Positions 1-64,000 of a stretch of DNA of 64,000 bases are shown here, piece by piece. Source of the stretch: Emticicia sp. BO119 (lineage in GTDB: Bacteria; Bacteroidota; Bacteroidia; Cytophagales; Spirosomataceae). The first letter of the stretch is position 1. Each line of letters starts with the position of its first letter. A program made the position numbers and the translations under genes. The stretch spans positions 868,001 to 932,000 of the forward strand of contig NZ_JACETV010000002.1 in the NCBI RefSeq assembly GCF_013912375.1, in the 5' to 3' direction. The notes under the pieces are model-generated. The model did not search any database. It was not told the origin of the DNA and saw only the letters and a program-made list of their open reading frames with translations.

Positions 1-202
1 AAGTGTCTATACCCAAGTATTTGGCCTGAGCTTTTTTCTCTATTTTATTAAAAATAGAGAAACCCTTACATCTGCTTAAAAAAGTGCGATAAAAAGCCCC
101 TGAAACACACGAAAAATTTAAAATATTTAATAAAATTTCAATAATTTCTTTGTAAATTTGATTAGTTATATAAAACGTCAATATTTCAAACTTTTTTAGA
201 AA
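1..202. other. Intergenic region upstream of ssb
   Basis: I see no convincing coding region here. The sequence is very AT-rich. A TAAATTTG at 153-160 matches the Bacteroidetes -7 consensus TAnnTTTG and could be part of the ssb promoter, but I could not find a matching -33 TTG at the usual distance, so the promoter call is weak. Confidence 0.4.
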
Positions 203-673
203 ATGGCTGGTGTAAACAAAGTTATTTTATTAGGAAGACTGGGGCAAGACCCCGAAGTCCGCACACTTCCGAGTGGTGGTAAAGTGGTAAACTTTAGCAT
301 TGCTACCTCAGAAAACTATACAAACAAAAACGGAGAAAGAGTAGAGCAAACAGAATGGCATAGAGTTGAGTTATGGGATAACCTCGCAAATGTTGCAGAG
401 CAATATCTGAAGAAAGGCGACATGGCTTATGTTGAAGGGAAAATCCGTACTGAGAAATGGACTGACCAGAATGGGCAAGAAAGATATACGCAGAAAATCA
501 GGGGTACTGCTATGCAATTGGTAGGTGGTAGAGGTAATGCAGTAGAAGAAAATGAGACGACCTCTTCTTATGGCAGCAATAGCGGTGGCGGATATGCGCC
601 TAAGCCGGCCCCCATACCAACCCCTCCGCCAATTGAAATGGCCGGAAACGGAGGCGATGATTTACCGTTTTAA
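203..673 (+). CDS. ssb: Single-stranded DNA-binding protein
   Basis: This 156-residue protein binds single-stranded DNA during replication, repair and recombination. Residues 1-110 form the OB-fold, opening with MAGVNKVILLGRLGQDPEVR and containing the typical TEWHRVE stretch. A Gly/Pro-rich flexible linker follows, and the protein ends in the acidic tip DDLPF that in this family docks partner proteins. The length is usual for bacterial SSB. It stands alone and is convergent with uvrB, from which it is separated by a perfect bidirectional hairpin. The start is supported by the A-rich sequence immediately before the ATG and by the conserved N-terminus. Confidence 0.97.
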   Translation: MAGVNKVILLGRLGQDPEVRTLPSGGKVVNFSIATSENYTNKNGERVEQTEWHRVELWDNLANVAEQYLKKGDMAYVEGKIRTEKWTDQNGQERYTQKIRGTAMQLVGGRGNAVEENETTSSYGSNSGGGYAPKPAPIPTPPPIEMAGNGGDDLPF

Positions 674-698
674 ATGAAATAGCATATCGGTATAATAC

Positions 699-726
699 GT
701 AGGGGTTCAGAATTCTGAACCCCTAC
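699..726. terminator. Bidirectional terminator between ssb and uvrB
   Basis: A perfect 12-bp inverted repeat (GTAGGGGTTCAG / CTGAACCCCTAC) with an AATT centre lies between the convergent stop codons of ssb and uvrB. Only short T runs follow it, so termination is inferred mainly from position and stem strength. Confidence 0.7.
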
Positions 727-736
727 ATCATTTATA

Positions 737-2761
737 TCAATTTGCCCTTTCAATCTTTTCTTTCAATTGAAGCATTTCATCTCTGAATCGGGCTGCTTCG
801 AGGAAGTCAAGCTCTTTGGCGGCACGTTCCATCTTTCTCTGAGTTTCTTCCAGTAGTTTCTGTAACTGACTTTTGTTCATATAGCCTACTACCGGGTCGG
901 CCGCTACATTCACTTCCTGTGGTTCAAGATAATAACTCTTTGTGCTTGGTCTGCTATCAGCAATAGAGGTTTGTTCCATAATTGCTTCTTTGCTCTTGAA
1001 TACCGTTTTAGGTACAATTCCATTAGCTTCATTATAAGCCATTTGAATAGCTCTCCTACGATTCGTTTCTTCAATTGCCTTAGCCATTGATCCTGTTATG
1101 GTATCTGCATACATCAATACTTTGCCGTTTTCGTTACGCGCAGCACGACCAATGGTTTGAATCAAAGAGCGTATGTCTCGCAGGAAGCCTTCCTTATCGG
1201 CATCCATAATTGCTACCAATGATACCTCTGGTAAGTCAAGCCCTTCTCTCAACAAGTTAACACCGACCAAAACGTCAAATACGCCTAACCTTAATTCCCG
1301 CAGGATTTCGACACGTTCAAAAGTTTTAACTTCTGAATGAATATACCGGCCTTTAATACCGACTTTATCCAGAAATTTGCTTAGTTCTTCGGCCATTCGT
1401 TTTGTAAGCGTAGTAACCAGTACCCGTTCTTTACGCTCTACCCGTATATGAATTTCTTCCAGTAAATCATCAATCTGATTGATGCTTGGTCTTACTTCAA
1501 TTTCAGGGTCAAGTAACCCAGTGGGGCGGATAATCTGTTCTACAACTACACCCTCTGCTCTTCTGATTTCGTAATCGGCAGGGGTAGCGCTTACAAAAAT
1601 AGTCTGTCCCACTAAATCTTCAAATTCCTGGAACTTCAATGGGCGATTATCCATCGCGGAGGGTAACCGGAATCCATACTCGACCAAAGACTCTTTACGT
1701 GAACGGTCGCCACCCCACATGGCTCTGATCTGTGGCATAGAAGCATGGCTTTCATCAACCACCATTAAAAAATCCTGTGGAAAGTAATCTAATAAACAGA
1801 AGGGACGTTGTCCGGGTAAACGTCTGTCGAAGTACCTTGAATAGTTTTCAATACCTGAGCAATAGCCCAATTCACGCATCATTTCCAAATCGAACTCTGT
1901 ACGTTCCTGTATGCGTTGAGCTTCCATCACCCGGCCATCAGATTCAAAATATTTGATTTGTTTTACCAATTCATCCTGTATCTCATGAATAGCCGTTTGC
2001 ATCACATCTCGTCCGGTTACGAATAAGTTGGCAGGGAAAATAGCAATCTGCTTTTCTGAAGATAATTTTTTTCCATTATTCGGGTCAATTCTTTGAATTT
2101 CTTCTATTTCATCGCCAAAAAAAATGAAACGGTAGGCAAAATCGGCATAACTTGGGTATAAATCAACAGTATCACCTTTTACTCTGAAATTTCCGCGAGT
2201 AAATTCAGCTTCAGTACGTGAATATAAAATCTCAACTAATTTATAAAGGAACTGATTACGGCTGAAATTTTGTCCAACTTTTACCTGAATAATACTTTGT
2301 TGCATTTCATGAGGGTTTCCGGCACCATAAATACAGGAAACCGAAGCAACCACAATGACATCCCGACGACCTGATAACAAAGAAGAAACGGTTGAAAGCC
2401 TTAGTTTATCAATCTCTTCATTAATCAAAAGGTCTTTCTCAATATAGGTATTGGTGGTAGCAATGTAGGCTTCAGGCTGGTAGTAGTCATAATAACTGAT
2501 AAAATATTCTACAGCATTTTCGGGAAAGAACTGCTTGAACTCTCCATACAATTGGGCAGCTAAAGTTTTGTTATGGCTTAGTATCAGAACAGGGCGGTCG
2601 AGTTGTGCGATAACATTGGCAACTGTAAAGGTTTTGCCCGAACCTGTAACACCCAATAAAACCTGGGTTTCTTCTCCATTTTTAATTCCCTCTACCAGTT
2701 TCTCAATAGCTTGTGGTTGGTCGCCGGTAGGTTTATAAGTAGAAGTGAGTTTGTATTGCAT
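737..2761 (-). CDS. uvrB: UvrABC excinuclease subunit B
   Basis: UvrB is the damage-verification helicase of nucleotide excision repair. It loads with UvrA and recruits UvrC. The 674-residue length is normal. Walker A (GVTGSGKT) lies at about residues 37-44, the beta-hairpin region with YYDYYQPEAY at about residue 90, the helicase motif VVDESH near residue 336, and the RAARNENG stretch of motif VI near residue 540. The C-terminal UVR domain that contacts UvrC (about residues 630-670) is present. The gene is monocistronic. Its start lies only about 80 bp from the divergent sugar-dehydrogenase gene, so the two share a short promoter region. All expected motifs are intact. Confidence 0.98.
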   Translation of the reverse strand: MQYKLTSTYKPTGDQPQAIEKLVEGIKNGEETQVLLGVTGSGKTFTVANVIAQLDRPVLILSHNKTLAAQLYGEFKQFFPENAVEYFISYYDYYQPEAYIATTNTYIEKDLLINEEIDKLRLSTVSSLLSGRRDVIVVASVSCIYGAGNPHEMQQSIIQVKVGQNFSRNQFLYKLVEILYSRTEAEFTRGNFRVKGDTVDLYPSYADFAYRFIFFGDEIEEIQRIDPNNGKKLSSEKQIAIFPANLFVTGRDVMQTAIHEIQDELVKQIKYFESDGRVMEAQRIQERTEFDLEMMRELGYCSGIENYSRYFDRRLPGQRPFCLLDYFPQDFLMVVDESHASMPQIRAMWGGDRSRKESLVEYGFRLPSAMDNRPLKFQEFEDLVGQTIFVSATPADYEIRRAEGVVVEQIIRPTGLLDPEIEVRPSINQIDDLLEEIHIRVERKERVLVTTLTKRMAEELSKFLDKVGIKGRYIHSEVKTFERVEILRELRLGVFDVLVGVNLLREGLDLPEVSLVAIMDADKEGFLRDIRSLIQTIGRAARNENGKVLMYADTITGSMAKAIEETNRRRAIQMAYNEANGIVPKTVFKSKEAIMEQTSIADSRPSTKSYYLEPQEVNVAADPVVGYMNKSQLQKLLEETQRKMERAAKELDFLEAARFRDEMLQLKEKIERAN

Positions 2762-2843
2762 ATGTGAGAATCATTGTAATAGGCCTATCAAACAAAACAA
2801 AAGTTTCGTAGTTATAGTTTCGTATTTTCTAATAAAAACCGCC

Positions 2844-4331
2844 ATGAAAAACCTCTCCATCCTACTTTTTTTAAGTACAAATTTTGCGTTTGGTCAGTAC
2901 AACACTTTTTACTTGTCTCCGGCCAATTCTGTGATAAGTACAGGGCAAAGTGTTAATCTGACAGCCTCTGGTTGTACTGGTACTGTCAGCTGGTCAACAG
3001 GCCAGACTGGTATCAGTATTACGGTTTCTCCGGTGGTTTCGACCAAGATTTCGGCCACCTGTAGTACAAGTGGTCAATCAACCAATGAAGTGATTGTTGA
3101 AGTAAGGTCTTGTGAAGAAAATGTTGATGTAAATAGTGGTATAGCAACCGGCACGTATGTTTTTGAGGCAAACAATAAGATAGCGGGTATCAGTTTTATT
3201 AATGCCGGAGCAAATGTACATTTTAAAGCAGGGAAACAGGTGTCGTTGAGCACAGGTTTTGAGGCAAAGCCGGGAAGTGTGTTTAAGGCAACCATCGGGG
3301 CATGTACGGATACTTTGTATTTACAAACCCGCCGTGTAGCGGATAAGCTTAATTTACCCTGGGAGATTTTGTGGGGGCCGGATGATTTTATCTGGATGAC
3401 TGAGAAATCCGGGAAAATCAGTCGGGTAAATCCACAAACAGGACAGATTACTTCTGTATTCAGCATTGCAGAAGTTTTGAACAATGGAGAGGGAGGCTTG
3501 TTAGGCATGGTGTTACATCCTGATTTTATTAATTCTCCTTATGTGTACTTGGTGTATAATTATGGTGTTTCTGCACCTTTAGAGAAAATAGTCAGGTTTA
3601 CTTATGATGGTACTACTTTGATAAATCCACAAACTTTATTAGATAATATTGTGGGTGCGAGTATTCATAATGGTAGTCGATTGGTAATTACGCCGGATTT
3701 AAAATTATTTATTACCACCGGAGATGCGAATAATACAAGCCTGCCGCAGGATACTACAAAAGTAAACGGTAAAATTCTGAGAATAAATCTTGATGGAAGT
3801 ATTCCTGCCGATAACCCCTATGTTGGTAGTGCTGTGTGGAGTATTGGTCATAGAAATCCGCAGGGAATGGTATATGCCAATGATAAACTCTATACGTCGA
3901 TGCATGGCCCATTGATTGAAGATGAAATAAATCTGATTCAGAAGAAAGGTAATTATGGCTGGCCAAGCGTAAATGGGCCTTGTGATAGTGGTTCTGAACC
4001 TGCTTTTTGCAGTGCTAATAATGTGATTGAGCCGATTTTCTCTTCGGGTGGTTCTACATGGGCATTCTGTGGTTTAGATTATTATAACAACAGTTCGTAC
4101 CCAGCCTGGCAAAATAATCTGTTGATGGTTTCTTTAAAGAACCAGACTTTTTATGCTTTTCAATTGAGTAATGATGGTAATAGCATTGTGGGGCAACCCA
4201 CTTTGTATTATACGAATCAGTTTGGCCGCCTGCGCGACATCGCAGTTTCGCCTGATGGTAAGGTTTATATATGCACCAGCAATGGCAGTAATAATGACCA
4301 ACTGATAGAAATAAAGCCTATGGCAAATTAG
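2844..4331 (+). CDS. Secreted PQQ-dependent sugar dehydrogenase (glucose/sorbosone dehydrogenase family)
   Basis: This 495-residue exported protein has a signal peptide (MKNLSILLFLSTNFAFG). About 150 residues of Ser/Thr-rich surface sequence follow, including a segment (VSLSTGFEAKPGSVF) of a kind common in secreted Bacteroidetes proteins. A six-bladed beta-propeller of the soluble glucose dehydrogenase family begins near LNLPWEILWGPDD. Supporting motifs are GSRLVITPD, FITTGD, GHRNPQGMVY and GNYGWP. Family members oxidise aldoses using PQQ and calcium. The substrate here is unknown. The reading frame stays open upstream to 2745, but that would overlap uvrB, and the ATG at 2844 directly precedes the signal peptide, so I chose it. 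No C-terminal sorting domain is obvious. Confidence 0.85.
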   Translation: MKNLSILLFLSTNFAFGQYNTFYLSPANSVISTGQSVNLTASGCTGTVSWSTGQTGISITVSPVVSTKISATCSTSGQSTNEVIVEVRSCEENVDVNSGIATGTYVFEANNKIAGISFINAGANVHFKAGKQVSLSTGFEAKPGSVFKATIGACTDTLYLQTRRVADKLNLPWEILWGPDDFIWMTEKSGKISRVNPQTGQITSVFSIAEVLNNGEGGLLGMVLHPDFINSPYVYLVYNYGVSAPLEKIVRFTYDGTTLINPQTLLDNIVGASIHNGSRLVITPDLKLFITTGDANNTSLPQDTTKVNGKILRINLDGSIPADNPYVGSAVWSIGHRNPQGMVYANDKLYTSMHGPLIEDEINLIQKKGNYGWPSVNGPCDSGSEPAFCSANNVIEPIFSSGGSTWAFCGLDYYNNSSYPAWQNNLLMVSLKNQTFYAFQLSNDGNSIVGQPTLYYTNQFGRLRDIAVSPDGKVYICTSNGSNNDQLIEIKPMAN

Positions 4332-4394
4332 GATTCGATAAAAACCCTGTGTAAGTATGCCGGAATTGTATTTATTTTGCCAAAAAAAAAATTT

Positions 4395-5012
4395 ATGAAG
4401 CCAGTTTACAAAGCACACCCGTGGCATGGTATTCCGATTGGAGAAAAAGCCCCCGAGACAGTTACGACATTTATTGAGATTGTACCATCAGATACCATTA
4501 AATATGAAATAGACAAAGAGTCGGGTTATTTGAAAATAGATCGTCCGCAAAAATATTCTAATATTATTCCGTCTTTGTACGGCTTTATTCCACAGACTTA
4601 TTGTGGCGAAGAAGTAGCTAAACTGGCGCGTGAGCGTGGTTCTGATAAAGTAACAGAGGGCGACGGAGACCCGTTGGATATTTGTGTATTATCAAGCCAT
4701 AATATTCCTCATGGTGATATTTTATTGCAGGCTATTCCGATTGGCGGTTTGTGTTTATTAGATAAAGGCGAGGCCGATGATAAAATCATTGCCGTATTGG
4801 TAGCTGACCCGATATATCAGAAATTTCAGGACATCAGCGAATTACCAGAAGCTATTCTGGCCAGATTAAAGCATTATTTCCTGACTTACAAGAGCTTGCC
4901 GGACGAAAAAAATGCTATTGAAATCTCGAATGTGTATGGCAGAGAAGGGGCACATGAAGTAATCAGAAAATCAATGATGGATTACCGTGATTTGATTTTT
5001 AGGCCTATTTGA
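4395..5012 (+). CDS. ppa: Inorganic pyrophosphatase, family I
   Basis: This enzyme hydrolyses pyrophosphate to phosphate in the cytoplasm, pulling biosynthetic reactions forward. Family I metal-binding residues are visible in DGDPLDICVL, and the substrate-binding region is marked by YGFIPQTYCG. At 205 residues it is longer than the E. coli enzyme (about 175), with extra sequence such as the RERGSDKVTEGDGDP insertion typical of this branch. The frame opens at a TTG at 4377, but the ATG at 4395, preceded by an A/T-rich stretch, gives the natural N-terminus MKPVYKAHPWHG. It is followed by a terminator hairpin and appears monocistronic. Confidence 0.93.
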   Translation: MKPVYKAHPWHGIPIGEKAPETVTTFIEIVPSDTIKYEIDKESGYLKIDRPQKYSNIIPSLYGFIPQTYCGEEVAKLARERGSDKVTEGDGDPLDICVLSSHNIPHGDILLQAIPIGGLCLLDKGEADDKIIAVLVADPIYQKFQDISELPEAILARLKHYFLTYKSLPDEKNAIEISNVYGREGAHEVIRKSMMDYRDLIFRPI

Positions 5013-5038
5013 GCTAAAGTCAGATTTATATAAAGAGG

Positions 5039-5075
5039 CGAGGTATAGTTCTTAAGAGAGCTATGCCTCGTTTTG
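5039..5075 (+). terminator. Terminator after ppa
   Basis: CGAGGTATAG at 5039-5048 pairs with CTATGCCTCG at 5061-5070, with one G-U pair, and is followed directly by TTTTGT. The position, about 30 bp after the ppa stop, fits an intrinsic terminator. Confidence 0.75.
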
Positions 5076-5214
5076 TATTTTAAAATACCTATAAAACACC
5101 AATAGTATTGTATGCCTACATTGAATTGACAGATAAGTAATAGGATTACCATTTTATTATTGTACCTTTGCAGCTTGATAATCAATATATTACAGCAGTG
5201 ATGCTGCAAACTCA

Positions 5215-6948
5215 ATGAAGAATACAGACAGACCTCAAAGACCGAGGAAAGACACGAAAGATAAATCTTTCTCTCCAGGAGCAGAAAAGCGCTCAGACAA
5301 AAAAAGCTTCTCAGATGAAAAACGCCCTTACGGCGAGAAGAAATCTCCTTCAGTTGCCAGACCCAAAGGCAATTTTCCTAAAAAAGATGGTTTTGAAAGA
5401 AGTTTCTCCGAACCTCGTTTCGGTGAAAAAAGACCTTTTGGTGCTAAAAAACCATTTACTAATGAGCCATCAGAAAGCCCGTTTGAGAAGAAAGCAGAGA
5501 GAGGTTCAGATAGTAAACGTCCTTACGGAGAAAAGAAATCATTTTCAAATGACCGCCCATTCTCAAAAAGAGAAGAAGGTGGTTTTGATAAAAAACGTCC
5601 TTACGGAGAAAAGAAATCTTTTTCTGGCGATAGCCCAAGTCGTTCATTTGAGAAAAGAGATGGTGGAAGTTTTGAAAAACGCGCATACGGTGATAAAAAA
5701 CCATTTAGTAATGACCGCTCAGACCGTCCATTCTCAAAAAGAGAAGGCGGCGGCCTTGATAAAAAACGTTCTTATGGTGATAAGAAACCATTTTCAAGCG
5801 ACCGTCCGGAACGTTCATTCGAGAAAGGAGAAGGAGGTAGTTTTGAAAAACGTTCTTATGGTGATAAGAAACCGTTTTCAAGTGACCGCCCGGAACGTTC
5901 ATTCGAGAAAAGAGAAGGAGGTAGTTTTGAAAAACGTTCTTATGGTGATAAGAAACCGTTTTCAAGTGACAGCCCGGCCCGTTCATTTGAGAAAAGAGAC
6001 AGTAGAAGTTTTGAGAAACGTCCTTATGGTGATAAGAAAACTTTTTCTAATGACCGTTCAGATCGTCCGTTCGATAAAAGAGAAGAAAGAGGCTCTGGGA
6101 GAGGTGGGAAGGTAGAAAGAAAAGAGAATCAGGCAAGTACCTCTAAAACAACAGCCCCGACTTATAACCTTGATAAAATGAAAAGCTCTTTGCCTGCAAG
6201 AGTGCAACGAAAAGTTGCGCAGGAAGAAAAAGAGTCAGATGGCCTGATAAGACTGAACCGTTATATTTCTAATGCAGGTATTGCTTCGCGCCGTGATGCC
6301 GATGAACTGATAGCATCAGGGCAGATTACAGTAAATGGTAAGGAAATCACAGAAATGGGCTACAAAGTAAAGCCTAATGATGTGGTGAAATATGGCAAGA
6401 AGATATTGAACCGTGAGAAACTGGTTTATCTTTTGTTGAATAAGCCAAAAGATTTTATTACGACTACCGAAGACCCGAACGAGCGCAAAACCGTAATGGA
6501 TTTAGTGGCGAATGCCTGTGAAGAAAGAGTCTATCCGGTGGGACGTTTGGATAGGAATACTACAGGTTTATTACTATTAACCAACGATGGGGAATTGGCC
6601 GAAAAGTTGTCTCACCCGTCTAATGAAATAAAAAAGATTTATCAGGTAGAATTGGACAAACCTATTACGGACGAACATTTTGAGGCGATCAAAAACGGAG
6701 TTGAATTGGAAGATGGCTTGATTAAAGCAGATGATCTGGGTTTGGTAACACCTGATGCTGAAGTAGTAGGAATAGAGATTCATAGTGGGAAAAACCGCAT
6801 TGTTCGCAGGATTTTCGAGCATTTTGGCTATGAAGTTCTGAAACTTGACCGAACAACCTATGCAGGTTTGAATAAGAAAGACCTGCCACGTGGTAAATGG
6901 AGATTCCTGACAGAGAAAGAGGTGATCAGATTAAAATATATGATTTAA
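5215..6948 (+). CDS. RluB/RsuA-family pseudouridine synthase with long repetitive basic N-terminal tail
   Basis: The C-terminal part of this 577-residue protein is a complete 16S/23S rRNA pseudouridine synthase. An S4 RNA-binding domain begins at IRLNRYISNAGIASRR (about residue 343), and the catalytic motif GRLDRNTTGLL follows at about residue 443. The first 310 or so residues are low-complexity and highly charged. They contain at least seven copies of a 26-29-residue unit centred on R(S/P)YG(D/E)KK(P/S)FS, at nucleotide spacings of 78-87 bp between 5518 and 6019. Such tails occur on other Bacteroidetes RluB-like proteins and probably increase RNA affinity (inference). Another frame across the repeats is also open, but it is an artefact of the repeat. 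A terminator follows. Confidence 0.9.
   Translation: MKNTDRPQRPRKDTKDKSFSPGAEKRSDKKSFSDEKRPYGEKKSPSVARPKGNFPKKDGFERSFSEPRFGEKRPFGAKKPFTNEPSESPFEKKAERGSDSKRPYGEKKSFSNDRPFSKREEGGFDKKRPYGEKKSFSGDSPSRSFEKRDGGSFEKRAYGDKKPFSNDRSDRPFSKREGGGLDKKRSYGDKKPFSSDRPERSFEKGEGGSFEKRSYGDKKPFSSDRPERSFEKREGGSFEKRSYGDKKPFSSDSPARSFEKRDSRSFEKRPYGDKKTFSNDRSDRPFDKREERGSGRGGKVERKENQASTSKTTAPTYNLDKMKSSLPARVQRKVAQEEKESDGLIRLNRYISNAGIASRRDADELIASGQITVNGKEITEMGYKVKPNDVVKYGKKILNREKLVYLLLNKPKDFITTTEDPNERKTVMDLVANACEERVYPVGRLDRNTTGLLLLTNDGELAEKLSHPSNEIKKIYQVELDKPITDEHFEAIKNGVELEDGLIKADDLGLVTPDAEVVGIEIHSGKNRIVRRIFEHFGYEVLKLDRTTYAGLNKKDLPRGKWRFLTEKEVIRLKYMI
5518..6105 (+). repeat. Tandem in-frame coding repeat (78-87 bp unit, about 7 copies)
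   Basis: Copies begin near 5518, 5596, 5680, 5767, 5851, 5935 and 6019. The last four intervals are 84-87 bp, and those copies are nearly identical at nucleotide level, which points to recent slippage or unequal exchange. Unit lengths are all multiples of three, so the reading frame of the pseudouridine synthase is kept. Confidence 0.85.
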
Positions 6949-6957
6949 GATAGATTT

Positions 6958-6993
6958 TAAAAATGCCGGAACTCGCGGTTCCGGCATTTTTTA
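6958..6993 (+). terminator. Terminator after the pseudouridine synthase gene
   Basis: A 12-bp perfect stem (AAATGCCGGAAC / GTTCCGGCATTT) is followed by a T run at 6987-6992. It lies just after the stop codon and is a classic intrinsic terminator. Confidence 0.9.
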
Positions 6994-7068
6994 TTACTGC
7001 CACTTGTCTATATTAATACCAACGATTATCTAAAAATTATTACATTTGCAAAAAAAGTAATTGCAAGA

Positions 7069-7893
7069 ATGAATTATAACCTAAGTCAAGTTCCTAAACG
7101 TACAGGTAAGCCCCGGGAGTCAGGTCTAACAATGGTAATGGATAAAGGGTTGAGCATCAGAGAAGTAGAAGATATGTTGTCTATTTCTGCACCGCACATA
7201 GACATCGTAAAGCTGGGCTGGGCAACTTCGTTCGTTACTCCTAATCTGAAAGATAAATTAAAAGTTTACAAAGATGCCGAGATACCCGTCTATTTTGGCG
7301 GTACACTTTTTGAAGCTTTTGTGGTGAGAGACCAGTTTGAGGATTATCTGAGAGTATTAGACGATTATGGCTTAGAGCATTGCGAAGTTTCAGACGGTTC
7401 TATTGAGATTCCTCACGATGAAAAATGTGAGTATATTGCTCGTCTGGCTACTCGTGCAAAAGTACTTTCGGAAGTAGGATCAAAAGATGCAGAAAAGATA
7501 TTTGCCCCTTATAAATGGATTGAAATGATGCAGGCCGAACTGAATGCAGGTGCATGGAAAGTGATCGGTGAAGCCCGAGAGGGCGGTAACGTGGGGTTGT
7601 TTCGTAGTAGTGGAGAGGTGCGTCAGGGGCTGGTTGATGAGATTATTCATGCTATTCCGGCTGAGAAAATTATATGGGAGGCTCCGCAAAAATCGCAACA
7701 GGTTTATTTCGTGAAATTAGTTGGAGCTAATGTAAATGTTGGAAATATTGCTCCTAACGAAGTGATTCCGTTAGAAACTATCCGCTTAGGATTGCGAGGT
7801 GATACCTTTGGCACATTCCTGACCGAAAAAGCAAAAAAACGCTTCAAACTGGGTAAATATAGTAGTGACAGAAGAATAGTCCAGGACGAATAA
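7069..7893 (+). CDS. Phosphosulfolactate synthase family protein (ComA-like)
   Basis: This 274-residue TIM-barrel protein resembles ComA, which adds sulfite to phosphoenolpyruvate to give phosphosulfolactate, the first step of coenzyme M synthesis in methanogens. Recognisable segments are HIDIVKLGWATSF, VYFGGTLFEAF, CEVSDGSIEIP and the C-terminal RLGLRGDTFG. Bacteroidetes do not make coenzyme M. A role in sulfonate or sulfonolipid metabolism is plausible but is inference from the phylum's biology. The gene is alone, preceded by the terminator of the previous gene and a TACATTTG -7-like box at 7041-7048. Confidence 0.8.
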   Translation: MNYNLSQVPKRTGKPRESGLTMVMDKGLSIREVEDMLSISAPHIDIVKLGWATSFVTPNLKDKLKVYKDAEIPVYFGGTLFEAFVVRDQFEDYLRVLDDYGLEHCEVSDGSIEIPHDEKCEYIARLATRAKVLSEVGSKDAEKIFAPYKWIEMMQAELNAGAWKVIGEAREGGNVGLFRSSGEVRQGLVDEIIHAIPAEKIIWEAPQKSQQVYFVKLVGANVNVGNIAPNEVIPLETIRLGLRGDTFGTFLTEKAKKRFKLGKYSSDRRIVQDE

Positions 7894-8002
7894 ACACTTA
7901 CTGTGTGGTTAAATTTTGGCTCGAAACGAGCGATTATTGCTTCTAATATTGATATAAATAATTGCTATGCCTTGTAGTATTTTGATTTGCATAGTCCTTG
8001 GT

Positions 8003-8032
8003 GTTACTTTTTTTTACCTGAAAAAAAGTAAC
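8003..8032. repeat. GTTAC-poly(T) inverted repeat
   Basis: GTTACTTTTTTTT pairs with AAAAAAAGTAAC across a short TACCTG centre. Similar poly-T/poly-A palindromes containing GTTACTTTTT are, from memory, common intergenic repeats in Bacteroidetes. It may also act as a terminator for the ComA-like gene. Confidence 0.55.
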
Positions 8033-8058
8033 CAAAAAAGCAGGACCTCCAGTCCGGA

Positions 8059-8154
8059 CATCATTTAAACTCGTACAATTAAAAACTTGTAATATCTTTT
8101 CTAAATGCACAGTATTCTTCCAAGTTTTTAATCGTACTCAAACAGGAAATGATG
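8059..8154. repeat. Large imperfect inverted repeat (~31-34 bp arms)
   Basis: The left arm (CATCATTT..., CTCGTACAATTAAAAACTTG) at 8059-8089 is complementary to the right arm (CAAGTTTTTAATCGTAC..., AAATGATG) at 8121-8154, with a loop of about 31 bp. There is no coding capacity and no transposase nearby. It could be a small non-autonomous element or a structured RNA. Confidence 0.55.
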
Positions 8155-8338
8155 TTTTAAGGTTAAAATTTTTAGTTGTTATTTTTGTTGAATAAGTGTT
8201 GGCAGAGTGAGCGTAAAATATAAAATGCTCTTTTTATTTTAGGTAGCTAATAATTTTACCGCACATTAAAAATAAATCCGCTTAAATTTCAAACCAAACA
8301 CATATCCCTCATCAATTTCAGTAAGGGAACCGACTTTT

Positions 8339-8983
8339 ATGGAAATTATACATTTTTTGATAGACCTGCTCAAAGACCCTTTACTGACACTACAGGGGTT
8401 TCTTGATAAATACGATACACTTACCTATGGCATATTATTCCTGATAATATTTGTAGAAACCGGGTTGATTGTAATGCCATTACTGCCTGGTGATTCATTA
8501 CTTTTTGCCGCAGGTTTATTGGCTTCTTCGACCGGAAAATTAGATGTTACCTTAATGATTCCGTTGTTAATTATAGCAGCTTTATTAGGGGATAATGTAA
8601 ATTATTTTGTCGGAAAAAATTTCAGTAACTATATCAAATCAAGAGAAAAGATACTTTTTCTGAAGCGTGAATATATTACCCAAACCGAAGAGTTTTATGA
8701 GAAACATGGCGGCAGAACAGTTATTTTAGCCCGTTTTATGCCCATTGTACGTACAATCGCCCCGTTTGTAGCAGGTGCAGGTAGTATGAAATACCCTAAG
8801 TATATCCTATTCTGTATTTTAGGGGCTATTTTATGGGTAACAACCATTACATTGCTTGGCTATTCTTTAGGGGATAATCCTTGGGTGAAAACGAATTTTG
8901 AATATGTAGTTTTGGGGATTGTCTTTATTTCAATTGCTCCTATGATCTGGGGAATTATTAAAGCCAGATTTTTTAATAAATAA
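8339..8983 (+). CDS. DedA family membrane protein
   Basis: This 214-residue polytopic inner-membrane protein has the DedA/SNARE-associated fold. It shows the FVETGLIVMPLLPGDSLLF segment with the conserved acidic and proline residues, the ARFMPIVRTIAPFVAGAG motif with its conserved arginines, and four to five hydrophobic segments. DedA proteins support membrane homeostasis, and some flip undecaprenyl phosphate or other lipids. The exact substrate cannot be read from sequence. aroE starts two bases after its stop region, so the two genes are probably co-transcribed. Confidence 0.88.
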   Translation: MEIIHFLIDLLKDPLLTLQGFLDKYDTLTYGILFLIIFVETGLIVMPLLPGDSLLFAAGLLASSTGKLDVTLMIPLLIIAALLGDNVNYFVGKNFSNYIKSREKILFLKREYITQTEEFYEKHGGRTVILARFMPIVRTIAPFVAGAGSMKYPKYILFCILGAILWVTTITLLGYSLGDNPWVKTNFEYVVLGIVFISIAPMIWGIIKARFFNK

Positions 8984-8985
8984 GA

Positions 8986-9723
8986 ATGAACATCTACGGA
9001 CTGATTGGCTATCCTCTGGGCCATTCGTTTTCAAAGAAATATTTTACTGAGAAATTTGGTCAAATGGGCATTGCTGATACCAATGCCTATGAGCTATTTG
9101 AATTACCTGATATTCAGGCTTTGCCTCAATTAATTGAAAGCCAACCCAATCTAAAGGGTTTAAATGTTACTATTCCTCACAAGCAGGCTGTTATGCCCTT
9201 CCTTGACGGCTTAGATGCCTCTGCTGAGAAAGTTGGAGCAGTAAATGTGATCAAGATAGGAGAGGGGGGAAAACTGATAGGCTACAATTCGGATTACTAT
9301 GGCTTCAAAACTTCGTTAGAAGAATTTATTCCTGCCAATTCTTCCTTAAAAGCTCTTGTTCTGGGCAATGGAGGAGCTGCTAAAGCTGTTGTGGCTGCCC
9401 TTAATGACTTGGCAATCGCGTTTAAGATAGTGTCACGTATCAAATCGGAAGGTACGCTTGGATATGAAGATTTAGCAATTGAAATCGGGAATTATCAACT
9501 CATAATTAACTCTTCGCCTGTTGGTACTTACCCTAAATCAGATGTTTGCCCGGATATTCCTTATGAGCAACTGACGCCAGATCATTATTTGTACGATCTG
9601 GTGTATAATCCGGTACAGACGCTCTTTTTACAGAAAGGAGATGAGCAAGGGGCTAAAACACACAATGGCCTGAAAATGCTACACCTGCAAGCCGAAAAAG
9701 CGTGGGAAATATGGAACTCATGA
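8986..9723 (+). CDS. aroE: Shikimate dehydrogenase
   Basis: AroE reduces 3-dehydroshikimate to shikimate with NADPH in aromatic amino-acid synthesis. The 245-residue protein shows the substrate site (GYPLGHSFS at residues 7-15), the catalytic-lysine motif NVTIPHKQAV near residue 65, YNSDYYGF near residue 100 with the catalytic aspartate, and the nucleotide-binding LGNGGAAKA near residue 126. It is slightly shorter than the E. coli enzyme (272), as is common in Bacteroidetes. It directly follows the DedA gene. aroB lies elsewhere in the window, so the pathway is not clustered. Confidence 0.93.
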   Translation: MNIYGLIGYPLGHSFSKKYFTEKFGQMGIADTNAYELFELPDIQALPQLIESQPNLKGLNVTIPHKQAVMPFLDGLDASAEKVGAVNVIKIGEGGKLIGYNSDYYGFKTSLEEFIPANSSLKALVLGNGGAAKAVVAALNDLAIAFKIVSRIKSEGTLGYEDLAIEIGNYQLIINSSPVGTYPKSDVCPDIPYEQLTPDHYLYDLVYNPVQTLFLQKGDEQGAKTHNGLKMLHLQAEKAWEIWNS

Positions 9724-9816
9724 TTTTGCCTTTCAGACGTATTTGTATAAGCAACCCTTTTGGAAGAATAAACATCTTACAATAAATTAGTTTATTGAAT
9801 TTAAACTTCCTCTACA

Positions 9817-10248
9817 ATGAAAACAAAACTGAACCTTCTGTTAATCCTTCTTTTGTGTATTACCTTTTCAGGGTTTGCTGCCACTACTGCTGATTTGGAA
9901 TATAAGGAGCAAAGCATTGATAATGAATTTGCTAAGATTGAGAAACTGGAAAAATATCTGGCGATTCACCCCGAAGCTACTTTAGAGAGCATTAAGAAAA
10001 CCAATCCGGAATTATTAGAGGGCTTTGATTTGATTGCCACTACTGAAACGAATTTTTCGCCTACTAAGGAAATGCCCATTGTAGGTGGTTTCTGGTGGGG
10101 TTGCTGCCTGGGTATTGTTGGCCTGGGTCTGGTTTATTTTATTACAGACAATGACCGTGACCAGGTAAGACAGGCACTTTGGGGTTGTATTATAGCTACC
10201 TTACTCTGGGGGATAGGGGGTTTCTGGGATCCGTTTGGTTGGTTCTGA
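9817..10248 (+). CDS. Small exported/membrane protein of unknown function
   Basis: I do not recognise a named family for this 143-residue protein. It begins with a clear signal sequence (KTKLNLLLILLLCITFSGFA). A roughly 50-residue charged segment follows (about residues 25-80), then two hydrophobic segments rich in Gly and Trp (GGFWWGCCLGIVGLGLVYFI and the WGCIIATLLWGIGGFWDPFG region). Similar GGFWWG-type tails occur in small Bacteroidetes membrane proteins, from memory. It is followed by a strong terminator hairpin and looks monocistronic. Confidence 0.75.
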   Translation: MKTKLNLLLILLLCITFSGFAATTADLEYKEQSIDNEFAKIEKLEKYLAIHPEATLESIKKTNPELLEGFDLIATTETNFSPTKEMPIVGGFWWGCCLGIVGLGLVYFITDNDRDQVRQALWGCIIATLLWGIGGFWDPFGWF

Positions 10249-10279
10249 TAAGATAAAGAAGATAGATTAAATACACCAG

Positions 10280-10314
10280 ACGCCACAAAGTTTTTGTACC
10301 TTTGTGGCGTTTAT
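10280..10314 (+). terminator. Terminator after the small membrane-protein gene
   Basis: A perfect 11-bp stem (ACGCCACAAAG / CTTTGTGGCGT) is followed by TTATTATTTT. The loop and right arm contain TACCTTTG (10297-10304), which resembles a Bacteroidetes -7 box, so the region may overlap the promoter of the next gene. Confidence 0.75.
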
Positions 10315-10331
10315 TATTTTAACAATACATT

Positions 10332-10649
10332 ATGAAGTTTAAGAAACACGTATTTATTTGTACCAACGATAAGGAAGCTCCTAAGAAATCATGTGGTAGT
10401 GTGCACGGTATGGAATTAGTGGAGGCCTTTAAAGCCTCAATTAAAGAAAAGGGATTGCAGCTTGACATCAGGGCGCAGAAGTCAGGTTGTCTGGATATTT
10501 GTGCCTTCGGACCATCAATGGTAGTGTATCCTGAGGGGGTTTGGTATGGCAATGTGCAGTTGAGTGATGTAGAGGAAATCGTTGAAAGCCATTTAGTTAA
10601 TAATGAGCCTGTTGACAGGTTGACACTTAAATTTCCGGCCAGAGTATAA
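10332..10649 (+). CDS. Thioredoxin-fold [2Fe-2S] ferredoxin-like protein
   Basis: This 105-residue protein has four cysteines in the pattern of thioredoxin-like ferredoxins: C10 (FICTNDK), C21 (SCGS) and C53/C57 (SGCLDIC). It also has the following GPSMVVYPEGVWY segment that is diagnostic of the family, related to NuoE and Azotobacter FeSII/Shethna-type proteins. It probably carries electrons or protects redox enzymes. The partner is unknown. A YjjG-like phosphatase gene begins 19 bp downstream on the same strand and may be co-transcribed. Confidence 0.88.
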   Translation: MKFKKHVFICTNDKEAPKKSCGSVHGMELVEAFKASIKEKGLQLDIRAQKSGCLDICAFGPSMVVYPEGVWYGNVQLSDVEEIVESHLVNNEPVDRLTLKFPARV

Positions 10650-10668
10650 GGCAGGAAATATCTTTTAT

Positions 10669-11361
10669 ATGTATAAGCATCTCTTTTTTGACCTTGATCA
10701 TACACTTTGGGATTTTGAAAAAAACTCCAGAGAATCTTTGGCAGATTTGTATCAGGCCTTTAGCCTCCAAACGTCGAATATAGCTGAACTGAGTGTATTT
10801 CAGCAAGAGTTTTCGGTAGTTAACAAACGCTATTGGTCTTTGCTTGAAAGAAATGAGATTACTCATGAAGAACTGCGTCGTCGTCGATTCAGAGATACGC
10901 TTGTAAATTTAGGTGTAGATGCCGATGAAACTTTCGGATTACAATTAAATGAGGCCTTTTTAGAGCTACTTCCGCAAAAATCACATCTGATAGATGGTGC
11001 TATAGAGGTTCTTGATTTTTTTGCACCAAATTATGAGTTACATATTCTCAGCAATGGCTGGCAGCACGTGCAGGTAAGAAAAATAAGCAGCTCTAAGATT
11101 GATCATTATTTTAAAGAGGTAATTACGATTGAGAGAGCTGAGGCACGTAAGCCTGATAAAAAGATTTTTGACTACGCAGTTAAAGTAACCAATGCGAAGC
11201 TTTCTGAATGTATTATGATTGGTGATAATTTTGAAGCGGATATTTTAGGTGCTATCAATGCACAGATGGATTCTATTTTCTATAATCCTGATAATATTGA
11301 AGTTACTCAGAATCCTACCTTCGAGATAAAAAGGCTCATTGAGTTGAAGGAGATTCTCTGA
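10669..11361 (+). CDS. HAD-family nucleotidase/phosphatase, YjjG-like
   Basis: All HAD motifs are visible in this 230-residue cytoplasmic phosphatase. Motif I is FDLDHTLWDF (Asp8 nucleophile, Asp10), motif II is LSNGW near residue 125, the motif III lysine lies in RKPDKKIF near residue 162, and motif IV is MIGDNFEADI near residue 184. The helical cap resembles YjjG/YfnB, noncanonical pyrimidine nucleotidases that clear modified nucleotides. The assignment to that subgroup is by overall pattern. It follows the ferredoxin-like gene by 19 bp and ends at a terminator. Confidence 0.85.
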   Translation: MYKHLFFDLDHTLWDFEKNSRESLADLYQAFSLQTSNIAELSVFQQEFSVVNKRYWSLLERNEITHEELRRRRFRDTLVNLGVDADETFGLQLNEAFLELLPQKSHLIDGAIEVLDFFAPNYELHILSNGWQHVQVRKISSSKIDHYFKEVITIERAEARKPDKKIFDYAVKVTNAKLSECIMIGDNFEADILGAINAQMDSIFYNPDNIEVTQNPTFEIKRLIELKEIL

Positions 11362-11367
11362 TGTAAT

Positions 11368-11400
11368 AAAAAATGCCTGACAAACATCAGGCATTTTTAT
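11368..11400. terminator. Terminator after the HAD phosphatase gene
   Basis: AAAAATGCCTGA pairs with TCAGGCATTTTT around an ACAAACA-type loop, with T/A runs on both sides. It lies between convergent genes and can serve both strands. Confidence 0.9.
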
Positions 11401-11421
11401 TAAGCAATTCTTTATATCTCA

Positions 11422-12753
11422 TTAGTTACGGAAATACCTCGGATAGCGGGTAAAGCGTAGCCCTACTGTAAAATCTACTCTGCTTAAATCGACCGGATTT
11501 GCTAACTTTACCGTACCATTTCCATCATTGAAGTTCATTGAGCGTATCTTGCCATAGTTATAGCCGGCTTCGAGACTTAGAATAATATCTCTGCCTGTAA
11601 TATCATTGCCAAGCAGAAAATCTATTCCTAAAGTGGCAGCACCACCGTAATCCCAACCTTTATAAGGTATTGTTACACCATTATAGGTGCCTTTATCATT
11701 ATAAAAGTAAGCACCAGGCGATAAGCCTAAGATAACCATTGTTTTGAAGTCAATATTTTTACGGAAATAGAAAACAGGCCCTACAAATTTTGCTAAGCGT
11801 TTGTTGGTTATACTGCCTGAAGTATCTTTTGGTAAACCATTTTCAATAAATCTGAAATTAATGTTTTCAGCACTATTTTTACTCTGAAAATTATTGAACA
11901 TAACTCCGAAACCGAAGTTGTCTTTAGGGAAGTAGGCAAAGTCGGCACCCCATGTCCAGCCTCTTAGTAATTTTTCTTGATAAAGTCCAAATTCATCTTC
12001 TGAATTGAGTTTTGCCAGCATATTTCCAAAGCCCCCTCTTACCCCAATCCTAAACTTCAGATAATCGTCATACTCGCTTTTAGCTTTTTTAGTAGCCAGA
12101 GGTGTTTCGGTTTTCTCTTCTTTTTTTGCTACTGTCTTTTTCTCCTGTTTTTTGGGTGTGCTTTTAGGTATGGTTGTTTCTGACTTTGGTTGTTCTTTTT
12201 CTTTATTTTCTATTGTTTCTTTCTGAGAGTTGAGCTTGTTATCAGTCACTTTATTGTCAGGAACGGTTTTTTTATCTGTGTCGGTTTTTTCTTTAGTAGT
12301 TTTTTGATTATCAGTGTTTTTAGGACTGGCATTTGATGGTTCTTTTGATGAGACTGATTTAGAGGCAATCTTATTTCCTTTTGTAACGAGATCTTCCTCA
12401 TAGAAATTATACTTGAAATCGGTTACGAGGTTTTTAAAGATTTCGTTTCTGAGAACTTTTCCGTTTGGGGCTATATAAGCATAAATAAAACGGGTAGGCG
12501 TTTCATCTAAAATCCTGCACCGGATTTTTTCTCCGGCCTGAGTAGTTATCTGATCTCTTTGTGCAAATGAATGCCCGATTGAAAACGCTGAAACTAAGAA
12601 AAATACAATTGTCAGTTTTCTTAAGAAGTGAATTTTTGCAGACCCTAAGCTAAACGCTCCTGAGTGTACGAAAATAGCTCTTTGCAGACTTGTATTTTCT
12701 GATTTTAAGAACTCAGGAAATCTCAGAGAAAAGTTGTTAGTCAATCGTAACAT
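11422..12753 (-). CDS. Outer-membrane-type protein with Lys/Pro/Thr-rich linker
   Basis: A hydrophobic export signal (KLTIVFFLVSAFSIGHSFAQ) is followed by a short domain (about 60 residues) with QITTQAGEKIRCRILDET. A Lys/Thr/Pro/Glu-rich linker of about 110 residues comes next, then a C-terminal region of alternating hydrophobic residues that looks like an outer-membrane beta-barrel (IGVRGGFGNMLAKL ... VGLRFTRYPRYFRN). No named function. The frame opens with a TTG at 12795, but the ATG at 12753 is the better start. It still leaves an unusually long stretch of about 50 residues before the signal core, so the true start may be a rarer codon further in. Confidence 0.75.
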   Translation of the reverse strand: MLRLTNNFSLRFPEFLKSENTSLQRAIFVHSGAFSLGSAKIHFLRKLTIVFFLVSAFSIGHSFAQRDQITTQAGEKIRCRILDETPTRFIYAYIAPNGKVLRNEIFKNLVTDFKYNFYEEDLVTKGNKIASKSVSSKEPSNASPKNTDNQKTTKEKTDTDKKTVPDNKVTDNKLNSQKETIENKEKEQPKSETTIPKSTPKKQEKKTVAKKEEKTETPLATKKAKSEYDDYLKFRIGVRGGFGNMLAKLNSEDEFGLYQEKLLRGWTWGADFAYFPKDNFGFGVMFNNFQSKNSAENINFRFIENGLPKDTSGSITNKRLAKFVGPVFYFRKNIDFKTMVILGLSPGAYFYNDKGTYNGVTIPYKGWDYGGAATLGIDFLLGNDITGRDIILSLEAGYNYGKIRSMNFNDGNGTVKLANPVDLSRVDFTVGLRFTRYPRYFRN

Positions 12754-13099
12754 TTGATAATTATACTTTTTGATAGATACATTAGCATGGAACAAAAACT
12801 ATACCGAAAAACATCAATGCGATATTATGCGTGCATAAGGCATTGATATTCAGTTATTTATTATAGCAAAATTAAGCAAATTATAACGGTATAATTTTTG
12901 GTTTTATTTGGTATATAACGATAAATCCGAAATATCATTTGGTTTGTTAACAAATTATTAACTAAAATTTTGTATTAAAGACTTGACAAGAGTCATTTTT
13001 ATTTACTATCTTTAAACATTCAAAAAAAATCTTCAGAATTTAAAACCAAAATATACAATATGATATAAAGCTCTACGTTAACTAAATTGAAATACAGAA
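12754..13099. other. Divergent promoter region between the outer-membrane protein and ECF sigma genes
   Basis: There is no gene here. The region is AT-rich and carries the proposed promoter of the sigma-factor gene at 12983-13014. I see no operator palindrome. Confidence 0.5.
12983..13014 (+). promoter_or_regulatory. Bacteroidetes-type promoter for the ECF sigma gene
   Basis: TTG at 12983-12985 and TATCTTTA at 13007-13014 are separated by 21 bp. This is close to the Bacteroidetes primary-sigma consensus (TTTG, 19-21 bp, TAnnTTTG). It lies about 85 bp before the start codon. Confidence 0.5.
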
Positions 13100-13705
13100 A
13101 TGGGAAAAATCCAAGTTAGCGATAGTGAGCTCGTATCATTGTATATCCGCGGTAACGAAAAGGCTTTTGCCACACTTGTGCAGCGTTATAAGTCAAAAGT
13201 CTATACTACCATTTATCTTGTTGTAAAAGATCAGTATGTAGCAGAAGATTTGCTACAAGATACCTTTATAAAAGCTGTAGAAGTTTTACGTGAAGGTAAA
13301 TACAACGAGGAGGGTAAGTTTCTTCCATGGGTACTAAGAATAGCTCACAATTTAGCAATTGACTTTTTCCGTAGAGAGAAACGCTACCCGAGCGTAGTGT
13401 TTGAAGACGGAAGTAGCGTGTTTAACACACTTGAGTTTGCCGAGGACTCGATTGAATCGATGCAGATCAAAAGAGAGTCTCACGAGCATTTAAGAGATTT
13501 GATAAAACGTCTTCCTGACCAGCAGCGCGAAGTACTGGTGATGCGTCATTATGACGACATGAGTTTTCAGGAAATCGCAGACGCTACTGGTGTCAGTATC
13601 AACACAGCGTTAGGTAGAATGCGTTACGCTCTCATCAACCTTAGAAAAATGATGAGTAAAACCGCATATGCTTATGATACAAACCTTTACCAATACGCAA
13701 GATGA
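13100..13705 (+). CDS. ECF-type RNA polymerase sigma factor
   Basis: This 201-residue sigma-70-family factor has region 2 at about residues 20-90 (AFATLVQRYKSKVYT, YVAEDLLQDTFIKA, FLPWVLRIAHNLAIDFFRR) and region 4 at about 130-185 (LPDQQREVLVMRHYDDMSFQEIADATGVSINTALGRMRYA). It would direct RNA polymerase to a specific promoter set. No anti-sigma factor of the FecR type is present. Instead, a small gene overlaps its 3' end by 38 bp and is probably translationally coupled. No autoregulatory site could be recognised. Confidence 0.92.
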   Translation: MGKIQVSDSELVSLYIRGNEKAFATLVQRYKSKVYTTIYLVVKDQYVAEDLLQDTFIKAVEVLREGKYNEEGKFLPWVLRIAHNLAIDFFRREKRYPSVVFEDGSSVFNTLEFAEDSIESMQIKRESHEHLRDLIKRLPDQQREVLVMRHYDDMSFQEIADATGVSINTALGRMRYALINLRKMMSKTAYAYDTNLYQYAR

Positions 13706-13910
13706 TGTAATTCGCTATTTGTATAACGAGACATCGAATCAAGAAAATGAACTGATTGAAGGAACTTTACTTCATGATAGCGAACTGCTTGACTTCTACC
13801 TTGATTGTGCAGATATTAAATTAGGATTAGACCAGATTCAACTCTCGCCTTCAGACAAAGCGATTGACAAGATTTTAAATTTTTCAAGAAATTACCAGCC
13901 CAAAAATTAA
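13668..13910 (+). CDS. Small acidic protein coupled to the ECF sigma factor
   Basis: An 80-residue soluble acidic protein whose start lies inside the sigma-factor gene (38-bp overlap, different frame). It has no signal sequence or membrane segment. The middle (NQENELIEGTLLHDSELLDFYLDC) looks helical. The tight overlap and shared terminator suggest a partner of the sigma factor, possibly an anti-sigma or adaptor. This is inferred from context only, and I do not recognise the family. The start codon is uncertain: ATG codons at 13668 and 13674 are both available. Confidence 0.7.
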   Translation: MLMIQTFTNTQDDVIRYLYNETSNQENELIEGTLLHDSELLDFYLDCADIKLGLDQIQLSPSDKAIDKILNFSRNYQPKN

Positions 13911-13927
13911 TTTTGGGCTTTTTGTTT
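13897..13927 (+). terminator. Terminator after the ECF sigma operon
   Basis: AGCCCAAAA pairs with TTTTGGGCT around ATTAA and is followed by TTTTTGTTTT. The left arm overlaps the stop codon region of the small gene. Confidence 0.85.
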
Positions 13928-14025
13928 TGGATTCATTTCAATGTTACTATGAAATGACAGGAGGGCAAATTGGTAAATCTTTAAATGATTCATTACCTTT
14001 GATTCGTTAAAAAATCAATGGTAAA

Positions 14026-15051
14026 ATGTCTGTTATTATTTCTCCTATCACCGAAAGTCTGCAAAATTTTCTGGGTCAGAAAGACTATTCTAAAATTGTT
14101 GTTCTGGCAGATACTAACACCAAAAAATTCTGTTATCCTTTCATCAAAAATTCTTTGCCCAAACACACGCTTATTACAATTAAAGATGGTGAAGAATACA
14201 AAAACCTAATCACTTGTGAACAAATCTGGTCGGCTATGACTGCTGATGAATTAGACCGCCATGCCCTGATGATTAATCTGGGTGGTGGAGTCATTGGCGA
14301 TATGGGCGGGTTTTGTGCAGCTACTTATAAACGCGGAATAGATTTTATTCAGATTCCAACCACCCTTTTAGCACAGGTAGATGCCAGTGTAGGAGGAAAA
14401 TTGGGGATAGACTTTCGGGGGCTTAAAAACCATTTAGGTGTTTTTAGTTTGCCAAAAGCGGTATTGATAGACCCGGCTTTTTTGGGAACGCTTCCGGAAA
14501 GAGAAAAACGCTCAGGCTTTGCCGAGATTATCAAGCATTGCCTGATTCAGGACGGTGATAAGTGGGATGAAATCAGAAGGAAAGATTTAGAACAGCAGGA
14601 TTTTTCTGATCTGATTGCGCACTCTGTCGAAATCAAGAAAAAAGTGGTTGAACAAGATCCGACTGAGAAGGGTTTACGTAAGATTCTGAACTTCGGGCAT
14701 ACGCTTGGACATGCCATTGAAACCTATTTTTTAGATAAAGGAAAAAAAAGATTGCTTCATGGTGAAGCAATTGCAACCGGAATGCTTTGCGAGTCGTATA
14801 TATCTTTTGAAAGAAAACTGATAAATGAGCAAACATTAGCCCGGATTGAAGAGTTTATATTTTCGGTATATGGTAAGGTGGCTATGAAAGCCGACGACTT
14901 TGACGCGATTATCAGGAATACCCAGCAAGACAAAAAAAATAAAGGTAAAGAAATACGTTTTTCGTTGATTAATGGTGCGGGCAGTTGTTTGTTCGATATT
15001 GCTGTATCAAAAGGAGAAATGAAAAGAGCTTTGGAATATTATGTGAAATGA
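14026..15051 (+). CDS. aroB: 3-dehydroquinate synthase
   Basis: AroB converts DAHP to 3-dehydroquinate, the second step of the shikimate pathway, using NAD and a divalent metal. The 341-residue protein shows the NAD-binding GGGVIGDMGGF motif near residue 86, the IPTTLLAQVDASVGGK segment near residue 111, and the metal-ligand region with LNFGHTLGHAIE near residue 222. It is a single-domain enzyme of normal length. No neighbour is functionally linked, and aroE is about 5 kb upstream. Confidence 0.94.
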   Translation: MSVIISPITESLQNFLGQKDYSKIVVLADTNTKKFCYPFIKNSLPKHTLITIKDGEEYKNLITCEQIWSAMTADELDRHALMINLGGGVIGDMGGFCAATYKRGIDFIQIPTTLLAQVDASVGGKLGIDFRGLKNHLGVFSLPKAVLIDPAFLGTLPEREKRSGFAEIIKHCLIQDGDKWDEIRRKDLEQQDFSDLIAHSVEIKKKVVEQDPTEKGLRKILNFGHTLGHAIETYFLDKGKKRLLHGEAIATGMLCESYISFERKLINEQTLARIEEFIFSVYGKVAMKADDFDAIIRNTQQDKKNKGKEIRFSLINGAGSCLFDIAVSKGEMKRALEYYVK

Positions 15052-15268
15052 CGGCAAAGATTTTTGGGAATACTACAGAGAAGACCTTTTGGTAATTGAA
15101 ACGTATCTTATTTGAGTAAAAAACAAGTAAAATCAATCAATAAACTTATCTTGACTTTTTAGAAAACACTTATTATATTTGATGGATGCCCGTTGAGTAA
15201 TGTAGGTGAGATTGTTTCTGAATGAGTTTGAATAAGCTGTATTTAACCAAAAATAATCTGTATGCCGT

Positions 15269-15829
15269 ATGAAAAAACTGTATTTATTTTCTGCTCTTAT
15301 CGCTTTAGGTTTCGCCTTTACGAGTTGTAATTCCCTTAAATTGTTGGTCGATAACGATTATAGTTATGAAACTGACTTTACTAAGTATAAAACATACAAC
15401 TTCCTGAATTGTGAAATTGATACTTCGTTTGTTTGTACTGAAATTCAGGATGCTATTCGCCGACAAATGAAAGCCCGTGGATACAAAGTAACTGATAAAG
15501 AACCGGGTTTGCTGGTGAGTTATAGTATCATTCGTGACCGTGTAGATTACAAAGGCTATTTTCAGCCTGCTTTAGATCGTTGGGTAAACCATTTTGATGA
15601 AGATGATACCTATAAAACACAGAATTTTCATTTTGGTGGCGGAATGATTTTAGTGTCGTTATTAGATGCAGAAAGTAGCCGGTTAATCTGGCGTGGATAT
15701 GCTTCAGGGGTTTTCAATAAAAATGTCAACAAGCCAATCAATTATTATCGTAGTGTAGTACGAAATATTTTCGATCAGTATCCGCTTTTTGCCGCAGGGG
15801 AAAAACCTCGCAGGATAGACGAATATTAA
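15269..15829 (+). CDS. DUF4136 lipoprotein (first of tandem pair)
   Basis: A 186-residue lipoprotein with signal sequence and lipobox ending at Cys20 (AFTSCNS). The body (DNDYSYETDFTKYKTYNFL, KARGYKV, LLVSYSI and the IRDRVDYKGY region) fits DUF4136, a family of envelope lipoproteins of unknown role. It ends in FDQYPLFAAGEKP, also present in the next gene. The 15-bp gap and shared ends show a tandem duplication and probable co-transcription. Confidence 0.85.
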   Translation: MKKLYLFSALIALGFAFTSCNSLKLLVDNDYSYETDFTKYKTYNFLNCEIDTSFVCTEIQDAIRRQMKARGYKVTDKEPGLLVSYSIIRDRVDYKGYFQPALDRWVNHFDEDDTYKTQNFHFGGGMILVSLLDAESSRLIWRGYASGVFNKNVNKPINYYRSVVRNIFDQYPLFAAGEKPRRIDEY

Positions 15830-15844
15830 TTAATTGATTCTATC

Positions 15845-16390
15845 ATGAAAAGGTTAATGCTTCTAATGAGCCTGATGCTCTTTTCAGGAAGCTGTGCTAA
15901 GGTTTTTGTGGAAAATGATTATCGTTACTCCAATCATTTCGGTAAATACCGCTCATACGCTTTTGTAGACTGCGAACGAGATACTACTATAATGTGTGAA
16001 GACGTACAGCAAGCCATACAGTATCAGATGAGAGCGCGTGGGTATGAATTTAATGCCCAGGCTCCTAATGTATTTGTTAACTTTGCTATCTATTACGATC
16101 CTGTAAGATATAAGGGCTACGAACAACCCTCATTGACAAACTGGTTGGCAACAGAAGACGACAATACGGAATACCGGCCTGTAAAGTATGAGTTAGGCAG
16201 AGGTACTTTGATGATTTCGTTGATAGAGGCTGAGTCAAGCGAGGTTGTCTGGCGAGGATACGCTACCGGAATTTTTAATAAGGCCTCGTCTAAAAAAAAC
16301 TATTTCAAGAGTATTGTCCGCAATATTTTCGACCAGTATCCGCTTTTTGCCGCAGGACAGAAAGCACATAAAATCAAAGAAAATTTGTAA
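15845..16390 (+). CDS. DUF4136 lipoprotein (second of tandem pair)
   Basis: A paralogue of the preceding gene: 181 residues, lipobox Cys17 (LFSGSCAK), the same family signature (ENDYRYSNHFGKYRSYAF, RARGYEF) and the same C-terminus (IVRNIFDQYPLFAAGQK). The two proteins are clearly alignable but well diverged, so the duplication is not recent. The biochemical role is unknown. It ends at a terminator. Confidence 0.85.
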   Translation: MKRLMLLMSLMLFSGSCAKVFVENDYRYSNHFGKYRSYAFVDCERDTTIMCEDVQQAIQYQMRARGYEFNAQAPNVFVNFAIYYDPVRYKGYEQPSLTNWLATEDDNTEYRPVKYELGRGTLMISLIEAESSEVVWRGYATGIFNKASSKKNYFKSIVRNIFDQYPLFAAGQKAHKIKENL

Positions 16391-16409
16391 GACATTATAT
16401 TTGCTTACG

Positions 16410-16440
16410 AAATGAGGGATGTGTGGCATTCCTCATTTTT
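16410..16440 (+). terminator. Terminator after the DUF4136 pair
   Basis: AAATGAGGGATG pairs with CATTCCTCATTT (one G-T pair) around a TGTGG loop, followed by a T run. Confidence 0.85.
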
Positions 16441-16651
16441 TAATTCTTAGGGCATACTACTGTTTGTTACTATATAGCTAAAACACAATAAGTTACACGA
16501 AGTTTCTTCATAACGAATTGTGTAAGATAAAACTTTCCTGTTGTTTGTTTTCAATAGGGTATAATAGCATAGTTTTAAGAGCATAATAGGGTTTTTACCG
16601 GGTGAAAAGCTAACTTTGAAACCAAATTTTTATAATTAACCAAATTTACCC

Positions 16652-17014
16652 ATGATTACGATTTACGGAATCCCGAACTGTGATATGATAAAAAAGACAA
16701 TGGACTGGTTTAAGACCAATAATATAGCCTATGATTTTCATGATTACAGGAAGGAAGGGATAGGTGCCGAAAAATTGAAAGAATGGCTTTCACAAGTGCC
16801 TTTAGATACCATATTTAATAAAAACAGCACAACCTACAAGGAACTACCAGCTGAGATAAAAGATACTCTAATAGATGAGGAGTCGGCCATTAAAGCAATG
16901 ATGGGAAGTACTTCTATTATAAAAAGACCTGTGGTTGATGATGATGGTAAGGTAATGGCTGTAGGTTTCAAGGCTGATAAGTTTAAAGCCATATTTACGC
17001 CTGAAGCACAGTAA
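16652..17014 (+). CDS. Spx/ArsC-family thioredoxin-fold protein (YffB-like)
   Basis: This 120-residue protein begins ITIYGIPNCDMIKKTMDWF, the ArsC/Spx family start with a single N-terminal cysteine (Cys10). It contains the IIKRPVV segment with the family's conserved Arg-Pro near residue 91. The second cysteine of the Spx CxxC is absent, so it is closer to YffB-type proteins than to Spx. Family members may act as glutathione- or thiol-dependent reductases. A genuine arsenate reductase role is not supported by any ars neighbour. Confidence 0.85.
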   Translation: MITIYGIPNCDMIKKTMDWFKTNNIAYDFHDYRKEGIGAEKLKEWLSQVPLDTIFNKNSTTYKELPAEIKDTLIDEESAIKAMMGSTSIIKRPVVDDDGKVMAVGFKADKFKAIFTPEAQ

Positions 17015-17019
17015 TCGGG

Positions 17020-18480
17020 TTAAATAGCTTTCTTTAGTATCCTTACAGCATCTTCGGTTTCTTTCTGATTCATACTGGCAAACCCCATACGACAGGCATT
17101 AAGTGTGGGGTTTTCTTCTTTATAGGTTTGTCCGTTGGCTAAATATAAGCCCTGCTTTGCTACCTTTTCTGAGAGTGATTGGAGTGGTATGCTGGTATCA
17201 TAATTTACCCAGATAGCCATACCTCCGTCGGGGATTTTGAAGTCTATTTTATCCCCTAAAGCATCTTTCAATATCAGACATGTAAAGTCACGTCTTTCTT
17301 TATATACTTTTATGGCTTTAGTAGCGTAGCGTTTCAGATCTCCGTTTTCCAGCATATCAGCCAGACAATATTCTAAAATGGTATCGTTTTGCCGGTCAAT
17401 GATACGGCGGATTTTTGTCATTTCTTCAATAATGCTTTCATGCGCTGTTACATAGCCTACTCTGAATGTAGGAGCAATCTGTTTACTGAAAGAGCCTACG
17501 TAGATAACCCAGCCATGTCTGTCAGCACTTGCCAGAGGTAAAATAGGCGTATTGGCGTAGTGGTAATCGTAATCATAATCATCTTCAAGAATGAAAAACT
17601 GATATTTCTCGGCCAATGCTAATAACCGGAGTCTTCTTTCAGGTTTTAGTGTAACTGTAGTGGGGTGGTAGTGATGAGAAGTTATATAGATCATTTTTAC
17701 CTTTTTGTGTTTACAAATATCTTCAATGACATCAGTTTGTAATCCATCCTCATCAACCGGAATGGTTATTAATTCGGCTCCTAATTGCATAAAAGTCAGA
17801 TTAGCCGCTCTGTAACTTAACTCACCTACTATAGCGGTATCGCCTTTTTGTAGAATAGCCATTCCGGCTAAGTAAATCCCCATCTGGCTACCACGTGTAG
17901 TAATAATATGCTTTGGAGTAGCCTGAATGCCACGGGTTTCGTTTAGATATTTGGCAAAAAGTGTTCGGAATCTGATGCTTCCTTGTGGGTCGGTATAGCC
18001 TACACTCATGGGGTCTGCATAACGGATATAGTGCGACTGAAGCCTTGCCCATTCATGACGAGGGGCTAATCTTACGTCAGGCAACCCATCATTAAAAGCC
18101 AGCTTTTGTTGAATGTGAGGCGGTAGGTAAATTGCTGAATTATCGTTGATTCGTTTTTTCAGTTTATTCCGCCAGTCTTCTTTCGAAATGTTTTCGATAA
18201 GGATTGATGGTTTTATTATGGGCAATCTGGTAGCAATAAAGGTTCCTTTCTGGGGGATAACCTCTACCCAGTTTTGGGATAGGAGCTCATCATAGGCTGC
18301 GATTACCGTTTTACGGTGTACATCAAGTAATTCAGCCAGCTCTCTTGTACCAGGCAGTTTCGTATTGGTTTGTAAAATACCAGCCTGTATGTTTTTAATA
18401 ATAGCATTGGTAATCTGAATATATAATGGAATGGATGAGTTTTTATCAAAACTAATAAGGCTCTTAAAAGGAATTTTCAT
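17020..18480 (-). CDS. MocR/PdxR-type regulator (GntR HTH fused to aminotransferase domain)
   Basis: A 486-residue fusion. The N-terminal GntR winged helix spans about residues 15-80 (PLYIQITNAIIKNIQAG, LPGTRELAELLDVHRKTVIAAYDELL). The fold-type-I aminotransferase domain spans about 120-480, with DDYDYDYHY and the PLP-lysine motif GSFSKQIAPTFRVGY. Such regulators bind pyridoxal phosphate or amino acids as effectors. It is divergent from a pyridoxamine-phosphate-oxidase-like gene, a common arrangement that suggests it controls that gene. The nearby convergent gene (Spx-like) ends 5 bp away. Confidence 0.92.
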   Translation of the reverse strand: MKIPFKSLISFDKNSSIPLYIQITNAIIKNIQAGILQTNTKLPGTRELAELLDVHRKTVIAAYDELLSQNWVEVIPQKGTFIATRLPIIKPSILIENISKEDWRNKLKKRINDNSAIYLPPHIQQKLAFNDGLPDVRLAPRHEWARLQSHYIRYADPMSVGYTDPQGSIRFRTLFAKYLNETRGIQATPKHIITTRGSQMGIYLAGMAILQKGDTAIVGELSYRAANLTFMQLGAELITIPVDEDGLQTDVIEDICKHKKVKMIYITSHHYHPTTVTLKPERRLRLLALAEKYQFFILEDDYDYDYHYANTPILPLASADRHGWVIYVGSFSKQIAPTFRVGYVTAHESIIEEMTKIRRIIDRQNDTILEYCLADMLENGDLKRYATKAIKVYKERRDFTCLILKDALGDKIDFKIPDGGMAIWVNYDTSIPLQSLSEKVAKQGLYLANGQTYKEENPTLNACRMGFASMNQKETEDAVRILKKAI

Positions 18481-18580
18481 CTGGACTATCTGGTGGTGTA
18501 AAATTGGATGAGTATAGTAATCCAGTAAAAGTATAGCTTTGTCTTATTATTTCTATTTATCTTTTTTAATTTTTTATAAT

Positions 18581-19225
18581 ATGTACCCGGTTACTCCCAA
18601 TACCAAAATCAGCAGAAGCCCTAAAAGAGGCTTTTACGACGAAGAAACCATTTATCAGATTTTAGATGAAGGGCTTTTCTGCCATATTGCTTATGTATTA
18701 GACGGGCAACCTATGATGATCCCTACAGGCTATTGCCGTATAGGTAATAAAATCTATATTCATGGGTCGGTCGGTAGCCATTTTATGCGGAGTTTAGCTG
18801 ATGGTCGGAGGGTTTGCCTTACGGTTTCTTTTGTTGATGGGCTTGTACTGGCACGTTCGGCTTTTAGCCACTCGGTCAATTATCGTTCAGTAGTTTTGTT
18901 CAGCCCTGCTACTGTAGTAACCGATGAACAAGAACGTTGGGATGCTTTAGAAGCATTTACCAATCATGTTATTCCGGGTCGTTGGGAAGAAATCAGACAA
19001 CCTAATGCCAAAGAAATGAAGGGAACGATGGTAATTGCTTTTACTATTGAGGAGGCCTCTGCTAAAGTAAGAACGGGAGGACCAAATGATGATGAGGAAG
19101 ACTACCAATTGTCTGTATGGGCAGGAGTACTACCTTTAAAATTACAAGCACAAACACCAATCACTGACCCTAAGATGGTGTATGAAACACCCGTGCCTGA
19201 TTATGTAATTAATTATAAGAAATGA
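18581..19225 (+). CDS. Pyridoxamine 5'-phosphate oxidase-like flavoprotein (Nim-like)
   Basis: A protein of 214 residues from the ATG at 18581. The frame extends to a TTG at 18539, but the ATG is preceded by a better A/T-rich leader. The sequence (GFYDEETIYQILDEGLFCHIAYVLDGQPMMIPTGYC split over about residues 15-50, and GSVGSHFMRSLADGRRVCLTV) matches the split-barrel FMN-binding family related to nitroimidazole-resistance Nim proteins. It is divergent from the MocR regulator and probably under its control. The substrate is unknown. Confidence 0.88.
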   Translation: MYPVTPNTKISRSPKRGFYDEETIYQILDEGLFCHIAYVLDGQPMMIPTGYCRIGNKIYIHGSVGSHFMRSLADGRRVCLTVSFVDGLVLARSAFSHSVNYRSVVLFSPATVVTDEQERWDALEAFTNHVIPGRWEEIRQPNAKEMKGTMVIAFTIEEASAKVRTGGPNDDEEDYQLSVWAGVLPLKLQAQTPITDPKMVYETPVPDYVINYKK

Positions 19226-19228
19226 TTT

Positions 19229-19262
19229 ATTTGTATCACGATTTAAAAATCGTGATACAAAT
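19229..19262. terminator. Bidirectional terminator
   Basis: A 16-bp perfect stem (ATTTGTATCACGATTT and its complement) with a minimal loop lies between the convergent stop codons of the flavoprotein and the sigma-54 regulator genes. Confidence 0.9.
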
Positions 19263-19263
19263 A

Positions 19264-20616
19264 TTATATTCCATATTTCTCAACTCTTCTATATAAAGCC
19301 TGCCTTGTCAGACCCATTTCACGGGCAGCTTCGGTGATATTGCCGTTGAATTTCTTTAAGGTTTTGATAATCAGCATTTTTTCCATTTCTTCTAACTGGA
19401 AGGTCTGGTCAAAAGATGGAACAGTATCGGGTTGATTTTCAAAGGGTTGCCCTTCGAAAAAGTCTTCGGGCTGAAGCACACTACCCTGGCATAAAATTAC
19501 AGCGCGCTCAATGGCATGTTGTAACTCACGAACGTTTCCGGCCCAATGGTATCGTTGCAGTTGCTTGATTAATGCCGCACTGATAGAACTAACCGGACGA
19601 TTATATTTTTTACGGTACATTTTAAGAAAATGCTCGGCCAAAGGCACAATGTCTTCAATGCGCTCACGTAAAGGAGGAAGTTTGATTTCAATAGTATTGA
19701 TACGGTAGAGTAAGTCCTGACGGAACGTACGTTGTGCTACACGTGCATGGATTGGCTCATTGGTGGCGCAAATCAGGCGTACATCAATATTCTTAGCTTT
19801 ACCAGAGCCTACCTTTGTTACACTTCTGTTCTGGAGTACAGTCAGTAATTTAGCCTGAAGAGGCAACGGGATATTGCCGATTTCATCCAGAAAGATAGTG
19901 CCTTCATTGGCTTCTTCAAAACGGCCTATACGGTCTTCACGCGCATCAGTGAAAGCCCCTTTTACGTGGCCAAAGAGTTCACTTTCAAATAATGTTTCGG
20001 AGATAGAACCAAGGTCAGCATGTACAAAAGGCTTATCCGCACGGTCTGATTTTTCATGAATAGCTCTGGCGATCAGGTCTTTTCCAGTTCCGTTTTCACC
20101 TAATATCAGAATATTGGCATCGGTAGCCGCTACTCTATCGATGGTCTCATAGATTTTCTGCATGGCCGGGCTTTTGCCGATAATCTCGACTTTGCTCTCT
20201 GTTTTGCGTTTTAGGGTCGGTGTTTTGCCTGTGCGTAACTCTCTTATTTCTAAGGCCGACTGCATAGTGGCCAGCAGTTTCTCATTTTCCCAGGGTTTCA
20301 ATACAAAGTCAGAGGCTCCTACCTTAATGGCTCTCACAGCCATTTCTACATCTCCATAGGCGGTGAATAATACTACTGATGCCTGTGGGTCAATGTCTAA
20401 AATACGGTCGAGCCATTCAAAACCCTCTTTTCCTGTATTCACATCGCGTGTGAAATTCATGTCCAGTAATATGACGTCGTAATTGCCATTGGAAACTAAA
20501 AAAGGAATCCGTTCTGGATTCTTTTCAATATCTACTTGACCAAAATGTCTTTTTAAAAATAATTTAGCTGCACTTAATACATCTACATCATCATCAATTA
20601 TTAAAAGCTTTGACAT
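19264..20616 (-). CDS. Sigma-54-dependent response regulator (NtrC family)
   Basis: A 450-residue activator. The receiver domain spans residues 1-120 with phospho-acceptor Asp52 (VILLDMNF). The AAA+ domain spans about 145-380 with Walker A GENGTGKD near residue 172, the sigma-54-contacting GAFTDA loop and Walker B FLDEIGN. The C-terminal Fis-type helix-turn-helix is visible (NITEAAREMGLTRQALYRR). No histidine kinase is adjacent, so its phosphodonor must be encoded elsewhere. It diverges from the adaptor/ATPase/permease operon. Paired palindromes upstream of that operon, and of the second half of the array, are good candidates for its binding sites. Confidence 0.95.
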   Translation of the reverse strand: MSKLLIIDDDVDVLSAAKLFLKRHFGQVDIEKNPERIPFLVSNGNYDVILLDMNFTRDVNTGKEGFEWLDRILDIDPQASVVLFTAYGDVEMAVRAIKVGASDFVLKPWENEKLLATMQSALEIRELRTGKTPTLKRKTESKVEIIGKSPAMQKIYETIDRVAATDANILILGENGTGKDLIARAIHEKSDRADKPFVHADLGSISETLFESELFGHVKGAFTDAREDRIGRFEEANEGTIFLDEIGNIPLPLQAKLLTVLQNRSVTKVGSGKAKNIDVRLICATNEPIHARVAQRTFRQDLLYRINTIEIKLPPLRERIEDIVPLAEHFLKMYRKKYNRPVSSISAALIKQLQRYHWAGNVRELQHAIERAVILCQGSVLQPEDFFEGQPFENQPDTVPSFDQTFQLEEMEKMLIIKTLKKFNGNITEAAREMGLTRQALYRRVEKYGI

Positions 20617-20777
20617 AATTCAGGTTCAGATTAGTATATTCTTATTTTAAAGGCATTTTTTACGCATTTTACGACAAAAATTATTCCTTTCAAAGTGTAA
20701 ATGTCAGAAAGCTAAGATAACTGATTGATAATAAACAGATTATTTTTTTTTAAGAAAATTCCTATCTTTAGGTATTC

Positions 20778-20812
20778 GTCCGTGAGCGTACAAGTGTTGT
20801 CCGTTTTCGGAC
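20778..20812 (+). promoter_or_regulatory. Paired palindromic operator (enhancer site 1)
   Basis: GTCCGTGAGCGTAC at 20778-20791 and GTCCGTTTTCGGAC at 20799-20812 are two GTCCG-N4-CGKAC palindromes starting 21 bp apart, two helical turns. The same pair with the same 21-bp spacing occurs at 53913-53947. Its position, about 55 bp before a -24-like element, is typical for an NtrC-family activator site. The adjacent activator gene makes it the likely ligand. Confidence 0.75.
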
Positions 20813-20867
20813 AATTTTAAAAGGTGTTTATTTCTTAAATAGCTGATAGTCAATAATTTGAAATATT

Positions 20868-20882
20868 TGGCACACATTGTGA
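20868..20882 (+). promoter_or_regulatory. Candidate sigma-54 promoter for the adaptor-ATPase-permease operon
   Basis: TGGCACA at 20868-20874 matches the -24 element well. The -12 position reads GTGA rather than TTGC, with only part of the consensus kept. Support comes from the equal distance to the palindromes in the second copy upstream of the permease at 54053, where TGGCAT is placed almost identically. Confidence 0.5.
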
Positions 20883-20984
20883 ATTATGATTGAACAGATT
20901 TAAATCTTATTTTTAGACTTAATTAACAATCAGTAACAGAGACAATTTGCCTAAACACAAGTTGGATAGCAATTTAAAATTACA

Positions 20985-22235
20985 ATGGACAAGCAGATAA
21001 AAAAGAAATTCTGGAGTAGACAACGAATCTTATTAACGATTGGTGGCGTATTGTTTGCCTCATTTGCAGCTTACAGCCTGCTTTTTGCAGACAGGCGCTC
21101 GACACTGAATGCTGAAAAAGATAAAATGACTATTTCACAAGTAACTAATGGTACTTTTGATGAGTTTATCGTAGTTACAGGAGTGGTAATGCCTTTGAGA
21201 ATTATTCGCTTAGATGCCATCGTAGGAGGATACGTAAAAGAAAAGGTGGTAGATGGCGGTAATATAGTAAAACAAGGACAGATTATATTGAAATTAGAGA
21301 ATCAGAATTTAAAGCTGAATTTCTTACAGTCGGAGACAGAAGCGAGCCGATTAGTGAATGACTTACAGAATACACGCCAACGCTTGAAAGTAGAGAAGTT
21401 TACGATTCGTAAGAATATGTCTGACCTTGATTTCTTAACAGCACAGGCCAAGGATTTATACGAAAGAAACAAGAAGTTGTATGATGATAAGGTAATTCCT
21501 GAAGCTGATTACCTGAAAGCAAAGCGTGATTATGAGAAATTAGTAAGCCAGAAAGAGATTGATCTGGAGTCGCAGAGATATCAGGAAGAAAATGCTGCGA
21601 TGCAGATTAAACAACTGGAAGGTACTTTGGAGCGTACACAGAAAAACGTACAATTGTGGCGTGAAACTCTTGAAAACTTAGTGGTAAAAGCACCAGTATC
21701 AGGTTTGTTATCATCAATTGATGTAGAGGTAGGGTCTAATATTAACCAGGGGCAAAACATCGGGCAGATTGACGACTTAGATGGTTTTAAACTGCGTGTA
21801 GATATAGATGAACATTATAACGGAAGAATTTTTGCAGGTTTAAGTGGTACTTTTGAGTTCAGCGGGAAAGAATATCCGCTGGAAATAACCAAGATATACC
21901 CTGAGATTCGTAACGGACGTTTTCAGGTAGATATGATTTTCTCAAAGACTGTTCCAGACGGTATCAAAAGAGGGCAGTCTTCTCCAATCCGTTTAGAGTT
22001 AGGTAAAGCTACCAAAGCAGTGCTTTTACCAGTAGGTGGATTCTTCTCTGATACAGGTGGAAACTGGGTGTATGTGTTAGATAAATCGGGTGGTAAGGCC
22101 GTAAAGCGCAAAATTACCTTAGGTCGTAAAAACCCTGAATATTTTGAGGTGTTGGAAGGTTTGGAAGTGGGAGATAAAGTAATTACCTCTTCTTATGAAA
22201 ACTTTGGAGATAATGAAGTTCTTGATCTAAAATAA
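20985..22235 (+). CDS. Periplasmic adaptor (HlyD/MacA-like membrane fusion protein)
   Basis: This 416-residue protein is anchored by one N-terminal membrane helix (about residues 14-32, ILLTIGGVLFASFAAYSLLF). It has a biotinyl-lipoyl-like half (VVDGGNIVKQGQIILKLEN near residue 95), a long coiled-coil hairpin (about residues 105-225), the second lipoyl half (VVKAPVSGLLSSIDVEVGS near residue 233) and beta-barrel/membrane-proximal domains. In MacAB-type systems the adaptor links inner-membrane permease to an outer-membrane channel. It is first in the long operon, followed 57 bp later by the ATPase. No TolC-like gene is present in this window. Confidence 0.92.
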   Translation: MDKQIKKKFWSRQRILLTIGGVLFASFAAYSLLFADRRSTLNAEKDKMTISQVTNGTFDEFIVVTGVVMPLRIIRLDAIVGGYVKEKVVDGGNIVKQGQIILKLENQNLKLNFLQSETEASRLVNDLQNTRQRLKVEKFTIRKNMSDLDFLTAQAKDLYERNKKLYDDKVIPEADYLKAKRDYEKLVSQKEIDLESQRYQEENAAMQIKQLEGTLERTQKNVQLWRETLENLVVKAPVSGLLSSIDVEVGSNINQGQNIGQIDDLDGFKLRVDIDEHYNGRIFAGLSGTFEFSGKEYPLEITKIYPEIRNGRFQVDMIFSKTVPDGIKRGQSSPIRLELGKATKAVLLPVGGFFSDTGGNWVYVLDKSGGKAVKRKITLGRKNPEYFEVLEGLEVGDKVITSSYENFGDNEVLDLK

Positions 22236-22292
22236 TCTGTATAAACTTATAAACAAATACCCTTGATATTCAAGAAATAAAAAACAAAAATT

Positions 22293-22970
22293 ATGATAAA
22301 AGTATCTAATCTTCAAAAAGTGTTCACTACCGAAGAGGTAGAAACTACCGCCCTGAATGGTATTGACATGAATATCAAAGATGGTGAATTCGTTGCCATC
22401 ATGGGTCCGTCAGGATGTGGGAAATCAACTTTGCTCAACATCATGGGCTTGTTGGATAACCCATCTGAAGGGAGCTATGATTTCTATGGCGTAGAAGTAG
22501 CCAAATTGAGCGAGAGAGAACGTGCAGCACACCGCAAGGGTAATATTGGTTTCATTTTCCAAAGCTTCAATCTGATTGACGAATTAACAGTTTTCGAAAA
22601 TGTAGAACTTCCTCTTTTATACTTGAAAACACCTGCTACCGAGCGTAAGAAAAAGGTAGAAGAAGTATTGGAGAGAATGAACATCATGCACCGTCGCAAT
22701 CACTTCCCGCAACAATTATCGGGTGGTCAGCAACAACGTGTAGCTATTGCACGTGCGGTGGTAGCCAAACCAAAATTAATTCTTGCCGATGAGCCTACTG
22801 GTAACCTTGATTCAACCAACGGCGAAGAAGTAATGAAATTGCTTCAGGAATTAAACAACGAAGGCACTACTATTATCATGGTTACTCACTCACCTTATGA
22901 TGCAGGTTTCTCGCACAGAATCATTAACCTGTTTGATGGTAAGGTAGTAACGGAAAACTTCCACGTATAA
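22293..22970 (+). CDS. ABC transporter ATPase, MacB/LolD type
   Basis: A stand-alone 225-residue nucleotide-binding subunit. Walker A is [10 protein letters not shown] (about residues 37-46), followed by the Q-loop FQSFNL, ABC signature LSGGQQQR (about 141-148), Walker [14 protein letters not shown] and the switch histidine MVTHS. The LolD/MacB subgroup is indicated by the sequence around DEPTGNLDS and the small size. It is the only ATPase in the window, although fifteen permeases follow. It must therefore serve several of them, or others recruit ATPases from elsewhere. It lies 158 bp before the first permease. Confidence 0.96.
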
Positions 22971-23128
22971 TTTAAAGATACTTCCCGACGAACTGTCAGG
23001 AAAAAGACGAGTTAATAAACGTTAAATGCTGTAAAATGGGCTTATTATGAAATAAATCATAGTAAGCTTCATTTGCTATTGCCATATCTTAAGCCTGCTC
23101 TACTTCATATTTTAAATTATGAAAAACT
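22971..23128 (+). other. Spacer between ATPase and first permease, with hairpin
   Basis: CTTATTATGA at about 23041-23050 pairs with TCATAGTAAG at about 23057-23066 (one mismatch). There is no T run, so I do not call it a terminator. It could lower or stabilise transcript between the ATPase and the permease genes. There is no coding sequence. Confidence 0.4.
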
Positions 23129-25552
23129 ATGCTAAAAAATTATTTCAAAATCGCCCTTCGTAATCTCTGGAAGAACAAAGCATATACCTCAATCAATATT
23201 GTTGGGCTCTCAATTGCTTTTGGGTGTGCTATTCTGTTGTTTCTGACAGCTTATTTTGAGTTTACCTATGACGATTTCCAGACTAATAAAGACCGCATTT
23301 TCAGAGTTTACTTCAAAATTAATCAACCTGAAAAAATAGAATATCAATCTAATCTTTCTACGCCTGTAACTCCTGCCCTAAAAACTGATTTCAGTGCTGA
23401 AATCAAATATGCTACACGTATCGTAAGCAGTGGCGTGCAGATTGTGCAAGGCGAAAAAACAATTGATGAAGACATTCGCTATGTTGATGCGGATTTTCTG
23501 AAAATATTTTCTTTCAGAATGTTGAAAGGAAATCCTGATATAGCCTTGAATGATTTGCGAAGTGTAGTTTTGAATGAAGAAGTAGCTAAAAAGATATTTG
23601 ATAAAGCTGACCCTGTAGGCAAAACTGTGCAATTGAATTTTGGCGGAAGAATAGAAAGTTTTGTGGTAACGGGCGTAATGGAGAAAGCGCCTAAAAACTC
23701 GTCAATTGAGAATGATATGTTGATGCGTTTTGAGAATAATCCTGAATATAAGGACTCGAAAGAAAAATGGGACTCCAATTATCACGATGTATATGTGCAA
23801 CTGGCTGATAAGGTCGACTTCCTGAATTTTGAAAGACGATTAAAATCGTTCACTGAAAAATATTATAAAGGCAGTATTGAGCAACTAAAAAAAGACGGTG
23901 CAAAACCTGATGAAAGAGGGGAAGTCAGAAGCCTGCGCTTATTGCCTATGCCTGAAATGCACTTCAATAAACAAGCTGGCGGCAGCCGCTCAATTGACAT
24001 TGCTTATCCATATATATTATTAGTTATAAGTGGCCTGGTGCTATTGATTGCCTGTATCAACTTTATTAATCTCTCAATTGCCCGCTCTATGACACGTGCT
24101 AAAGAAGTAGGCATGAGAAAAGCATTGGGCGCACTAAAAGCCCAGATTGTAGGCCAATTCTGGGGCGAAGCTTTTATTATCTGTATTCTGGCATTTGGCA
24201 TCGGAGGCGTATTAGCCACTACTTTAATGCCACAATACAACACCTTATTCAGAAGTAACCTGACTATTGACAATCTTCTTAGCCCGGTGGTAGGTATTTT
24301 ATTGCTAATCAGCTTTTTAATTATCACTCTGATTGCCGGAGGATATCCAGCCTTAGCAGTGGCTAAATTCAACACGGTAGAAGTATTGAAAGGAAAAATA
24401 AAAGTAAGCTCGCGGTCAGGTGGTATCAGAAGTGCATTAATTGTGGCACAGTTTAGCATAGCTATTTTATTAATAAGCTGTACCCTTATTATATGGAAAC
24501 AGATAGACTATTTGCGTAACCAACCTCTTGGATTTAACCAAACTCAAGTAATCAGCATACCGGTAGGAAATGAGGTACAAGGGGGCAAAGTATTAGAGTT
24601 TATGCGCAACAAGCTGGCCAATGCGTCACCGATTGTGAGTATAACGGGTGCAGATATAAACATTGGCAGAGGCAAAGATGGGTCAGGCTATAAATCTGTT
24701 TATAGCTTTGAAATGGAAGGCAAAACCTACCGCACCAATGGCCTAAGCATAGATTATGACTATGTAAAAACATTGGGTCTGACTTTAGTAGCGGGTAGAG
24801 AATTCTCACGTGAGTTCCCATCAGATAAAGACCGTGCCTGTATCGTGAATGAGACCATGGTGAAACACCTTGGCTACAAAGACCCGATTGGCAAAAAAGT
24901 AGCTTTAGGTGATAGTATAGGTAAAACAATTGTGGGAGTAGTGAAAGATTATCATTTCGAGTCATTAAAAAACAAAATCGAAGCAATAACCTTCCTTTAC
25001 CAAGGCGATTTTGGCATCAACTACATATTCGTAAAACTGACTCCTGAAACGCCGAAAACAACCATTGATATGATTGGTAAGGCGTATAAAGAAATTGCAC
25101 CGAAATCTGAATATATGCCTTCGTTTTTAGACGAAAACACCAACAATCAGTACAAGAAAGAGGAGAGAATGTCGCAAATTGTGATGAGCGCAGCTACTTT
25201 AACTATAATCCTTTCTTGCATGGGCTTATTTGCCATAGCCTTAATGATGATGGCACAACGAACCAAAGAAATTGGTATCCGAAAAGTTTTAGGGGCCAGC
25301 GTACCAAACTTAGTGGCTCTACTTTCAAGAGAGTTTGTGGTATTAGTCGTGATTGCCATTCTCATTGCTACGCCATTGGCGTACTATCTGATGGATAAAT
25401 GGATTCAGGACTTTGCTTACCGTACCGAAATCACCTGGTGGGTTTTCGGCCTGGCAGGGGTAGTGGCATTATTGATAGCCTTATTTACTGTAAGCTATCA
25501 GTCTATCAGAGCAGCATTAATGAATCCGGTAAGGTCATTGAAGTCGGAATAG
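23129..25552 (+). CDS. FtsX/MacB_PCD permease 1
   Basis: An 807-residue permease with the duplicated layout seen throughout the array: one membrane helix (about residues 18-42), periplasmic MacB_PCD domain (about 45-285), three helices (about 290-415), a fifth helix (about 433-455), second periplasmic domain (to about 675) and three C-terminal helices. The cytoplasmic coupling motifs are RAKEVGMRKALG (about residue 323) and RTKEIGIRKVLGAS (about 710), both FtsX signatures. The family moves lipids, lipoproteins or peptides mechanically, without a channel. It is most like permease 2: both have AFG after helix 1 and SCMGLFAIALM in helix 6, unlike SCLGLFGLA in most others. The ATG is preceded by an A-rich leader. 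Confidence 0.93.
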   Translation: MLKNYFKIALRNLWKNKAYTSINIVGLSIAFGCAILLFLTAYFEFTYDDFQTNKDRIFRVYFKINQPEKIEYQSNLSTPVTPALKTDFSAEIKYATRIVSSGVQIVQGEKTIDEDIRYVDADFLKIFSFRMLKGNPDIALNDLRSVVLNEEVAKKIFDKADPVGKTVQLNFGGRIESFVVTGVMEKAPKNSSIENDMLMRFENNPEYKDSKEKWDSNYHDVYVQLADKVDFLNFERRLKSFTEKYYKGSIEQLKKDGAKPDERGEVRSLRLLPMPEMHFNKQAGGSRSIDIAYPYILLVISGLVLLIACINFINLSIARSMTRAKEVGMRKALGALKAQIVGQFWGEAFIICILAFGIGGVLATTLMPQYNTLFRSNLTIDNLLSPVVGILLLISFLIITLIAGGYPALAVAKFNTVEVLKGKIKVSSRSGGIRSALIVAQFSIAILLISCTLIIWKQIDYLRNQPLGFNQTQVISIPVGNEVQGGKVLEFMRNKLANASPIVSITGADINIGRGKDGSGYKSVYSFEMEGKTYRTNGLSIDYDYVKTLGLTLVAGREFSREFPSDKDRACIVNETMVKHLGYKDPIGKKVALGDSIGKTIVGVVKDYHFESLKNKIEAITFLYQGDFGINYIFVKLTPETPKTTIDMIGKAYKEIAPKSEYMPSFLDENTNNQYKKEERMSQIVMSAATLTIILSCMGLFAIALMMMAQRTKEIGIRKVLGASVPNLVALLSREFVVLVVIAILIATPLAYYLMDKWIQDFAYRTEITWWVFGLAGVVALLIALFTVSYQSIRAALMNPVRSLKSE

Positions 25553-25675
25553 CCCCCCGTCCCTAAAGGGGTGATGCTTGCGCACGAGTATTAAAATCTT
25601 TAAAGAGTTCCCCTTTGGGGATAGACGCTCTTAATCAACTTTTAAACAAGTCCCCCTTTAGGGGATAGGGGCATT
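25553..25675 (+). repeat. Family A intergenic palindromic element, copy 1
   Basis: The 123 bp between permeases 1 and 2 contain three versions of the core: CCCTAAAGGGG near 25562, CCCCTTTGGGGA near 25611 and CCCCCTTTAGGGGA near 25652. The linkers GCTTGCGCACGAGTATT and TCAACTTTTAAA are shared with the other A copies. It ends in GATAGGGGCATT directly before the ATG. Confidence 0.85.
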
Positions 25676-28120
25676 ATGATCAAAAATTATCTAAAAATCG
25701 CTTTTCGTAAGCTTTGGAAAAACAAGGTGCATACGGCTATTAATATAGCAGGACTGGCTGTGGCTTTTGGCAGCAGTATTTTATTGTACCTTACAGCCTC
25801 TTACGAATTTTCTTACGACACGTTTCACAAAGATGCTGACCGCGTGTATTGTTTATATTTCAATACAGCCGATAAAGGCGGAAAGCAGGAATACAGCGCT
25901 GCCATGGCCTATCCGCTTACGCCAGTTTTAAAGACTGAATACCCGGAAGTAGAAGCGGTTACAAGTTATAGTTGGGGAGCCGGAGAGCTAACGTATCAGG
26001 AAAAGAAATTTGAAAAAACTATCCAAACAGTTGATGCTGATTTTCTGAAAATATTTTCTTTCCCTCTGTTAAAAGGAAATATTAATACAGCTTTTGCTGA
26101 TAAAAACAATATTGTTATCAGCAGGACAACGGCAGAAAATATGTTCGGTAAAGAAGAACCTATTGGCAAGCAAGTATTAGTAACCTTATCAAATGAGAAA
26201 ACACCATTTATTGTTACAGCTGTAATAGATGATGCTCCAAAAAATTCTACTGTGAGATACGACGCTTTGATACGGACCGAAAATAATCCGGGTTATGAAC
26301 CAATCAAAGATAAGTGGACAAGTCAGAATCATCAGGTATATGTAAAATTGGCTGCTAATATTTCCCAAGCTACTGCCGAAAAGCGTTTTGAGTCTTTGGT
26401 AAATAAATACATGAAGACCTCAGAAGAAGATGCGAAGAAGAACGGTCGCTTAAAAAATGCAAGAGGACAGTATCTCAGCTTATTAATGATGCCTTTAAAA
26501 GAGGTTCATTTCGATGAAATTACCGGTTGGGGTAGTGGTGTGAGTAAGAACTACATCTACACCTTATTGACCATTGCCTTACTGATTGTCTTAATCGCTT
26601 CTATTAATTTTATTAACCTTACCATTGCCAAATCGTTCACGCAAGCCAAAGAGGTAGGGGTTCGTAAATCTTTAGGTGCCAACAAAGGGCAGCTTTTCCT
26701 ACAAGGCTGGGGCGAGGCATTTATGGTTTGTGTTGTTGCTTTAGTGATGGGTTTAGGTATGGCCTATGCTTTCTTGCCTCAATTCAATAAATTATTTGAT
26801 TCCAGTCTTTCGTTAGATAATTTCCTAATTCCTGATAATTTAATCATAAGCCTTATAAGCTTTATTGTTATCACCCTTATTGCCGGGGGGTATCCGGCAT
26901 TTGTTTCTTCCCGTTTCAATATTGTGCAGGTATTAAAAGGAAAACTGACCAGGAAAAAGCCCGGCTTGCTGCGCAACTCTTTAATCGTTGTTCAGTTTTC
27001 TATTTCCTGCATGCTAATCAGTTGTACGCTGGTCATTTTCACGCAATTAAAATTCCTGAGAAACAAGCCACTGGGATATAGTAAAGACCAGGTGATTAGT
27101 GTACCTATTAGTAATGCCTTAAATAGCCAGACGGCTGTACAGCAATTCCGTAATGAATTATCAAAATATCCGGGCATTGAATCAGTATCTGGTTCACAAA
27201 TCAATTTTGGTAATGGCCTGGATGGAAGTTCCTCAAGAAGTACTTACGGATTTGATTATTATCCGAATGCAAGCGATACCAAAAACTCGAAGAGTATCCT
27301 TACGGACTGGGTACGCGTAGATTATGACTTCATAAAAACGATGGGCATCAAAACCATTGAAGGCAGAGATTTCAGCCCTTCATTTGGTACAGACTCTACA
27401 GCTTTGATTGTAACTGAGAGTATGTTGAAACAAATGGGTGAAAAGCATGGGGTAGATAAGTTTCTGATGCCTGATTCATCAGTTGGTAAACAAAAAATTA
27501 TAGGTGTTATTGCCGATTTTAATTTGTACTCTTTGCGCCGAGAAAACAGAACTATCACCCTGGAAATGGCACCGAAAGGGAGAGTTAGCTATGTTTTAAT
27601 AAGAACTGGCAATCAGAATCTGGCAGAGTCAATGGATTTAGTAAAAAATACCTGGAAGAAATTAGCCCCTAACGAAGAGTTTAAAGGCTCATTCATCAAC
27701 GAAAACGTTGACCGCTGGTTTAATAAAGAAGAACGTCTCTCGCAGATCTTCAGCCTTGCCGCGGGTATTGCCATAATGCTCTCTTGTATGGGTTTATTTG
27801 CTATTGCCTTAATGATTATTGAGCAACGTACCAAGGAGATTGGCGTGCGCAAAGTTTTAGGTGCAAGTGTCAGCAGTATCGTCAATCTTATCTCGGTTGA
27901 TTTCCTGAAAATGGTTAGTATTGCCTTTATAATAGCAACTCCGGTAGCTTATTATGCCATGCAGAGATGGCTACAGGACTTTGCCAATCGCACTGACTTG
28001 AACTGGTGGATTTTTGCACTGGCAGGCGTGCTTTTAGTAATAATAGCTCTACTTACGGTAAGCTATCATTCCATCAGAGCGGCTTTGATGAATCCGGTGA
28101 AATCATTGAAAACAGAATAG
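25676..28120 (+). CDS. FtsX/MacB_PCD permease 2
   Basis: 814 residues, the longest complete member apart from small start differences. Helix 1 region is AGLAVAFGSSILLYLTASYEF, very close to permease 1, and helix 6 reads SCMGLFAIALMIIEQ. Coupling motifs are QAKEVGVRKSLGANKGQ (about residue 323) and RTKEIGVRKVLGASV (about 717). The first periplasmic domain and the GLDGSS-containing second domain differ from permease 1 enough to suggest a different ligand surface. It probably arose from the same tandem duplication as permease 1. The start sits at the end of a family A element. Confidence 0.93.
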   Translation: MIKNYLKIAFRKLWKNKVHTAINIAGLAVAFGSSILLYLTASYEFSYDTFHKDADRVYCLYFNTADKGGKQEYSAAMAYPLTPVLKTEYPEVEAVTSYSWGAGELTYQEKKFEKTIQTVDADFLKIFSFPLLKGNINTAFADKNNIVISRTTAENMFGKEEPIGKQVLVTLSNEKTPFIVTAVIDDAPKNSTVRYDALIRTENNPGYEPIKDKWTSQNHQVYVKLAANISQATAEKRFESLVNKYMKTSEEDAKKNGRLKNARGQYLSLLMMPLKEVHFDEITGWGSGVSKNYIYTLLTIALLIVLIASINFINLTIAKSFTQAKEVGVRKSLGANKGQLFLQGWGEAFMVCVVALVMGLGMAYAFLPQFNKLFDSSLSLDNFLIPDNLIISLISFIVITLIAGGYPAFVSSRFNIVQVLKGKLTRKKPGLLRNSLIVVQFSISCMLISCTLVIFTQLKFLRNKPLGYSKDQVISVPISNALNSQTAVQQFRNELSKYPGIESVSGSQINFGNGLDGSSSRSTYGFDYYPNASDTKNSKSILTDWVRVDYDFIKTMGIKTIEGRDFSPSFGTDSTALIVTESMLKQMGEKHGVDKFLMPDSSVGKQKIIGVIADFNLYSLRRENRTITLEMAPKGRVSYVLIRTGNQNLAESMDLVKNTWKKLAPNEEFKGSFINENVDRWFNKEERLSQIFSLAAGIAIMLSCMGLFAIALMIIEQRTKEIGVRKVLGASVSSIVNLISVDFLKMVSIAFIIATPVAYYAMQRWLQDFANRTDLNWWIFALAGVLLVIIALLTVSYHSIRAALMNPVKSLKTE

Positions 28121-28193
28121 CAGAGGGAAAGGGCATAGGGCATAGAGTTTTGCCCTATGCCTTTACCTCCTCTGCCCCAAGCCTTACAAAATT
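28121..28193 (+). repeat. Family B intergenic hairpin, copy 1
   Basis: GGCATAGGGCA pairs with TGCCCTATGCC (11 bp), and the outer CAGAGG pairs with CCTCTG. The element fills the gap between permeases 2 and 3, ending about 20 bp before the ATG. Confidence 0.85.
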
Positions 28194-30611
28194 ATGATTC
28201 GTAACTATCTAAAAATCGCCTTTCGTAGCCTGCTTCGCAATAAGAGCTACGCCTTTATTAATGCTATTGGTTTGGCAGTGGGTATCGCCGCTTGTCTGCT
28301 TCTTTTTTTGATTGTACAGTTTGAGTCGAGTTTCGATAATTTTCATACAAAAAAAGAAAGGATTCATCAGGTGGTTTCCGAGTTTCATTATGGGGGTATC
28401 AGCTATGGCAGAGGAGCACCAATGCCAGTGCCATTAGCATTGAGAACCGATTACCCACAATTGGAAAAAGTAGCAGGGATAGCGGGTACGGGCGCTCAGA
28501 TAAATATCTATGATGCTAAAACCAAAAGCATAGAAAAGAAATTTAAAGATGAAGGAGGTATGTTTTATGCCGAATCTGAGTTCTTTGAAATATTTGATTT
28601 TCCGTTGCTTTCAGGGAATCCTAAAACGATGCTGGCTGAACCTTATACGGCTGTTCTGACTCAGGAAATGGCAGAGAAGCTTTTTGGCGACTGGAGAAGT
28701 GCCATAGGAAAGACTTTTACAAGAGATAATGAGAAAGAACCTTACCGGGTTACGGGTGTTTTGAAAAATATTCCTAAGAATACTGATTTCCCCTTAAAAG
28801 TTGTACTCTCATACAAGAACTTCCTGATTAATAATAAAGGTAATGCCGATGACTGGGAGAGTGTATCGGGTAGCTGGAATTGCTTTATTCTGCTTCCTCC
28901 GCAGATGTCGGAAAAGCAGTTTAATGCCTTAATGCCTGCTTTCGATAAAAAGCATAAAACACCCGAGCAAAGAAGCCGTGTACGTAATTTTATCCGCCCA
29001 TTAAGTGAATCGCATTATGATAGCCGCTTTGGCAACTTTGCGCACCATACTATAAGCCCTGAAATGATTTGGGTATTAGAGATAATAGGCGCATTTTTAC
29101 TCTTAGTTGCTTGTGTAAATTTTATTAATTTAGCCACGGCGCAAGCGGTAAATCGTTCAAAAGAAGTAGGTGTGAGAAAGGCACTTGGGAGCAATAAAGC
29201 GCAATTAAGAGGCCAGTTTTTAGGAGAAAGTGCTTTAATCACGGTTATATCTGTTTTATTAGCTATTCTATTAGCAATCATCGCTTTACCTTTCTTAAAT
29301 ACGCTACTTAATTATAAACTAAGTCTTTCATTTACAGATAATCCTGTTTTATTACTATTTTTATTAATAGCAGCTGTCGTTGTAATCTTCCTGTCAGGGT
29401 TTTATCCGGCTATGGTTATTTCTGGTTTTAACCCTATTCTGGCGTTGAAAAGCAAGGTAACGGCTAAGTCTATCGGTGGTATCTCTCTCAGACGTGGACT
29501 GGTGGTATCTCAGTTTGTGATTGCTCAGTTTCTGATTATTGCGACTTTAGTTGTGGTAAGCCAGATGAACTATTTTCAGACGGCTTCCATGGGTTTTGAT
29601 AAAGAAGCGGTTATCAGGGTGCCGGTTCCAAACGATAGTCTTGATCAGGTTAAATTTCAGTCGCTCAAAACACAATTGCAAGAGCAAACAGGCATAAAAA
29701 ATGTGAGTATCGCTTTCAGATTGCCGGCAGATAATAACAACTGGAATAGCCCTTTTCAATATGACCATCGCCCAAAGGATACTGATTTTTCCGGCTTTTT
29801 AAACTGGGCAGACGCCGATTATTTCAAAACCTTTGATTTGAAATTCGTAGCAGGCAAAGGATATTCTCCAAGCGATACCGTTCAGGGTTATGTGGTGAAT
29901 GAGACAATGGTGAAAAAACTGGGTGCAAAAAGTGCTGATGAGGTGTTAGGCAAAGAGATTAATTTCTGGGGAGGAAAAATGAAAGCGCCTATTGTAGGGG
30001 TTATTAAAGATTATCATGCTACTTCGTTACATGGGGCTATCCCTCCATTAGTAATTGCCAGTAATAGAAATTTCTTTAATACTATAGGTATAAAGTTAGA
30101 AGCCAAAAATATGCAAAGCGGCCTGGATGCAGTAGAAAAAATCTGGACTAAATTTTTTCCGAATTATATTTATGAGTATCAGTTTGTCGATAAAAACATA
30201 GAAAATCTTTATCAACAAGAAAGACAACTTTCTACGCTTTATCAACTTTTTGCAGGTATTGCCATCTTTATCTCATGTCTGGGTTTATATGGCTTGGTAT
30301 CATTTATGGCCGTGCAGCGTACCAAAGAAGTAGGTATCCGCAAGACCTTAGGTGCTTCTGTAGGGCATATTGTTTATTTGTTTTCTAAAGAATTTACGAT
30401 ACTGATTGGCGTTGCTTTCTTGATAGCAGCCCCGGTAGGATATTATTTTATGAATGATTGGCTGAAACAGTTTGAATATAAAATAGACCTTGGTGCAGGA
30501 GTATTTCTGATGGCTATTGTTGGGTCTATCATGATAGCGTGGCTTACTGTAAGTTATCAGGCCATAAAAGCGGCACTGGTTAATCCGATTAAATCGTTGA
30601 GGTCAGAATAG
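28194..30611 (+). CDS. FtsX/MacB_PCD permease 3
   Basis: 805 residues in the standard eight-helix duplicated layout. Distinguishing features are INLATAQAVNRSKEVGVRK at the first coupling site (about residue 310-325), SCLGLYGLVSFM in helix 6 and the NPIKSLRSE ending. These are shared with permease 12, and in part permease 10, making a recognisable subgroup. The first periplasmic domain opens with FESSFDNFHTKKERIHQVV. The second coupling motif is RTKEVGIRKTLGASV (about 708). The ATG lies just after a family B hairpin and an A-rich leader. Confidence 0.93.
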   Translation: MIRNYLKIAFRSLLRNKSYAFINAIGLAVGIAACLLLFLIVQFESSFDNFHTKKERIHQVVSEFHYGGISYGRGAPMPVPLALRTDYPQLEKVAGIAGTGAQINIYDAKTKSIEKKFKDEGGMFYAESEFFEIFDFPLLSGNPKTMLAEPYTAVLTQEMAEKLFGDWRSAIGKTFTRDNEKEPYRVTGVLKNIPKNTDFPLKVVLSYKNFLINNKGNADDWESVSGSWNCFILLPPQMSEKQFNALMPAFDKKHKTPEQRSRVRNFIRPLSESHYDSRFGNFAHHTISPEMIWVLEIIGAFLLLVACVNFINLATAQAVNRSKEVGVRKALGSNKAQLRGQFLGESALITVISVLLAILLAIIALPFLNTLLNYKLSLSFTDNPVLLLFLLIAAVVVIFLSGFYPAMVISGFNPILALKSKVTAKSIGGISLRRGLVVSQFVIAQFLIIATLVVVSQMNYFQTASMGFDKEAVIRVPVPNDSLDQVKFQSLKTQLQEQTGIKNVSIAFRLPADNNNWNSPFQYDHRPKDTDFSGFLNWADADYFKTFDLKFVAGKGYSPSDTVQGYVVNETMVKKLGAKSADEVLGKEINFWGGKMKAPIVGVIKDYHATSLHGAIPPLVIASNRNFFNTIGIKLEAKNMQSGLDAVEKIWTKFFPNYIYEYQFVDKNIENLYQQERQLSTLYQLFAGIAIFISCLGLYGLVSFMAVQRTKEVGIRKTLGASVGHIVYLFSKEFTILIGVAFLIAAPVGYYFMNDWLKQFEYKIDLGAGVFLMAIVGSIMIAWLTVSYQAIKAALVNPIKSLRSE

Positions 30612-30680
30612 CGAGGGGCAAAGAGCATAGGGGAAAACTCATGCCCCATGCCCTCTGCCTTATGCCCAAAGCAAAAAGAT
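30612..30680 (+). repeat. Family B intergenic hairpin, copy 2
   Basis: Purine-rich left arm (AGAGCATAGGGG) and pyrimidine-rich right arm (GCCCCATGCCCTCT) form an imperfect stem with G-U pairs. The right arm contains ATG at 30648, which opens an in-frame extension of permease 4 but is part of the repeat. Confidence 0.8.
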
Positions 30681-33068
30681 ATGATACGCAACTATTTCAA
30701 AATTGCCTTTCGGAATCTTGTAAGAAACAAGGTTTATTCCTTCATCAATATCATGGGGCTTGCCGTAGGTATGGGCGTTGCCATGTTGATTGGTCTTTGG
30801 ATTAATGATGAATTGAGCTTTAATAAGTCTTTTGCTAATTATAGCAAATTAGGTCAGACTTATATGAATCAAACCATTAATGGTCAGGTAGGTTCACAAA
30901 TGTCTATGGCGCACCCTTTAGGTAAAGAACTGCGGGAGAAATATGCCGATTTTAAAGATGTTGCTATGGCTGATTGGGGAAATACACATATTATAGCCTA
31001 TAAAGATGCTAAATTTTCTCGTGTAGGCTTGCACGTAGAGCCGCAGTTTACCAGAATGTTTTCTTTGAAAATGGTAAAGGGCGTGCAGGATGGATTACAA
31101 GAAATTAATTCGGTAATGATTACCGAATCATTGGCGCAATCGCTTTTTGGCATTGAGGACCCGATTGGAAAAATTGTTAAAACTGATAATAAGTCTGATT
31201 TAAAAGTGACAGGCGTTTTTGAAGACTTTCCGAATAACTCAGATTTTGCTACAGTGGATATGCTTACTCCCTGGGCTTATTATATGTCGCAGGAAAGGTG
31301 GGTAAAAAACTCTGCCGACAGATGGAATGATAACTCTTTTCAATGCTTTATTCAGCTCAATGAAAAAGCAGATTTTGAGCAGGTTTCGGCAAAAATCAAA
31401 AATATTGTGCTAAATAAACGTAATAAAGAGGACAGACATTCAAAACCGGAGCTCTTTCTGCATCCAATGAGTAAATGGCATTTATACTCTGAGTTTAAAA
31501 ATGGGTTCAATGTTGGCGGACGCATTCAGTTTGTATGGTTATTTAGTGCCATAGGTATTTTTGTATTGCTACTGGCTTGTATCAACTTTATGAACCTGAG
31601 CACAGCCCGTTCAGAAAAGAGAGCCAAGGAAGTAGGTATCCGCAAAGCTATCGGGTCGGTTCGTTCACAACTGGTTAACCAGTTTCTGAGCGAATCTATG
31701 TTGGTTGTTTTGTTGGCCTTCTTTATAGCCATTGCATTAGCAAATACCTCATTGCCCTGGTTTAATGAGCTGGCAAGCAAAAAAATGACAATGCTATGGA
31801 CGAATCCTGTATTCTGGATTATCAGTCTGGCTTTTGTCGTAGTCACAGGTCTATTAGCTGGCAGTTACCCTGCTTTATATCTTTCCTCGTTTGAGCCTGT
31901 TCGGGTACTCAAAGGCACCTTCAAGGTAGGTAAATTCGCTTCAATCCCACGTAAAGTATTAGTAGTTGTACAGTTCACAGTTTCAATTACACTAATTATC
32001 GGTACTATAATTGTGTATAATCAGATTCAGTATGCCAAGAACAGACCCATCGGGTATGACCGCAACGGTTTGATTTACATTGATATGAATACACCAGATT
32101 TATACGGTAAGTATGATGTCATAAAAAATGATTTATTGAATACGGGAGTGGTAGAAAATATGGCCGAATCATCAAGCCCTATGACAGGTGTCTGGGCAGA
32201 TAATTTTGGTTTCTCGTGGGAAGGTATGGAGCCCAACCTTAATCCGCTTTTTGGTACAATAGCCTGTACGCACGATTTAGGTAATACGGTAGGATTTCAG
32301 TTTAAAGAAGGGCGTGATTTCTCAAGAGAATTTAACACCGACTCATCCGCTATCATTCTGAATGAATCAGCTGCCAAAATGATTTCGCCAACAAAAACAG
32401 GCCTGGTAGATAAAATTATTACCTGGAATGGAAGAAAGTATCATGTAGTGGGTGTGATTAAAGATATGGTGATGCAATCGCCGTATGCGCCTATTCTACC
32501 TACTGTATTCTTATTGGATTATGAATGGGCTAATGTCATCACGATTAAACTGAAACCATCTTTAAGTGCTAATGAAGCAATAAGCAAAGTGGAAGCAGTA
32601 TTTAAGAAACACAATCCGGGTAGCCCGTTCGATTATAAATTCATTGACCAGGAGTTCGGACAAAAATTTGCCGCCGAAGAGCGTATTGGTAAATTGGCTT
32701 CTTTCTTTGCAGCTTTAGCTATCTTTATTTCCTGCCTGGGCTTGTTTGGCCTGGCTTCTTTTGTAGCCGAACAACGCACCAAAGAAATTGGCATCCGCAA
32801 GGTATTGGGGGCGACCGTAACTAATTTGTGGACATTATTGTCAAGAGATTTTGTGCTTTTGGTAATTATTTCCTGCCTGATTGCCATACCAATTGCCTAC
32901 TATTTCTTAAACGACTGGTTGCAGAAATATGAGTATCGTACGGGTATTTCCTGGTGGATTTTTGCAGTATCAGGCGGTGGTGCATTGGCTGTTACTTTAT
33001 TAACCGTGAGTTTTCAGGCTATCAAAGCAGCCTTGATGAATCCGATTAAGTCATTGAAATCAGAATAA
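30681..33068 (+). CDS. FtsX/MacB_PCD permease 4
   Basis: 795 residues from the ATG at 30681. An upstream in-frame ATG at 30648 lies in the hairpin element and would add 11 residues, so I reject it because all paralogues begin M(I/L)xNYxKIA. Helix 1 is followed by GLWINDELSFNK, a variant shared in part with permeases 8 and 9 (KDELSFD or KDELSYD). Coupling motifs: RAKEVGIRKAIGSVRSQ (about 313) and RTKEIGIRKVLGATV (about 697). The second periplasmic domain carries a Trp-rich stretch (TGVWADNFGFSWEGME). Ends NPIKSLKSE. Confidence 0.92.
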   Translation: MIRNYFKIAFRNLVRNKVYSFINIMGLAVGMGVAMLIGLWINDELSFNKSFANYSKLGQTYMNQTINGQVGSQMSMAHPLGKELREKYADFKDVAMADWGNTHIIAYKDAKFSRVGLHVEPQFTRMFSLKMVKGVQDGLQEINSVMITESLAQSLFGIEDPIGKIVKTDNKSDLKVTGVFEDFPNNSDFATVDMLTPWAYYMSQERWVKNSADRWNDNSFQCFIQLNEKADFEQVSAKIKNIVLNKRNKEDRHSKPELFLHPMSKWHLYSEFKNGFNVGGRIQFVWLFSAIGIFVLLLACINFMNLSTARSEKRAKEVGIRKAIGSVRSQLVNQFLSESMLVVLLAFFIAIALANTSLPWFNELASKKMTMLWTNPVFWIISLAFVVVTGLLAGSYPALYLSSFEPVRVLKGTFKVGKFASIPRKVLVVVQFTVSITLIIGTIIVYNQIQYAKNRPIGYDRNGLIYIDMNTPDLYGKYDVIKNDLLNTGVVENMAESSSPMTGVWADNFGFSWEGMEPNLNPLFGTIACTHDLGNTVGFQFKEGRDFSREFNTDSSAIILNESAAKMISPTKTGLVDKIITWNGRKYHVVGVIKDMVMQSPYAPILPTVFLLDYEWANVITIKLKPSLSANEAISKVEAVFKKHNPGSPFDYKFIDQEFGQKFAAEERIGKLASFFAALAIFISCLGLFGLASFVAEQRTKEIGIRKVLGATVTNLWTLLSRDFVLLVIISCLIAIPIAYYFLNDWLQKYEYRTGISWWIFAVSGGGALAVTLLTVSFQAIKAALMNPIKSLKSE

Positions 33069-33200
33069 AGGCCGCCCCCGGCCCCTAAAGGGGTGTTGCT
33101 TACGCATGAGTATTTAATTCTCCTTTACGGATGCTCATAGTATAATTATAGGGGTGATTTTCAAACTTTTTAAACGTCCCCCTTTAGGGGCTAGGGGTTT
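33069..33200 (+). repeat. Family A intergenic palindromic element, copy 2
   Basis: CCCCTAAAGGGG near 33085, the linker GTTGCTTACGCATGAGTATT, a degenerate middle core (TCCTTTACGGATG) and the final CCCCCTTTAGGGGCTAGGGG just before the ATG of permease 5. Same order and similar spacing as copies 1 and 3. Confidence 0.85.
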
Positions 33201-35588
33201 ATGATTAGTAACTATCTCAAAATCGCCTTTCGAAACCTTATCCGGAATAAGGTTTTTAGTTTTATCAATATTATAGGGCTGGCGCTTGGTCTGGCTGTGT
33301 CTACACTTATTTTGTTGTTTGTCTCGCATGAGGTGAGCTATGATACATTCCATAAAAATTACAAGCGGATATATCAGGTAGGGGCATCATTGAAGATGGG
33401 CGAGCAGCAGTTTAACTTTTCTAATATGTCGCCAAGATTAGGGGATGCACTGAAAGAAAACTCAGCATCAGTGCAGGCTGTCGGAAGAAAAGCAGCCCCC
33501 TGGAATGTAACTTTAGAAACTGACCCGAAACACCGTTTTGATGAATCAGGATTTGTTTTTGCCGATGAGGGTTTCTTCAAGGTATTTGATTTTAAGATTT
33601 TGCAGGGGAATATATCTTCTATTACCAGACCTTATACAATTTTTCTGACGCCCGAAATGGCTTTTAAATATTTCGGCAAAGAGAATCCGATAGGAAAGAC
33701 CTTAAAATGGAATAGAAAAACAGATTTGGAGGTTGTTGGAATCGTTGAAAAGAATCCTTCAAATTCAAGCATTGAGTTTAATTTCCTTACCTCTCTTTCT
33801 ACAAATATTTTAGAGAATAAAAAGAATTATCCCGACTACTATACGGACAAAAAATTAAACGAGATTGCCACTGGAGATTATGAAACTTTCTTATTACTTG
33901 ATGCTGCTGAAAGTGAGCCGAATGTATTAAATATACTTAAGAAAATCACTGCGGAAGATTCGGCGAATAAGGATATTACTTTTAGACTTAATTACTTTGC
34001 CAATCATTTAGGTGTGGGGGGAGAAAAATTGAGCGACCGATTGATGTATGTATATATTTCTTCTGCAGTAGCTATTCTGATATTGCTTTTAGCTTTGGTC
34101 AATTTCATGAATCTTACTACCGCAAGAGCCACTACCCGTGCCAAAGAAGTTGGTGTCAGAAAATCAATTGGGGCGAACAGACTTGGATTAACTACTCAAT
34201 TCTATGTAGAATCGACCCTGACGATTTTTATTGCTTGTACATTAGCTATTGTCTTATTTAAAGCCCTTCAACCTGTTTTATATAAATTACTTGAATTAAA
34301 AATAGATATTGGCTTTTTACTCAATCCCTATTTTTTGGTTTCTCTTGGTTCAGTTTTACTAATCAGCATATTGTTGGCAGGAAGCTATCCGGCCTTCGTA
34401 TTGTCTAAGTTCAATCCTATTGAGGTCTTAAAAGGTAAATTTCAGGGCAAGGGTAATGCAGCTATTAGGCAATCCTTAACTGTCTTTCAGTTAGCGGTCT
34501 CGTCGGTACTTATCTTCTGTTCAATTATCATCTTCGGGCAAATCAAGAAGATGCGAGCCAAGAATTTAGGCTTGAATAAAGATCAGATAGTAACCATCAA
34601 TTTAGATGGCCAGGCTCGCACGAAAAATCAGGCCTTGTTGAATGAAATTAAGCAAATTGACGGAGTACAAAATGTATCAGGTTCTAAACATAGAATTTTC
34701 GCGGAGGGCTATAATGTAACAGGACTAAAGAAAATTGGTGCTAGGGATAACTCCATAGCATCAATGGTGGGCACAATTATTTTTGATGTGGATACTTCTT
34801 ATATGGATTTATTTGCGATTCAATGGAAAGTGAAGCCTGAAAGACTGCCAAGTAATCTGAAAAACAAAATCTTATTGAACGAATCGGCTGTGAAAGCACT
34901 TGGTGGGAATGTGGATATTATTAAAAATTTGGAAATGGGGCAAGGCGAACCTGTAGAAGTAGTAGGGGTTTTCAAGGATTTCAATTATATCGATGTGAAA
35001 CATGAAATAAAACCTTTAATGTTAAAATTCATTACAGATACGCAGGAAATGAATCACATCAATATCAAAATCAGTAAAGAGGCAGATATAGTCAATACCA
35101 TTGCACAAATTGAAAAAACCTATAATGGTTATAAGGTGGAAAGTGCCTTTACCTACTATTTTGCTGATGATTCGTTCGATAAGCTATTCAAATCAGAAGA
35201 CCGCATTGCTAATATCTTCGGAGCATTTACGGGCATAGCCATTTTTATTGCCTGTTTAGGCTTATTTGGCTTAATAACCTTTATGGCCGAGCAAAAAACT
35301 AAGGAAATAGGTATCAGAAAGGTATTAGGGGCAACTGTATTCAATATTACTACTATGCTTTCAAAAGGGTTTTTAAAGCTGGCAATGGTGTCTATTGGTA
35401 TCTCTGTCCCTATTGCTTATTATGCCATGACTCAATGGCTACAGGACTTTACCTATCGCATTGAATTGTCATGGTGGATATTTGCAGCAGGAGGTATTGG
35501 TATAACGTTGCTGGCCTTACTGACAGTAGGGTATCAGGCCGTTAGGGCCGCATTGATGAATCCGGTAAAGTCATTGAAATCGGAGTAA
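33201..35588 (+). CDS. FtsX/MacB_PCD permease 5
   Basis: 795 residues. Start MISNYLKIAFRNLIRNK, helix 1 IIGLALGLAVSTLILLFVSHE. First coupling motif RAKEVGVRKSIGANRLG (about 312) and second KTKEIGIRKVLGATVFN (about 698). The segment after helix 5 is basic (GQIKKMRAKNLGLNKDQ), and the second periplasmic domain is comparatively poor in the GREFS-type motif seen in permeases 1 and 4 (here WKVKPERLPS). This suggests divergence of the distal domain. It lies between two family A elements and ends NPVKSLKSE. Confidence 0.92.
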   Translation: MISNYLKIAFRNLIRNKVFSFINIIGLALGLAVSTLILLFVSHEVSYDTFHKNYKRIYQVGASLKMGEQQFNFSNMSPRLGDALKENSASVQAVGRKAAPWNVTLETDPKHRFDESGFVFADEGFFKVFDFKILQGNISSITRPYTIFLTPEMAFKYFGKENPIGKTLKWNRKTDLEVVGIVEKNPSNSSIEFNFLTSLSTNILENKKNYPDYYTDKKLNEIATGDYETFLLLDAAESEPNVLNILKKITAEDSANKDITFRLNYFANHLGVGGEKLSDRLMYVYISSAVAILILLLALVNFMNLTTARATTRAKEVGVRKSIGANRLGLTTQFYVESTLTIFIACTLAIVLFKALQPVLYKLLELKIDIGFLLNPYFLVSLGSVLLISILLAGSYPAFVLSKFNPIEVLKGKFQGKGNAAIRQSLTVFQLAVSSVLIFCSIIIFGQIKKMRAKNLGLNKDQIVTINLDGQARTKNQALLNEIKQIDGVQNVSGSKHRIFAEGYNVTGLKKIGARDNSIASMVGTIIFDVDTSYMDLFAIQWKVKPERLPSNLKNKILLNESAVKALGGNVDIIKNLEMGQGEPVEVVGVFKDFNYIDVKHEIKPLMLKFITDTQEMNHINIKISKEADIVNTIAQIEKTYNGYKVESAFTYYFADDSFDKLFKSEDRIANIFGAFTGIAIFIACLGLFGLITFMAEQKTKEIGIRKVLGATVFNITTMLSKGFLKLAMVSIGISVPIAYYAMTQWLQDFTYRIELSWWIFAAGGIGITLLALLTVGYQAVRAALMNPVKSLKSE

Positions 35589-35713
35589 AGCATCCCCTAA
35601 AGGGGGCTGTTTGCATACGAGTATTATTATGATCTTTTAAAGAGTTTTCCTTTAGGGACGGGCCTCTTATTCAACTTTTAAAAGTCCCCTTTTAGGGGTT
35701 AGGTGCGTGTTGT
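35589..35713 (+). repeat. Family A intergenic palindromic element, copy 3
   Basis: CCCCTAAAGGGGG near 35594, the linker TGCATACGAGTATTATTATG, the middle core TTTCCTTTAGGGACGG and the final CCCCTTTTAGGGGTTAGG before permease 6. Shares TCAACTTTTAAAAGTCCCC with copies 1 and 5. Confidence 0.85.
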
Positions 35714-38080
35714 ATGATTAAGAACTACTTCAAAATAGCCTTCAGAAGCTTGTGGAAAAATAAGCTTTTCTCCTTCATCAATATTGTTGGCTTAGGCCTC
35801 GCTATGACCTTCGGGCTTATAGGTCTCATGCAGGTTCAGAATGTTTTTGAATTTGATAATTTTCATCCATATCCGAATCAGACCTATAGGATTCTGACAG
35901 ATTTTAAAGATGAAAAGGGCAAAGAACTTTCTTATGCTACCTCTCCTTTTTTGCTGGCAGAAAAGCTCAAAAACGATTATGGATTTGTAGAAAAATCTGC
36001 CAGGGTCATTCGCTTTTTTTCGGGAGAAATGAACAATCGAATCAAAACGATACGGGTGAATGGCATTTATGTAGACCCTTCATTTTTTGAGATTTTTGGT
36101 TTCCCTTTAGAAAAAGGCGCATATCCTGTTGCTCCCAATACGGTTGTTTTAAATCATGAAACAGCCGAAAAGTTTTTTGGTACAACTGACCCAGTTGGTA
36201 AAACTATTACTCATCACGACTATGGTGTATTTACGATTACTGGTGTATTGAAGCCATACAAGTACAGAGGTACGCATTTCAGGAGTGACCTTATGGTGTC
36301 AATGGCTACTTTTACTAATCTGAATAAAGATAAAGAAGATCTCAAAAACTGGTCAAAATTCGATACGTACACTTTTGTACTGCTTAACAAGAATACAACT
36401 CCTGCTACACTCGAACGAGCTTTAACTACCGTTGCAAAAGACAATACAAAAGAGACTGATTTTGGCAAAACAAGCCATAAGTACCGTCGTCAGTTGCTTA
36501 GAGATATTTCTCCTGATTTTGAGAGATTAGAGAAAAACGCCTATGTAGACGATGTCTTTAGTTTATCTGTCAATTTTCTGATGGCTTTGGTTATTATTAT
36601 TCTGGCAGGGTTCAATTATACCAATCTTACTCTGGCTCGCTCTTTAAGTAGAGCGCGAGAGGTGGGTGTCAGAAAAGTTTCCGGTGCGGTACGAGGACAG
36701 TTGGTAAGTCAGTTTCTGATAGAAGCCATCGTTTTAGCATTTTTTGCCTTATTGATAGCCTTTACAAGTTTCACTGCTATCAAACAGTACATTCATCTTT
36801 CGTGGATTGTATGGGAGGTAGATGATAAACTATTGATGTGGGGGATTTTCGCAGGATTTGCTTTGCTGACAGGTATTATTGCAGGCGTATTCCCTGCCCG
36901 TATTTTATCAAGGTTTCAACCTGCACAGGTTTTGAAAGGAGAATTAGGCCCAGGTACTTTCGGGAAACTTAGTTTACGTAAAAGCCTGATAGTAATTCAG
37001 TTTGTAGTAACCCTGGTCTATATGGCACTGAATGTAACCATGTATAGCCAATTTGAATACATGGCTACTGAAAATGATAACTTTAACCGCAAAAATATTC
37101 TTAATATTACTTTAACAGGTAATGATTATAAACTACTCCAAAACGAGCTTTCTCATTTATCGGGAATAGAAAACATTGGCTTGACATCTGATGCTTTTGG
37201 CAGTGGGGCGAGTCAGTATGCCATAAAAGCCAGAAAAACAGACGAAAACATAGCGGCCTTTCATTTTTCGGTAGATAAGCAATTCATTAATAACATGAAG
37301 CTTGATCTGATAGCAGGGGGAAACCTACCTGATGCTACGGTAGATTCGAGCGGCAACTTTGTGTTGTTAAACGAAAAAGCAGTTAAAACACTCCATTTAG
37401 GCACACCACAAGAAGCTATCGGAAAGATGGTTTTCCTTAATAATCAAACTGAGGTATTGGTAGCAGGCGTACTCAAAGATTTCTGTTTTTCAAATTATGA
37501 GTTTGCCGTAAATCCAGCGGTTTTTCAATACAATCCCAAGCAGTTTCGCATACTTTCTGTCAAAACAGCCGATGCAGCTGATGAGTCAGCCTTATTGGCC
37601 TCTGTTGAGAAAATCTGGAAGCGCTATCACCCTTATGAAGCAATGGTCTACTCGTGGTATGCGCAGGAATTGTATGAACGTTATTTCCCAACAGAGGATA
37701 TGCAGTTTTCTGGTATTACTATTTTAGTTGGTTTTGTCATAGCCATTATGGGTTTATTAGGCATGGTTACTTATAGTACCGAGAAACGAATCAAGGAAAT
37801 TGGTATCCGTAAAGTGTTGGGAGCAAGTGCGAATGAGATGATACGGTTGCTTTCTTGGAGCTTCCTGAAACTCTTATTGATAGCGGCTTTAATTGCCTTT
37901 CCAATCAGCTATTTAAGTAGCGCATTGGTATTGAGTATCTTTACTTTTAATCCGGGCTTAAACTTCGGGTTATTGATTGGTAGCTTCGGATTGATTTTTC
38001 TGATAGCCTTATTGACTATTGGTTTCAAGACTTATCAGGCTGCGTCAACCAACCCGGTAGAGAGTTTGAAAGTGGAGTAA
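35714..38080 (+). CDS. FtsX/MacB_PCD permease 6 (divergent)
   Basis: 788 residues and the most divergent of the array. Helix 1 region reads GLGLAMTFGLIGLMQVQNVFEF, without the usual charged DELSxD step. Helix 2 has FNYTNLTLARS in place of INFINLxxARS. The first coupling motif is RAREVGVRKVSGAVRG (about 312), with Ser replacing the hydrophobic residue before Gly. Helix 6 is GFVIAIMGLLGMVTYSTEKRIKEIGIRKVLGAS, and the protein ends NPVESLKVE, not KSLKSE. These differences suggest a distinct role or substrate. It is still intact with no frameshift. Confidence 0.9.
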   Translation: MIKNYFKIAFRSLWKNKLFSFINIVGLGLAMTFGLIGLMQVQNVFEFDNFHPYPNQTYRILTDFKDEKGKELSYATSPFLLAEKLKNDYGFVEKSARVIRFFSGEMNNRIKTIRVNGIYVDPSFFEIFGFPLEKGAYPVAPNTVVLNHETAEKFFGTTDPVGKTITHHDYGVFTITGVLKPYKYRGTHFRSDLMVSMATFTNLNKDKEDLKNWSKFDTYTFVLLNKNTTPATLERALTTVAKDNTKETDFGKTSHKYRRQLLRDISPDFERLEKNAYVDDVFSLSVNFLMALVIIILAGFNYTNLTLARSLSRAREVGVRKVSGAVRGQLVSQFLIEAIVLAFFALLIAFTSFTAIKQYIHLSWIVWEVDDKLLMWGIFAGFALLTGIIAGVFPARILSRFQPAQVLKGELGPGTFGKLSLRKSLIVIQFVVTLVYMALNVTMYSQFEYMATENDNFNRKNILNITLTGNDYKLLQNELSHLSGIENIGLTSDAFGSGASQYAIKARKTDENIAAFHFSVDKQFINNMKLDLIAGGNLPDATVDSSGNFVLLNEKAVKTLHLGTPQEAIGKMVFLNNQTEVLVAGVLKDFCFSNYEFAVNPAVFQYNPKQFRILSVKTADAADESALLASVEKIWKRYHPYEAMVYSWYAQELYERYFPTEDMQFSGITILVGFVIAIMGLLGMVTYSTEKRIKEIGIRKVLGASANEMIRLLSWSFLKLLLIAALIAFPISYLSSALVLSIFTFNPGLNFGLLIGSFGLIFLIALLTIGFKTYQAASTNPVESLKVE

Positions 38081-38164
38081 TAAACTGTTAAATTAACTTA
38101 AATGAAATGAGAATGATTAGTTGAGGTGGTAACTTCAAATTTTAATCATCAAAATTTCAAAATT
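38081..38164 (+). repeat. AT-rich inverted repeat between permeases 6 and 7
   Basis: This junction lacks the A and B elements. GAATGATTAGTTGA (about 38111-38124) is roughly complementary to TTCAAATTTTAATCATC (about 38133-38149). It may be an independent internal promoter or leader region. I see no clear promoter motif. Confidence 0.45.
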
Positions 38165-40579
38165 ATGTTAAAAAACTATCTGAAAATATCCTGGCGTAAT
38201 CTCATGAAACGTAAGTTTTATACTATGGTTACGATTTTCGGTCTCTCGGTCGGAATCACATTTGCTTTGTTGATAGGGAGCTATGTATGGGGCGAATTAA
38301 GTGTGAATAGCAAGTTACGGAATCTGGACAATCAATATATGATTCAGAGCAAATGGAATAAGGAAAATATGGGTGGAGAGATTACAACCTTAGGACCTAT
38401 AGGAAAAGCATTAAAAGCGAATTATCCGGCTCTGGTAGAAAATTATCATCGCTTCGATGCTGTAACCACCATTGTTTCAAAAGGGGATAGGGTTTTCAGA
38501 GAAGATCTTCAATTGACAGATTCAACCATGCTGACAATGTATGGCTTCCCGTTAATACAAGGCAATCCGAAAACAGCATTGAATGAACCCAATACTATGG
38601 TGATTTCGACAGATCAGGCTATTAAATACTTTGGTAAAACTGATGTAGTTGGACAAACGCTCAGGATTGAATCTTTTTCTGGTGAGAAACGGGATTTTAT
38701 GATTACAGGTGTGTTGGGTGATATACCTTACAATTCAGTCACTAATCTTGTTACTCCCAATCATAAACTTCCTGTTCTGATATCGTTTAATAATGCGCAG
38801 TTCTTAGGGCGCAATGGATATGATTTCTGGAATAATGCTTATATCGTTAATTATATTGAATTAAAAAAAGGAATCAGAAAAGAGGATTTAGAAAAACCGA
38901 TGAAGCAATTAATTGCTACTAATGCTTCTAAAGAAATCAGCGATAACCTACACGCTTATCTGAAGCCTTTAAAGGAGGTTTATTTGGAGGCAAACAATGG
39001 TCTGGTTAAAAAAACAATTCTGACATTGAGCTTAGTGGCCCTGTTTATCCTGTTAATGGCCGTTGTTAATTTTGTGAATATCTCTATTGGCAATTCTTCT
39101 TCCCGTTTAAAAGAAATAGGTGTAAGAAAAGTATTAGGTAGTATGAAAGGGCAGGTACTTCGTCAGTTTTTAACAGAATCTGTCATTATCAGTTTATTTA
39201 GTTTATTGGTTTCTTTATTGTTCTACCAATTTTTCAGGCCATTTTTCTCTCAGATATTACAAAAAGACATTGCTTCTCTATTTAGTGCTTCGACTTACTT
39301 CTATCTGGGAGCTATTGGCTTAAGTTTATTTATTGGGATATTAGGTGGACTTTATCCTTCTTTTGTTTTGGCGAATCTGCCCTTGGTTGATTCAATGAAA
39401 GGGAAGTTGAAAACGGTGAAAGAAAACATCTTCTTCAGACGGGTCTTACTGGCTTCTCAGTTCACAGTTGCCTTATTTGTATTTGGTGGAGCAACAGTTA
39501 TCTCTCAACAGGTGAATTATTTTTTTACGGAAGACTTAGGCTATAATAAAGAATCTGTTTTTTCGGTCAGAGTTCCTCGTGACTGGTCGCTCAGAGGAGT
39601 CGAGAAAATGGAAACAGTAAGAAATGAGATTGCAAAACTGAAAGAAATCAAAAACGGAAGCTTAGCCTGGGAGATTCCGGACGGGGCTACAGGATTCAGC
39701 AGTGCGATTTACAGGTTAGGACAAGACTCAACCAAAGCCTTTTATGCACCTACGCTGATAACCGACGAAAAATTTGCTCAAACGTATGAAATACCGATAG
39801 TTGCAGGGCAGTATTTCCAAGCTCAACAAGGTACTTATCAGCCTGAGAGAATGGTGTTGAATGAAGCAGCTATTAAGGCCTTAGGCTTTAAAAATGCACA
39901 AGAGGCAATAGGGCAACAAATAAGGCTTCATTATTTTCCGAGACCCTTTACGATAGTTGGTGCAACCAAAGACTTCCATTTTGAATCTATGCACAAAGCT
40001 ATAGGGCCAACGGCATTTATGCAGGTAAAAGATAACCCCTTTTATCGTTATTTATCATTCAGGCTGAACTCAGCGAACCTGAGAGAAGCCATGAAAAATA
40101 TTGAAAAAAAATGGTATGAATTACTACCTGATGCACCGTTTGAATATACGTTCATGGACGAGACCTTGCAGAAACTCTATCAGTCGGAGGTACAGTTGAA
40201 GCAAGCTGCGGAAGTAGCCACTACCCTTGCCATTGTGATAGTCTTATCCGGCATTTTAGGTATGGTCTCGTTAAGTATAGTCAGAAGAACCAAAGAAGTA
40301 GGTATCCGTAAAGTATTAGGGGCTTCGGGTATCAGTATTGTTTTTTTGTTTCTGAAAGAGTTTCTGATTGTGGGGGCATTAGCCATCCTGATTGCTTTCC
40401 CTTTAGCGGTTCTGAGCATGAATAGCTGGTTGCAAAACTATGCCTACCGCGTAGAATTAAGCTGGATTACCTTTGCCTTTGTCGGGTTTGTTTTCGTAAT
40501 GATGGTTGCCTTGTTAGTAGGTTTCCAGACTCTGAAAGCAGCCAGGCTGAATCCGGTGAAAAGTCTGAAAATTGAATAG
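38165..40579 (+). CDS. FtsX/MacB_PCD permease 7
   Basis: 804 residues from the ATG at 38165. The frame is open from 38126 but the upstream ATG gives a non-homologous 13-residue extension. Start MLKNYLKISWRNLMKRK. Helix 1 is followed by YVWGELSVNSKLRNLDNQY. First coupling motif RLKEIGVRKVLGSMKGQ (about 313), with SIGNSS instead of TARS before it. Second: RTKEVGIRKVLGASG (about 707), preceded by MVSLSIVRR. The end is NPVKSLKIE. Together with permease 6 it forms the atypical pair in the middle of the array, and it is the only member preceded by a junction without A or B repeats. Confidence 0.91.
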   Translation: MLKNYLKISWRNLMKRKFYTMVTIFGLSVGITFALLIGSYVWGELSVNSKLRNLDNQYMIQSKWNKENMGGEITTLGPIGKALKANYPALVENYHRFDAVTTIVSKGDRVFREDLQLTDSTMLTMYGFPLIQGNPKTALNEPNTMVISTDQAIKYFGKTDVVGQTLRIESFSGEKRDFMITGVLGDIPYNSVTNLVTPNHKLPVLISFNNAQFLGRNGYDFWNNAYIVNYIELKKGIRKEDLEKPMKQLIATNASKEISDNLHAYLKPLKEVYLEANNGLVKKTILTLSLVALFILLMAVVNFVNISIGNSSSRLKEIGVRKVLGSMKGQVLRQFLTESVIISLFSLLVSLLFYQFFRPFFSQILQKDIASLFSASTYFYLGAIGLSLFIGILGGLYPSFVLANLPLVDSMKGKLKTVKENIFFRRVLLASQFTVALFVFGGATVISQQVNYFFTEDLGYNKESVFSVRVPRDWSLRGVEKMETVRNEIAKLKEIKNGSLAWEIPDGATGFSSAIYRLGQDSTKAFYAPTLITDEKFAQTYEIPIVAGQYFQAQQGTYQPERMVLNEAAIKALGFKNAQEAIGQQIRLHYFPRPFTIVGATKDFHFESMHKAIGPTAFMQVKDNPFYRYLSFRLNSANLREAMKNIEKKWYELLPDAPFEYTFMDETLQKLYQSEVQLKQAAEVATTLAIVIVLSGILGMVSLSIVRRTKEVGIRKVLGASGISIVFLFLKEFLIVGALAILIAFPLAVLSMNSWLQNYAYRVELSWITFAFVGFVFVMMVALLVGFQTLKAARLNPVKSLKIE

Positions 40580-40658
40580 CTGAGGGCTAAGGGCAGAAGG
40601 CAAGGAGCAAAACCTTGTATCTCGCGCTCTATGCCTTCTGCCCTTACCAAATACAAAT
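40580..40658 (+). repeat. Family B intergenic hairpin, copy 3
   Basis: The best stem of the family: AAGGGCAGAAGGCA at 40589-40602 is perfectly complementary to TGCCTTCTGCCCTT at 40632-40645, with GGAGC/GCTC continuing inward. The sequence differs from copy 1, yet pairing is kept. Confidence 0.9.
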
Positions 40659-43082
40659 ATGATACGCAATTACTTAAAAATCGCCTTCAGAAACCTGCGG
40701 AAGCAAAAGGGTTTCACTTTTATCAACATCGCAGGGTTAGCTATTGGTATTACCTGCTTTTTGTTGATTGGATTGTATGTAAAAGATGAATTGAGCTACG
40801 ACCGGTTCAATAAAAATGCTGACCGCATTTATCGTGTAACACGTGTTTTTAAGTCAAACGATGGGACTGTTAGCCTGCATTTAGGACACGTAGCTCCGGC
40901 ATTTATGCAGTATTTCCAGAGCGATTTTTCGGAAGCTGAGCAAATTACCCGATTATTTGGTCAGCAATCTGTAGTCAACAGACCTGAAAATCCTGAAAAG
41001 AAATATCAGGAATCAAGTATGTATTTTGCGGAGGCAAATATTTTTAAGGTATTTTCTTTTAATATGTTGTCGGGTAATCCGGATAAAGCACTGGTTGAAC
41101 CATTTACGGTAGTCTTATCTAAACCCATGGCAGAAAAGTATTTTGGTAGTGAAGATCCTATAGGCAAACTGCTGAAAGCTGATAGTAAGTATGAATTGAG
41201 AGTAACTGGTGTTTTTGAACCTTTACCAACCCAATCTCATTTTCATGCTGATTTTCTGTTGTCGATGAATACGCTGAATGATGACAAGATTTATGGCAAA
41301 GACAATATGAACAGAGACTGGGGGGGAAATAATTTTGCTACTTACTTTCTGATGCCCAAAGGCTATGATATGTCAAGAATTGAAAGCCGGATGAAAACAT
41401 TTCTTGATACACACCTGCCAGTATATGATGGCAGGAAGGGGTCTCAGTATTCAAACCTGATTTTTCAGAAATTGACTGATATTCACCTGTACTCGCATCT
41501 GGATTCGGAGCATGAAGCAAATGGGAACATTAAATACGTATATACCTTCTCTGCTATCGCTTTTTTTATTCTGTTAATTGCCTGTATCAATTACATGAAT
41601 CTGGCTACGGCTCGCTCGGCAGGCAGAGCTAAAGAAGTGGGGCTTCGCAAAGTAGTAGGTGCTATACGGGCGCAATTGATAGGGCAATTTTTAAGTGAAT
41701 CATTGTTGCTTACACTTTTTTCATTAGCAATTGCATTGGTAGCTACCGTGTTATTGATTCCAGCTTTGAATGATTTCACTAATAAATCATTGACTTTCAC
41801 TAATTTATTCGATTATAAAATTATTCTCCTCATTATTGGGGTTATATTCTTTACCGGAATTTTGGCAGGGAGTTATCCGGCATTCTTCCTGACTGCTTTT
41901 CAGCCTGTAGAGGTACTGAAAGGAAAAATAAAAAATGCCATGAAGAACGGGCGTCTACGGCAGGTTTTAGTAGTAATGCAGTTTTCAATTGCCTATATCC
42001 TAATTATCAGTACTGCTATTATCTACAAACAATTGAGTTTTATGCTTACTCAAGATGTTGGGTACAAAAAAGATCAGGTAATTGTGATGCGTGTGGGAAA
42101 TGATAGTTCGGTAGATTTTGAGAGTTTTAAACAAGAACTGAAACGTCAGACAGGGGTAAAAAATGTAAGCCATTCTTCAAGAACACCTACTGGGCGATTG
42201 CTTGATTCTCAAGGTGCAAAAGTAGCAAAGGGAGATTCTATGGCTCCCACGAGTACTGTAATAAAAGCACTCTCAATAGACCATGATTATTTATCTACGT
42301 ATGAACTTAAATTGGTGGCTGGCAGAGACTTTTCGAGGGATTTCAAATCAGATGATTCAACAGCTTATATTCTAAATGAAGCGGCAGTAAAATCGATTGG
42401 CTGGAAAAGCAATGCAGATGCTATTGACGAAGCGTTTGAATATGGGGGTAAGAAAGGTAAAGTAGTTGGAGTTGTTAAAGATTTTCATTTCGAGTCTTTG
42501 CATCAGAAAATTGTGCCTATGGTAATGTTTTTTAATAAGGGCTGGCGAAGCTGGCTTTCGATAAATATGGCAGCAGGAGATTTTCAGAAGACTATTGCCA
42601 ATATTGAGAAAACATTTAAAGTATATATGCCCGATACTCCGTTCAGTTATCAGTTTTTAGATGAACGTTTTAATAAACAATATGAAGCCGAGCAGAAGCA
42701 AAGATCATTATTCATGATTTTTGCAGGTATATCTATTTTTATTTCATGTTTAGGTTTATTTGCATTAGCTGCTTTTATGGCTGAACAACGCCGCAAAGAA
42801 ATTGGAGTTCGCAAGGTATTGGGTGCCTCAGTAGGTAGCATTACCACTTTACTTTCAAAAGATTTTATCAAGCTGGTAGTTATATCAATTCTGATTGCCT
42901 CACCTATTGCCTGGTACGCTATGAGTGGCTGGCTGACGGATTTTGCCTATCGCATTGATATCGAATGGTGGATTTTCCCTGCAGCAGGTCTGGTTGCAAT
43001 CCTGATAGCCGTAGCAACAGTAAGCTATCAGGCTATTTCAGCTGCATTGGTGAATCCGGTGAAAAGTTTGAAGTCTGAGTAG
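40659..43082 (+). CDS. FtsX/MacB_PCD permease 8
   Basis: 807 residues. Helix 1 is AGLAIGITCFLLIGLYVKDELSYDRF. The first coupling motif is RAKEVGLRKVVGAIRAQ (about 322) after INYMNLATARS, and the second is RRKEIGVRKVLGASV (about 710), with Arg-Arg in place of Arg-Thr. The first domain contains a DADFLLS-like segment (SHFHADFLLS). The second domain has GRDFSRDFKSDDSTAYILNE, matching the GREFS... pattern of permeases 1 and 4. Ends NPVKSLKSE. It is preceded by a family B hairpin and an A-rich leader. Confidence 0.93.
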   Translation: MIRNYLKIAFRNLRKQKGFTFINIAGLAIGITCFLLIGLYVKDELSYDRFNKNADRIYRVTRVFKSNDGTVSLHLGHVAPAFMQYFQSDFSEAEQITRLFGQQSVVNRPENPEKKYQESSMYFAEANIFKVFSFNMLSGNPDKALVEPFTVVLSKPMAEKYFGSEDPIGKLLKADSKYELRVTGVFEPLPTQSHFHADFLLSMNTLNDDKIYGKDNMNRDWGGNNFATYFLMPKGYDMSRIESRMKTFLDTHLPVYDGRKGSQYSNLIFQKLTDIHLYSHLDSEHEANGNIKYVYTFSAIAFFILLIACINYMNLATARSAGRAKEVGLRKVVGAIRAQLIGQFLSESLLLTLFSLAIALVATVLLIPALNDFTNKSLTFTNLFDYKIILLIIGVIFFTGILAGSYPAFFLTAFQPVEVLKGKIKNAMKNGRLRQVLVVMQFSIAYILIISTAIIYKQLSFMLTQDVGYKKDQVIVMRVGNDSSVDFESFKQELKRQTGVKNVSHSSRTPTGRLLDSQGAKVAKGDSMAPTSTVIKALSIDHDYLSTYELKLVAGRDFSRDFKSDDSTAYILNEAAVKSIGWKSNADAIDEAFEYGGKKGKVVGVVKDFHFESLHQKIVPMVMFFNKGWRSWLSINMAAGDFQKTIANIEKTFKVYMPDTPFSYQFLDERFNKQYEAEQKQRSLFMIFAGISIFISCLGLFALAAFMAEQRRKEIGVRKVLGASVGSITTLLSKDFIKLVVISILIASPIAWYAMSGWLTDFAYRIDIEWWIFPAAGLVAILIAVATVSYQAISAALVNPVKSLKSE

Positions 43083-43192
43083 TTTCTTAGAGGCGAATGC
43101 AAAGGTCGAGACAGGGCATTGCCCTGCCTCGACGAAGATAATAGAGATTTTTTTTTTTACCAATACAAAATCCCCATTTAGGGGTTAGGGGC
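43083..43192 (+). repeat. GTCGAG palindrome plus remnant of family A element
   Basis: GTCGAGACAGGGCA / TTGCCCTGCCTCGAC (43105-43133) forms an almost perfect 14-bp stem. A run of twelve T follows about 20 bp later. The gap ends in CCCCATTTAGGGGTTAGGGGC, the terminal part of a family A element, next to the ATG of permease 9. The junction therefore combines two repeat types. Confidence 0.8.
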
Positions 43193-45592
43193 ATGATTAA
43201 AAACTACTTAAAAATCGCCTGGAGGAGCTTATTAAAAAGCAAGCTTTTTACTGCTCTCAATTTATTAGGTCTGGCCTTAGGGCTGACGGTATCACTCTTG
43301 TTGATGCTTTACGTAAAAGATGAATTATCTTTTGATAAGTACCACTCAAAGGCTAAGGATATTTATCGGGTTGGGGTAACCGCTACTTTTGATGGTAAAA
43401 GCCAGAAATGGGCTAATGCACCTAATATAGTAGGCCCAACTATGAAAGATGAGATTCCGGAGGTAATAGAGCAGACACGAATACTCTGGAATGACTTTGG
43501 TCAGACTGCCTTTGTTAATGCGGGGGACAAGAAATTTGCAGAGAAAAGACTATACTGGGTTGATGGGACGATTTTTGAGCTTTTTGATATAAAACTCCTG
43601 CAAGGAAACCCGAAAGTAGCATTGCAAGACCCAAACAAAGTTATACTGAGCCAATCGACAGCCAGAAAATATTTTGGTGATGAAAACCCGATAGGAAAAG
43701 TATTAAAAGTAGGTAGCAAGTATTCTTTAGAAGTATCAGGGGTTTATGAAGACCTGCCTCATAATTTTTCATTGGATGCTGATTTAATGGGCTCATTCAA
43801 TAGTGTAGAATGGGCAGCTAAACGGTTGTATTGGAGTAATTCGAGTTATGAAACCTATTTATTGATGACACCTAATGCGAGTCAGCAAAAAGTAGAAGCG
43901 CAAATGACAAAGATTCTGGAAAAGAATATTCCGAATAAAGAAGATCGTTGGTTTTCGCTCTGGTTACAACCGCTGACAGATATACATCTGAAATCGGGCG
44001 ATATTTCAAATAGTAATACCACTCGTAAAGGTGATGCCAGTCAGGTAAAAATATTATTGATTCTGGCTCTGGTTGTGTTGGTAATAGCGTGTATTAATTA
44101 CATGAATCTGGCAACGGCACGTTCACAAAAGCGTTTTAAAGAAGTAGGTATTAACAAGACTATAGGGGCTACTAATCGCCAGTTAATTGGGCGTTTCTAT
44201 ACTGAAACCACACTTACAATTTTTCTGGCATTATTGTTAAGTTTGAGCTTCCTGATACTGGCATTACCAGTATTTAATCAGTTGGCGGGTAAGAACTTAT
44301 CAATTGCTAATATTTTTACGCCTGAAGTAGGCATAGGGTTACTATTGGTTTTTGCTTTTGTTACCTTCGTTTCAGGCTCATATCCTGCATTTTACCTCTC
44401 TTCTTTTGCACCCAAAAGCCTGTTACAGACATCAATTACTAAAAAATCAGGAGCCGGATTTTTCCGTCAGTCTTTGGTTGTTATACAGTTTTCTGCCTCA
44501 ATTGTTCTGATTATCTGCACCTTTATCTTTTTTCAGCAGTTAAAATTTATTCAGAATAAAAAATTGGGCTATAACCCAGAGCAGGTTGTGGCTGTGATGA
44601 CCTCAGGTGCTGAAAATAAAGAACAGATTGATGGTTTGATTAATAGCTATAAAGCTTTGAGCAATGTAGTTGAAACATCGCGAGCCCAAACTTATTTAGG
44701 CTTTGGCGGAAGTGGCCGTTCGATGAGTAAGGCAGATAACCCCAAAGAGTCATTCGCTGTTACTACTAATCGTGTAACAGGAGATTTTGCAAAGGTTTTA
44801 GACCTGAAATTTTTAGCAGGGAAAACATTACCTCTTATCAAAGATGAAAAAGATACAACTGTGCAAATAGTAGTGAATGAAACAACTGTAAAGTTGTTAG
44901 GCTATAGAACGCCGCAGCAAGCAATCGGTAAGTTTTCGGATAATTTATTCTGGAATCGCAAGGCTGAAATTGTAGGGGTGGTAAGAGATTTTCACTATAA
45001 TTCTTTTCATCAACCTATTGGTTCTTATGCTTTTCACAATTGCGATACTGAGGGAAGACCTTACCTTCTCGTTAAGGTTAATACAAGCGATTTAGGGCAA
45101 ACCATGAGGCAACTGGAGGCTACTTTCAAAAAGAGTATTCCGGCATCAGCTTTTGAATATGTATTTCTTGACCAGTTCCTGGATACGCTCTATCGAGCCG
45201 AAACCCAGACGGCTAATGTAGTCTTATTGTTTTCGGGCTTAGCTATTCTGATAGCCTGTTTAGGATTATTTGGTTTGGCCGCTTACACAGCCGAACAACG
45301 CACGAAAGAAATTGGTATCCGTAAGGTATTGGGAGCCTCAGTAGCAGGTATCACTACTTTAATATCTAAAGACTTTCTGAAATTAATCATTATTTCAGTT
45401 CTGATTGCCAGTCCTTTAGCCTGGTATTTTATGGAAGAATGGCTCAAAGGTTTTGCCTATCAGGTTACCATTCAATGGTGGGTATTTGTCATTACAGGGT
45501 TGATTGCCGTATTAATAGCACTGCTGACAGTTAGCTCACAGGCGATCAGAGCTGCTTTAGTGAATCCGGTAAAATCATTAAAAACGGAATAA
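43193..45592 (+). CDS. FtsX/MacB_PCD permease 9
   Basis: 799 residues. Start MIKNYLKIAWRSLLKSK, helix 1 LLGLALGLTVSLLLMLYVKDE. The first coupling motif is unusual: RFKEVGINKTIGATNRQ (about 312), with Asn replacing the conserved Arg before Lys. The second is normal, RTKEIGIRKVLGASVAG (about 702). The first periplasmic domain is Trp-rich (QKWANAPN, WNDFGQTAF, VEWAAKRLYWSNSSYE). Ends NPVKSLKTE. The altered motif could weaken or change ATPase contact in the N-terminal half (inference). Confidence 0.92.
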   Translation: MIKNYLKIAWRSLLKSKLFTALNLLGLALGLTVSLLLMLYVKDELSFDKYHSKAKDIYRVGVTATFDGKSQKWANAPNIVGPTMKDEIPEVIEQTRILWNDFGQTAFVNAGDKKFAEKRLYWVDGTIFELFDIKLLQGNPKVALQDPNKVILSQSTARKYFGDENPIGKVLKVGSKYSLEVSGVYEDLPHNFSLDADLMGSFNSVEWAAKRLYWSNSSYETYLLMTPNASQQKVEAQMTKILEKNIPNKEDRWFSLWLQPLTDIHLKSGDISNSNTTRKGDASQVKILLILALVVLVIACINYMNLATARSQKRFKEVGINKTIGATNRQLIGRFYTETTLTIFLALLLSLSFLILALPVFNQLAGKNLSIANIFTPEVGIGLLLVFAFVTFVSGSYPAFYLSSFAPKSLLQTSITKKSGAGFFRQSLVVIQFSASIVLIICTFIFFQQLKFIQNKKLGYNPEQVVAVMTSGAENKEQIDGLINSYKALSNVVETSRAQTYLGFGGSGRSMSKADNPKESFAVTTNRVTGDFAKVLDLKFLAGKTLPLIKDEKDTTVQIVVNETTVKLLGYRTPQQAIGKFSDNLFWNRKAEIVGVVRDFHYNSFHQPIGSYAFHNCDTEGRPYLLVKVNTSDLGQTMRQLEATFKKSIPASAFEYVFLDQFLDTLYRAETQTANVVLLFSGLAILIACLGLFGLAAYTAEQRTKEIGIRKVLGASVAGITTLISKDFLKLIIISVLIASPLAWYFMEEWLKGFAYQVTIQWWVFVITGLIAVLIALLTVSSQAIRAALVNPVKSLKTE

Positions 45593-45667
45593 ATCGCAGC
45601 GGGCATGGGGCTTGGAGCACAGGGTAAAAATGCTTTGCTCCATGCCCTATGCCTCATGCAAAAAATC
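45593..45667 (+). repeat. Family B intergenic hairpin, copy 4
   Basis: GGAGCA pairs with TGCTCC and the surrounding GGGCATGGGGC pairs with GCCCTATGCC-type sequence. The element fills the junction. In-frame start codons inside it (45605 and later) are repeat sequence, not the gene start. Confidence 0.8.
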
Positions 45668-48034
45668 ATGAAACTCAAATTTACACTCAGAGTCTTAACC
45701 AGAAATAAGCTCTTTACTGTGCTGAATATAGCCGGGCTTGCCTTGGGTATGGCGGGAGGGATATTGGTTTTTCAATTAGTGAAATACCATTTAAGCGTAG
45801 ATGCTTATCATAAAAACGCCGATAGAATCTACCGGGCAGTAGTTGATTTACATTTGGAAGATGGCTCAATAGAAAGAGAAAGAGGAAGTGCATATCTGTT
45901 ACACAGCACCCTCAAAAAAGATTTTTCTGCTGTTGAACGTACTGCTTATCTTGCACCTAAGTCAATGACAATTGCAGTGACCGCCAATAACGCAGTGTAT
46001 AAATATTTAGAAAATGAATCTGCGGCATTTACGAATGCCGATTACTTCAACATATTCGATTATGCGTGGAAGATTGGAACCCCTGAAGTTTTAAATGAGC
46101 CTAACAAGGTGGTTTTGACAGAACGTTATGCTCAGAAGTTTTTTGGCTCGCAAAACCCAATCGGGAAGCGTATCAAACTTGAAAATCAGCAGGAAGTAAC
46201 AGTAGCGGGTCTTTTAGAAGATTACCCTACCAATACTGATTTGAAAACTGATATATTTGTTTCATTGCCAACACTTAAAATTTTAATGCCTAATTATGGC
46301 TATGAAGACTGGGGATGGATTAACAGCGGTAGAGAAACATTTGTTTTACTGCGCTCAAAAGATTTGAAAGAGGATTTTGAAAAACAAATGCCCGCTTTTT
46401 CAAAAAGATATTATGGTGCAGATAGCGAAGTCTTCAGGTATCATCTTCAAAGTTTATCAGACATTCACTTTAATATTGATTATGGTGGAAAAATTAAAAA
46501 ATCTACTATTGATTTGCTCTTAGTGATAGGTGCATTGATGATTATAATTGCCTGTATTAATTTTATCAATCTGTCAACGGCACTTGCATTCAAACGTTAT
46601 AAAGAAGTAGGTGTCAGAAAAACTTTGGGTAGTTCTGAATTACAGATTTTCTGGCAGTTTATCACCGAAACAACTGTTGTGGCTGTGTTGTCGGTAGTTC
46701 TGGCAATGATTATTGCGAATGTATCTGCCCCGATATTGAGCCAGTGGTTAAAGACCCCAGTCAGCATTAATATTTTCGACGATGTTAAACTGATGGGTTT
46801 TATTGTGTTTTTGGTGATTGCTATTGTGTTTATTGCAGGGTTATATCCGGCAATGGTTATTGCCAGTTTTAACCCTTTAAAAGCACTGAAAAGTATTACA
46901 GAACTGCCTAGGAAATTTACATTAAGAAAAGGTCTGGTAATAACGCAATTCAGTATTGCCTGTATTCTGATAGCTGTTTCAATACTTGTGGTTTTGCAGT
47001 TGGACTACCTGAACAATAAAGATTTAGGACTTAGAAAAGAACTGGTTTTACATGTAAATATACCAACTTCTGAAAGCACCAGATTAGCCATTTTTAAAAA
47101 TCAATTGCTTCAACAGGCTAATATTGAAAACGTTTCGTTTTTCAGAACTGCCCCGTCTTCAAAAGCGGGTAGTGGCGGTAGTATTAAATACGAAGGAAGA
47201 GATTGGGAGAAATTCATGGCAAGATCTAAAATGGCCGATGAGGCCTATGTTGATACCTATGGTATAAAACTTATAGCGGGGCGTAAACCTGTGGCTTCTG
47301 ATACCTTGCGTGAGTTGTTGGTGAACGAAAAGCTGGTAAAAGATTTAGGACTAAAGACACCGGGAGAAATTCTGAATAAAAAATTGTTGGTAGGTGATCT
47401 GGATAAAACAGGGATAGTGGTAGGGGTAGTGGCGGATTTCAATAATACAGACCTTTACACCGGAGTTGAACCAACGGTAATTATGACATCACGTGTTCAT
47501 TATCATTATGCAGCTATTCAATTAAAAGCATATAACTCTAAGAGTGTTCAGGATATTGCTAAAATATGGGAGCGATTATATCCCGACAATGTATTTGAAT
47601 ATTCTTATTTTAAAGATGATGTAGCACGTTTTTATGAAAGAGAGGAGTTAATCAGTAATCTTACCAAGACTTTTGCAACATTGGCAGTTTTTATTTCTTG
47701 TCTGGGTCTGTTCGGGCTGGCTACTTTTTCTATCAGGCAGCGCACCAAAGAGATTGGCATCAGAAAAGTACTGGGCGCTTCGGTTTTCAGCATTACCACT
47801 TTGCTTTCGGTTGATTTTCTGAAACTGGTTTTCGTTGCTTTGTTTGTTGCTATGCCAGTGGCCTATTATTTCATGGCACAATGGCTGCAGGATTTCGCCT
47901 ATCGTGTGTCTATTGAGTGGTGGATATTTGCAGCCACCGGAGCAGTAGCTATACTGATTGCCATCATGACCATCAGTTATCAGGCCATCAAAGCCGCATT
48001 CATGAATCCGGTGAAGAGTTTGAAATCAGAATAA
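45668..48034 (+). CDS. FtsX/MacB_PCD permease 10
   Basis: 788 residues from the ATG at 45668. The start MKLKFTLRVLTRNKLF differs from the NYLKIAFRNL of its neighbours, although the basic amphipathic character is kept. Helix 1: AGLALGMAGGILVFQLVKYH, like permease 12 (FALVKHHLSFDNF). First coupling motif RYKEVGVRKTLGSSELQ (about 309) followed by FWQFITETT, again as in permease 12 (FWQFISETS). Second: RTKEIGIRKVLGASVFS (about 691). It belongs to the permease 3/10/12 subgroup. Ends NPVKSLKSE. Confidence 0.91.
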   Translation: MKLKFTLRVLTRNKLFTVLNIAGLALGMAGGILVFQLVKYHLSVDAYHKNADRIYRAVVDLHLEDGSIERERGSAYLLHSTLKKDFSAVERTAYLAPKSMTIAVTANNAVYKYLENESAAFTNADYFNIFDYAWKIGTPEVLNEPNKVVLTERYAQKFFGSQNPIGKRIKLENQQEVTVAGLLEDYPTNTDLKTDIFVSLPTLKILMPNYGYEDWGWINSGRETFVLLRSKDLKEDFEKQMPAFSKRYYGADSEVFRYHLQSLSDIHFNIDYGGKIKKSTIDLLLVIGALMIIIACINFINLSTALAFKRYKEVGVRKTLGSSELQIFWQFITETTVVAVLSVVLAMIIANVSAPILSQWLKTPVSINIFDDVKLMGFIVFLVIAIVFIAGLYPAMVIASFNPLKALKSITELPRKFTLRKGLVITQFSIACILIAVSILVVLQLDYLNNKDLGLRKELVLHVNIPTSESTRLAIFKNQLLQQANIENVSFFRTAPSSKAGSGGSIKYEGRDWEKFMARSKMADEAYVDTYGIKLIAGRKPVASDTLRELLVNEKLVKDLGLKTPGEILNKKLLVGDLDKTGIVVGVVADFNNTDLYTGVEPTVIMTSRVHYHYAAIQLKAYNSKSVQDIAKIWERLYPDNVFEYSYFKDDVARFYEREELISNLTKTFATLAVFISCLGLFGLATFSIRQRTKEIGIRKVLGASVFSITTLLSVDFLKLVFVALFVAMPVAYYFMAQWLQDFAYRVSIEWWIFAATGAVAILIAIMTISYQAIKAAFMNPVKSLKSE

Positions 48035-48179
48035 AACGAGCCCCTAACTCTTAAAGGGGGACTACAAATATCTCGAACACCTATTTTAGTATTTTTTCTG
48101 ATAGGATTGATATTTCAATTAGGGGATACTAAATATTTCATTATTCAATTTTAAATCCGCCTTTAGGGGTTAGGGGCTT
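48035..48179 (+). repeat. Family A intergenic element, degraded copy 4
   Basis: Contains CCCCTAACTCTTAAAGGGGG near 48041 and the terminal CCTTTAGGGGTTAGGGGC just before the ATG of permease 11. The middle is AT-rich and no longer matches the A linkers, so the copy looks partly decayed. At 145 bp it is the longest junction. Confidence 0.7.
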
Positions 48180-50576
48180 ATGTTAAAGAATTACTTAAAA
48201 ATCGCACTACGAAACCTTTTCCGCAATAAGGTTTACAGTTTTATTAACATTGCGGGGCTTAGTATTGGTCTGGCTGCGGCTATGCTGATTATGCTTTATA
48301 CCAAAGATGAAGTAAGCTATGACCGGTTCCATGCCAATAATCCGAATATTTATCGGGTTACTACTGAATGGATTAATCCTGATGGAAGCATAAAGCAAGC
48401 CGATGGTACTACGGGCTATTTTCAAGGTCCTAAATTTAAAGCGGGTGTACCTGAAATTCAGTCTTATGTAAGATTGAGAAGCGATTTCAGGAATATCCGT
48501 CAGGGTACTGAAATAAAAGGATATAGTGTACTTGAGACAGATGCTAATTTCTTCTCTGTATTTACATTCCAATTAATAAGCGGTAATCCTGCCAAGGCGC
48601 TTGAAAAACCTCAGTCAATTGTGGTATCAGATGAAATGGCTTTGAAACTGTTTAAGGATACTGATGTATTGGGTAAAACTATTGATTTTGTTGAAGAAGA
48701 TAAACTCGTACCTTATCTGATTACAGGAGTAGCCAAAAAAGCTCCACAAAACTCTTCAATCAAGTTCGACTTCTTATTACCAATGATTGTTAAGAATGAA
48801 GAATATCAGAATAATGAAAACTGGTTTAATTTCTTTCTGAATACTTTCGTAGTATTGTCGCCTAATGCCAATGAAATTGCAGCAGAGGCAAAAATGAAAA
48901 GAGTATATGAATCTGAAGCAAAGGCTTCTATTGCCAAGATGGCAAAAGACTTTGAGATAAAAGAACGTGCTCAATATACACTTCAGCCATTAACTGAAAT
49001 ACATTTGAGTACACAATTTGCTGCACAAAATGGGCTGACAGATGCCAGCAACCCGACTTTCTCTTATATCCTGACCGGAATAGCTTTCTTTATTTTATTA
49101 ATTGCCTGTATCAATTTTATTAATCTTACAGTTGCCCGTTCGTTAAAACGCGCTAAAGAAATCGGTGTAAGAAAAGTAGTAGGGGGCGATAGGAAGCAAT
49201 TGATTATGCAGTTTCTGGGTGAGTCGTTCGTATTGTGTTCGATAGCTTTTGTTTTAGCTGTTGTTATTGTGCAGGCTGTATTGCCCACGTTTAATCAGTT
49301 AGCTAATAAAGCATTAGCGTTTTCGTATTTATTTGATTTCAGACTTGTGGTCGGATACATTATACTTTTCTTTATTACAAGCTTATTGGCAGGGTTTTAT
49401 CCGGCTATGGTATTGTCTGGCTATGATCCGGTGAAGACTTTGTACAGCCGATTTAATCTGACTGGTAAAAATTACTTGCAGAAAAGCCTTGTTGTGGTGC
49501 AGTTTGGCCTGGCTTCTTTTCTGATTATTGCTACGCTTACTATATATTCGCAATTCGATTATCTGACTACCAAGGAGTTGGGCTATGATGATAAAAACCT
49601 GATTACGGTTGATAGATGGCGTATGAGCCATAGTGAGGCTCGTCTGTTTATTGATGAATTGAAAAAAGACCCTAATATTATTGAAGTAGCGCCTAAAAAT
49701 GGTGGACAATGGGGCACTATAGCTCGGATAAATGGAGAAAAACAGATTGAATTTGCCTATGAAACAATAAATCCTACATTCTTGCCACTTTTAAAAATAC
49801 CAGTTATAAAGGGGCGTAATTTCTCAGCTGATTTCCCATCTGATTCAACCCAATCTGTAATAGTGAATGAAGCATTTGTGAAGAAAGCAGGTTGGAAAAC
49901 TCCGATTGGGCAGGAAGTGAATTTCTGGTATGATAATAATACCAGATATAAGGTGATAGGCGTAGTAAAAAATCATCATTTCAATTCACTGAATCAGGAA
50001 ATCGGTGCGCAATTATTTACTATGAAACCAGGTAACAGATATGGAACCGTATATATTAAAATCAAGCCAAAAACGGAGGTGGCAAGTCTGAAGCACATTG
50101 AAAAGACTTTCAAGAAGCTGTTTCCAATCAACTCGTATGATTACAAGTTTGTAGAGGCCGAAAACCTGAAAAGGTACGAATCAGAAGCTAAATGGAAGCA
50201 AATCATGATGTTTGGTGCCGTATTGACCATCTTCATTTCTTGTATAGGCTTGTTTGGTTTAGCTACCTTATCGGCAGAAAAACGTACCAAAGAAATTGGT
50301 ATCCGTAAAGTATTGGGTGCATCGGTAAGTAGTATCGTTCAGTTGCTTTCTAAAGATTTTCTGAAATTAGTAAGCCTTTCGTTCATATTTGCTTTTCCTC
50401 TGGCATTTTATGCGGCGCAGGAATGGCTCAAAAACTATCCTTATCGTATTTCTATCAGCGCATCTATCTTCATTGTTACGGCTATAGTTACGATAATGAT
50501 TGCACTATTGACAGTAGGGGGACAGGCTATCAGGGCAGCTTTAATGAATCCGGTGAAATCGTTGAAAACGGAGTAG
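48180..50576 (+). CDS. FtsX/MacB_PCD permease 11
   Basis: 798 residues. Start MLKNYLKIALRNLFRNK, helix 1 AGLSIGLAAAMLIMLYTKDEVSYDRF. Coupling motifs RAKEIGVRKVVGGDRKQ (about 323), with Gly-Gly-Asp where most have GA or GS, and RTKEIGIRKVLGASVSS (about 701), preceded by GLATLSAEK. The second periplasmic domain has GRNFSADFPSDSTQSVIVNE, the common motif. It is the last permease of the first transcription unit. A hairpin with T run follows within 45 bp. Ends NPVKSLKTE. Confidence 0.92.
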   Translation: MLKNYLKIALRNLFRNKVYSFINIAGLSIGLAAAMLIMLYTKDEVSYDRFHANNPNIYRVTTEWINPDGSIKQADGTTGYFQGPKFKAGVPEIQSYVRLRSDFRNIRQGTEIKGYSVLETDANFFSVFTFQLISGNPAKALEKPQSIVVSDEMALKLFKDTDVLGKTIDFVEEDKLVPYLITGVAKKAPQNSSIKFDFLLPMIVKNEEYQNNENWFNFFLNTFVVLSPNANEIAAEAKMKRVYESEAKASIAKMAKDFEIKERAQYTLQPLTEIHLSTQFAAQNGLTDASNPTFSYILTGIAFFILLIACINFINLTVARSLKRAKEIGVRKVVGGDRKQLIMQFLGESFVLCSIAFVLAVVIVQAVLPTFNQLANKALAFSYLFDFRLVVGYIILFFITSLLAGFYPAMVLSGYDPVKTLYSRFNLTGKNYLQKSLVVVQFGLASFLIIATLTIYSQFDYLTTKELGYDDKNLITVDRWRMSHSEARLFIDELKKDPNIIEVAPKNGGQWGTIARINGEKQIEFAYETINPTFLPLLKIPVIKGRNFSADFPSDSTQSVIVNEAFVKKAGWKTPIGQEVNFWYDNNTRYKVIGVVKNHHFNSLNQEIGAQLFTMKPGNRYGTVYIKIKPKTEVASLKHIEKTFKKLFPINSYDYKFVEAENLKRYESEAKWKQIMMFGAVLTIFISCIGLFGLATLSAEKRTKEIGIRKVLGASVSSIVQLLSKDFLKLVSLSFIFAFPLAFYAAQEWLKNYPYRISISASIFIVTAIVTIMIALLTVGGQAIRAALMNPVKSLKTE

Positions 50577-50589
50577 ACGGAGTAGGGAG

Positions 50590-50627
50590 AATGGAACAGG
50601 GGAAAGGAGTTTCCATTTCTTTTTTTG
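50590..50627 (+). terminator. Terminator of the first permease operon
   Basis: AATGGAA at 50590-50596 pairs with TTCCATT at 50611-50617, followed by CTTTTTTTT. This is the only such hairpin-plus-T-run I see after a permease gene, and it marks the likely end of a transcript beginning near 20.88 kb. Confidence 0.7.
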
Positions 50628-50665
50628 AGATATAAAAAGGTTAATAGTCAAAATTCAATAAATAA

Positions 50666-50696
50666 AAATGGCAAGAGGGAAGCCCTTTTGCCATTT
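50666..50696. terminator. Terminator downstream of the lipoprotein gene
   Basis: AAATGGCAAGAGGG pairs with CCCTTTTGCCATTT (one G-T pair), with A/T runs on either side. It lies 24 bp beyond the stop of the minus-strand lipoprotein gene and can act on both strands. Confidence 0.8.
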
Positions 50697-50719
50697 CTTA
50701 TATCATTCAGTTCCAAATC

Positions 50720-51241
50720 TTATCGTTTTTTAAAAGTCATTACCTCTGTTGCCGGATTCCCGATAAATAATTTTACTTGGTTTGTCTCAAAAACTATTCT
50801 GGTTGCTTTACCTAAATTTTTATAAAATTCATCTTCCGCTTTCATCGCCTCAGCAGGTCCTGCCATTTCGGTTGTGATTACCTCAGTACTTTTAATAGTG
50901 CCATCAGCTTCGTTGTGGGTATAAGTAGCCCCATACATATTTACGTAGCTAAATCCACTGATATTCAGATATGCCATATTATCTGGGGCTTTTTTAGCTA
51001 TATCCATCCCCAGTTTTTCTGAACCCTGTGTTTTGCTGTTTTGATAGCCTGCAAAATAATATTCAGTAGGCTTTGAGACAGCGCCCGGGTCTTTGCTTGA
51101 AACAGGTTCATTAGGGTTCTCTCCATCTTTTGAATTTGCCTTAGCAGGTAAATCGTCGGCATCAGCCGACATATCCTCTGCTCCCTTTTCACAAGACATC
51201 ATAATTGCCATGAAACTCAATAATAGCATTAATTTTTTCAT
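50720..51241 (-). CDS. Putative lipoprotein of unknown function
   Basis: A 173-residue exported protein with lipobox Cys17 (IMMSCEKG). An acidic, low-complexity region follows (about residues 18-60, ADADDLPAKANSKDGENPNE), then a compact C-terminal domain beginning at EYYFAGYQ. I do not recognise a family. It sits downstream of the LytTR/kinase operon on the same strand, 86 bp away, and next to the permease array. A role as envelope sensor or cargo is only a guess from context. Confidence 0.75.
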   Translation of the reverse strand: MKKLMLLLSFMAIMMSCEKGAEDMSADADDLPAKANSKDGENPNEPVSSKDPGAVSKPTEYYFAGYQNSKTQGSEKLGMDIAKKAPDNMAYLNISGFSYVNMYGATYTHNEADGTIKSTEVITTEMAGPAEAMKAEDEFYKNLGKATRIVFETNQVKLFIGNPATEVMTFKKR

Positions 51242-51327
51242 AAAGAATAGATTTAAGGTAATACTACTATGATACGGTTATCTGAAAAATAGTTGGAATC
51301 TGATAGAAATATTTTTAAGCTAAATCC

Positions 51328-52083
51328 TTAATAATCAAATAACCTGAAGAAGTTTTCAACGTATTTACGGCCTGTCTCGATTTTTGATTTTTTCACGTCT
51401 TTGAGAGTAATTATATAGTTGCCTGTAAAAAAACGCTGTGCTTCTAAGATATGTTTTGAGTTGATGATAGTAGAGCGACTTATTCTGACAAACTCTTTTG
51501 GCAAAATATCTTCCAGATTCTGAATAGTATAATTTGTCAGGTATTGCTTACCATCTAAAGTATTCAGAAAAACGTAGCGTTCTTCGGCAAAGAAATATGC
51601 AATTTCTGTAATGGAAATGAAAAGCATTTTTTCGCCAGCCTTAACCGTGAGTGAATGAATCTCTTTTTTATTTCCGATGGAAGATAATAAATTAGCAAAC
51701 TTCTGAAAATTAAATTGTGTTTGTTGTTCCGATTTCTTTTGTTTTAATCTTATTACTGTCAAATCAAAGCGTTGTTTCTCTATGGGCTTCAATAGATAAT
51801 CTACTGAGTTTTCTTCGAATGCTTTTACGGCAAAGGCATCATAGGCGGTTGTAAATACGATTAAGGGCATGGTTCGGAGCTTTTTTAACACTTCAAAACC
51901 GTTAAACACGGGCATTTCAATATCGAGAAAAATCAGATCGGGTTTAATCCTTTCTACTATTTCAATAGCCTCATCTCCATTGCGGGCGATGGCTACTACC
52001 TCGAAAAAATCAGGATAATTTGCCAGCAGATTTTTTAATCCTTTAATTGCCAGCTCTTCATCTTCTATAATAACTGTTTTCAT
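51328..52083 (-). CDS. LytTR-family response regulator
   Basis: 251 residues: receiver domain (about 1-120) with acidic pocket IEDEE and phospho-acceptor Asp54 (LIFLDIEMP), and a C-terminal LytTR DNA-binding domain (about 145-250) with FVRISRSTIINSKHIL. Its start overlaps the kinase stop by one base (TAATG), so translation is coupled. The cognate sensor is clearly the upstream kinase. Targets are unknown. The surrounding permease genes are natural candidates, but no LytTR direct repeats were recognised near them. Confidence 0.93.
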   Translation of the reverse strand: MKTVIIEDEELAIKGLKNLLANYPDFFEVVAIARNGDEAIEIVERIKPDLIFLDIEMPVFNGFEVLKKLRTMPLIVFTTAYDAFAVKAFEENSVDYLLKPIEKQRFDLTVIRLKQKKSEQQTQFNFQKFANLLSSIGNKKEIHSLTVKAGEKMLFISITEIAYFFAEERYVFLNTLDGKQYLTNYTIQNLEDILPKEFVRISRSTIINSKHILEAQRFFTGNYIITLKDVKKSKIETGRKYVENFFRLFDY

Positions 52084-53189
52084 TATGCGTACTTTTTAGG
52101 AAGATGAACCAAAATATATTTGGTTGGATTTTCATGATATTTCTCTTGGTTTGTCGGAGATTCATTGAAAACGGCAAAAGAAGCATTTTCTCCACCCAAT
52201 AATTTTATTTTTTCATTCACACTCCGTAAACCATACCCATACTGAAACCCTGATTGAAAAGGCTGACCATTATCATATATCTTTAATTCTATAAAATCAT
52301 TATCAGAATTTATCTGTATGCCCATTATTCCTTTATCTGGCATTTTTGAGATACTATGTTTTATGGTATTTTCGGCTAAAGGTTGAATAAGGAAACGTGG
52401 AATGATGCAGGCAGATAAATCAGAATCAAGGTCAGGAATCCTGAAATCAAGTCTTTCACCAAACCTTATTTTTTCAATAGATAGATATGTTCGTACTAAA
52501 TCTAATTCCTCGGCTAATGTCCAGTAATACTGGCTTTGAGCGTTGGTAGTGAATCTGAAAAACCTGCTCAATAGCAAGGTCATTTGTTTGGCTTTCTGTG
52601 GTTCATCGTCTATGGCATTGGCAATAGAGTTTAACGAATTATACAAAAAATGGGGGTTGATTTTGGCTTGTAAAGCTTCTAAATCAGCTTTGGTTTTTAG
52701 TTCTTTTAGTTGGGTTACCTCTAATTCCTTCAATAAAAAATGCTGTTCACGGCTTTTCTCATTTTCAACCCAATAATAAGCAAATAAACCGGCCCAGACT
52801 AAATTCAACCTGAATACAATAGAACCATTAAAGTTAAAGAACAAATCTTGTAAGGTATAATGAAAAGGAAGGTCTTTGGCACTTAAAAGTACAAGTGCTC
52901 CTTTGCCCAAATACAAGAGAATACCTAAAGCCAGGTAATTTAAAAAAGTTTTTTGTTTGTTGATGAATGTGTATCTGCGATAAAGGTAGATAACCACAAC
53001 AGCCATAAATGACTCCAGAAGGTTATCATAAAAAATAAAGTCATTGGCAGCACCAAGAGGAGCATTTGAATCAGGTATGTAGCCCATCAAGGTGGATAAA
53101 AGAAAAAGGCCTCCCCCTAACCCGAAATTGACAAGGGTGATGATAATAAACTGAAAGAATGAATTACTGAAAAAATTATTCGGCTTCAT
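52083..53189 (-). CDS. LytS-like sensor histidine kinase (PF06580 type)
   Basis: 368 residues: about four membrane helices in the first 150 residues, then the His_kinase signature AKINPHFLYNSLNSIANAI with the phosphorylated His near residue 178, and an HATPase domain with AENTIKHSI and YGYGLRSVNEKIKLLGG. There is no large extracytoplasmic domain, so it senses within or at the membrane. It is coupled to the LytTR gene downstream and overlaps the upstream membrane-protein gene by 14 bp, indicating one operon of three genes. Confidence 0.93.
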   Translation of the reverse strand: MKPNNFFSNSFFQFIIITLVNFGLGGGLFLLSTLMGYIPDSNAPLGAANDFIFYDNLLESFMAVVVIYLYRRYTFINKQKTFLNYLALGILLYLGKGALVLLSAKDLPFHYTLQDLFFNFNGSIVFRLNLVWAGLFAYYWVENEKSREQHFLLKELEVTQLKELKTKADLEALQAKINPHFLYNSLNSIANAIDDEPQKAKQMTLLLSRFFRFTTNAQSQYYWTLAEELDLVRTYLSIEKIRFGERLDFRIPDLDSDLSACIIPRFLIQPLAENTIKHSISKMPDKGIMGIQINSDNDFIELKIYDNGQPFQSGFQYGYGLRSVNEKIKLLGGENASFAVFNESPTNQEKYHENPTKYILVHLPKKYA

Positions 53190-53766
53190 TGGTGTTCCAG
53201 AATAGATAGGCGATGATACATAAAGGTATAAATAGAATCAGATCATTCAAATGTGCCAACCATTCAATACGCAATATTCTGCTTACCGGAAAAGTAACTC
53301 CCCCTACAGATAGCAGCGTGCCTACCCACCATCGGACAAGCTTTGTGCGTGTAAGTACAATCCCAAGTACAAGTAAACTTAATGGAAAAGCCGGCCCGCT
53401 CCAGAATAAAACCAGATTTAACTGGGTAGGGTAAAGTTTTGCTGCTTCTACTCCAATTTTGTCTGAAATATTGAAAATATCGGAATATAAGCCCTCAAAT
53501 GCAAACGCTATCCCACCGAATATTCCATAAAGAACATACAGTAATCCCAGACGTGAATACACCGGGAGCTTGGGTTTCAGTGAATCAAAAATGCCGATAA
53601 GACCTATAGCCAGAAAGAGCATTGAAAAGAAGACCAGAACTGAGCCATTGATGGTATGACGACCATTTTCTTTCCAGAAAAAAGAACTGATGATAACAAT
53701 CAATTGCCCTGATACAAGGCAGATAGCCCAGAATTTTTTGTCGAGAATAGATGATTTTGATTGCAT
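53176..53766 (-). CDS. Polytopic membrane protein preceding the kinase
   Basis: A 196-residue protein with about six hydrophobic segments (CLVSGQLIVIISSFFW, SVLVFFSMLFLAIGLIGIF, LGLLYVLYGIFGGIAFAF, FPLSLLVLGIVL, WVGTLLSVGGVTFPV, LILFIPLCIIAYLFW). I do not recognise the family. The 14-bp overlap with the kinase gene suggests it belongs to the signalling operon, perhaps as an accessory membrane sensor. This is inference from gene order only. Confidence 0.75.
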   Translation of the reverse strand: MQSKSSILDKKFWAICLVSGQLIVIISSFFWKENGRHTINGSVLVFFSMLFLAIGLIGIFDSLKPKLPVYSRLGLLYVLYGIFGGIAFAFEGLYSDIFNISDKIGVEAAKLYPTQLNLVLFWSGPAFPLSLLVLGIVLTRTKLVRWWVGTLLSVGGVTFPVSRILRIEWLAHLNDLILFIPLCIIAYLFWNTNEAE

Positions 53767-53912
53767 AAAGTTTGTAGCTGTTTAATAATTTCAGCACAAA
53801 ACAGCCATGAAAAACCTCTGCGAAAAACAGGTTTTGGTTATAATACAGAATTCAGCGTACAGAATACATAAAACTATACATAGAAGTATTTCAGAGTGAC
53901 CTGAAAAACCTT

Positions 53913-53947
53913 GTCCGTGAACGTACGAGAGCCGTCCGAAAACGGAC
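53913..53947 (+). promoter_or_regulatory. Paired palindromic operator (enhancer site 2)
   Basis: GTCCGTGAACGTAC at 53913-53926 and GTCCGAAAACGGAC at 53934-53947 repeat the arrangement upstream of the adaptor gene, with the same 21-bp spacing. The first palindrome differs from its counterpart by one base. The central four bases of the second are inverted (AAAA versus TTTT) while the arms are identical. This points to selection on the arms, as expected for a protein-binding site. Confidence 0.75.
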
Positions 53948-54001
53948 AGATTCTTTTGGGTATTTTATCGTAAGGTTTTGATTATTAATTGTTTATGTTT
54001 T

Positions 54002-54016
54002 TGGCATGGCTTTAGA
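54002..54016 (+). promoter_or_regulatory. Candidate sigma-54 promoter for the second permease operon
   Basis: TGGCATG lies 54 bp after the second palindrome, compared with 55 bp at the first site. The -12 position reads TAGA, again only partly matching TTGC. Start of permease 12 follows about 50 bp later. The -24 half is convincing and the -12 half is weak. Confidence 0.5.
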
Positions 54017-54052
54017 TAATTATAATACACAATACAAAATTATGAAAAAGCT

Positions 54053-56446
54053 ATGTTGAAAAATTATTTTAAAATAGCGATAAGGAATCTGCAACGAAAT
54101 AAGGTTTATGCCTTAATCAATGTCATGGGGCTGGCATTGAGCATGAGTTGCGGAATCCTTATTTTTGCTTTAGTAAAACACCACTTGAGCTTCGATAACT
54201 TCCATGCAAATTCTGATCGTATTTATCGCATTGTTACTGAGCAACACCGGGATAATATCAGTTATACGAATAGTGTGCCGAATCCTTTAGGAAAGGCATT
54301 TCGGAATGATTATACTTTCGGTGAAAAAGTTGCCCGTATCTGTACTTTTGACGACCAACTGATTACTGTAAAGCAAGGGAATGAAATAAAGAAATTTAAA
54401 GATGATGAAGGTATTGCATTTACGGAAACAGAGTTTTTTGACATTTTTAATTATCCTCTTTTGATTGGAGATAAAAAAACAGTTTTAAGTGAGCCCAATA
54501 CGGCAATCATGACCGAAAGAGCCGCTAAAAAGTATTTTGGCAACGAAAACCCCATTAACAAAACCTTTAAACTTGATAACCGTATTGAATTTAAGGTTAC
54601 GGGTATCCTAAAAGATCTGCCAGCCAATAGTGACAGACAAACGGATATTTATGCGTCTTATCTGACCTTAAAATCTTATAATGAATGGGCCGCCAGCGAT
54701 GATTCCTGGGGAGGAATTTCGAGTTCTATGCAATGCTTTGTATTACTTCGCCCCGGTATTTCTCCTGCTCAGGTTGAAAAAGTGATGCCTGCCTATGTGA
54801 AAAAGTATCGTCCGACCTCCAAAAACGTTCATCATTATAAATTTCAGCCTTTGGCAGAAATGCACTTTGATGCCCGTTACAATGGCCCAATGGACAAGAA
54901 GAATCTATGGGTACTATCATTCATCGGCTTGTTTCTGATTATTACAGCTTGTGTTAATTTTATTAATCTGGCCACAGCGCAGGCATTGAAACGCTCTAAA
55001 GAAGTAGGCGTAAGAAAAGTGTTAGGCAGTGTACGAATGCAACTTTTCTGGCAGTTTATTTCAGAAACAAGCCTGATAAGCATCTTAGGGGCGGTGGTTG
55101 CGATTGTATTGGCTTTTGCCGCTTTACCTTATGTGAACACCTGGTTTAGTTCACAAATCAGTATTAATCTGGTCAATGACTGGCAGTTAATGCTTTTTAT
55201 TGTCTCATTAATTGTAGTAGTTACTTTATTTTCAGGGTCTTATCCCGGTCTTATATTGGCCGGGTTCCAGCCTGTTCTCGCTCTTAAAGGAAAACTATCT
55301 CAACAAAATATAGGTGGTTTTAACACACGACGTACACTAATTATTACTCAGTTTGCTATTTCTCAGGTTTTGATTATCGGCATGGTTATTATTGCGAATC
55401 AGATGAAATATGCGCAACAATCAGACCTCGGTTTTCAAAAAGAGGCTATCGTAACAATTCCGATAGCTTCTGGAACGGATTTTAATAAACAGAAGACAAT
55501 TAAGAACCAATTTTCTGCATTAAGTGGTGTTGAAAAAGTATCTCTCTTTTTCAGACCTCCAGCTTCAGGTTCAAACTGGAGCACCTCTGTAAAGTTTGAC
55601 AACCGGACTGAAGACGAGGTGTTCAGAGTAAATGTAAAATCAGGAGATGACGAATACCTTTCAACTTTTGACCTCGAGTTGGTAACCGGAAGGAATATTT
55701 TTCCTGCCGATAGTATGAGAGAATGTCTGGTGAATGAAACCTTTGTCCGCAAACTTAATCTGGCATCTCCTCAGGAAGTCATCGGAAAAACCATATCAAT
55801 GAATGGCGGGCACAGCACAGGGCCGATTGTAGGTGTTGTCAAAGATTTTCATGACCGCTCTTTTCATGAAGAAATTAATCCGGTTTTGATTACGACTCTG
55901 GCTGATAATTATGACAGCTATGGTGTGAAACTAAATATGGCCAATGCGCAGACAACCCTTGCCTCTGTAGAAAAAATATGGACGCAAGCGCACCCTGACC
56001 AGATTTACGAGTATCAGTTTTTAGATGAAAGCATTGCCGAGTTTTATGAAACAGAAAGTATCATGCTGAAAATGATACAGGCATTTTCAGGCATTGCTAT
56101 ATTCATTGGTTGTTTAGGGTTATACGGGCTTGTTTCGTTTATGGTTACCCAGAAGACGAAAGAAATCGGTATCAGAAAAGTTTTAGGCAGTAGTATTGGT
56201 AGTATTATCTGGATTTTCGGAAAAGAATTTTCCCGACTGATAATTATCGCTTTTCTGGTGGCCGCACCACTTGCCTGGTGGTTGATGAGCAACTGGTTAC
56301 AGGATTTTAAATTCCGTATCGACATCAAAATAGATGTATTTATTTTAGCTATTACCTCAACGTTTGTGGTGGCAGCTTTAACTGTAGGGTATCAGGTAAT
56401 TAAAGCAGCGTTGATGAATCCGATGAAATCGTTGAGAAGTGAATAA
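54053..56446 (+). CDS. FtsX/MacB_PCD permease 12 (first of second operon)
   Basis: 797 residues. Start MLKNYFKIAIRNLQRNK, helix 1 MGLALSMSCGILIFALVKHH. INLATAQALKRSKEVGVRKVLGS (first coupling, about 313), SCLGLYGL-like GCLGLYGLVSFM in helix 6 and the NPMKSLRSE end match permease 3. The second coupling motif is KTKEIGIRKVLGSSI (about 700). It directly follows the regulatory module. Its leader AAATTATGAAAAAGCTATG resembles that of permease 1, the first permease of the other unit. No ATPase or adaptor accompanies this unit within the window. Confidence 0.93.
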   Translation: MLKNYFKIAIRNLQRNKVYALINVMGLALSMSCGILIFALVKHHLSFDNFHANSDRIYRIVTEQHRDNISYTNSVPNPLGKAFRNDYTFGEKVARICTFDDQLITVKQGNEIKKFKDDEGIAFTETEFFDIFNYPLLIGDKKTVLSEPNTAIMTERAAKKYFGNENPINKTFKLDNRIEFKVTGILKDLPANSDRQTDIYASYLTLKSYNEWAASDDSWGGISSSMQCFVLLRPGISPAQVEKVMPAYVKKYRPTSKNVHHYKFQPLAEMHFDARYNGPMDKKNLWVLSFIGLFLIITACVNFINLATAQALKRSKEVGVRKVLGSVRMQLFWQFISETSLISILGAVVAIVLAFAALPYVNTWFSSQISINLVNDWQLMLFIVSLIVVVTLFSGSYPGLILAGFQPVLALKGKLSQQNIGGFNTRRTLIITQFAISQVLIIGMVIIANQMKYAQQSDLGFQKEAIVTIPIASGTDFNKQKTIKNQFSALSGVEKVSLFFRPPASGSNWSTSVKFDNRTEDEVFRVNVKSGDDEYLSTFDLELVTGRNIFPADSMRECLVNETFVRKLNLASPQEVIGKTISMNGGHSTGPIVGVVKDFHDRSFHEEINPVLITTLADNYDSYGVKLNMANAQTTLASVEKIWTQAHPDQIYEYQFLDESIAEFYETESIMLKMIQAFSGIAIFIGCLGLYGLVSFMVTQKTKEIGIRKVLGSSIGSIIWIFGKEFSRLIIIAFLVAAPLAWWLMSNWLQDFKFRIDIKIDVFILAITSTFVVAALTVGYQVIKAALMNPMKSLRSE

Positions 56447-56534
56447 AATCCCCCGGCCACTTTCTTTTAAAGGGGAGCTGGGATACAGATTGTCTTACTA
56501 TTAAAGCAAATTCCCTTTTAGGGTTAGGGACAAT
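56447..56534 (+). repeat. Family A intergenic element, copy 5 (short)
   Basis: CCCCCGGCC...TTTTAAAGGGGAG near 56452-56474 and a terminal TTCCCTTTTAGGGTTAGGGAC just before the hydrolase ATG. The middle core is missing, giving an 88-bp version. Confidence 0.75.
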
Positions 56535-57497
56535 ATGGCGAAGCAAATAATCTTAATAATTTTTGCAGCTTTTCTGAGCTCAAATCTATCAGGTCAGCAG
56601 ATTCCGACAACAATAGACTGGTTTTTGCGTACAGGTAGTTCTCAAAATTCCCCACAGCTTTATGTAAAAGAAATGGGCATGGGAAAAGATACTATTGTGA
56701 TGTTGCATGGAGGATGGGGTGGTGCGCATGATGAACTGGTAGATGCTGTAAGAAATCTGGGTTCTCAGTTTCATTTTATATTTTATGAGCAAAGAGGTTC
56801 GCTCAGGTCTCCATGTGCCGATTCACTGATAAGTTTTGATGCACATATAGAAGATTTGGAGCGGTTAAGAAAAGAATTGGGGATACAAAAAATGATAGTG
56901 GTGGGTCATTCAATGGGTGGGCTTTTAGCAGGGGCTTATGCGTCAAGATACCCTGAAAGAATCAAAAAACTAATACTTTTAGCACCTGCCTATTTAAAGG
57001 AACCCTTGTCGAAAGGTGATATAGCTATTCTGAGCGTAAGCCGACCGGCTTTTGAGAGTTTTTTAGTCAGACCCGACATAAGAGCTGAATTAGAAAAATA
57101 TAACCTGACCGGAGATAATCTGAATTCAAGACAGGAGACCTTTAAAAACAGAATAAATCTTTGTGGCAGAATGGTTTACGATGTGAGCAACTGGAAGAAA
57201 TTTCAGGGAGGCGGTCCACTTTTTAAATTCAATGTATATAACCTGACTACGAGAACCTATCCTCCTGATGGCTTTAATTTTTTCACCGCACTTCAAAAAA
57301 CAGGTTTTCCGATAAGAGTGATTATGGGCGATAATGATTTTCTTGATTTTGGAAATACATTAATGCCAAAATGGTATAATGAAATACCAAATAGTCGGTT
57401 TATTTCCATCAAAAACGCAGGACATTTATTATGGTTCGACCAACCTGAGGCGTTTGAGAAGGCATTGAAAGAAAGTATTAAAGCCCCCAACCCCTAA
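56535..57497 (+). CDS. Exported alpha/beta hydrolase (proline iminopeptidase-like)
   Basis: 320 residues with a signal sequence (QIILIIFAAFLSSNLSGQ). The fold is shown by the oxyanion segment MLHGGWGG (about 56-63), nucleophile elbow GHSMGG (Ser126), acid in MGDNDFLDFG (Asp266 or 268) and His297 in NAGHLLWFDQPEAF, so the catalytic triad is complete. It resembles prolyl aminopeptidase-type esterases/peptidases and acts outside the inner membrane. It is embedded between permeases 12 and 13, with family A elements on both sides. The last codons (APNP and stop) lie inside the downstream repeat. It could process a transported peptide or lipid (inference). Confidence 0.88.
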   Translation: MAKQIILIIFAAFLSSNLSGQQIPTTIDWFLRTGSSQNSPQLYVKEMGMGKDTIVMLHGGWGGAHDELVDAVRNLGSQFHFIFYEQRGSLRSPCADSLISFDAHIEDLERLRKELGIQKMIVVGHSMGGLLAGAYASRYPERIKKLILLAPAYLKEPLSKGDIAILSVSRPAFESFLVRPDIRAELEKYNLTGDNLNSRQETFKNRINLCGRMVYDVSNWKKFQGGGPLFKFNVYNLTTRTYPPDGFNFFTALQKTGFPIRVIMGDNDFLDFGNTLMPKWYNEIPNSRFISIKNAGHLLWFDQPEAFEKALKESIKAPNP

Positions 57498-57597
57498 AGG
57501 GGAGTTGCTTACGCATTATTATATTAAATTCCCCTTTAGAGGTTAGGGGTTAATTTTCAACTTTTTAAAAAGTCCCCTATTTGGGGCTATGGGCATT
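57484..57597 (+). repeat. Family A intergenic element, copy 6
   Basis: Begins inside the hydrolase gene (CCCCCAACCCCTAAAGGGG), then GTTGCTTACGCATTATTATATT, a middle core CCCCTTTAGAGGTTAGGGG, TTTTCAACTTTTTAAAAAGTCCCC-like linker and a final GGGGCTATGGGCATT before the ATG of permease 13. It is complete and close to copies 1-3. Confidence 0.85.
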
Positions 57598-59991
57598 ATG
57601 ATACGCAACTATTTAAAAATCGCCATACGTAACCTTATAAAAAACAAGGTTTACTCTTTTATCAACATCGGTGGATTAGCCGTTGGCTTTACCGTCTTTT
57701 GTCTGATTTCGCTATATGTATTTGATGAGCTAAGTTTTGATAATTTTCATGCAAAGGGGGATAATATAGTAAGATTGGTGCATCATGCCGAATGGGAGGG
57801 TGGTGAGGCACATCATGCAGTTACATCAGCAGCCTTTGCTCCGGCATTGAAAGCTGAATTTCCAGAGGTAAAAGAGGCAGTCAGAATTTCACCTGAAGGT
57901 GGTGGGGTTATCACTTTCGGAGATAAAACTGTGAAGGCTGGTAATATAGTTTTTACAGATAAAAATGTATTTGAGGTTTTCACCTTTCCTTTTTTGGCAG
58001 GTAATCCTAAAACTGCGCTTTCAGAGCCTAATACCATTGTTATCAATGAAACATTGGCAAAAAAAATATTCGGCAGTGCACAAAAGGCGTTGAATCAGAC
58101 GATCATGTTTGATAAAACAGTAGCCAATAAAATTACTGGCGTTATTCAGGATATGCCTGCCAATTCTCATTTACAATTTGAGGGCTTACGTTCTCTGCCG
58201 ACCAACTATACTGCAGGCTGGCAGGAGTCTAATTTATATACCTATTTACTTCTGAGCGATGGAGTGGACAAGAGTAAGTTAGAAGCAAAATTCCCGGCCT
58301 TTGCGCAGAAAACCATTTTGAAAGAAATGCCTGTAGTCTCTTACAGAATGGAATTGCAGTCGCTGAGAGATATTTATTTACATTCTAACCTGCAATACGA
58401 AATAGGTGCCAATGGTTCTATCAACCGTGTATATTTATTCATGGCCTTAGCAGGTTTGATACTCATTATCGCCATCATTAATTATATGAATCTGGCCACA
58501 GCCAGAGCAGGTTTAAGAACCCGTGAAGTGGGTGTTCGCAAGGCAATCGGTTCTACTCAAACTGATTTAATGGGCTTATTTATTATGGAAGCCATGACAC
58601 TTAGCATCATCGCCTCATTCATTTCAGTATTTTTAATAAGTTCACTTCTGCCATTTTTCAATCAATTGGCAGACAAATCTTTAAGCATTGATAGATTTGG
58701 TTTTGGAGTTTCAATAGCTGGCTTCGTTCTTTTCAGTCTCTTTATTGGCTTGCTGAGTGGAAGTTATCCTGCTTTCTTTATTTCAAGATTCAAAATTGTT
58801 TTAGCCTTAAAAGGGCTTTCAGGGAACTTAAACCAAAGTATCATTTTTAGAAAATCGCTGGTCGTATTTCAGTTTGTTGCAACCATGATTTTAATTGCCG
58901 GAGCATGGATTATCTATCAGCAATTACAGTTTTCAGCTAATAAGGACCTCGGGTTTAACAGAGAACAGGTGGTGACGATACATATCGATGATAGAAATTT
59001 ACGCACAAAGGTGAAATCGTTGAGGGAGCAGTTAATGAAAAGTCCTTTGATAGAAAACGTGGCTACAGCCGGCAACCCTATCGGTAATAATAATCTGGGT
59101 CAGATGCCCTACTACTTTGAAAAACCGGATGGTTCTATTTCAACTAATTCTACGGTAGTACAAGAGCTGGTGGTGAACGCCTCCTTTGTGCCAACGATGG
59201 ATATTAAGATGAAGTTAGGGGATAATTTTTCAGAAAATAAACCAAGCGACGTTACCGACGCTGCACTCATCAACGAGACCTTAATGAAACAACTGGGGTT
59301 CTCAAATCCGATAGGAAAAAGGATGCAGGTGAAAATCAATAATGACCTTACTGTTGAGCGGAAAATCATAGGTGTATTCAAAGATTTTCATACGTATTCT
59401 TTGCAACATAAGGTAGAGCCTGTAGTGCTGATAATGCCTGTGCAAGCAAGCATGGAGGATAATCTTTACGTAAAACTCAATACTTCACAAACCAGGGAAG
59501 CATTGGCTTATATTGAAAAGACTTATCGCGAATTTGATAAAATAAGTCCGATTGAAATCAATTTTCTGAATCAGAATTTTGCCCGTCAGTATGAAGCAGA
59601 GCAAAAACAAGGAGCACTTTCGCTGTATTTTGCCATCATATCGGTTCTATTGGCTTGTCTTGGTTTATTCGGTTTAGCCGCCTTCACTGCACAGCAAAGA
59701 GTAAAAGAAATAGGTGTAAGAAAAGTATTAGGTGCCAGTGTGGCCTCTATATTCATTTTATTGAATAAAGATTTTATAAAACTGGTATTGCTGGCCTCAG
59801 TAATAGCCATACCAGTAGCCGTAGTTTTGATGAACAAATGGCTTCAGAACTTTGCTTACAAAGTGGAGATTCATTGGTGGGTGTTTGTTGGGTCTGCTTT
59901 TACTTCTTTATTAATTGCCTTACTAACAGTAAGTTATCAGGCCATCAGAGCAGCATTGGTGAATCCGGTTAAGTCATTAAAAACTGAATAG
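57598..59991 (+). CDS. FtsX/MacB_PCD permease 13
   Basis: 797 residues from the ATG at 57598. An in-frame ATG at 57589 is part of the repeat. Start MIRNYLKIAIRNLIKNK, helix 1 GGLAVGFTVFCLISLYVFDE. The first periplasmic domain has an unusual histidine cluster near residues 61-73 (VHHAEWEGGEAHHA). Coupling motifs are RTREVGVRKAIGSTQTD (about 307) and RVKEIGVRKVLGASVAS (about 701). The typical GREFS motif of the second domain is replaced by KLGDNFSENKPSDVTD. Ends NPVKSLKTE. Confidence 0.92.
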   Translation: MIRNYLKIAIRNLIKNKVYSFINIGGLAVGFTVFCLISLYVFDELSFDNFHAKGDNIVRLVHHAEWEGGEAHHAVTSAAFAPALKAEFPEVKEAVRISPEGGGVITFGDKTVKAGNIVFTDKNVFEVFTFPFLAGNPKTALSEPNTIVINETLAKKIFGSAQKALNQTIMFDKTVANKITGVIQDMPANSHLQFEGLRSLPTNYTAGWQESNLYTYLLLSDGVDKSKLEAKFPAFAQKTILKEMPVVSYRMELQSLRDIYLHSNLQYEIGANGSINRVYLFMALAGLILIIAIINYMNLATARAGLRTREVGVRKAIGSTQTDLMGLFIMEAMTLSIIASFISVFLISSLLPFFNQLADKSLSIDRFGFGVSIAGFVLFSLFIGLLSGSYPAFFISRFKIVLALKGLSGNLNQSIIFRKSLVVFQFVATMILIAGAWIIYQQLQFSANKDLGFNREQVVTIHIDDRNLRTKVKSLREQLMKSPLIENVATAGNPIGNNNLGQMPYYFEKPDGSISTNSTVVQELVVNASFVPTMDIKMKLGDNFSENKPSDVTDAALINETLMKQLGFSNPIGKRMQVKINNDLTVERKIIGVFKDFHTYSLQHKVEPVVLIMPVQASMEDNLYVKLNTSQTREALAYIEKTYREFDKISPIEINFLNQNFARQYEAEQKQGALSLYFAIISVLLACLGLFGLAAFTAQQRVKEIGVRKVLGASVASIFILLNKDFIKLVLLASVIAIPVAVVLMNKWLQNFAYKVEIHWWVFVGSAFTSLLIALLTVSYQAIRAALVNPVKSLKTE

Positions 59992-60060
59992 CAAACAGCA
60001 TTGGGTGGAGGGCAGAGGGTTCTGTTCCATGCCCCATGCCGCTGCCCAAAGCAAAAAAAT
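59992..60060 (+). repeat. Family B intergenic hairpin, copy 5
   Basis: GGGCAG near 60010 pairs with CTGCCC near 60041. The inner arms (ATGCCCCATGCC) pair only partly. This is the weakest B copy. It ends in CAAAGCAAAAAAAT before the ATG, like copy 2. Confidence 0.7.
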
Positions 60061-62490
60061 ATGCTACGAAATTATCTAACAATCGCCTTTAGAAATCTTG
60101 TTCGTAACAAGGTATATAGCTTTATCAATATTGTTGGTTTAGCTATGGGTATTACTGCTTTTTTATTTATTCTGGAATACATCAGTCTTGAAAAAAGTGT
60201 TAATAATTTCCACAAAAATTCGGCAGATACTTACCGTCTGCTGAATGAGGATATTCACGGAATTACCTCGCCGGATATCGGACCTGGCTGGGCATTAAAA
60301 GCCAAAGAAAATTTCCCTGAAATTAAAGATTTTTGCCGGTTTGAATCGGGCGTTTCTAAAGGTGTGGTCAAAAAAGCCAACGTCAATAGTGAGCCATTCC
60401 GCGAGTCAGATATTGGTTTTGCAGAAGGTAATTTCTTTGAGTTTTTTTCTTTCCCCCTGATATCCGGTAATGCTAAAGCCCTTAATAAGCCCAACACTGT
60501 TTTTATTTCTGAGAAAACTGCGAAAAAATATTTCGGTAACAATAATCCGGTAGGACAGATACTGATGCTGGATAATCAGTTTGGTACTTCGGCCCATAAA
60601 ATAGAGGGAGTTTTTGCTGATATGGGAGACAATTCAGACATCAGATACGACATGGTATTTTCATTAGAAACCATGAAAAGCCCCGGCTATCTGAATGGCA
60701 ATGAATGGGCTACTTTAACCAGCCTTGATTTTCAATACATCAATACCTACTTTCTGCTCAACAAAGGTGTTGACCCGAAGGCGTTTGAAAGCAAACTAAC
60801 AGATTTACGCAAGAAATCAGGCAAAGAAAATGATGATACCCGTTTCAGGTTACAGCCTTTGGCTAATGTTCACTTGGCCTCCTCATTGAGCGATACCTAT
60901 CAGACAACCGGAAATCTGAAATACGTATATATGTTGGGCGGTATTGCCTTCTTGATACTCCTGGTGGCCTGGTTTAATTATATCAATCTTTCAACGGCTA
61001 ATTCTTTAAAAAGGGCCAATGAGGTGGGGGTTAGAAAAGTAATAGGGGCAACTCGAATCAATCTGATTGCACAATTTTTAGGAGAATCAATCGTAGTGAA
61101 CCTGCTGGGTTTTGGCTTATCTGTATTCTTTATCTACTCGTTTCAGTCGTTCTTCAATGAACTGATCGGTAAAGAATTATCTATCCAGACTATTCAGTTT
61201 TCGTTAGTTTCTATTTTAGGGTTAAGTTTACTATTTATAGGTTCAATCCTTTCAGGGGCTTTAACAGCTTTTGTTTTATCAAACTTCAATCCAATCGAAA
61301 CGCTGAAAGGTAAATTAGGTAAACAATTAAAGGGCGTATTCTTACGTAAGGCTTTGGTAGTTTCGCAATTCAGTATTTCTATCATGCTTATTTTAGGAAC
61401 GGTTCTGATTTACCGCCAGTTGCATTTTATGCAAAACAAAAATCTGGGTATGAATACCCATCAGTTACTGGTTATTAAAGGGCCTGAAGTAGGGAAGGAT
61501 AGTACTTATAAAATACGTAAAACAGCCTTTATCGATGGTCTGTCTCAACAAAGTTTTATAAAAGATTACTGTGCATCAGGCAGTATCCCCAGTGGTTGGT
61601 ATAATTTCACTACCTCGGGCGTTACACAGGCAAAATCAAAATCCGGTGATGAACTGAAAACTTATTCATTCGCAATTATTGGAGACAGATTCCTGAAAAC
61701 CTATGGAATTGACCTGAAAGCAGGCAGAAATTTTACCTCTGCCGAATGCAATGTAGACTGGATGAATAATAATAAAATATTGCTTAATGAAAGAGGAGTA
61801 CAGTCTCTTGGCTTTACTTCGGCTGAAAAAGCAGTAAATGAAAAAGTTCAATGGGACGGAAGAACGCTGGAGATTATCGGCGTAGTGAAAAACTATCATC
61901 ATCAGGGTGTTCAGAAAGCCATTGACCCGATCATATTCTATCCGCAGAATTCATCAGCTTATTTTACTGTAAGACTAACGCCTGACAAAGTGCAGGATAA
62001 GATAGCAAGTCTGGAAAAACTATATAAAGCGAATTTTGCGGGTAATCCTTACGAATACTTCTTTGTAGACGAAAACTTCAACAAGCAATACCTTACTGAG
62101 CAACAATACAGCAGAATATTCACTACATCGTCTATCTGGGCTATTATCATTGCCTGTTTGGGCCTTTTCGGATTAGCTACCTTTACTACCGAAAGCCGTA
62201 CAAAAGAAGTCGGAATCAGAAAAGTACTTGGGGCAGGGGTGTTGGGTATTACAGCATTGTTAAGTAAAGATTTTTTGAAACTGGTAATGATATCCATTCT
62301 GATTGCAAGCCCTGTTGCGTATTATATGATGGATAAATGGCTGGAAAACTTTGAATACAAAGTAGATATATCATGGTGGATTTTTGCTTCCTCTGGCTTG
62401 GGAGCGATAGGACTGGCCTTAATTACAGTAGGGTATCAGGCTATCAGAGCGGCTTTGATGAATCCGGTTAAATCATTAAAAACTGAATAG
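60061..62490 (+). CDS. FtsX/MacB_PCD permease 14
   Basis: 809 residues from the ATG at 60061. Upstream in-frame codons belong to the hairpin element. Start MLRNYLTIAFRNLVRNK, helix 1 VGLAMGITAFLFILEYIS, followed by LEKSVNNFHKN rather than DELSYD. Helix 2 ends AWFNYINLSTANS. Coupling motifs: RANEVGVRKVIGATRIN (about 318), with Asn in place of Lys, and RTKEVGIRKVLGAGVLG (about 713). The second domain contains the variant GRNFTSAECNVDWMNNNK with a cysteine. Ends NPVKSLKTE. Confidence 0.92.
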   Translation: MLRNYLTIAFRNLVRNKVYSFINIVGLAMGITAFLFILEYISLEKSVNNFHKNSADTYRLLNEDIHGITSPDIGPGWALKAKENFPEIKDFCRFESGVSKGVVKKANVNSEPFRESDIGFAEGNFFEFFSFPLISGNAKALNKPNTVFISEKTAKKYFGNNNPVGQILMLDNQFGTSAHKIEGVFADMGDNSDIRYDMVFSLETMKSPGYLNGNEWATLTSLDFQYINTYFLLNKGVDPKAFESKLTDLRKKSGKENDDTRFRLQPLANVHLASSLSDTYQTTGNLKYVYMLGGIAFLILLVAWFNYINLSTANSLKRANEVGVRKVIGATRINLIAQFLGESIVVNLLGFGLSVFFIYSFQSFFNELIGKELSIQTIQFSLVSILGLSLLFIGSILSGALTAFVLSNFNPIETLKGKLGKQLKGVFLRKALVVSQFSISIMLILGTVLIYRQLHFMQNKNLGMNTHQLLVIKGPEVGKDSTYKIRKTAFIDGLSQQSFIKDYCASGSIPSGWYNFTTSGVTQAKSKSGDELKTYSFAIIGDRFLKTYGIDLKAGRNFTSAECNVDWMNNNKILLNERGVQSLGFTSAEKAVNEKVQWDGRTLEIIGVVKNYHHQGVQKAIDPIIFYPQNSSAYFTVRLTPDKVQDKIASLEKLYKANFAGNPYEYFFVDENFNKQYLTEQQYSRIFTTSSIWAIIIACLGLFGLATFTTESRTKEVGIRKVLGAGVLGITALLSKDFLKLVMISILIASPVAYYMMDKWLENFEYKVDISWWIFASSGLGAIGLALITVGYQAIRAALMNPVKSLKTE

Positions 62491-62573
62491 CATAGGGCAA
62501 GGGGCTTAGGGCAGAGTTTTTTCGTCCTATGCCCCATGCTCTCTGCCCTAAACAAAAAAGATTATGCTACGAA
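62491..62573 (+). repeat. Family B intergenic hairpin, copy 6
   Basis: TAGGGCAAGGGGCTTAGGGC (left) and the complement of CCTATGCCCCATGCTCTC TGCCCTA (right) pair along about 24 positions with several mismatches and G-U pairs. It ends in AAACAAAAAAGATT directly before the ATG of permease 15. Confidence 0.85.
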
Positions 62574-64000
62574 ACTATCTGAAAATCACGCTGCGTAGCT
62601 TGTTCAAAAACAAGACTTTTACGCTTATCAATGTTTCCGGACTTGCCATTAGTCTGGCGTGTTGCATTGTGCTTGGGCTATATGCCTATTCTGAAATATC
62701 TTTTGATAGATTTCATCAGAAAAACAAACAGATTTTTCGTATCAACAAAGTTGTATCTGAGGTAAACAAAACCCCTGAAAAACATAGTATTACTTCGGGA
62801 GCTTTGGCAACGGTATTGCCCAGAGAGATCCCTGAGATTGAGTACGCTGTGCGGTTTCGCCCCTGGTTTAATGAAATGGGAGTCAATTATGGGACTACCC
62901 AGAATAAATTGAGCGATGTGGCTTATGCTGATGCTGATTTCTTTCAGATTTTCGACTTTAAATTGTTAAAAGGAGATAGACAAACAGTTTTATCTGAACC
63001 TAATACTGCGGTTATTACCGAAAAAACATCCAAGCGTTTTTTCGGTAACAATGATCCTATCGGTAAAACACTTATTACTTTGAATGAAACCCCTGTAACA
63101 ATTACGGGAGTAACAGAAGATGTTCCACTTGATTCGCATATCAAATTTGATATGCTTATTTCCTGGAAAACTACCACATCAGGACCAAACAAAGACTATT
63201 TTCCCTGGTTAAATAATTGGTTGACTCAAGTAGTTTATACCTATGTACTGGTGAAGGAAAATGCAGATAACCACTTAGTTGAGTCAAAAATCGCAACGCT
63301 TTTTAATAAAAATCTTCCTGAAAGAAAAGACCAGTACAAGCATTATCTGCAATCGATTAATGATATTTATTTAGGTTCGGCCGATGTTAAATTTTCTGAG
63401 AGTTTCAGGTCAAATAGCGATAAAATAGTTTACGCACTCATTGGTATTTCTATATTTATTCTGCTCATTGCCTGCTTCAATTTTATCAATCTCTCTACAG
63501 TTTTATCGCTCAAAAGAGTTAAAGAAGTAGGTATGCAAAAAGTATTGGGAGCGGTTCGTAAACAGTTGATTTTTAAGTCTTTCATTGAGTCGTCATTGGT
63601 TTGCTTAACAGCGTTTTTGCTGGCACTTCTACTCGTTTCAGGTTTATTGCCAGACTTTAACCAGTTAGCAAATGCTCATATAGATTTTTCTCAATTACTA
63701 CGGCCAGGTATTCTTTTTGCTCTTGTCGGTTTTATTATCATTGTGAGCCTCATGGCTGGTTTATATCCTGCGCTTTTTCAAACCCGTTTTCAGGCTGTTG
63801 ATGTCTTCAAAAGTACAACCAAGGTTGGTAAAGACTCCTGGCTACGCCAGTCGTTGGTCATAACACAATTTACTTTATCAACCCTTTTGATTATTGGTAT
63901 GATTGTCATTAATAATCAGATTGATTTTCTGGTAAAGAAAGATTTGGGCTTTGATAAAGACCAGCAAATTATTATACAATTGACTGATACAGGTATGGAG
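62574..64000 (+). CDS. FtsX/MacB_PCD permease 15 (3' end beyond window)
   Basis: The ATG at 62574 opens a frame that runs to the window end without a stop (about 475 residues). Translated start MLRNYLKITLRSLFKNK, helix 1 SGLAISLACCIVLGLYAYSE, first periplasmic domain to about residue 285, helix 2 GISIFILLIACFNFINLS, coupling motif RVKEVGMQKVLGAVRKQ (about 315), with Gln in place of the conserved Arg, then helices 3-5. The second half must lie downstream. It follows a family B hairpin, so the array continues past the window. Confidence 0.92.

Follow-up and report, generated by a model that had tools for sequence, protein, structure and literature searches.

We identified 26 full-length duplicated permeases of the MacB/FtsX type in Emticicia sp. 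BO119, encoded over 74 kb behind one gene for an HlyD-type periplasmic adaptor (D) and one for a stand-alone ABC ATPase (A; Table 1). The stretch of DNA analysed, called the window below, is 64000 bp long (contig NZ_JACETV010000002.1, positions 868001 to 932000); the permease genes span window coordinates 23129-97311, numbered on past its end, and 15 of them start inside it. We consider it likely that this array forms the centre of a tripartite Type VII ABC export platform, with one motor set working for many single-chain permeases. Our comparison with related genomes suggests that these otherwise “orphan” permeases are powered by a single, small motor set, probably composed of two ATPases, A and a second one, a2. 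One genome has at least 100 duplicated FtsX/MacB permeases, and such proteins are described, in the available part of one report on a relative, as orphans of unknown function (PMC11573002); with a likely motor, adaptor, and outer-membrane partner now named, this open annotation problem becomes testable.

Gene content and layout of the array

The 15 permease ORFs between 23129 and 64000 all lie on the forward strand, and 14 of them are complete, as the preliminary description of this DNA had stated; its count of at least fifteen full-length genes was borne out and turned out to be too small: the fifteenth gene closes at 64954, ten further permeases follow up to 90512, and permease 26 is located at 94879-97311, after a reverse-strand regulator/kinase-like pair and two unnamed ORFs. 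The genes do share one strand but do not simply follow each other, as had been described, since the run is broken within the window by four reverse-strand genes and by a forward-strand alpha/beta hydrolase gene. Only one ATPase and one adaptor had been noticed, and indeed no second ATPase ORF matching A (E-value up to 1e-10) was found between window coordinates 17000 and 117000 (contig 885000-985000); dedicated ATPase genes just outside the window, which had been named as evidence that would speak against a shared ATPase, are absent among and just beyond the 26 permeases.

Table 1. Features of the permease array and its surroundings (window coordinates)
Feature	Position	Strand	Remarks
Sigma-54-dependent response regulator	19264-20616	-	Divergent from adaptor gene; Pfam Sigma54_activat, Response_reg, HTH_8
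Periplasmic adaptor D (HlyD/MacA/DarC-like)	20985-22235	+	Pfam HlyD_3
Stand-alone ABC ATPase A	22293-22970	+	Pfam ABC_tran
Permease 1	23129-25552	+	Two MacB_PCD and two FtsX stretches; AlphaFold2 model
Permease 2	25676-28120	+	
Permease 3	28194-30611	+	
Permease 4	30648-33068	+	Start probably 30681
Permease 5	33201-35588	+	
Permease 6	35714-38080	+	
Permease 7	38126-40579	+	Start probably 38168
Permease 8	40659-43082	+	
Permease 9	43193-45592	+	
Permease 10	45605-48034	+	Start probably 45668
Permease 11	48180-50576	+	
Interruption: META-domain protein, LytTR response regulator, histidine kinase, unknown protein	50720-53766	-	
Permease 12	54053-56446	+	
Alpha/beta hydrolase within array	56535-57497	+	Abhydrolase_1; proline iminopeptidase-like, below cut-off
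Permease 13	57589-59991	+	
Permease 14	60001-62490	+	Start probably 60061
Permease 15	62564-64000 (closes at 64954)	+	Cut by window end

Of the 79 related loci with A labelled, 70 also have a sigma-54-type regulator gene upstream of A, and in 65 the two genes lie on opposite strands. The array spacers contain no sigma-54 promoter site at the score we chose; the top-scoring forward-strand sites in the regulator-adaptor gap average 11.46 out of 14.5 over 61 loci, compared to 10.45 for shuffles and 10.62 for the reverse strand, a weak signal.

ATPases A and a2 in related genomes

ATPase A has canonical Walker A, LSGGQ, Walker B, D-loop, and H-loop motifs, and the D-loop aspartate is present in 114 of 114 rows. 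Among 296 Bacteroidota genomes, 92 contain both A and a fused permease, 203 contain neither, and one contains a permease only (Fisher's test, 4e-77; the thresholds are our own choice and the test ignores relatedness); the adaptor D is present in the same 92. The family sample of 181 genomes gives a similar picture: 153 have both and 24 neither, and a permease occurs alone in 3 and the ATPase alone in 1. A is matched twice in 10 of the 154 positive family genomes and in 7 of the 92 positive phylum genomes. Of 79 loci, 69 have a same-strand fused permease downstream of A. Seven genomes (G000, G166, G189, G014, G027, G261, and G002) each have one orthologous A, together with 63, at least 87, at least 100, 41, at least 79, 20, and 21 permeases, respectively (E-value up to 1e-30). 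Against the pairing stand two drafts (G481 and G117, of 100 and 320 contigs) that have permeases and a2, with A absent at threshold; G112 and G113, each with one weak permease match without A; and G017, which has kept D, A, and a2 with no fused permease. Because A and the permeases co-occur in the phylum sample, with D in the same 92 genomes, the dependency of many permeases on one ATPase is, at the level of gene content, well supported.

In BO119, the a2 gene is located beside a TolC gene, 779 kb from the array (contig C12, 111684-112340), while in many relatives it is found at the array end or adjoining A, and the gene order D-A-permeases-a2-TolC is seen in distant families. In Chitinophaga pinensis, the order is D-A-permeases-a2. 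We found a2 in 61 of the 296 phylum genomes, all 61 of them permease-positive; three or more permeases are present in 57 of 60 genomes with a2, compared to 4 of 32 without it. Position and co-occurrence tie a2 to the export system of the array, so the earlier suggestion of one ATPase for many permeases stands as regards the sole ATPase gene at the locus and the near-perfect co-occurrence, but has to make room for a second ATPase. Walker A, the signature, the catalytic glutamate, and the H-loop are kept in nearly all of 48 a2 copies, and the D-loop position has histidine in 37, asparagine in 6, glutamine in 4, and aspartate in none (one copy unread).

We propose that each permease is a fused pseudo-dimer whose two halves each comprise four helices, a periplasmic domain, and a cytosolic coupling helix, and that A, physically shared by the permeases, would dock together with a2 onto the conserved coupling helices of any permease present. 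The single adaptor D and the a2-adjacent TolC would then relay the stroke as far as the outer membrane, in the manner of MacAB-TolC mechanotransmission, and the choice of exported substrate would probably be set by the diverged periplasmic domains. More tentatively, and with some doubt, we suggest that a heteromeric motor lies under every one of the some 20 to 100 permeases per cell, with A below one half and the D-loop-altered a2 below the other, and that the gain of a2 allowed the permeases to expand. Among exporters, such a hub-and-spoke ABC system would correspond to the sugar and ECF importers with shared ATPases, and it could account for duplicated “orphan” permeases in other phyla. If the platform is real, its Type VII ABC motor, common to dozens of permeases and including a second ATPase with an altered D-loop, would add exporters to the importers in which motors are shared; loss of A or a2 would make all permeases fail together; and the array would offer a natural series for studying the fit of one ATPase to many permeases.

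It is less likely that A and a2 serve different permeases, each as a homodimer, with A driving the adjoining ones and a2 the expanded rest. The retained a2 motifs would make ATP hydrolysis by a2 on its own possible, 15 of the 20 A-only loci examined have a fused permease of more than 600 aa next to D and A, and just one or two permeases are seen in 28 of 32 A-only genomes; but none of the 47 a2 copies read has the D-loop aspartate, which would be unusual for a self-sufficient ATPase, and the permeases of A-only genomes do not form a single clade. A single primitive clade of A-only permeases was rejected, as the tree gives 13 changes, 10 of them forced by starred branches, although these permeases are more clustered than expected by chance (shuffled-label mean 22.7). 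A different coupling motif in A-only permeases was not borne out either, the consensus being nearly identical to that of permeases with A and a2. Comparing the two groups column by column (17 vs. 121 rows after thinning, with two G424 rows left out) gave z values of −0.2 for coupling helix 1, 1.7 for the middle segment, 3.6 for coupling helix 2, 4.7 for the N-terminus, and 6.2 for the C-terminus; since the periplasmic background already reaches 3.0 and 3.9, only the C-terminus clearly stands out, and its shift is suggestive at most.

Conservation of the permeases

All 15 window permeases have the basic N-terminus, the two coupling motifs, and the NPxxSL-type end (given as NPVKSLKSE-type in the preliminary description). 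The 26 permeases of the array share 23–57% pairwise identity (median 34%), and 19 orthologue pairs with E. agri have dN/dS values of 0.019–0.071; as old paralogues with low dN/dS, they are maintained genes, not products of decay or chance. Recent tandem duplication was ruled out as the origin of the array by the median identity and by the colinearity of orthologues between Emticicia species. Permeases 15, 17, 18, and 20 lack a close orthologue in the six Emticicia arrays compared, where their best permease matches reach 30–44% identity.

The examined stretches of the genome contain 62 fused permeases (about 62 genome-wide), 36 of them away from the array. The four elements predicted to face the ATPase (N-terminal helix, coupling helices 1 and 2, and C-terminus) are among their best-conserved parts: of 70 positions conserved in at least 90% of the 62, 32 fall in the 92 positions of these elements, and 12 in the 472 positions of the periplasmic domains. 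Loss of ATPase contact residues from most permeases, earlier named as a sign against a shared ATPase, is thus not what we see. The periplasmic domains do diverge, as had been noticed (about 25% identity between paralogues), but diversifying selection was not seen in them: dN/dS between orthologues is 0.051 and 0.045 for the two domains and 0.051 for the membrane part. Since orthologues are under purifying selection similar to that on the membrane part, the periplasmic domains look like fixed, different functions. The earlier idea of interchangeable permeases that provide a repertoire of periplasmic specificities is a conjecture.

Both coupling motifs were found in 57 of the 62 permeases with the pattern we chose, and only one motif in the other 5. 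Conservation of the motif does not single out A and was discarded as proof of ATPase choice, because the motif is common to MacB-type permeases and also occurs in a single four-helix permease (C28p).

We think it improbable that the permeases are true orphans with an ATP-independent role, such as sensing or membrane scaffolding, and that the ATPase serves just one or two of them. The family they most resemble, ADOP, is named for being orphan, more than half of the 62 lie away from the array, and PadR or LytTR regulators adjoin several; against this, co-occurrence with A and D is near-perfect, and the constraint is strongest on the ATPase-facing elements (dN/dS 0.029 vs. 0.045–0.051 elsewhere in Emticicia orthologue pairs).

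Fold and comparison with known systems

We assigned the permeases to the Type VII (MacB-type) ABC superfamily by the presence of FtsX domain(s) with a MacB periplasmic core, a large periplasmic domain between TM1 and TM2, and a coupling helix between TM2 and TM3, as found with Pfam on eight permeases, one AlphaFold2 model, and Foldseek. According to the available part of PMC5985334, MacB contacts its ATPase through a major coupling helix and a second, minor one at the C-terminus, and has an amphipathic helix before TM1. The model of permease 1 (mean pLDDT 81.8) is read as eight transmembrane helices without linker helices, with short helices at 324-333 and 712-720. Its top solved fold matches are YbbP and then MacB, the latter also matched by sequence.

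Of the NCBIfam models, ADOP (“acidobacterial duplicated orphan permease”, TIGR03434) ranks first for each of the seven permeases tested, and proteins of both kinds are fused and about 800 aa long, although the scores (289, 224, 261, 276, 298, 277, and 184 bits) are all under the cut-off of 622.3. ADOP genes form large paralogous sets with PadR genes nearby, and to our knowledge have no ATP-binding gene nearby. The array differs in that A heads it, as A precedes same-strand fused permeases in most related loci, and “orphan” does not fit its permeases, because a partner ATPase, an adaptor, a TolC, and a second ATPase can be named. For Dyadobacter, 28 and 33 ADOP-type copies “of unknown function” are given in the available text of PMC11573002.

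The darobactin exporter has a separate ATPase (DarD), a membrane fusion protein (DarC), and a permease (DarB), as far as the available part of PMC9055067 describes it. DarC and DarD are the best named models for D and A, and DarB is second best for permease 1, all below the equivalog cut-offs (193/450, 286/375, and 135/700 bits, respectively). The darobactin cluster has one permease, whereas the Emticicia array has 26, and we know of no second ATPase in DarBCD. The darobactin cluster also encodes a precursor, darA, and a radical SAM enzyme, darE; no radical SAM enzyme was found in a Pfam scan of ten proteins from the window. MacAB-TolC shares the MacB-type fold and the coupling elements, and its adaptor and separately encoded OEP/TolC have putative counterparts in the HlyD-type adaptor gene at the array and the OEP/TolC gene beside a2; but in MacB the ATPase is part of the permease chain and the protein is a homodimer (PMC5985334, available part), while the array has separate ATPases, A being an ORF of its own, and fused pseudo-dimer permeases.

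YbbAP-TesA also combines a fused two-unit permease with a separate ATPase, and in the available parts of two papers YbbP has two extra linking helices and no adaptor is described (PMC5985334, PMC12646458). YbbP has ten transmembrane helices, compared to the eight read in the model of permease 1. Lipid extraction of this kind, in which inner-membrane lipids are handed to periplasmic hydrolases without TolC, seems to us slightly more improbable still than true orphans: YbbP is the best fold match and a hydrolase gene lies inside the array, but it is the only one among 26 permeases, and the NCBIfam YbbP score of permease 1 is 17.7 against a cut-off of 999. The HlyD-type adaptor in all 92 ATPase-positive phylum genomes and the TolC-like gene directly after a2 in 27 of 33 a2-holding loci point instead to a tripartite pump.

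MsmK and MsmX, multitask ATPases of Type I importers, are described in the available accounts as one ATPase common to several permeases; they serve sugar importers, while the array has an exporter-type fold, a second ATPase, and relatives with at least 100 permeases in one genome, and its sharing is suggested by co-occurrence. That every permease draws on an unlinked ATPase of its own from the general pool of the genome is very improbable, despite 37 ABC ATPase matches: the seven scanned (A and six others) all matched MacB/LolD/DarD-like models, one of them (a1) within its own complete system, and a matching ATPase ORF lies within 5 kb of only 3 of the 36 non-array permeases in the stretches examined, in two cases a LolD-like gene with its own four-helix permease and in one an importer-type ATPase with a BPD_transp_1 permease.

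The genome also contains further MacB/LolD-type ATPases without an obvious permease, at C23:102743 and C1:1319047, which speaks against one shared motor set.

The permease array

The tandem permease array reported in the preliminary description is confirmed, and it is bigger than noted: by ORF listing and translation, 15 fused permeases (single-chain, duplicated MacB/FtsX-type proteins) of ~790-830 aa extend from 23129 to the end of the window, which covers 868001-932000 of contig C12 in a 6.57 Mb genome, and the following 53 kb add 11 more, up to 97311, so that the array totals 26. Its head carries single genes for a HlyD-type adaptor (D) and a stand-alone ABC ATPase (A). The run of permeases is broken by a META-domain protein together with a LytTR regulator/kinase set, by an alpha/beta hydrolase, and, further downstream, by a second regulator/kinase-like pair (see the table). 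The hydrolase gene (56535-57497) lies between permeases 12 and 13 and its product has a signal-peptide-like start; its place inside the array is reminiscent of TesA adjoining YbbAP.

Emticicia genomes keep the array orthologues in colinear order, with gains or losses of single positions, and in the fetched Emticicia arrays the permease count ranges from 6 to 26. For the nineteen orthologue pairs compared with E. agri, dN/dS is 0.019-0.071; A shows zero amino-acid changes against E. agri, and is 98-100% identical in the three nearest named genomes, all Emticicia.

Many of the permease spacers between 23129 and 88152 (numbering continued past 64000) contain long-stem inverted repeats, and of 21 co-directional gaps between 30 and 260 bases long, 11 have a fold z below -3. 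The CCCCTAAAGGGG-type palindrome pattern, counted on both strands, had 12 matches in the 75-kb array, none in the 39 kb flanking it and 5 in other loci of the same genome (397 kb). These repeats may act as terminators, attenuators or points of recombination.

Features of the array and of related loci in the same genome (array positions in window numbering, continued past 64000)
Feature	Location	Remarks
Adaptor D, HlyD-type	20985-22235	
A, stand-alone ABC ATPase	22293-22970	
Sigma-54-dependent response regulator		Divergent from adaptor D gene
Regulator/kinase set 1, inside array	51328-53189	Opposite strand; LytTR by Pfam
Regulator/kinase-like set 2, inside array	90599-92331	Opposite strand; judged from sequence start only
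Six-long-permease cluster	C12:609474-625774 (L007-L008)	PadR directly upstream; one permease scanned, prefix domain
Six-long-permease cluster	C1:673392-689985 (L012-L013)	PadR directly upstream; one permease scanned, prefix domain
Six-long-permease cluster	C26:246752-263023 (L019-L020)	PadR directly upstream; one permease scanned, prefix domain
Separate complete system	C22:430582-439864 (L028)	Adaptor-like protein, OEP/TolC, ATPase a1, two four-helix-size permeases; regulator and kinase by position
MacB/LolD-type ATPase	C23:102674-106045 (L113)	Adjoins 850-aa protein

Coupling elements and permeases elsewhere in the genome

Pfam found MacB_PCD and FtsX stretches, two of each, in all eight permeases scanned. 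ADOP (duplicated permease) was the top NCBIfam match for 7/7 permeases tested, and DarC and DarD were the top matches for D and A, all below the curated cut-offs; Dyadobacter ADOP copies are described as "of unknown function" (PMC11573002), and a 2025 sigma-54 survey describes COG0577 permeases as enriched in Bacteroidia (PMC12316311). Permease 1 was modelled with AlphaFold2 (mean pLDDT 81.8, pTM 0.74), and we read the model as eight predicted transmembrane segments and two periplasmic domains, with short helices at 324-333 and 712-720, at the position of the MacB coupling helix. Foldseek ranked E. coli YbbP first and MacB second for this model, and the Porphyromonas gingivalis permease domain 3is6 matched well across its own length (TM 0.75). 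A review of MacB places the major coupling helix in the TM2-TM3 segment and a second, minor one at the C-terminal end; it also describes fused permeases as always paired with a separate ATPase (PMC5985334).

Mean pairwise identity among the 26 array permeases is 65.7% in the N-terminal helix, 55.4% and 65.5% in coupling helices 1 and 2, and 76.6% at the C-terminus, versus 26.0% and 24.5% for the two periplasmic domains. Since the coupling motif is not peculiar to this permease set, it shows permeases built for ATP drive, and does not indicate which ATPase drives them.

A profile of the 26, run on stretches fetched around MacB-PCD matches, recovered 62 fused permeases >700 aa in this genome (26 in the array, 13 others similar in size, and 23 longer, of 865-919 aa); a whole-genome search gave 63 at E <= 1e-30. 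The four long permeases scanned, from four loci, all contain the "permease prefix domain 2", and a PadR gene stands upstream of each six-gene long-permease cluster (3/3). A tree of the 62 shows no clustering at all of the long type (20 changes versus a shuffled mean of 19.1, with the starred branches forcing 17), and this scatter suggests that permease cores have shifted many times between these settings. In the fetched DNA, just three of the 36 non-array permeases lie within 5 kb of a matching ATPase ORF, and by context these ATPases are part of other systems. The 850-aa protein at L113 matched no Pfam or NCBIfam model, and no permease match was found near the ATPase beside it.

Co-occurrence of A, adaptor and permeases

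Among 296 Bacteroidota genomes (>= 95% complete; thresholds E <= 1e-80 for A, 1e-100 for the fused permease and 1e-40 for the adaptor), A is found in 92 and the fused permease in 93, G481 being the sole discordant genome; the adaptor occurs in exactly the 92 that carry A. A family sample of 181 genomes (>= 90% complete), compared by eye and by tally, has both in 153, neither in 24, permeases without A in three (G112, G113 and G117; best E 1e-75 to 1e-98), and A without permease in one, G017, the chief exception, which gave zero fused permease matches at E <= 1e-30. The G017 locus (L136, C64:94518-95192) has adaptor and A, with a second ATPase, a2, elsewhere in the genome. Among the listed rows, which leave aside most phylum genomes without matches, seven genera include both states: A and permease are jointly present or absent without exception in six (g1, g25, g48, g53, g55 and g56; g1 is Emticicia, where G005, G009 and G010 lack both), and the seventh, g2, holds G112 and G113.

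Seven genomes scored more fully have 63, at least 87, at least 100, 41, at least 79, 20 and 21 permeases, with one orthologous A apiece. A is not always single: two matches were found in 10 of 154 family and 7 of 92 phylum genomes. The earlier proposal of one ATPase common to the permeases is supported as a dependency at the genetic level, seen throughout the phylum sample, but a2 has to be added to it. ATPases common to several sugar importers are already known; a limited literature search found no publication on a motor common to these permeases.

The second ATPase

The a2 protein (220 aa; C12:111684-112340, with an OEP/TolC gene adjoining) shares 53% identity with A. It occurs in 152 of the 181 family genomes; three (G074, G130 and G158) have A and permeases but lack a2 at the threshold used, and G117 has a2 without A. 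In the phylum sample it gave a single match in each of 61 genomes, all with fused permeases and 60 also with A. Three or more permeases were found in 4/32 A-only genomes versus 57/60 genomes with A and a2 (Fisher 4e-16, with three candidates scored per genome and relatedness ignored). The a2 gene turned out to go with the permease system.

In a tree of 26 A and 20 a2 copies, each forms one clade. Walker motifs, signature and H-loop are intact in nearly all a2 copies, and the D-loop aspartate is replaced by His, Asn or Gln in 47/47 copies read (from a set of 48), versus Asp in 114/114 rows for A (one row, the second ORF of L049, is another ABC protein). Just past the Q-loop, FN (94/95 A) and YH (48/48 a2) are nearly fixed. 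The D-loop is described as important to ATPase dimer contacts in heterodimeric exporters: TM287/288 and TAP tolerated a change of its aspartate on just one of the two sides, and in ABCG5/G8 the aspartate was not critical (PMC7756269; PMC4242082). On these grounds the most attractive reading, by analogy, would be an A/a2 heteromer seated on the two halves of the fused permease.

The 14 fetched genomes in which A and a2 are close together have a2 after the permeases (8/14), or directly after A or one small ORF on (6/14). Among 79 loci from named genomes, each spanning at most 20.7 kb around A, 33 include a2, and 27 of these have a TolC-like gene after it; in the Chitinophaga loci the array closes with a2 and then TolC. 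In close relatives, as in this genome, where the distance is 779 kb, a2 and TolC are remote from the array.
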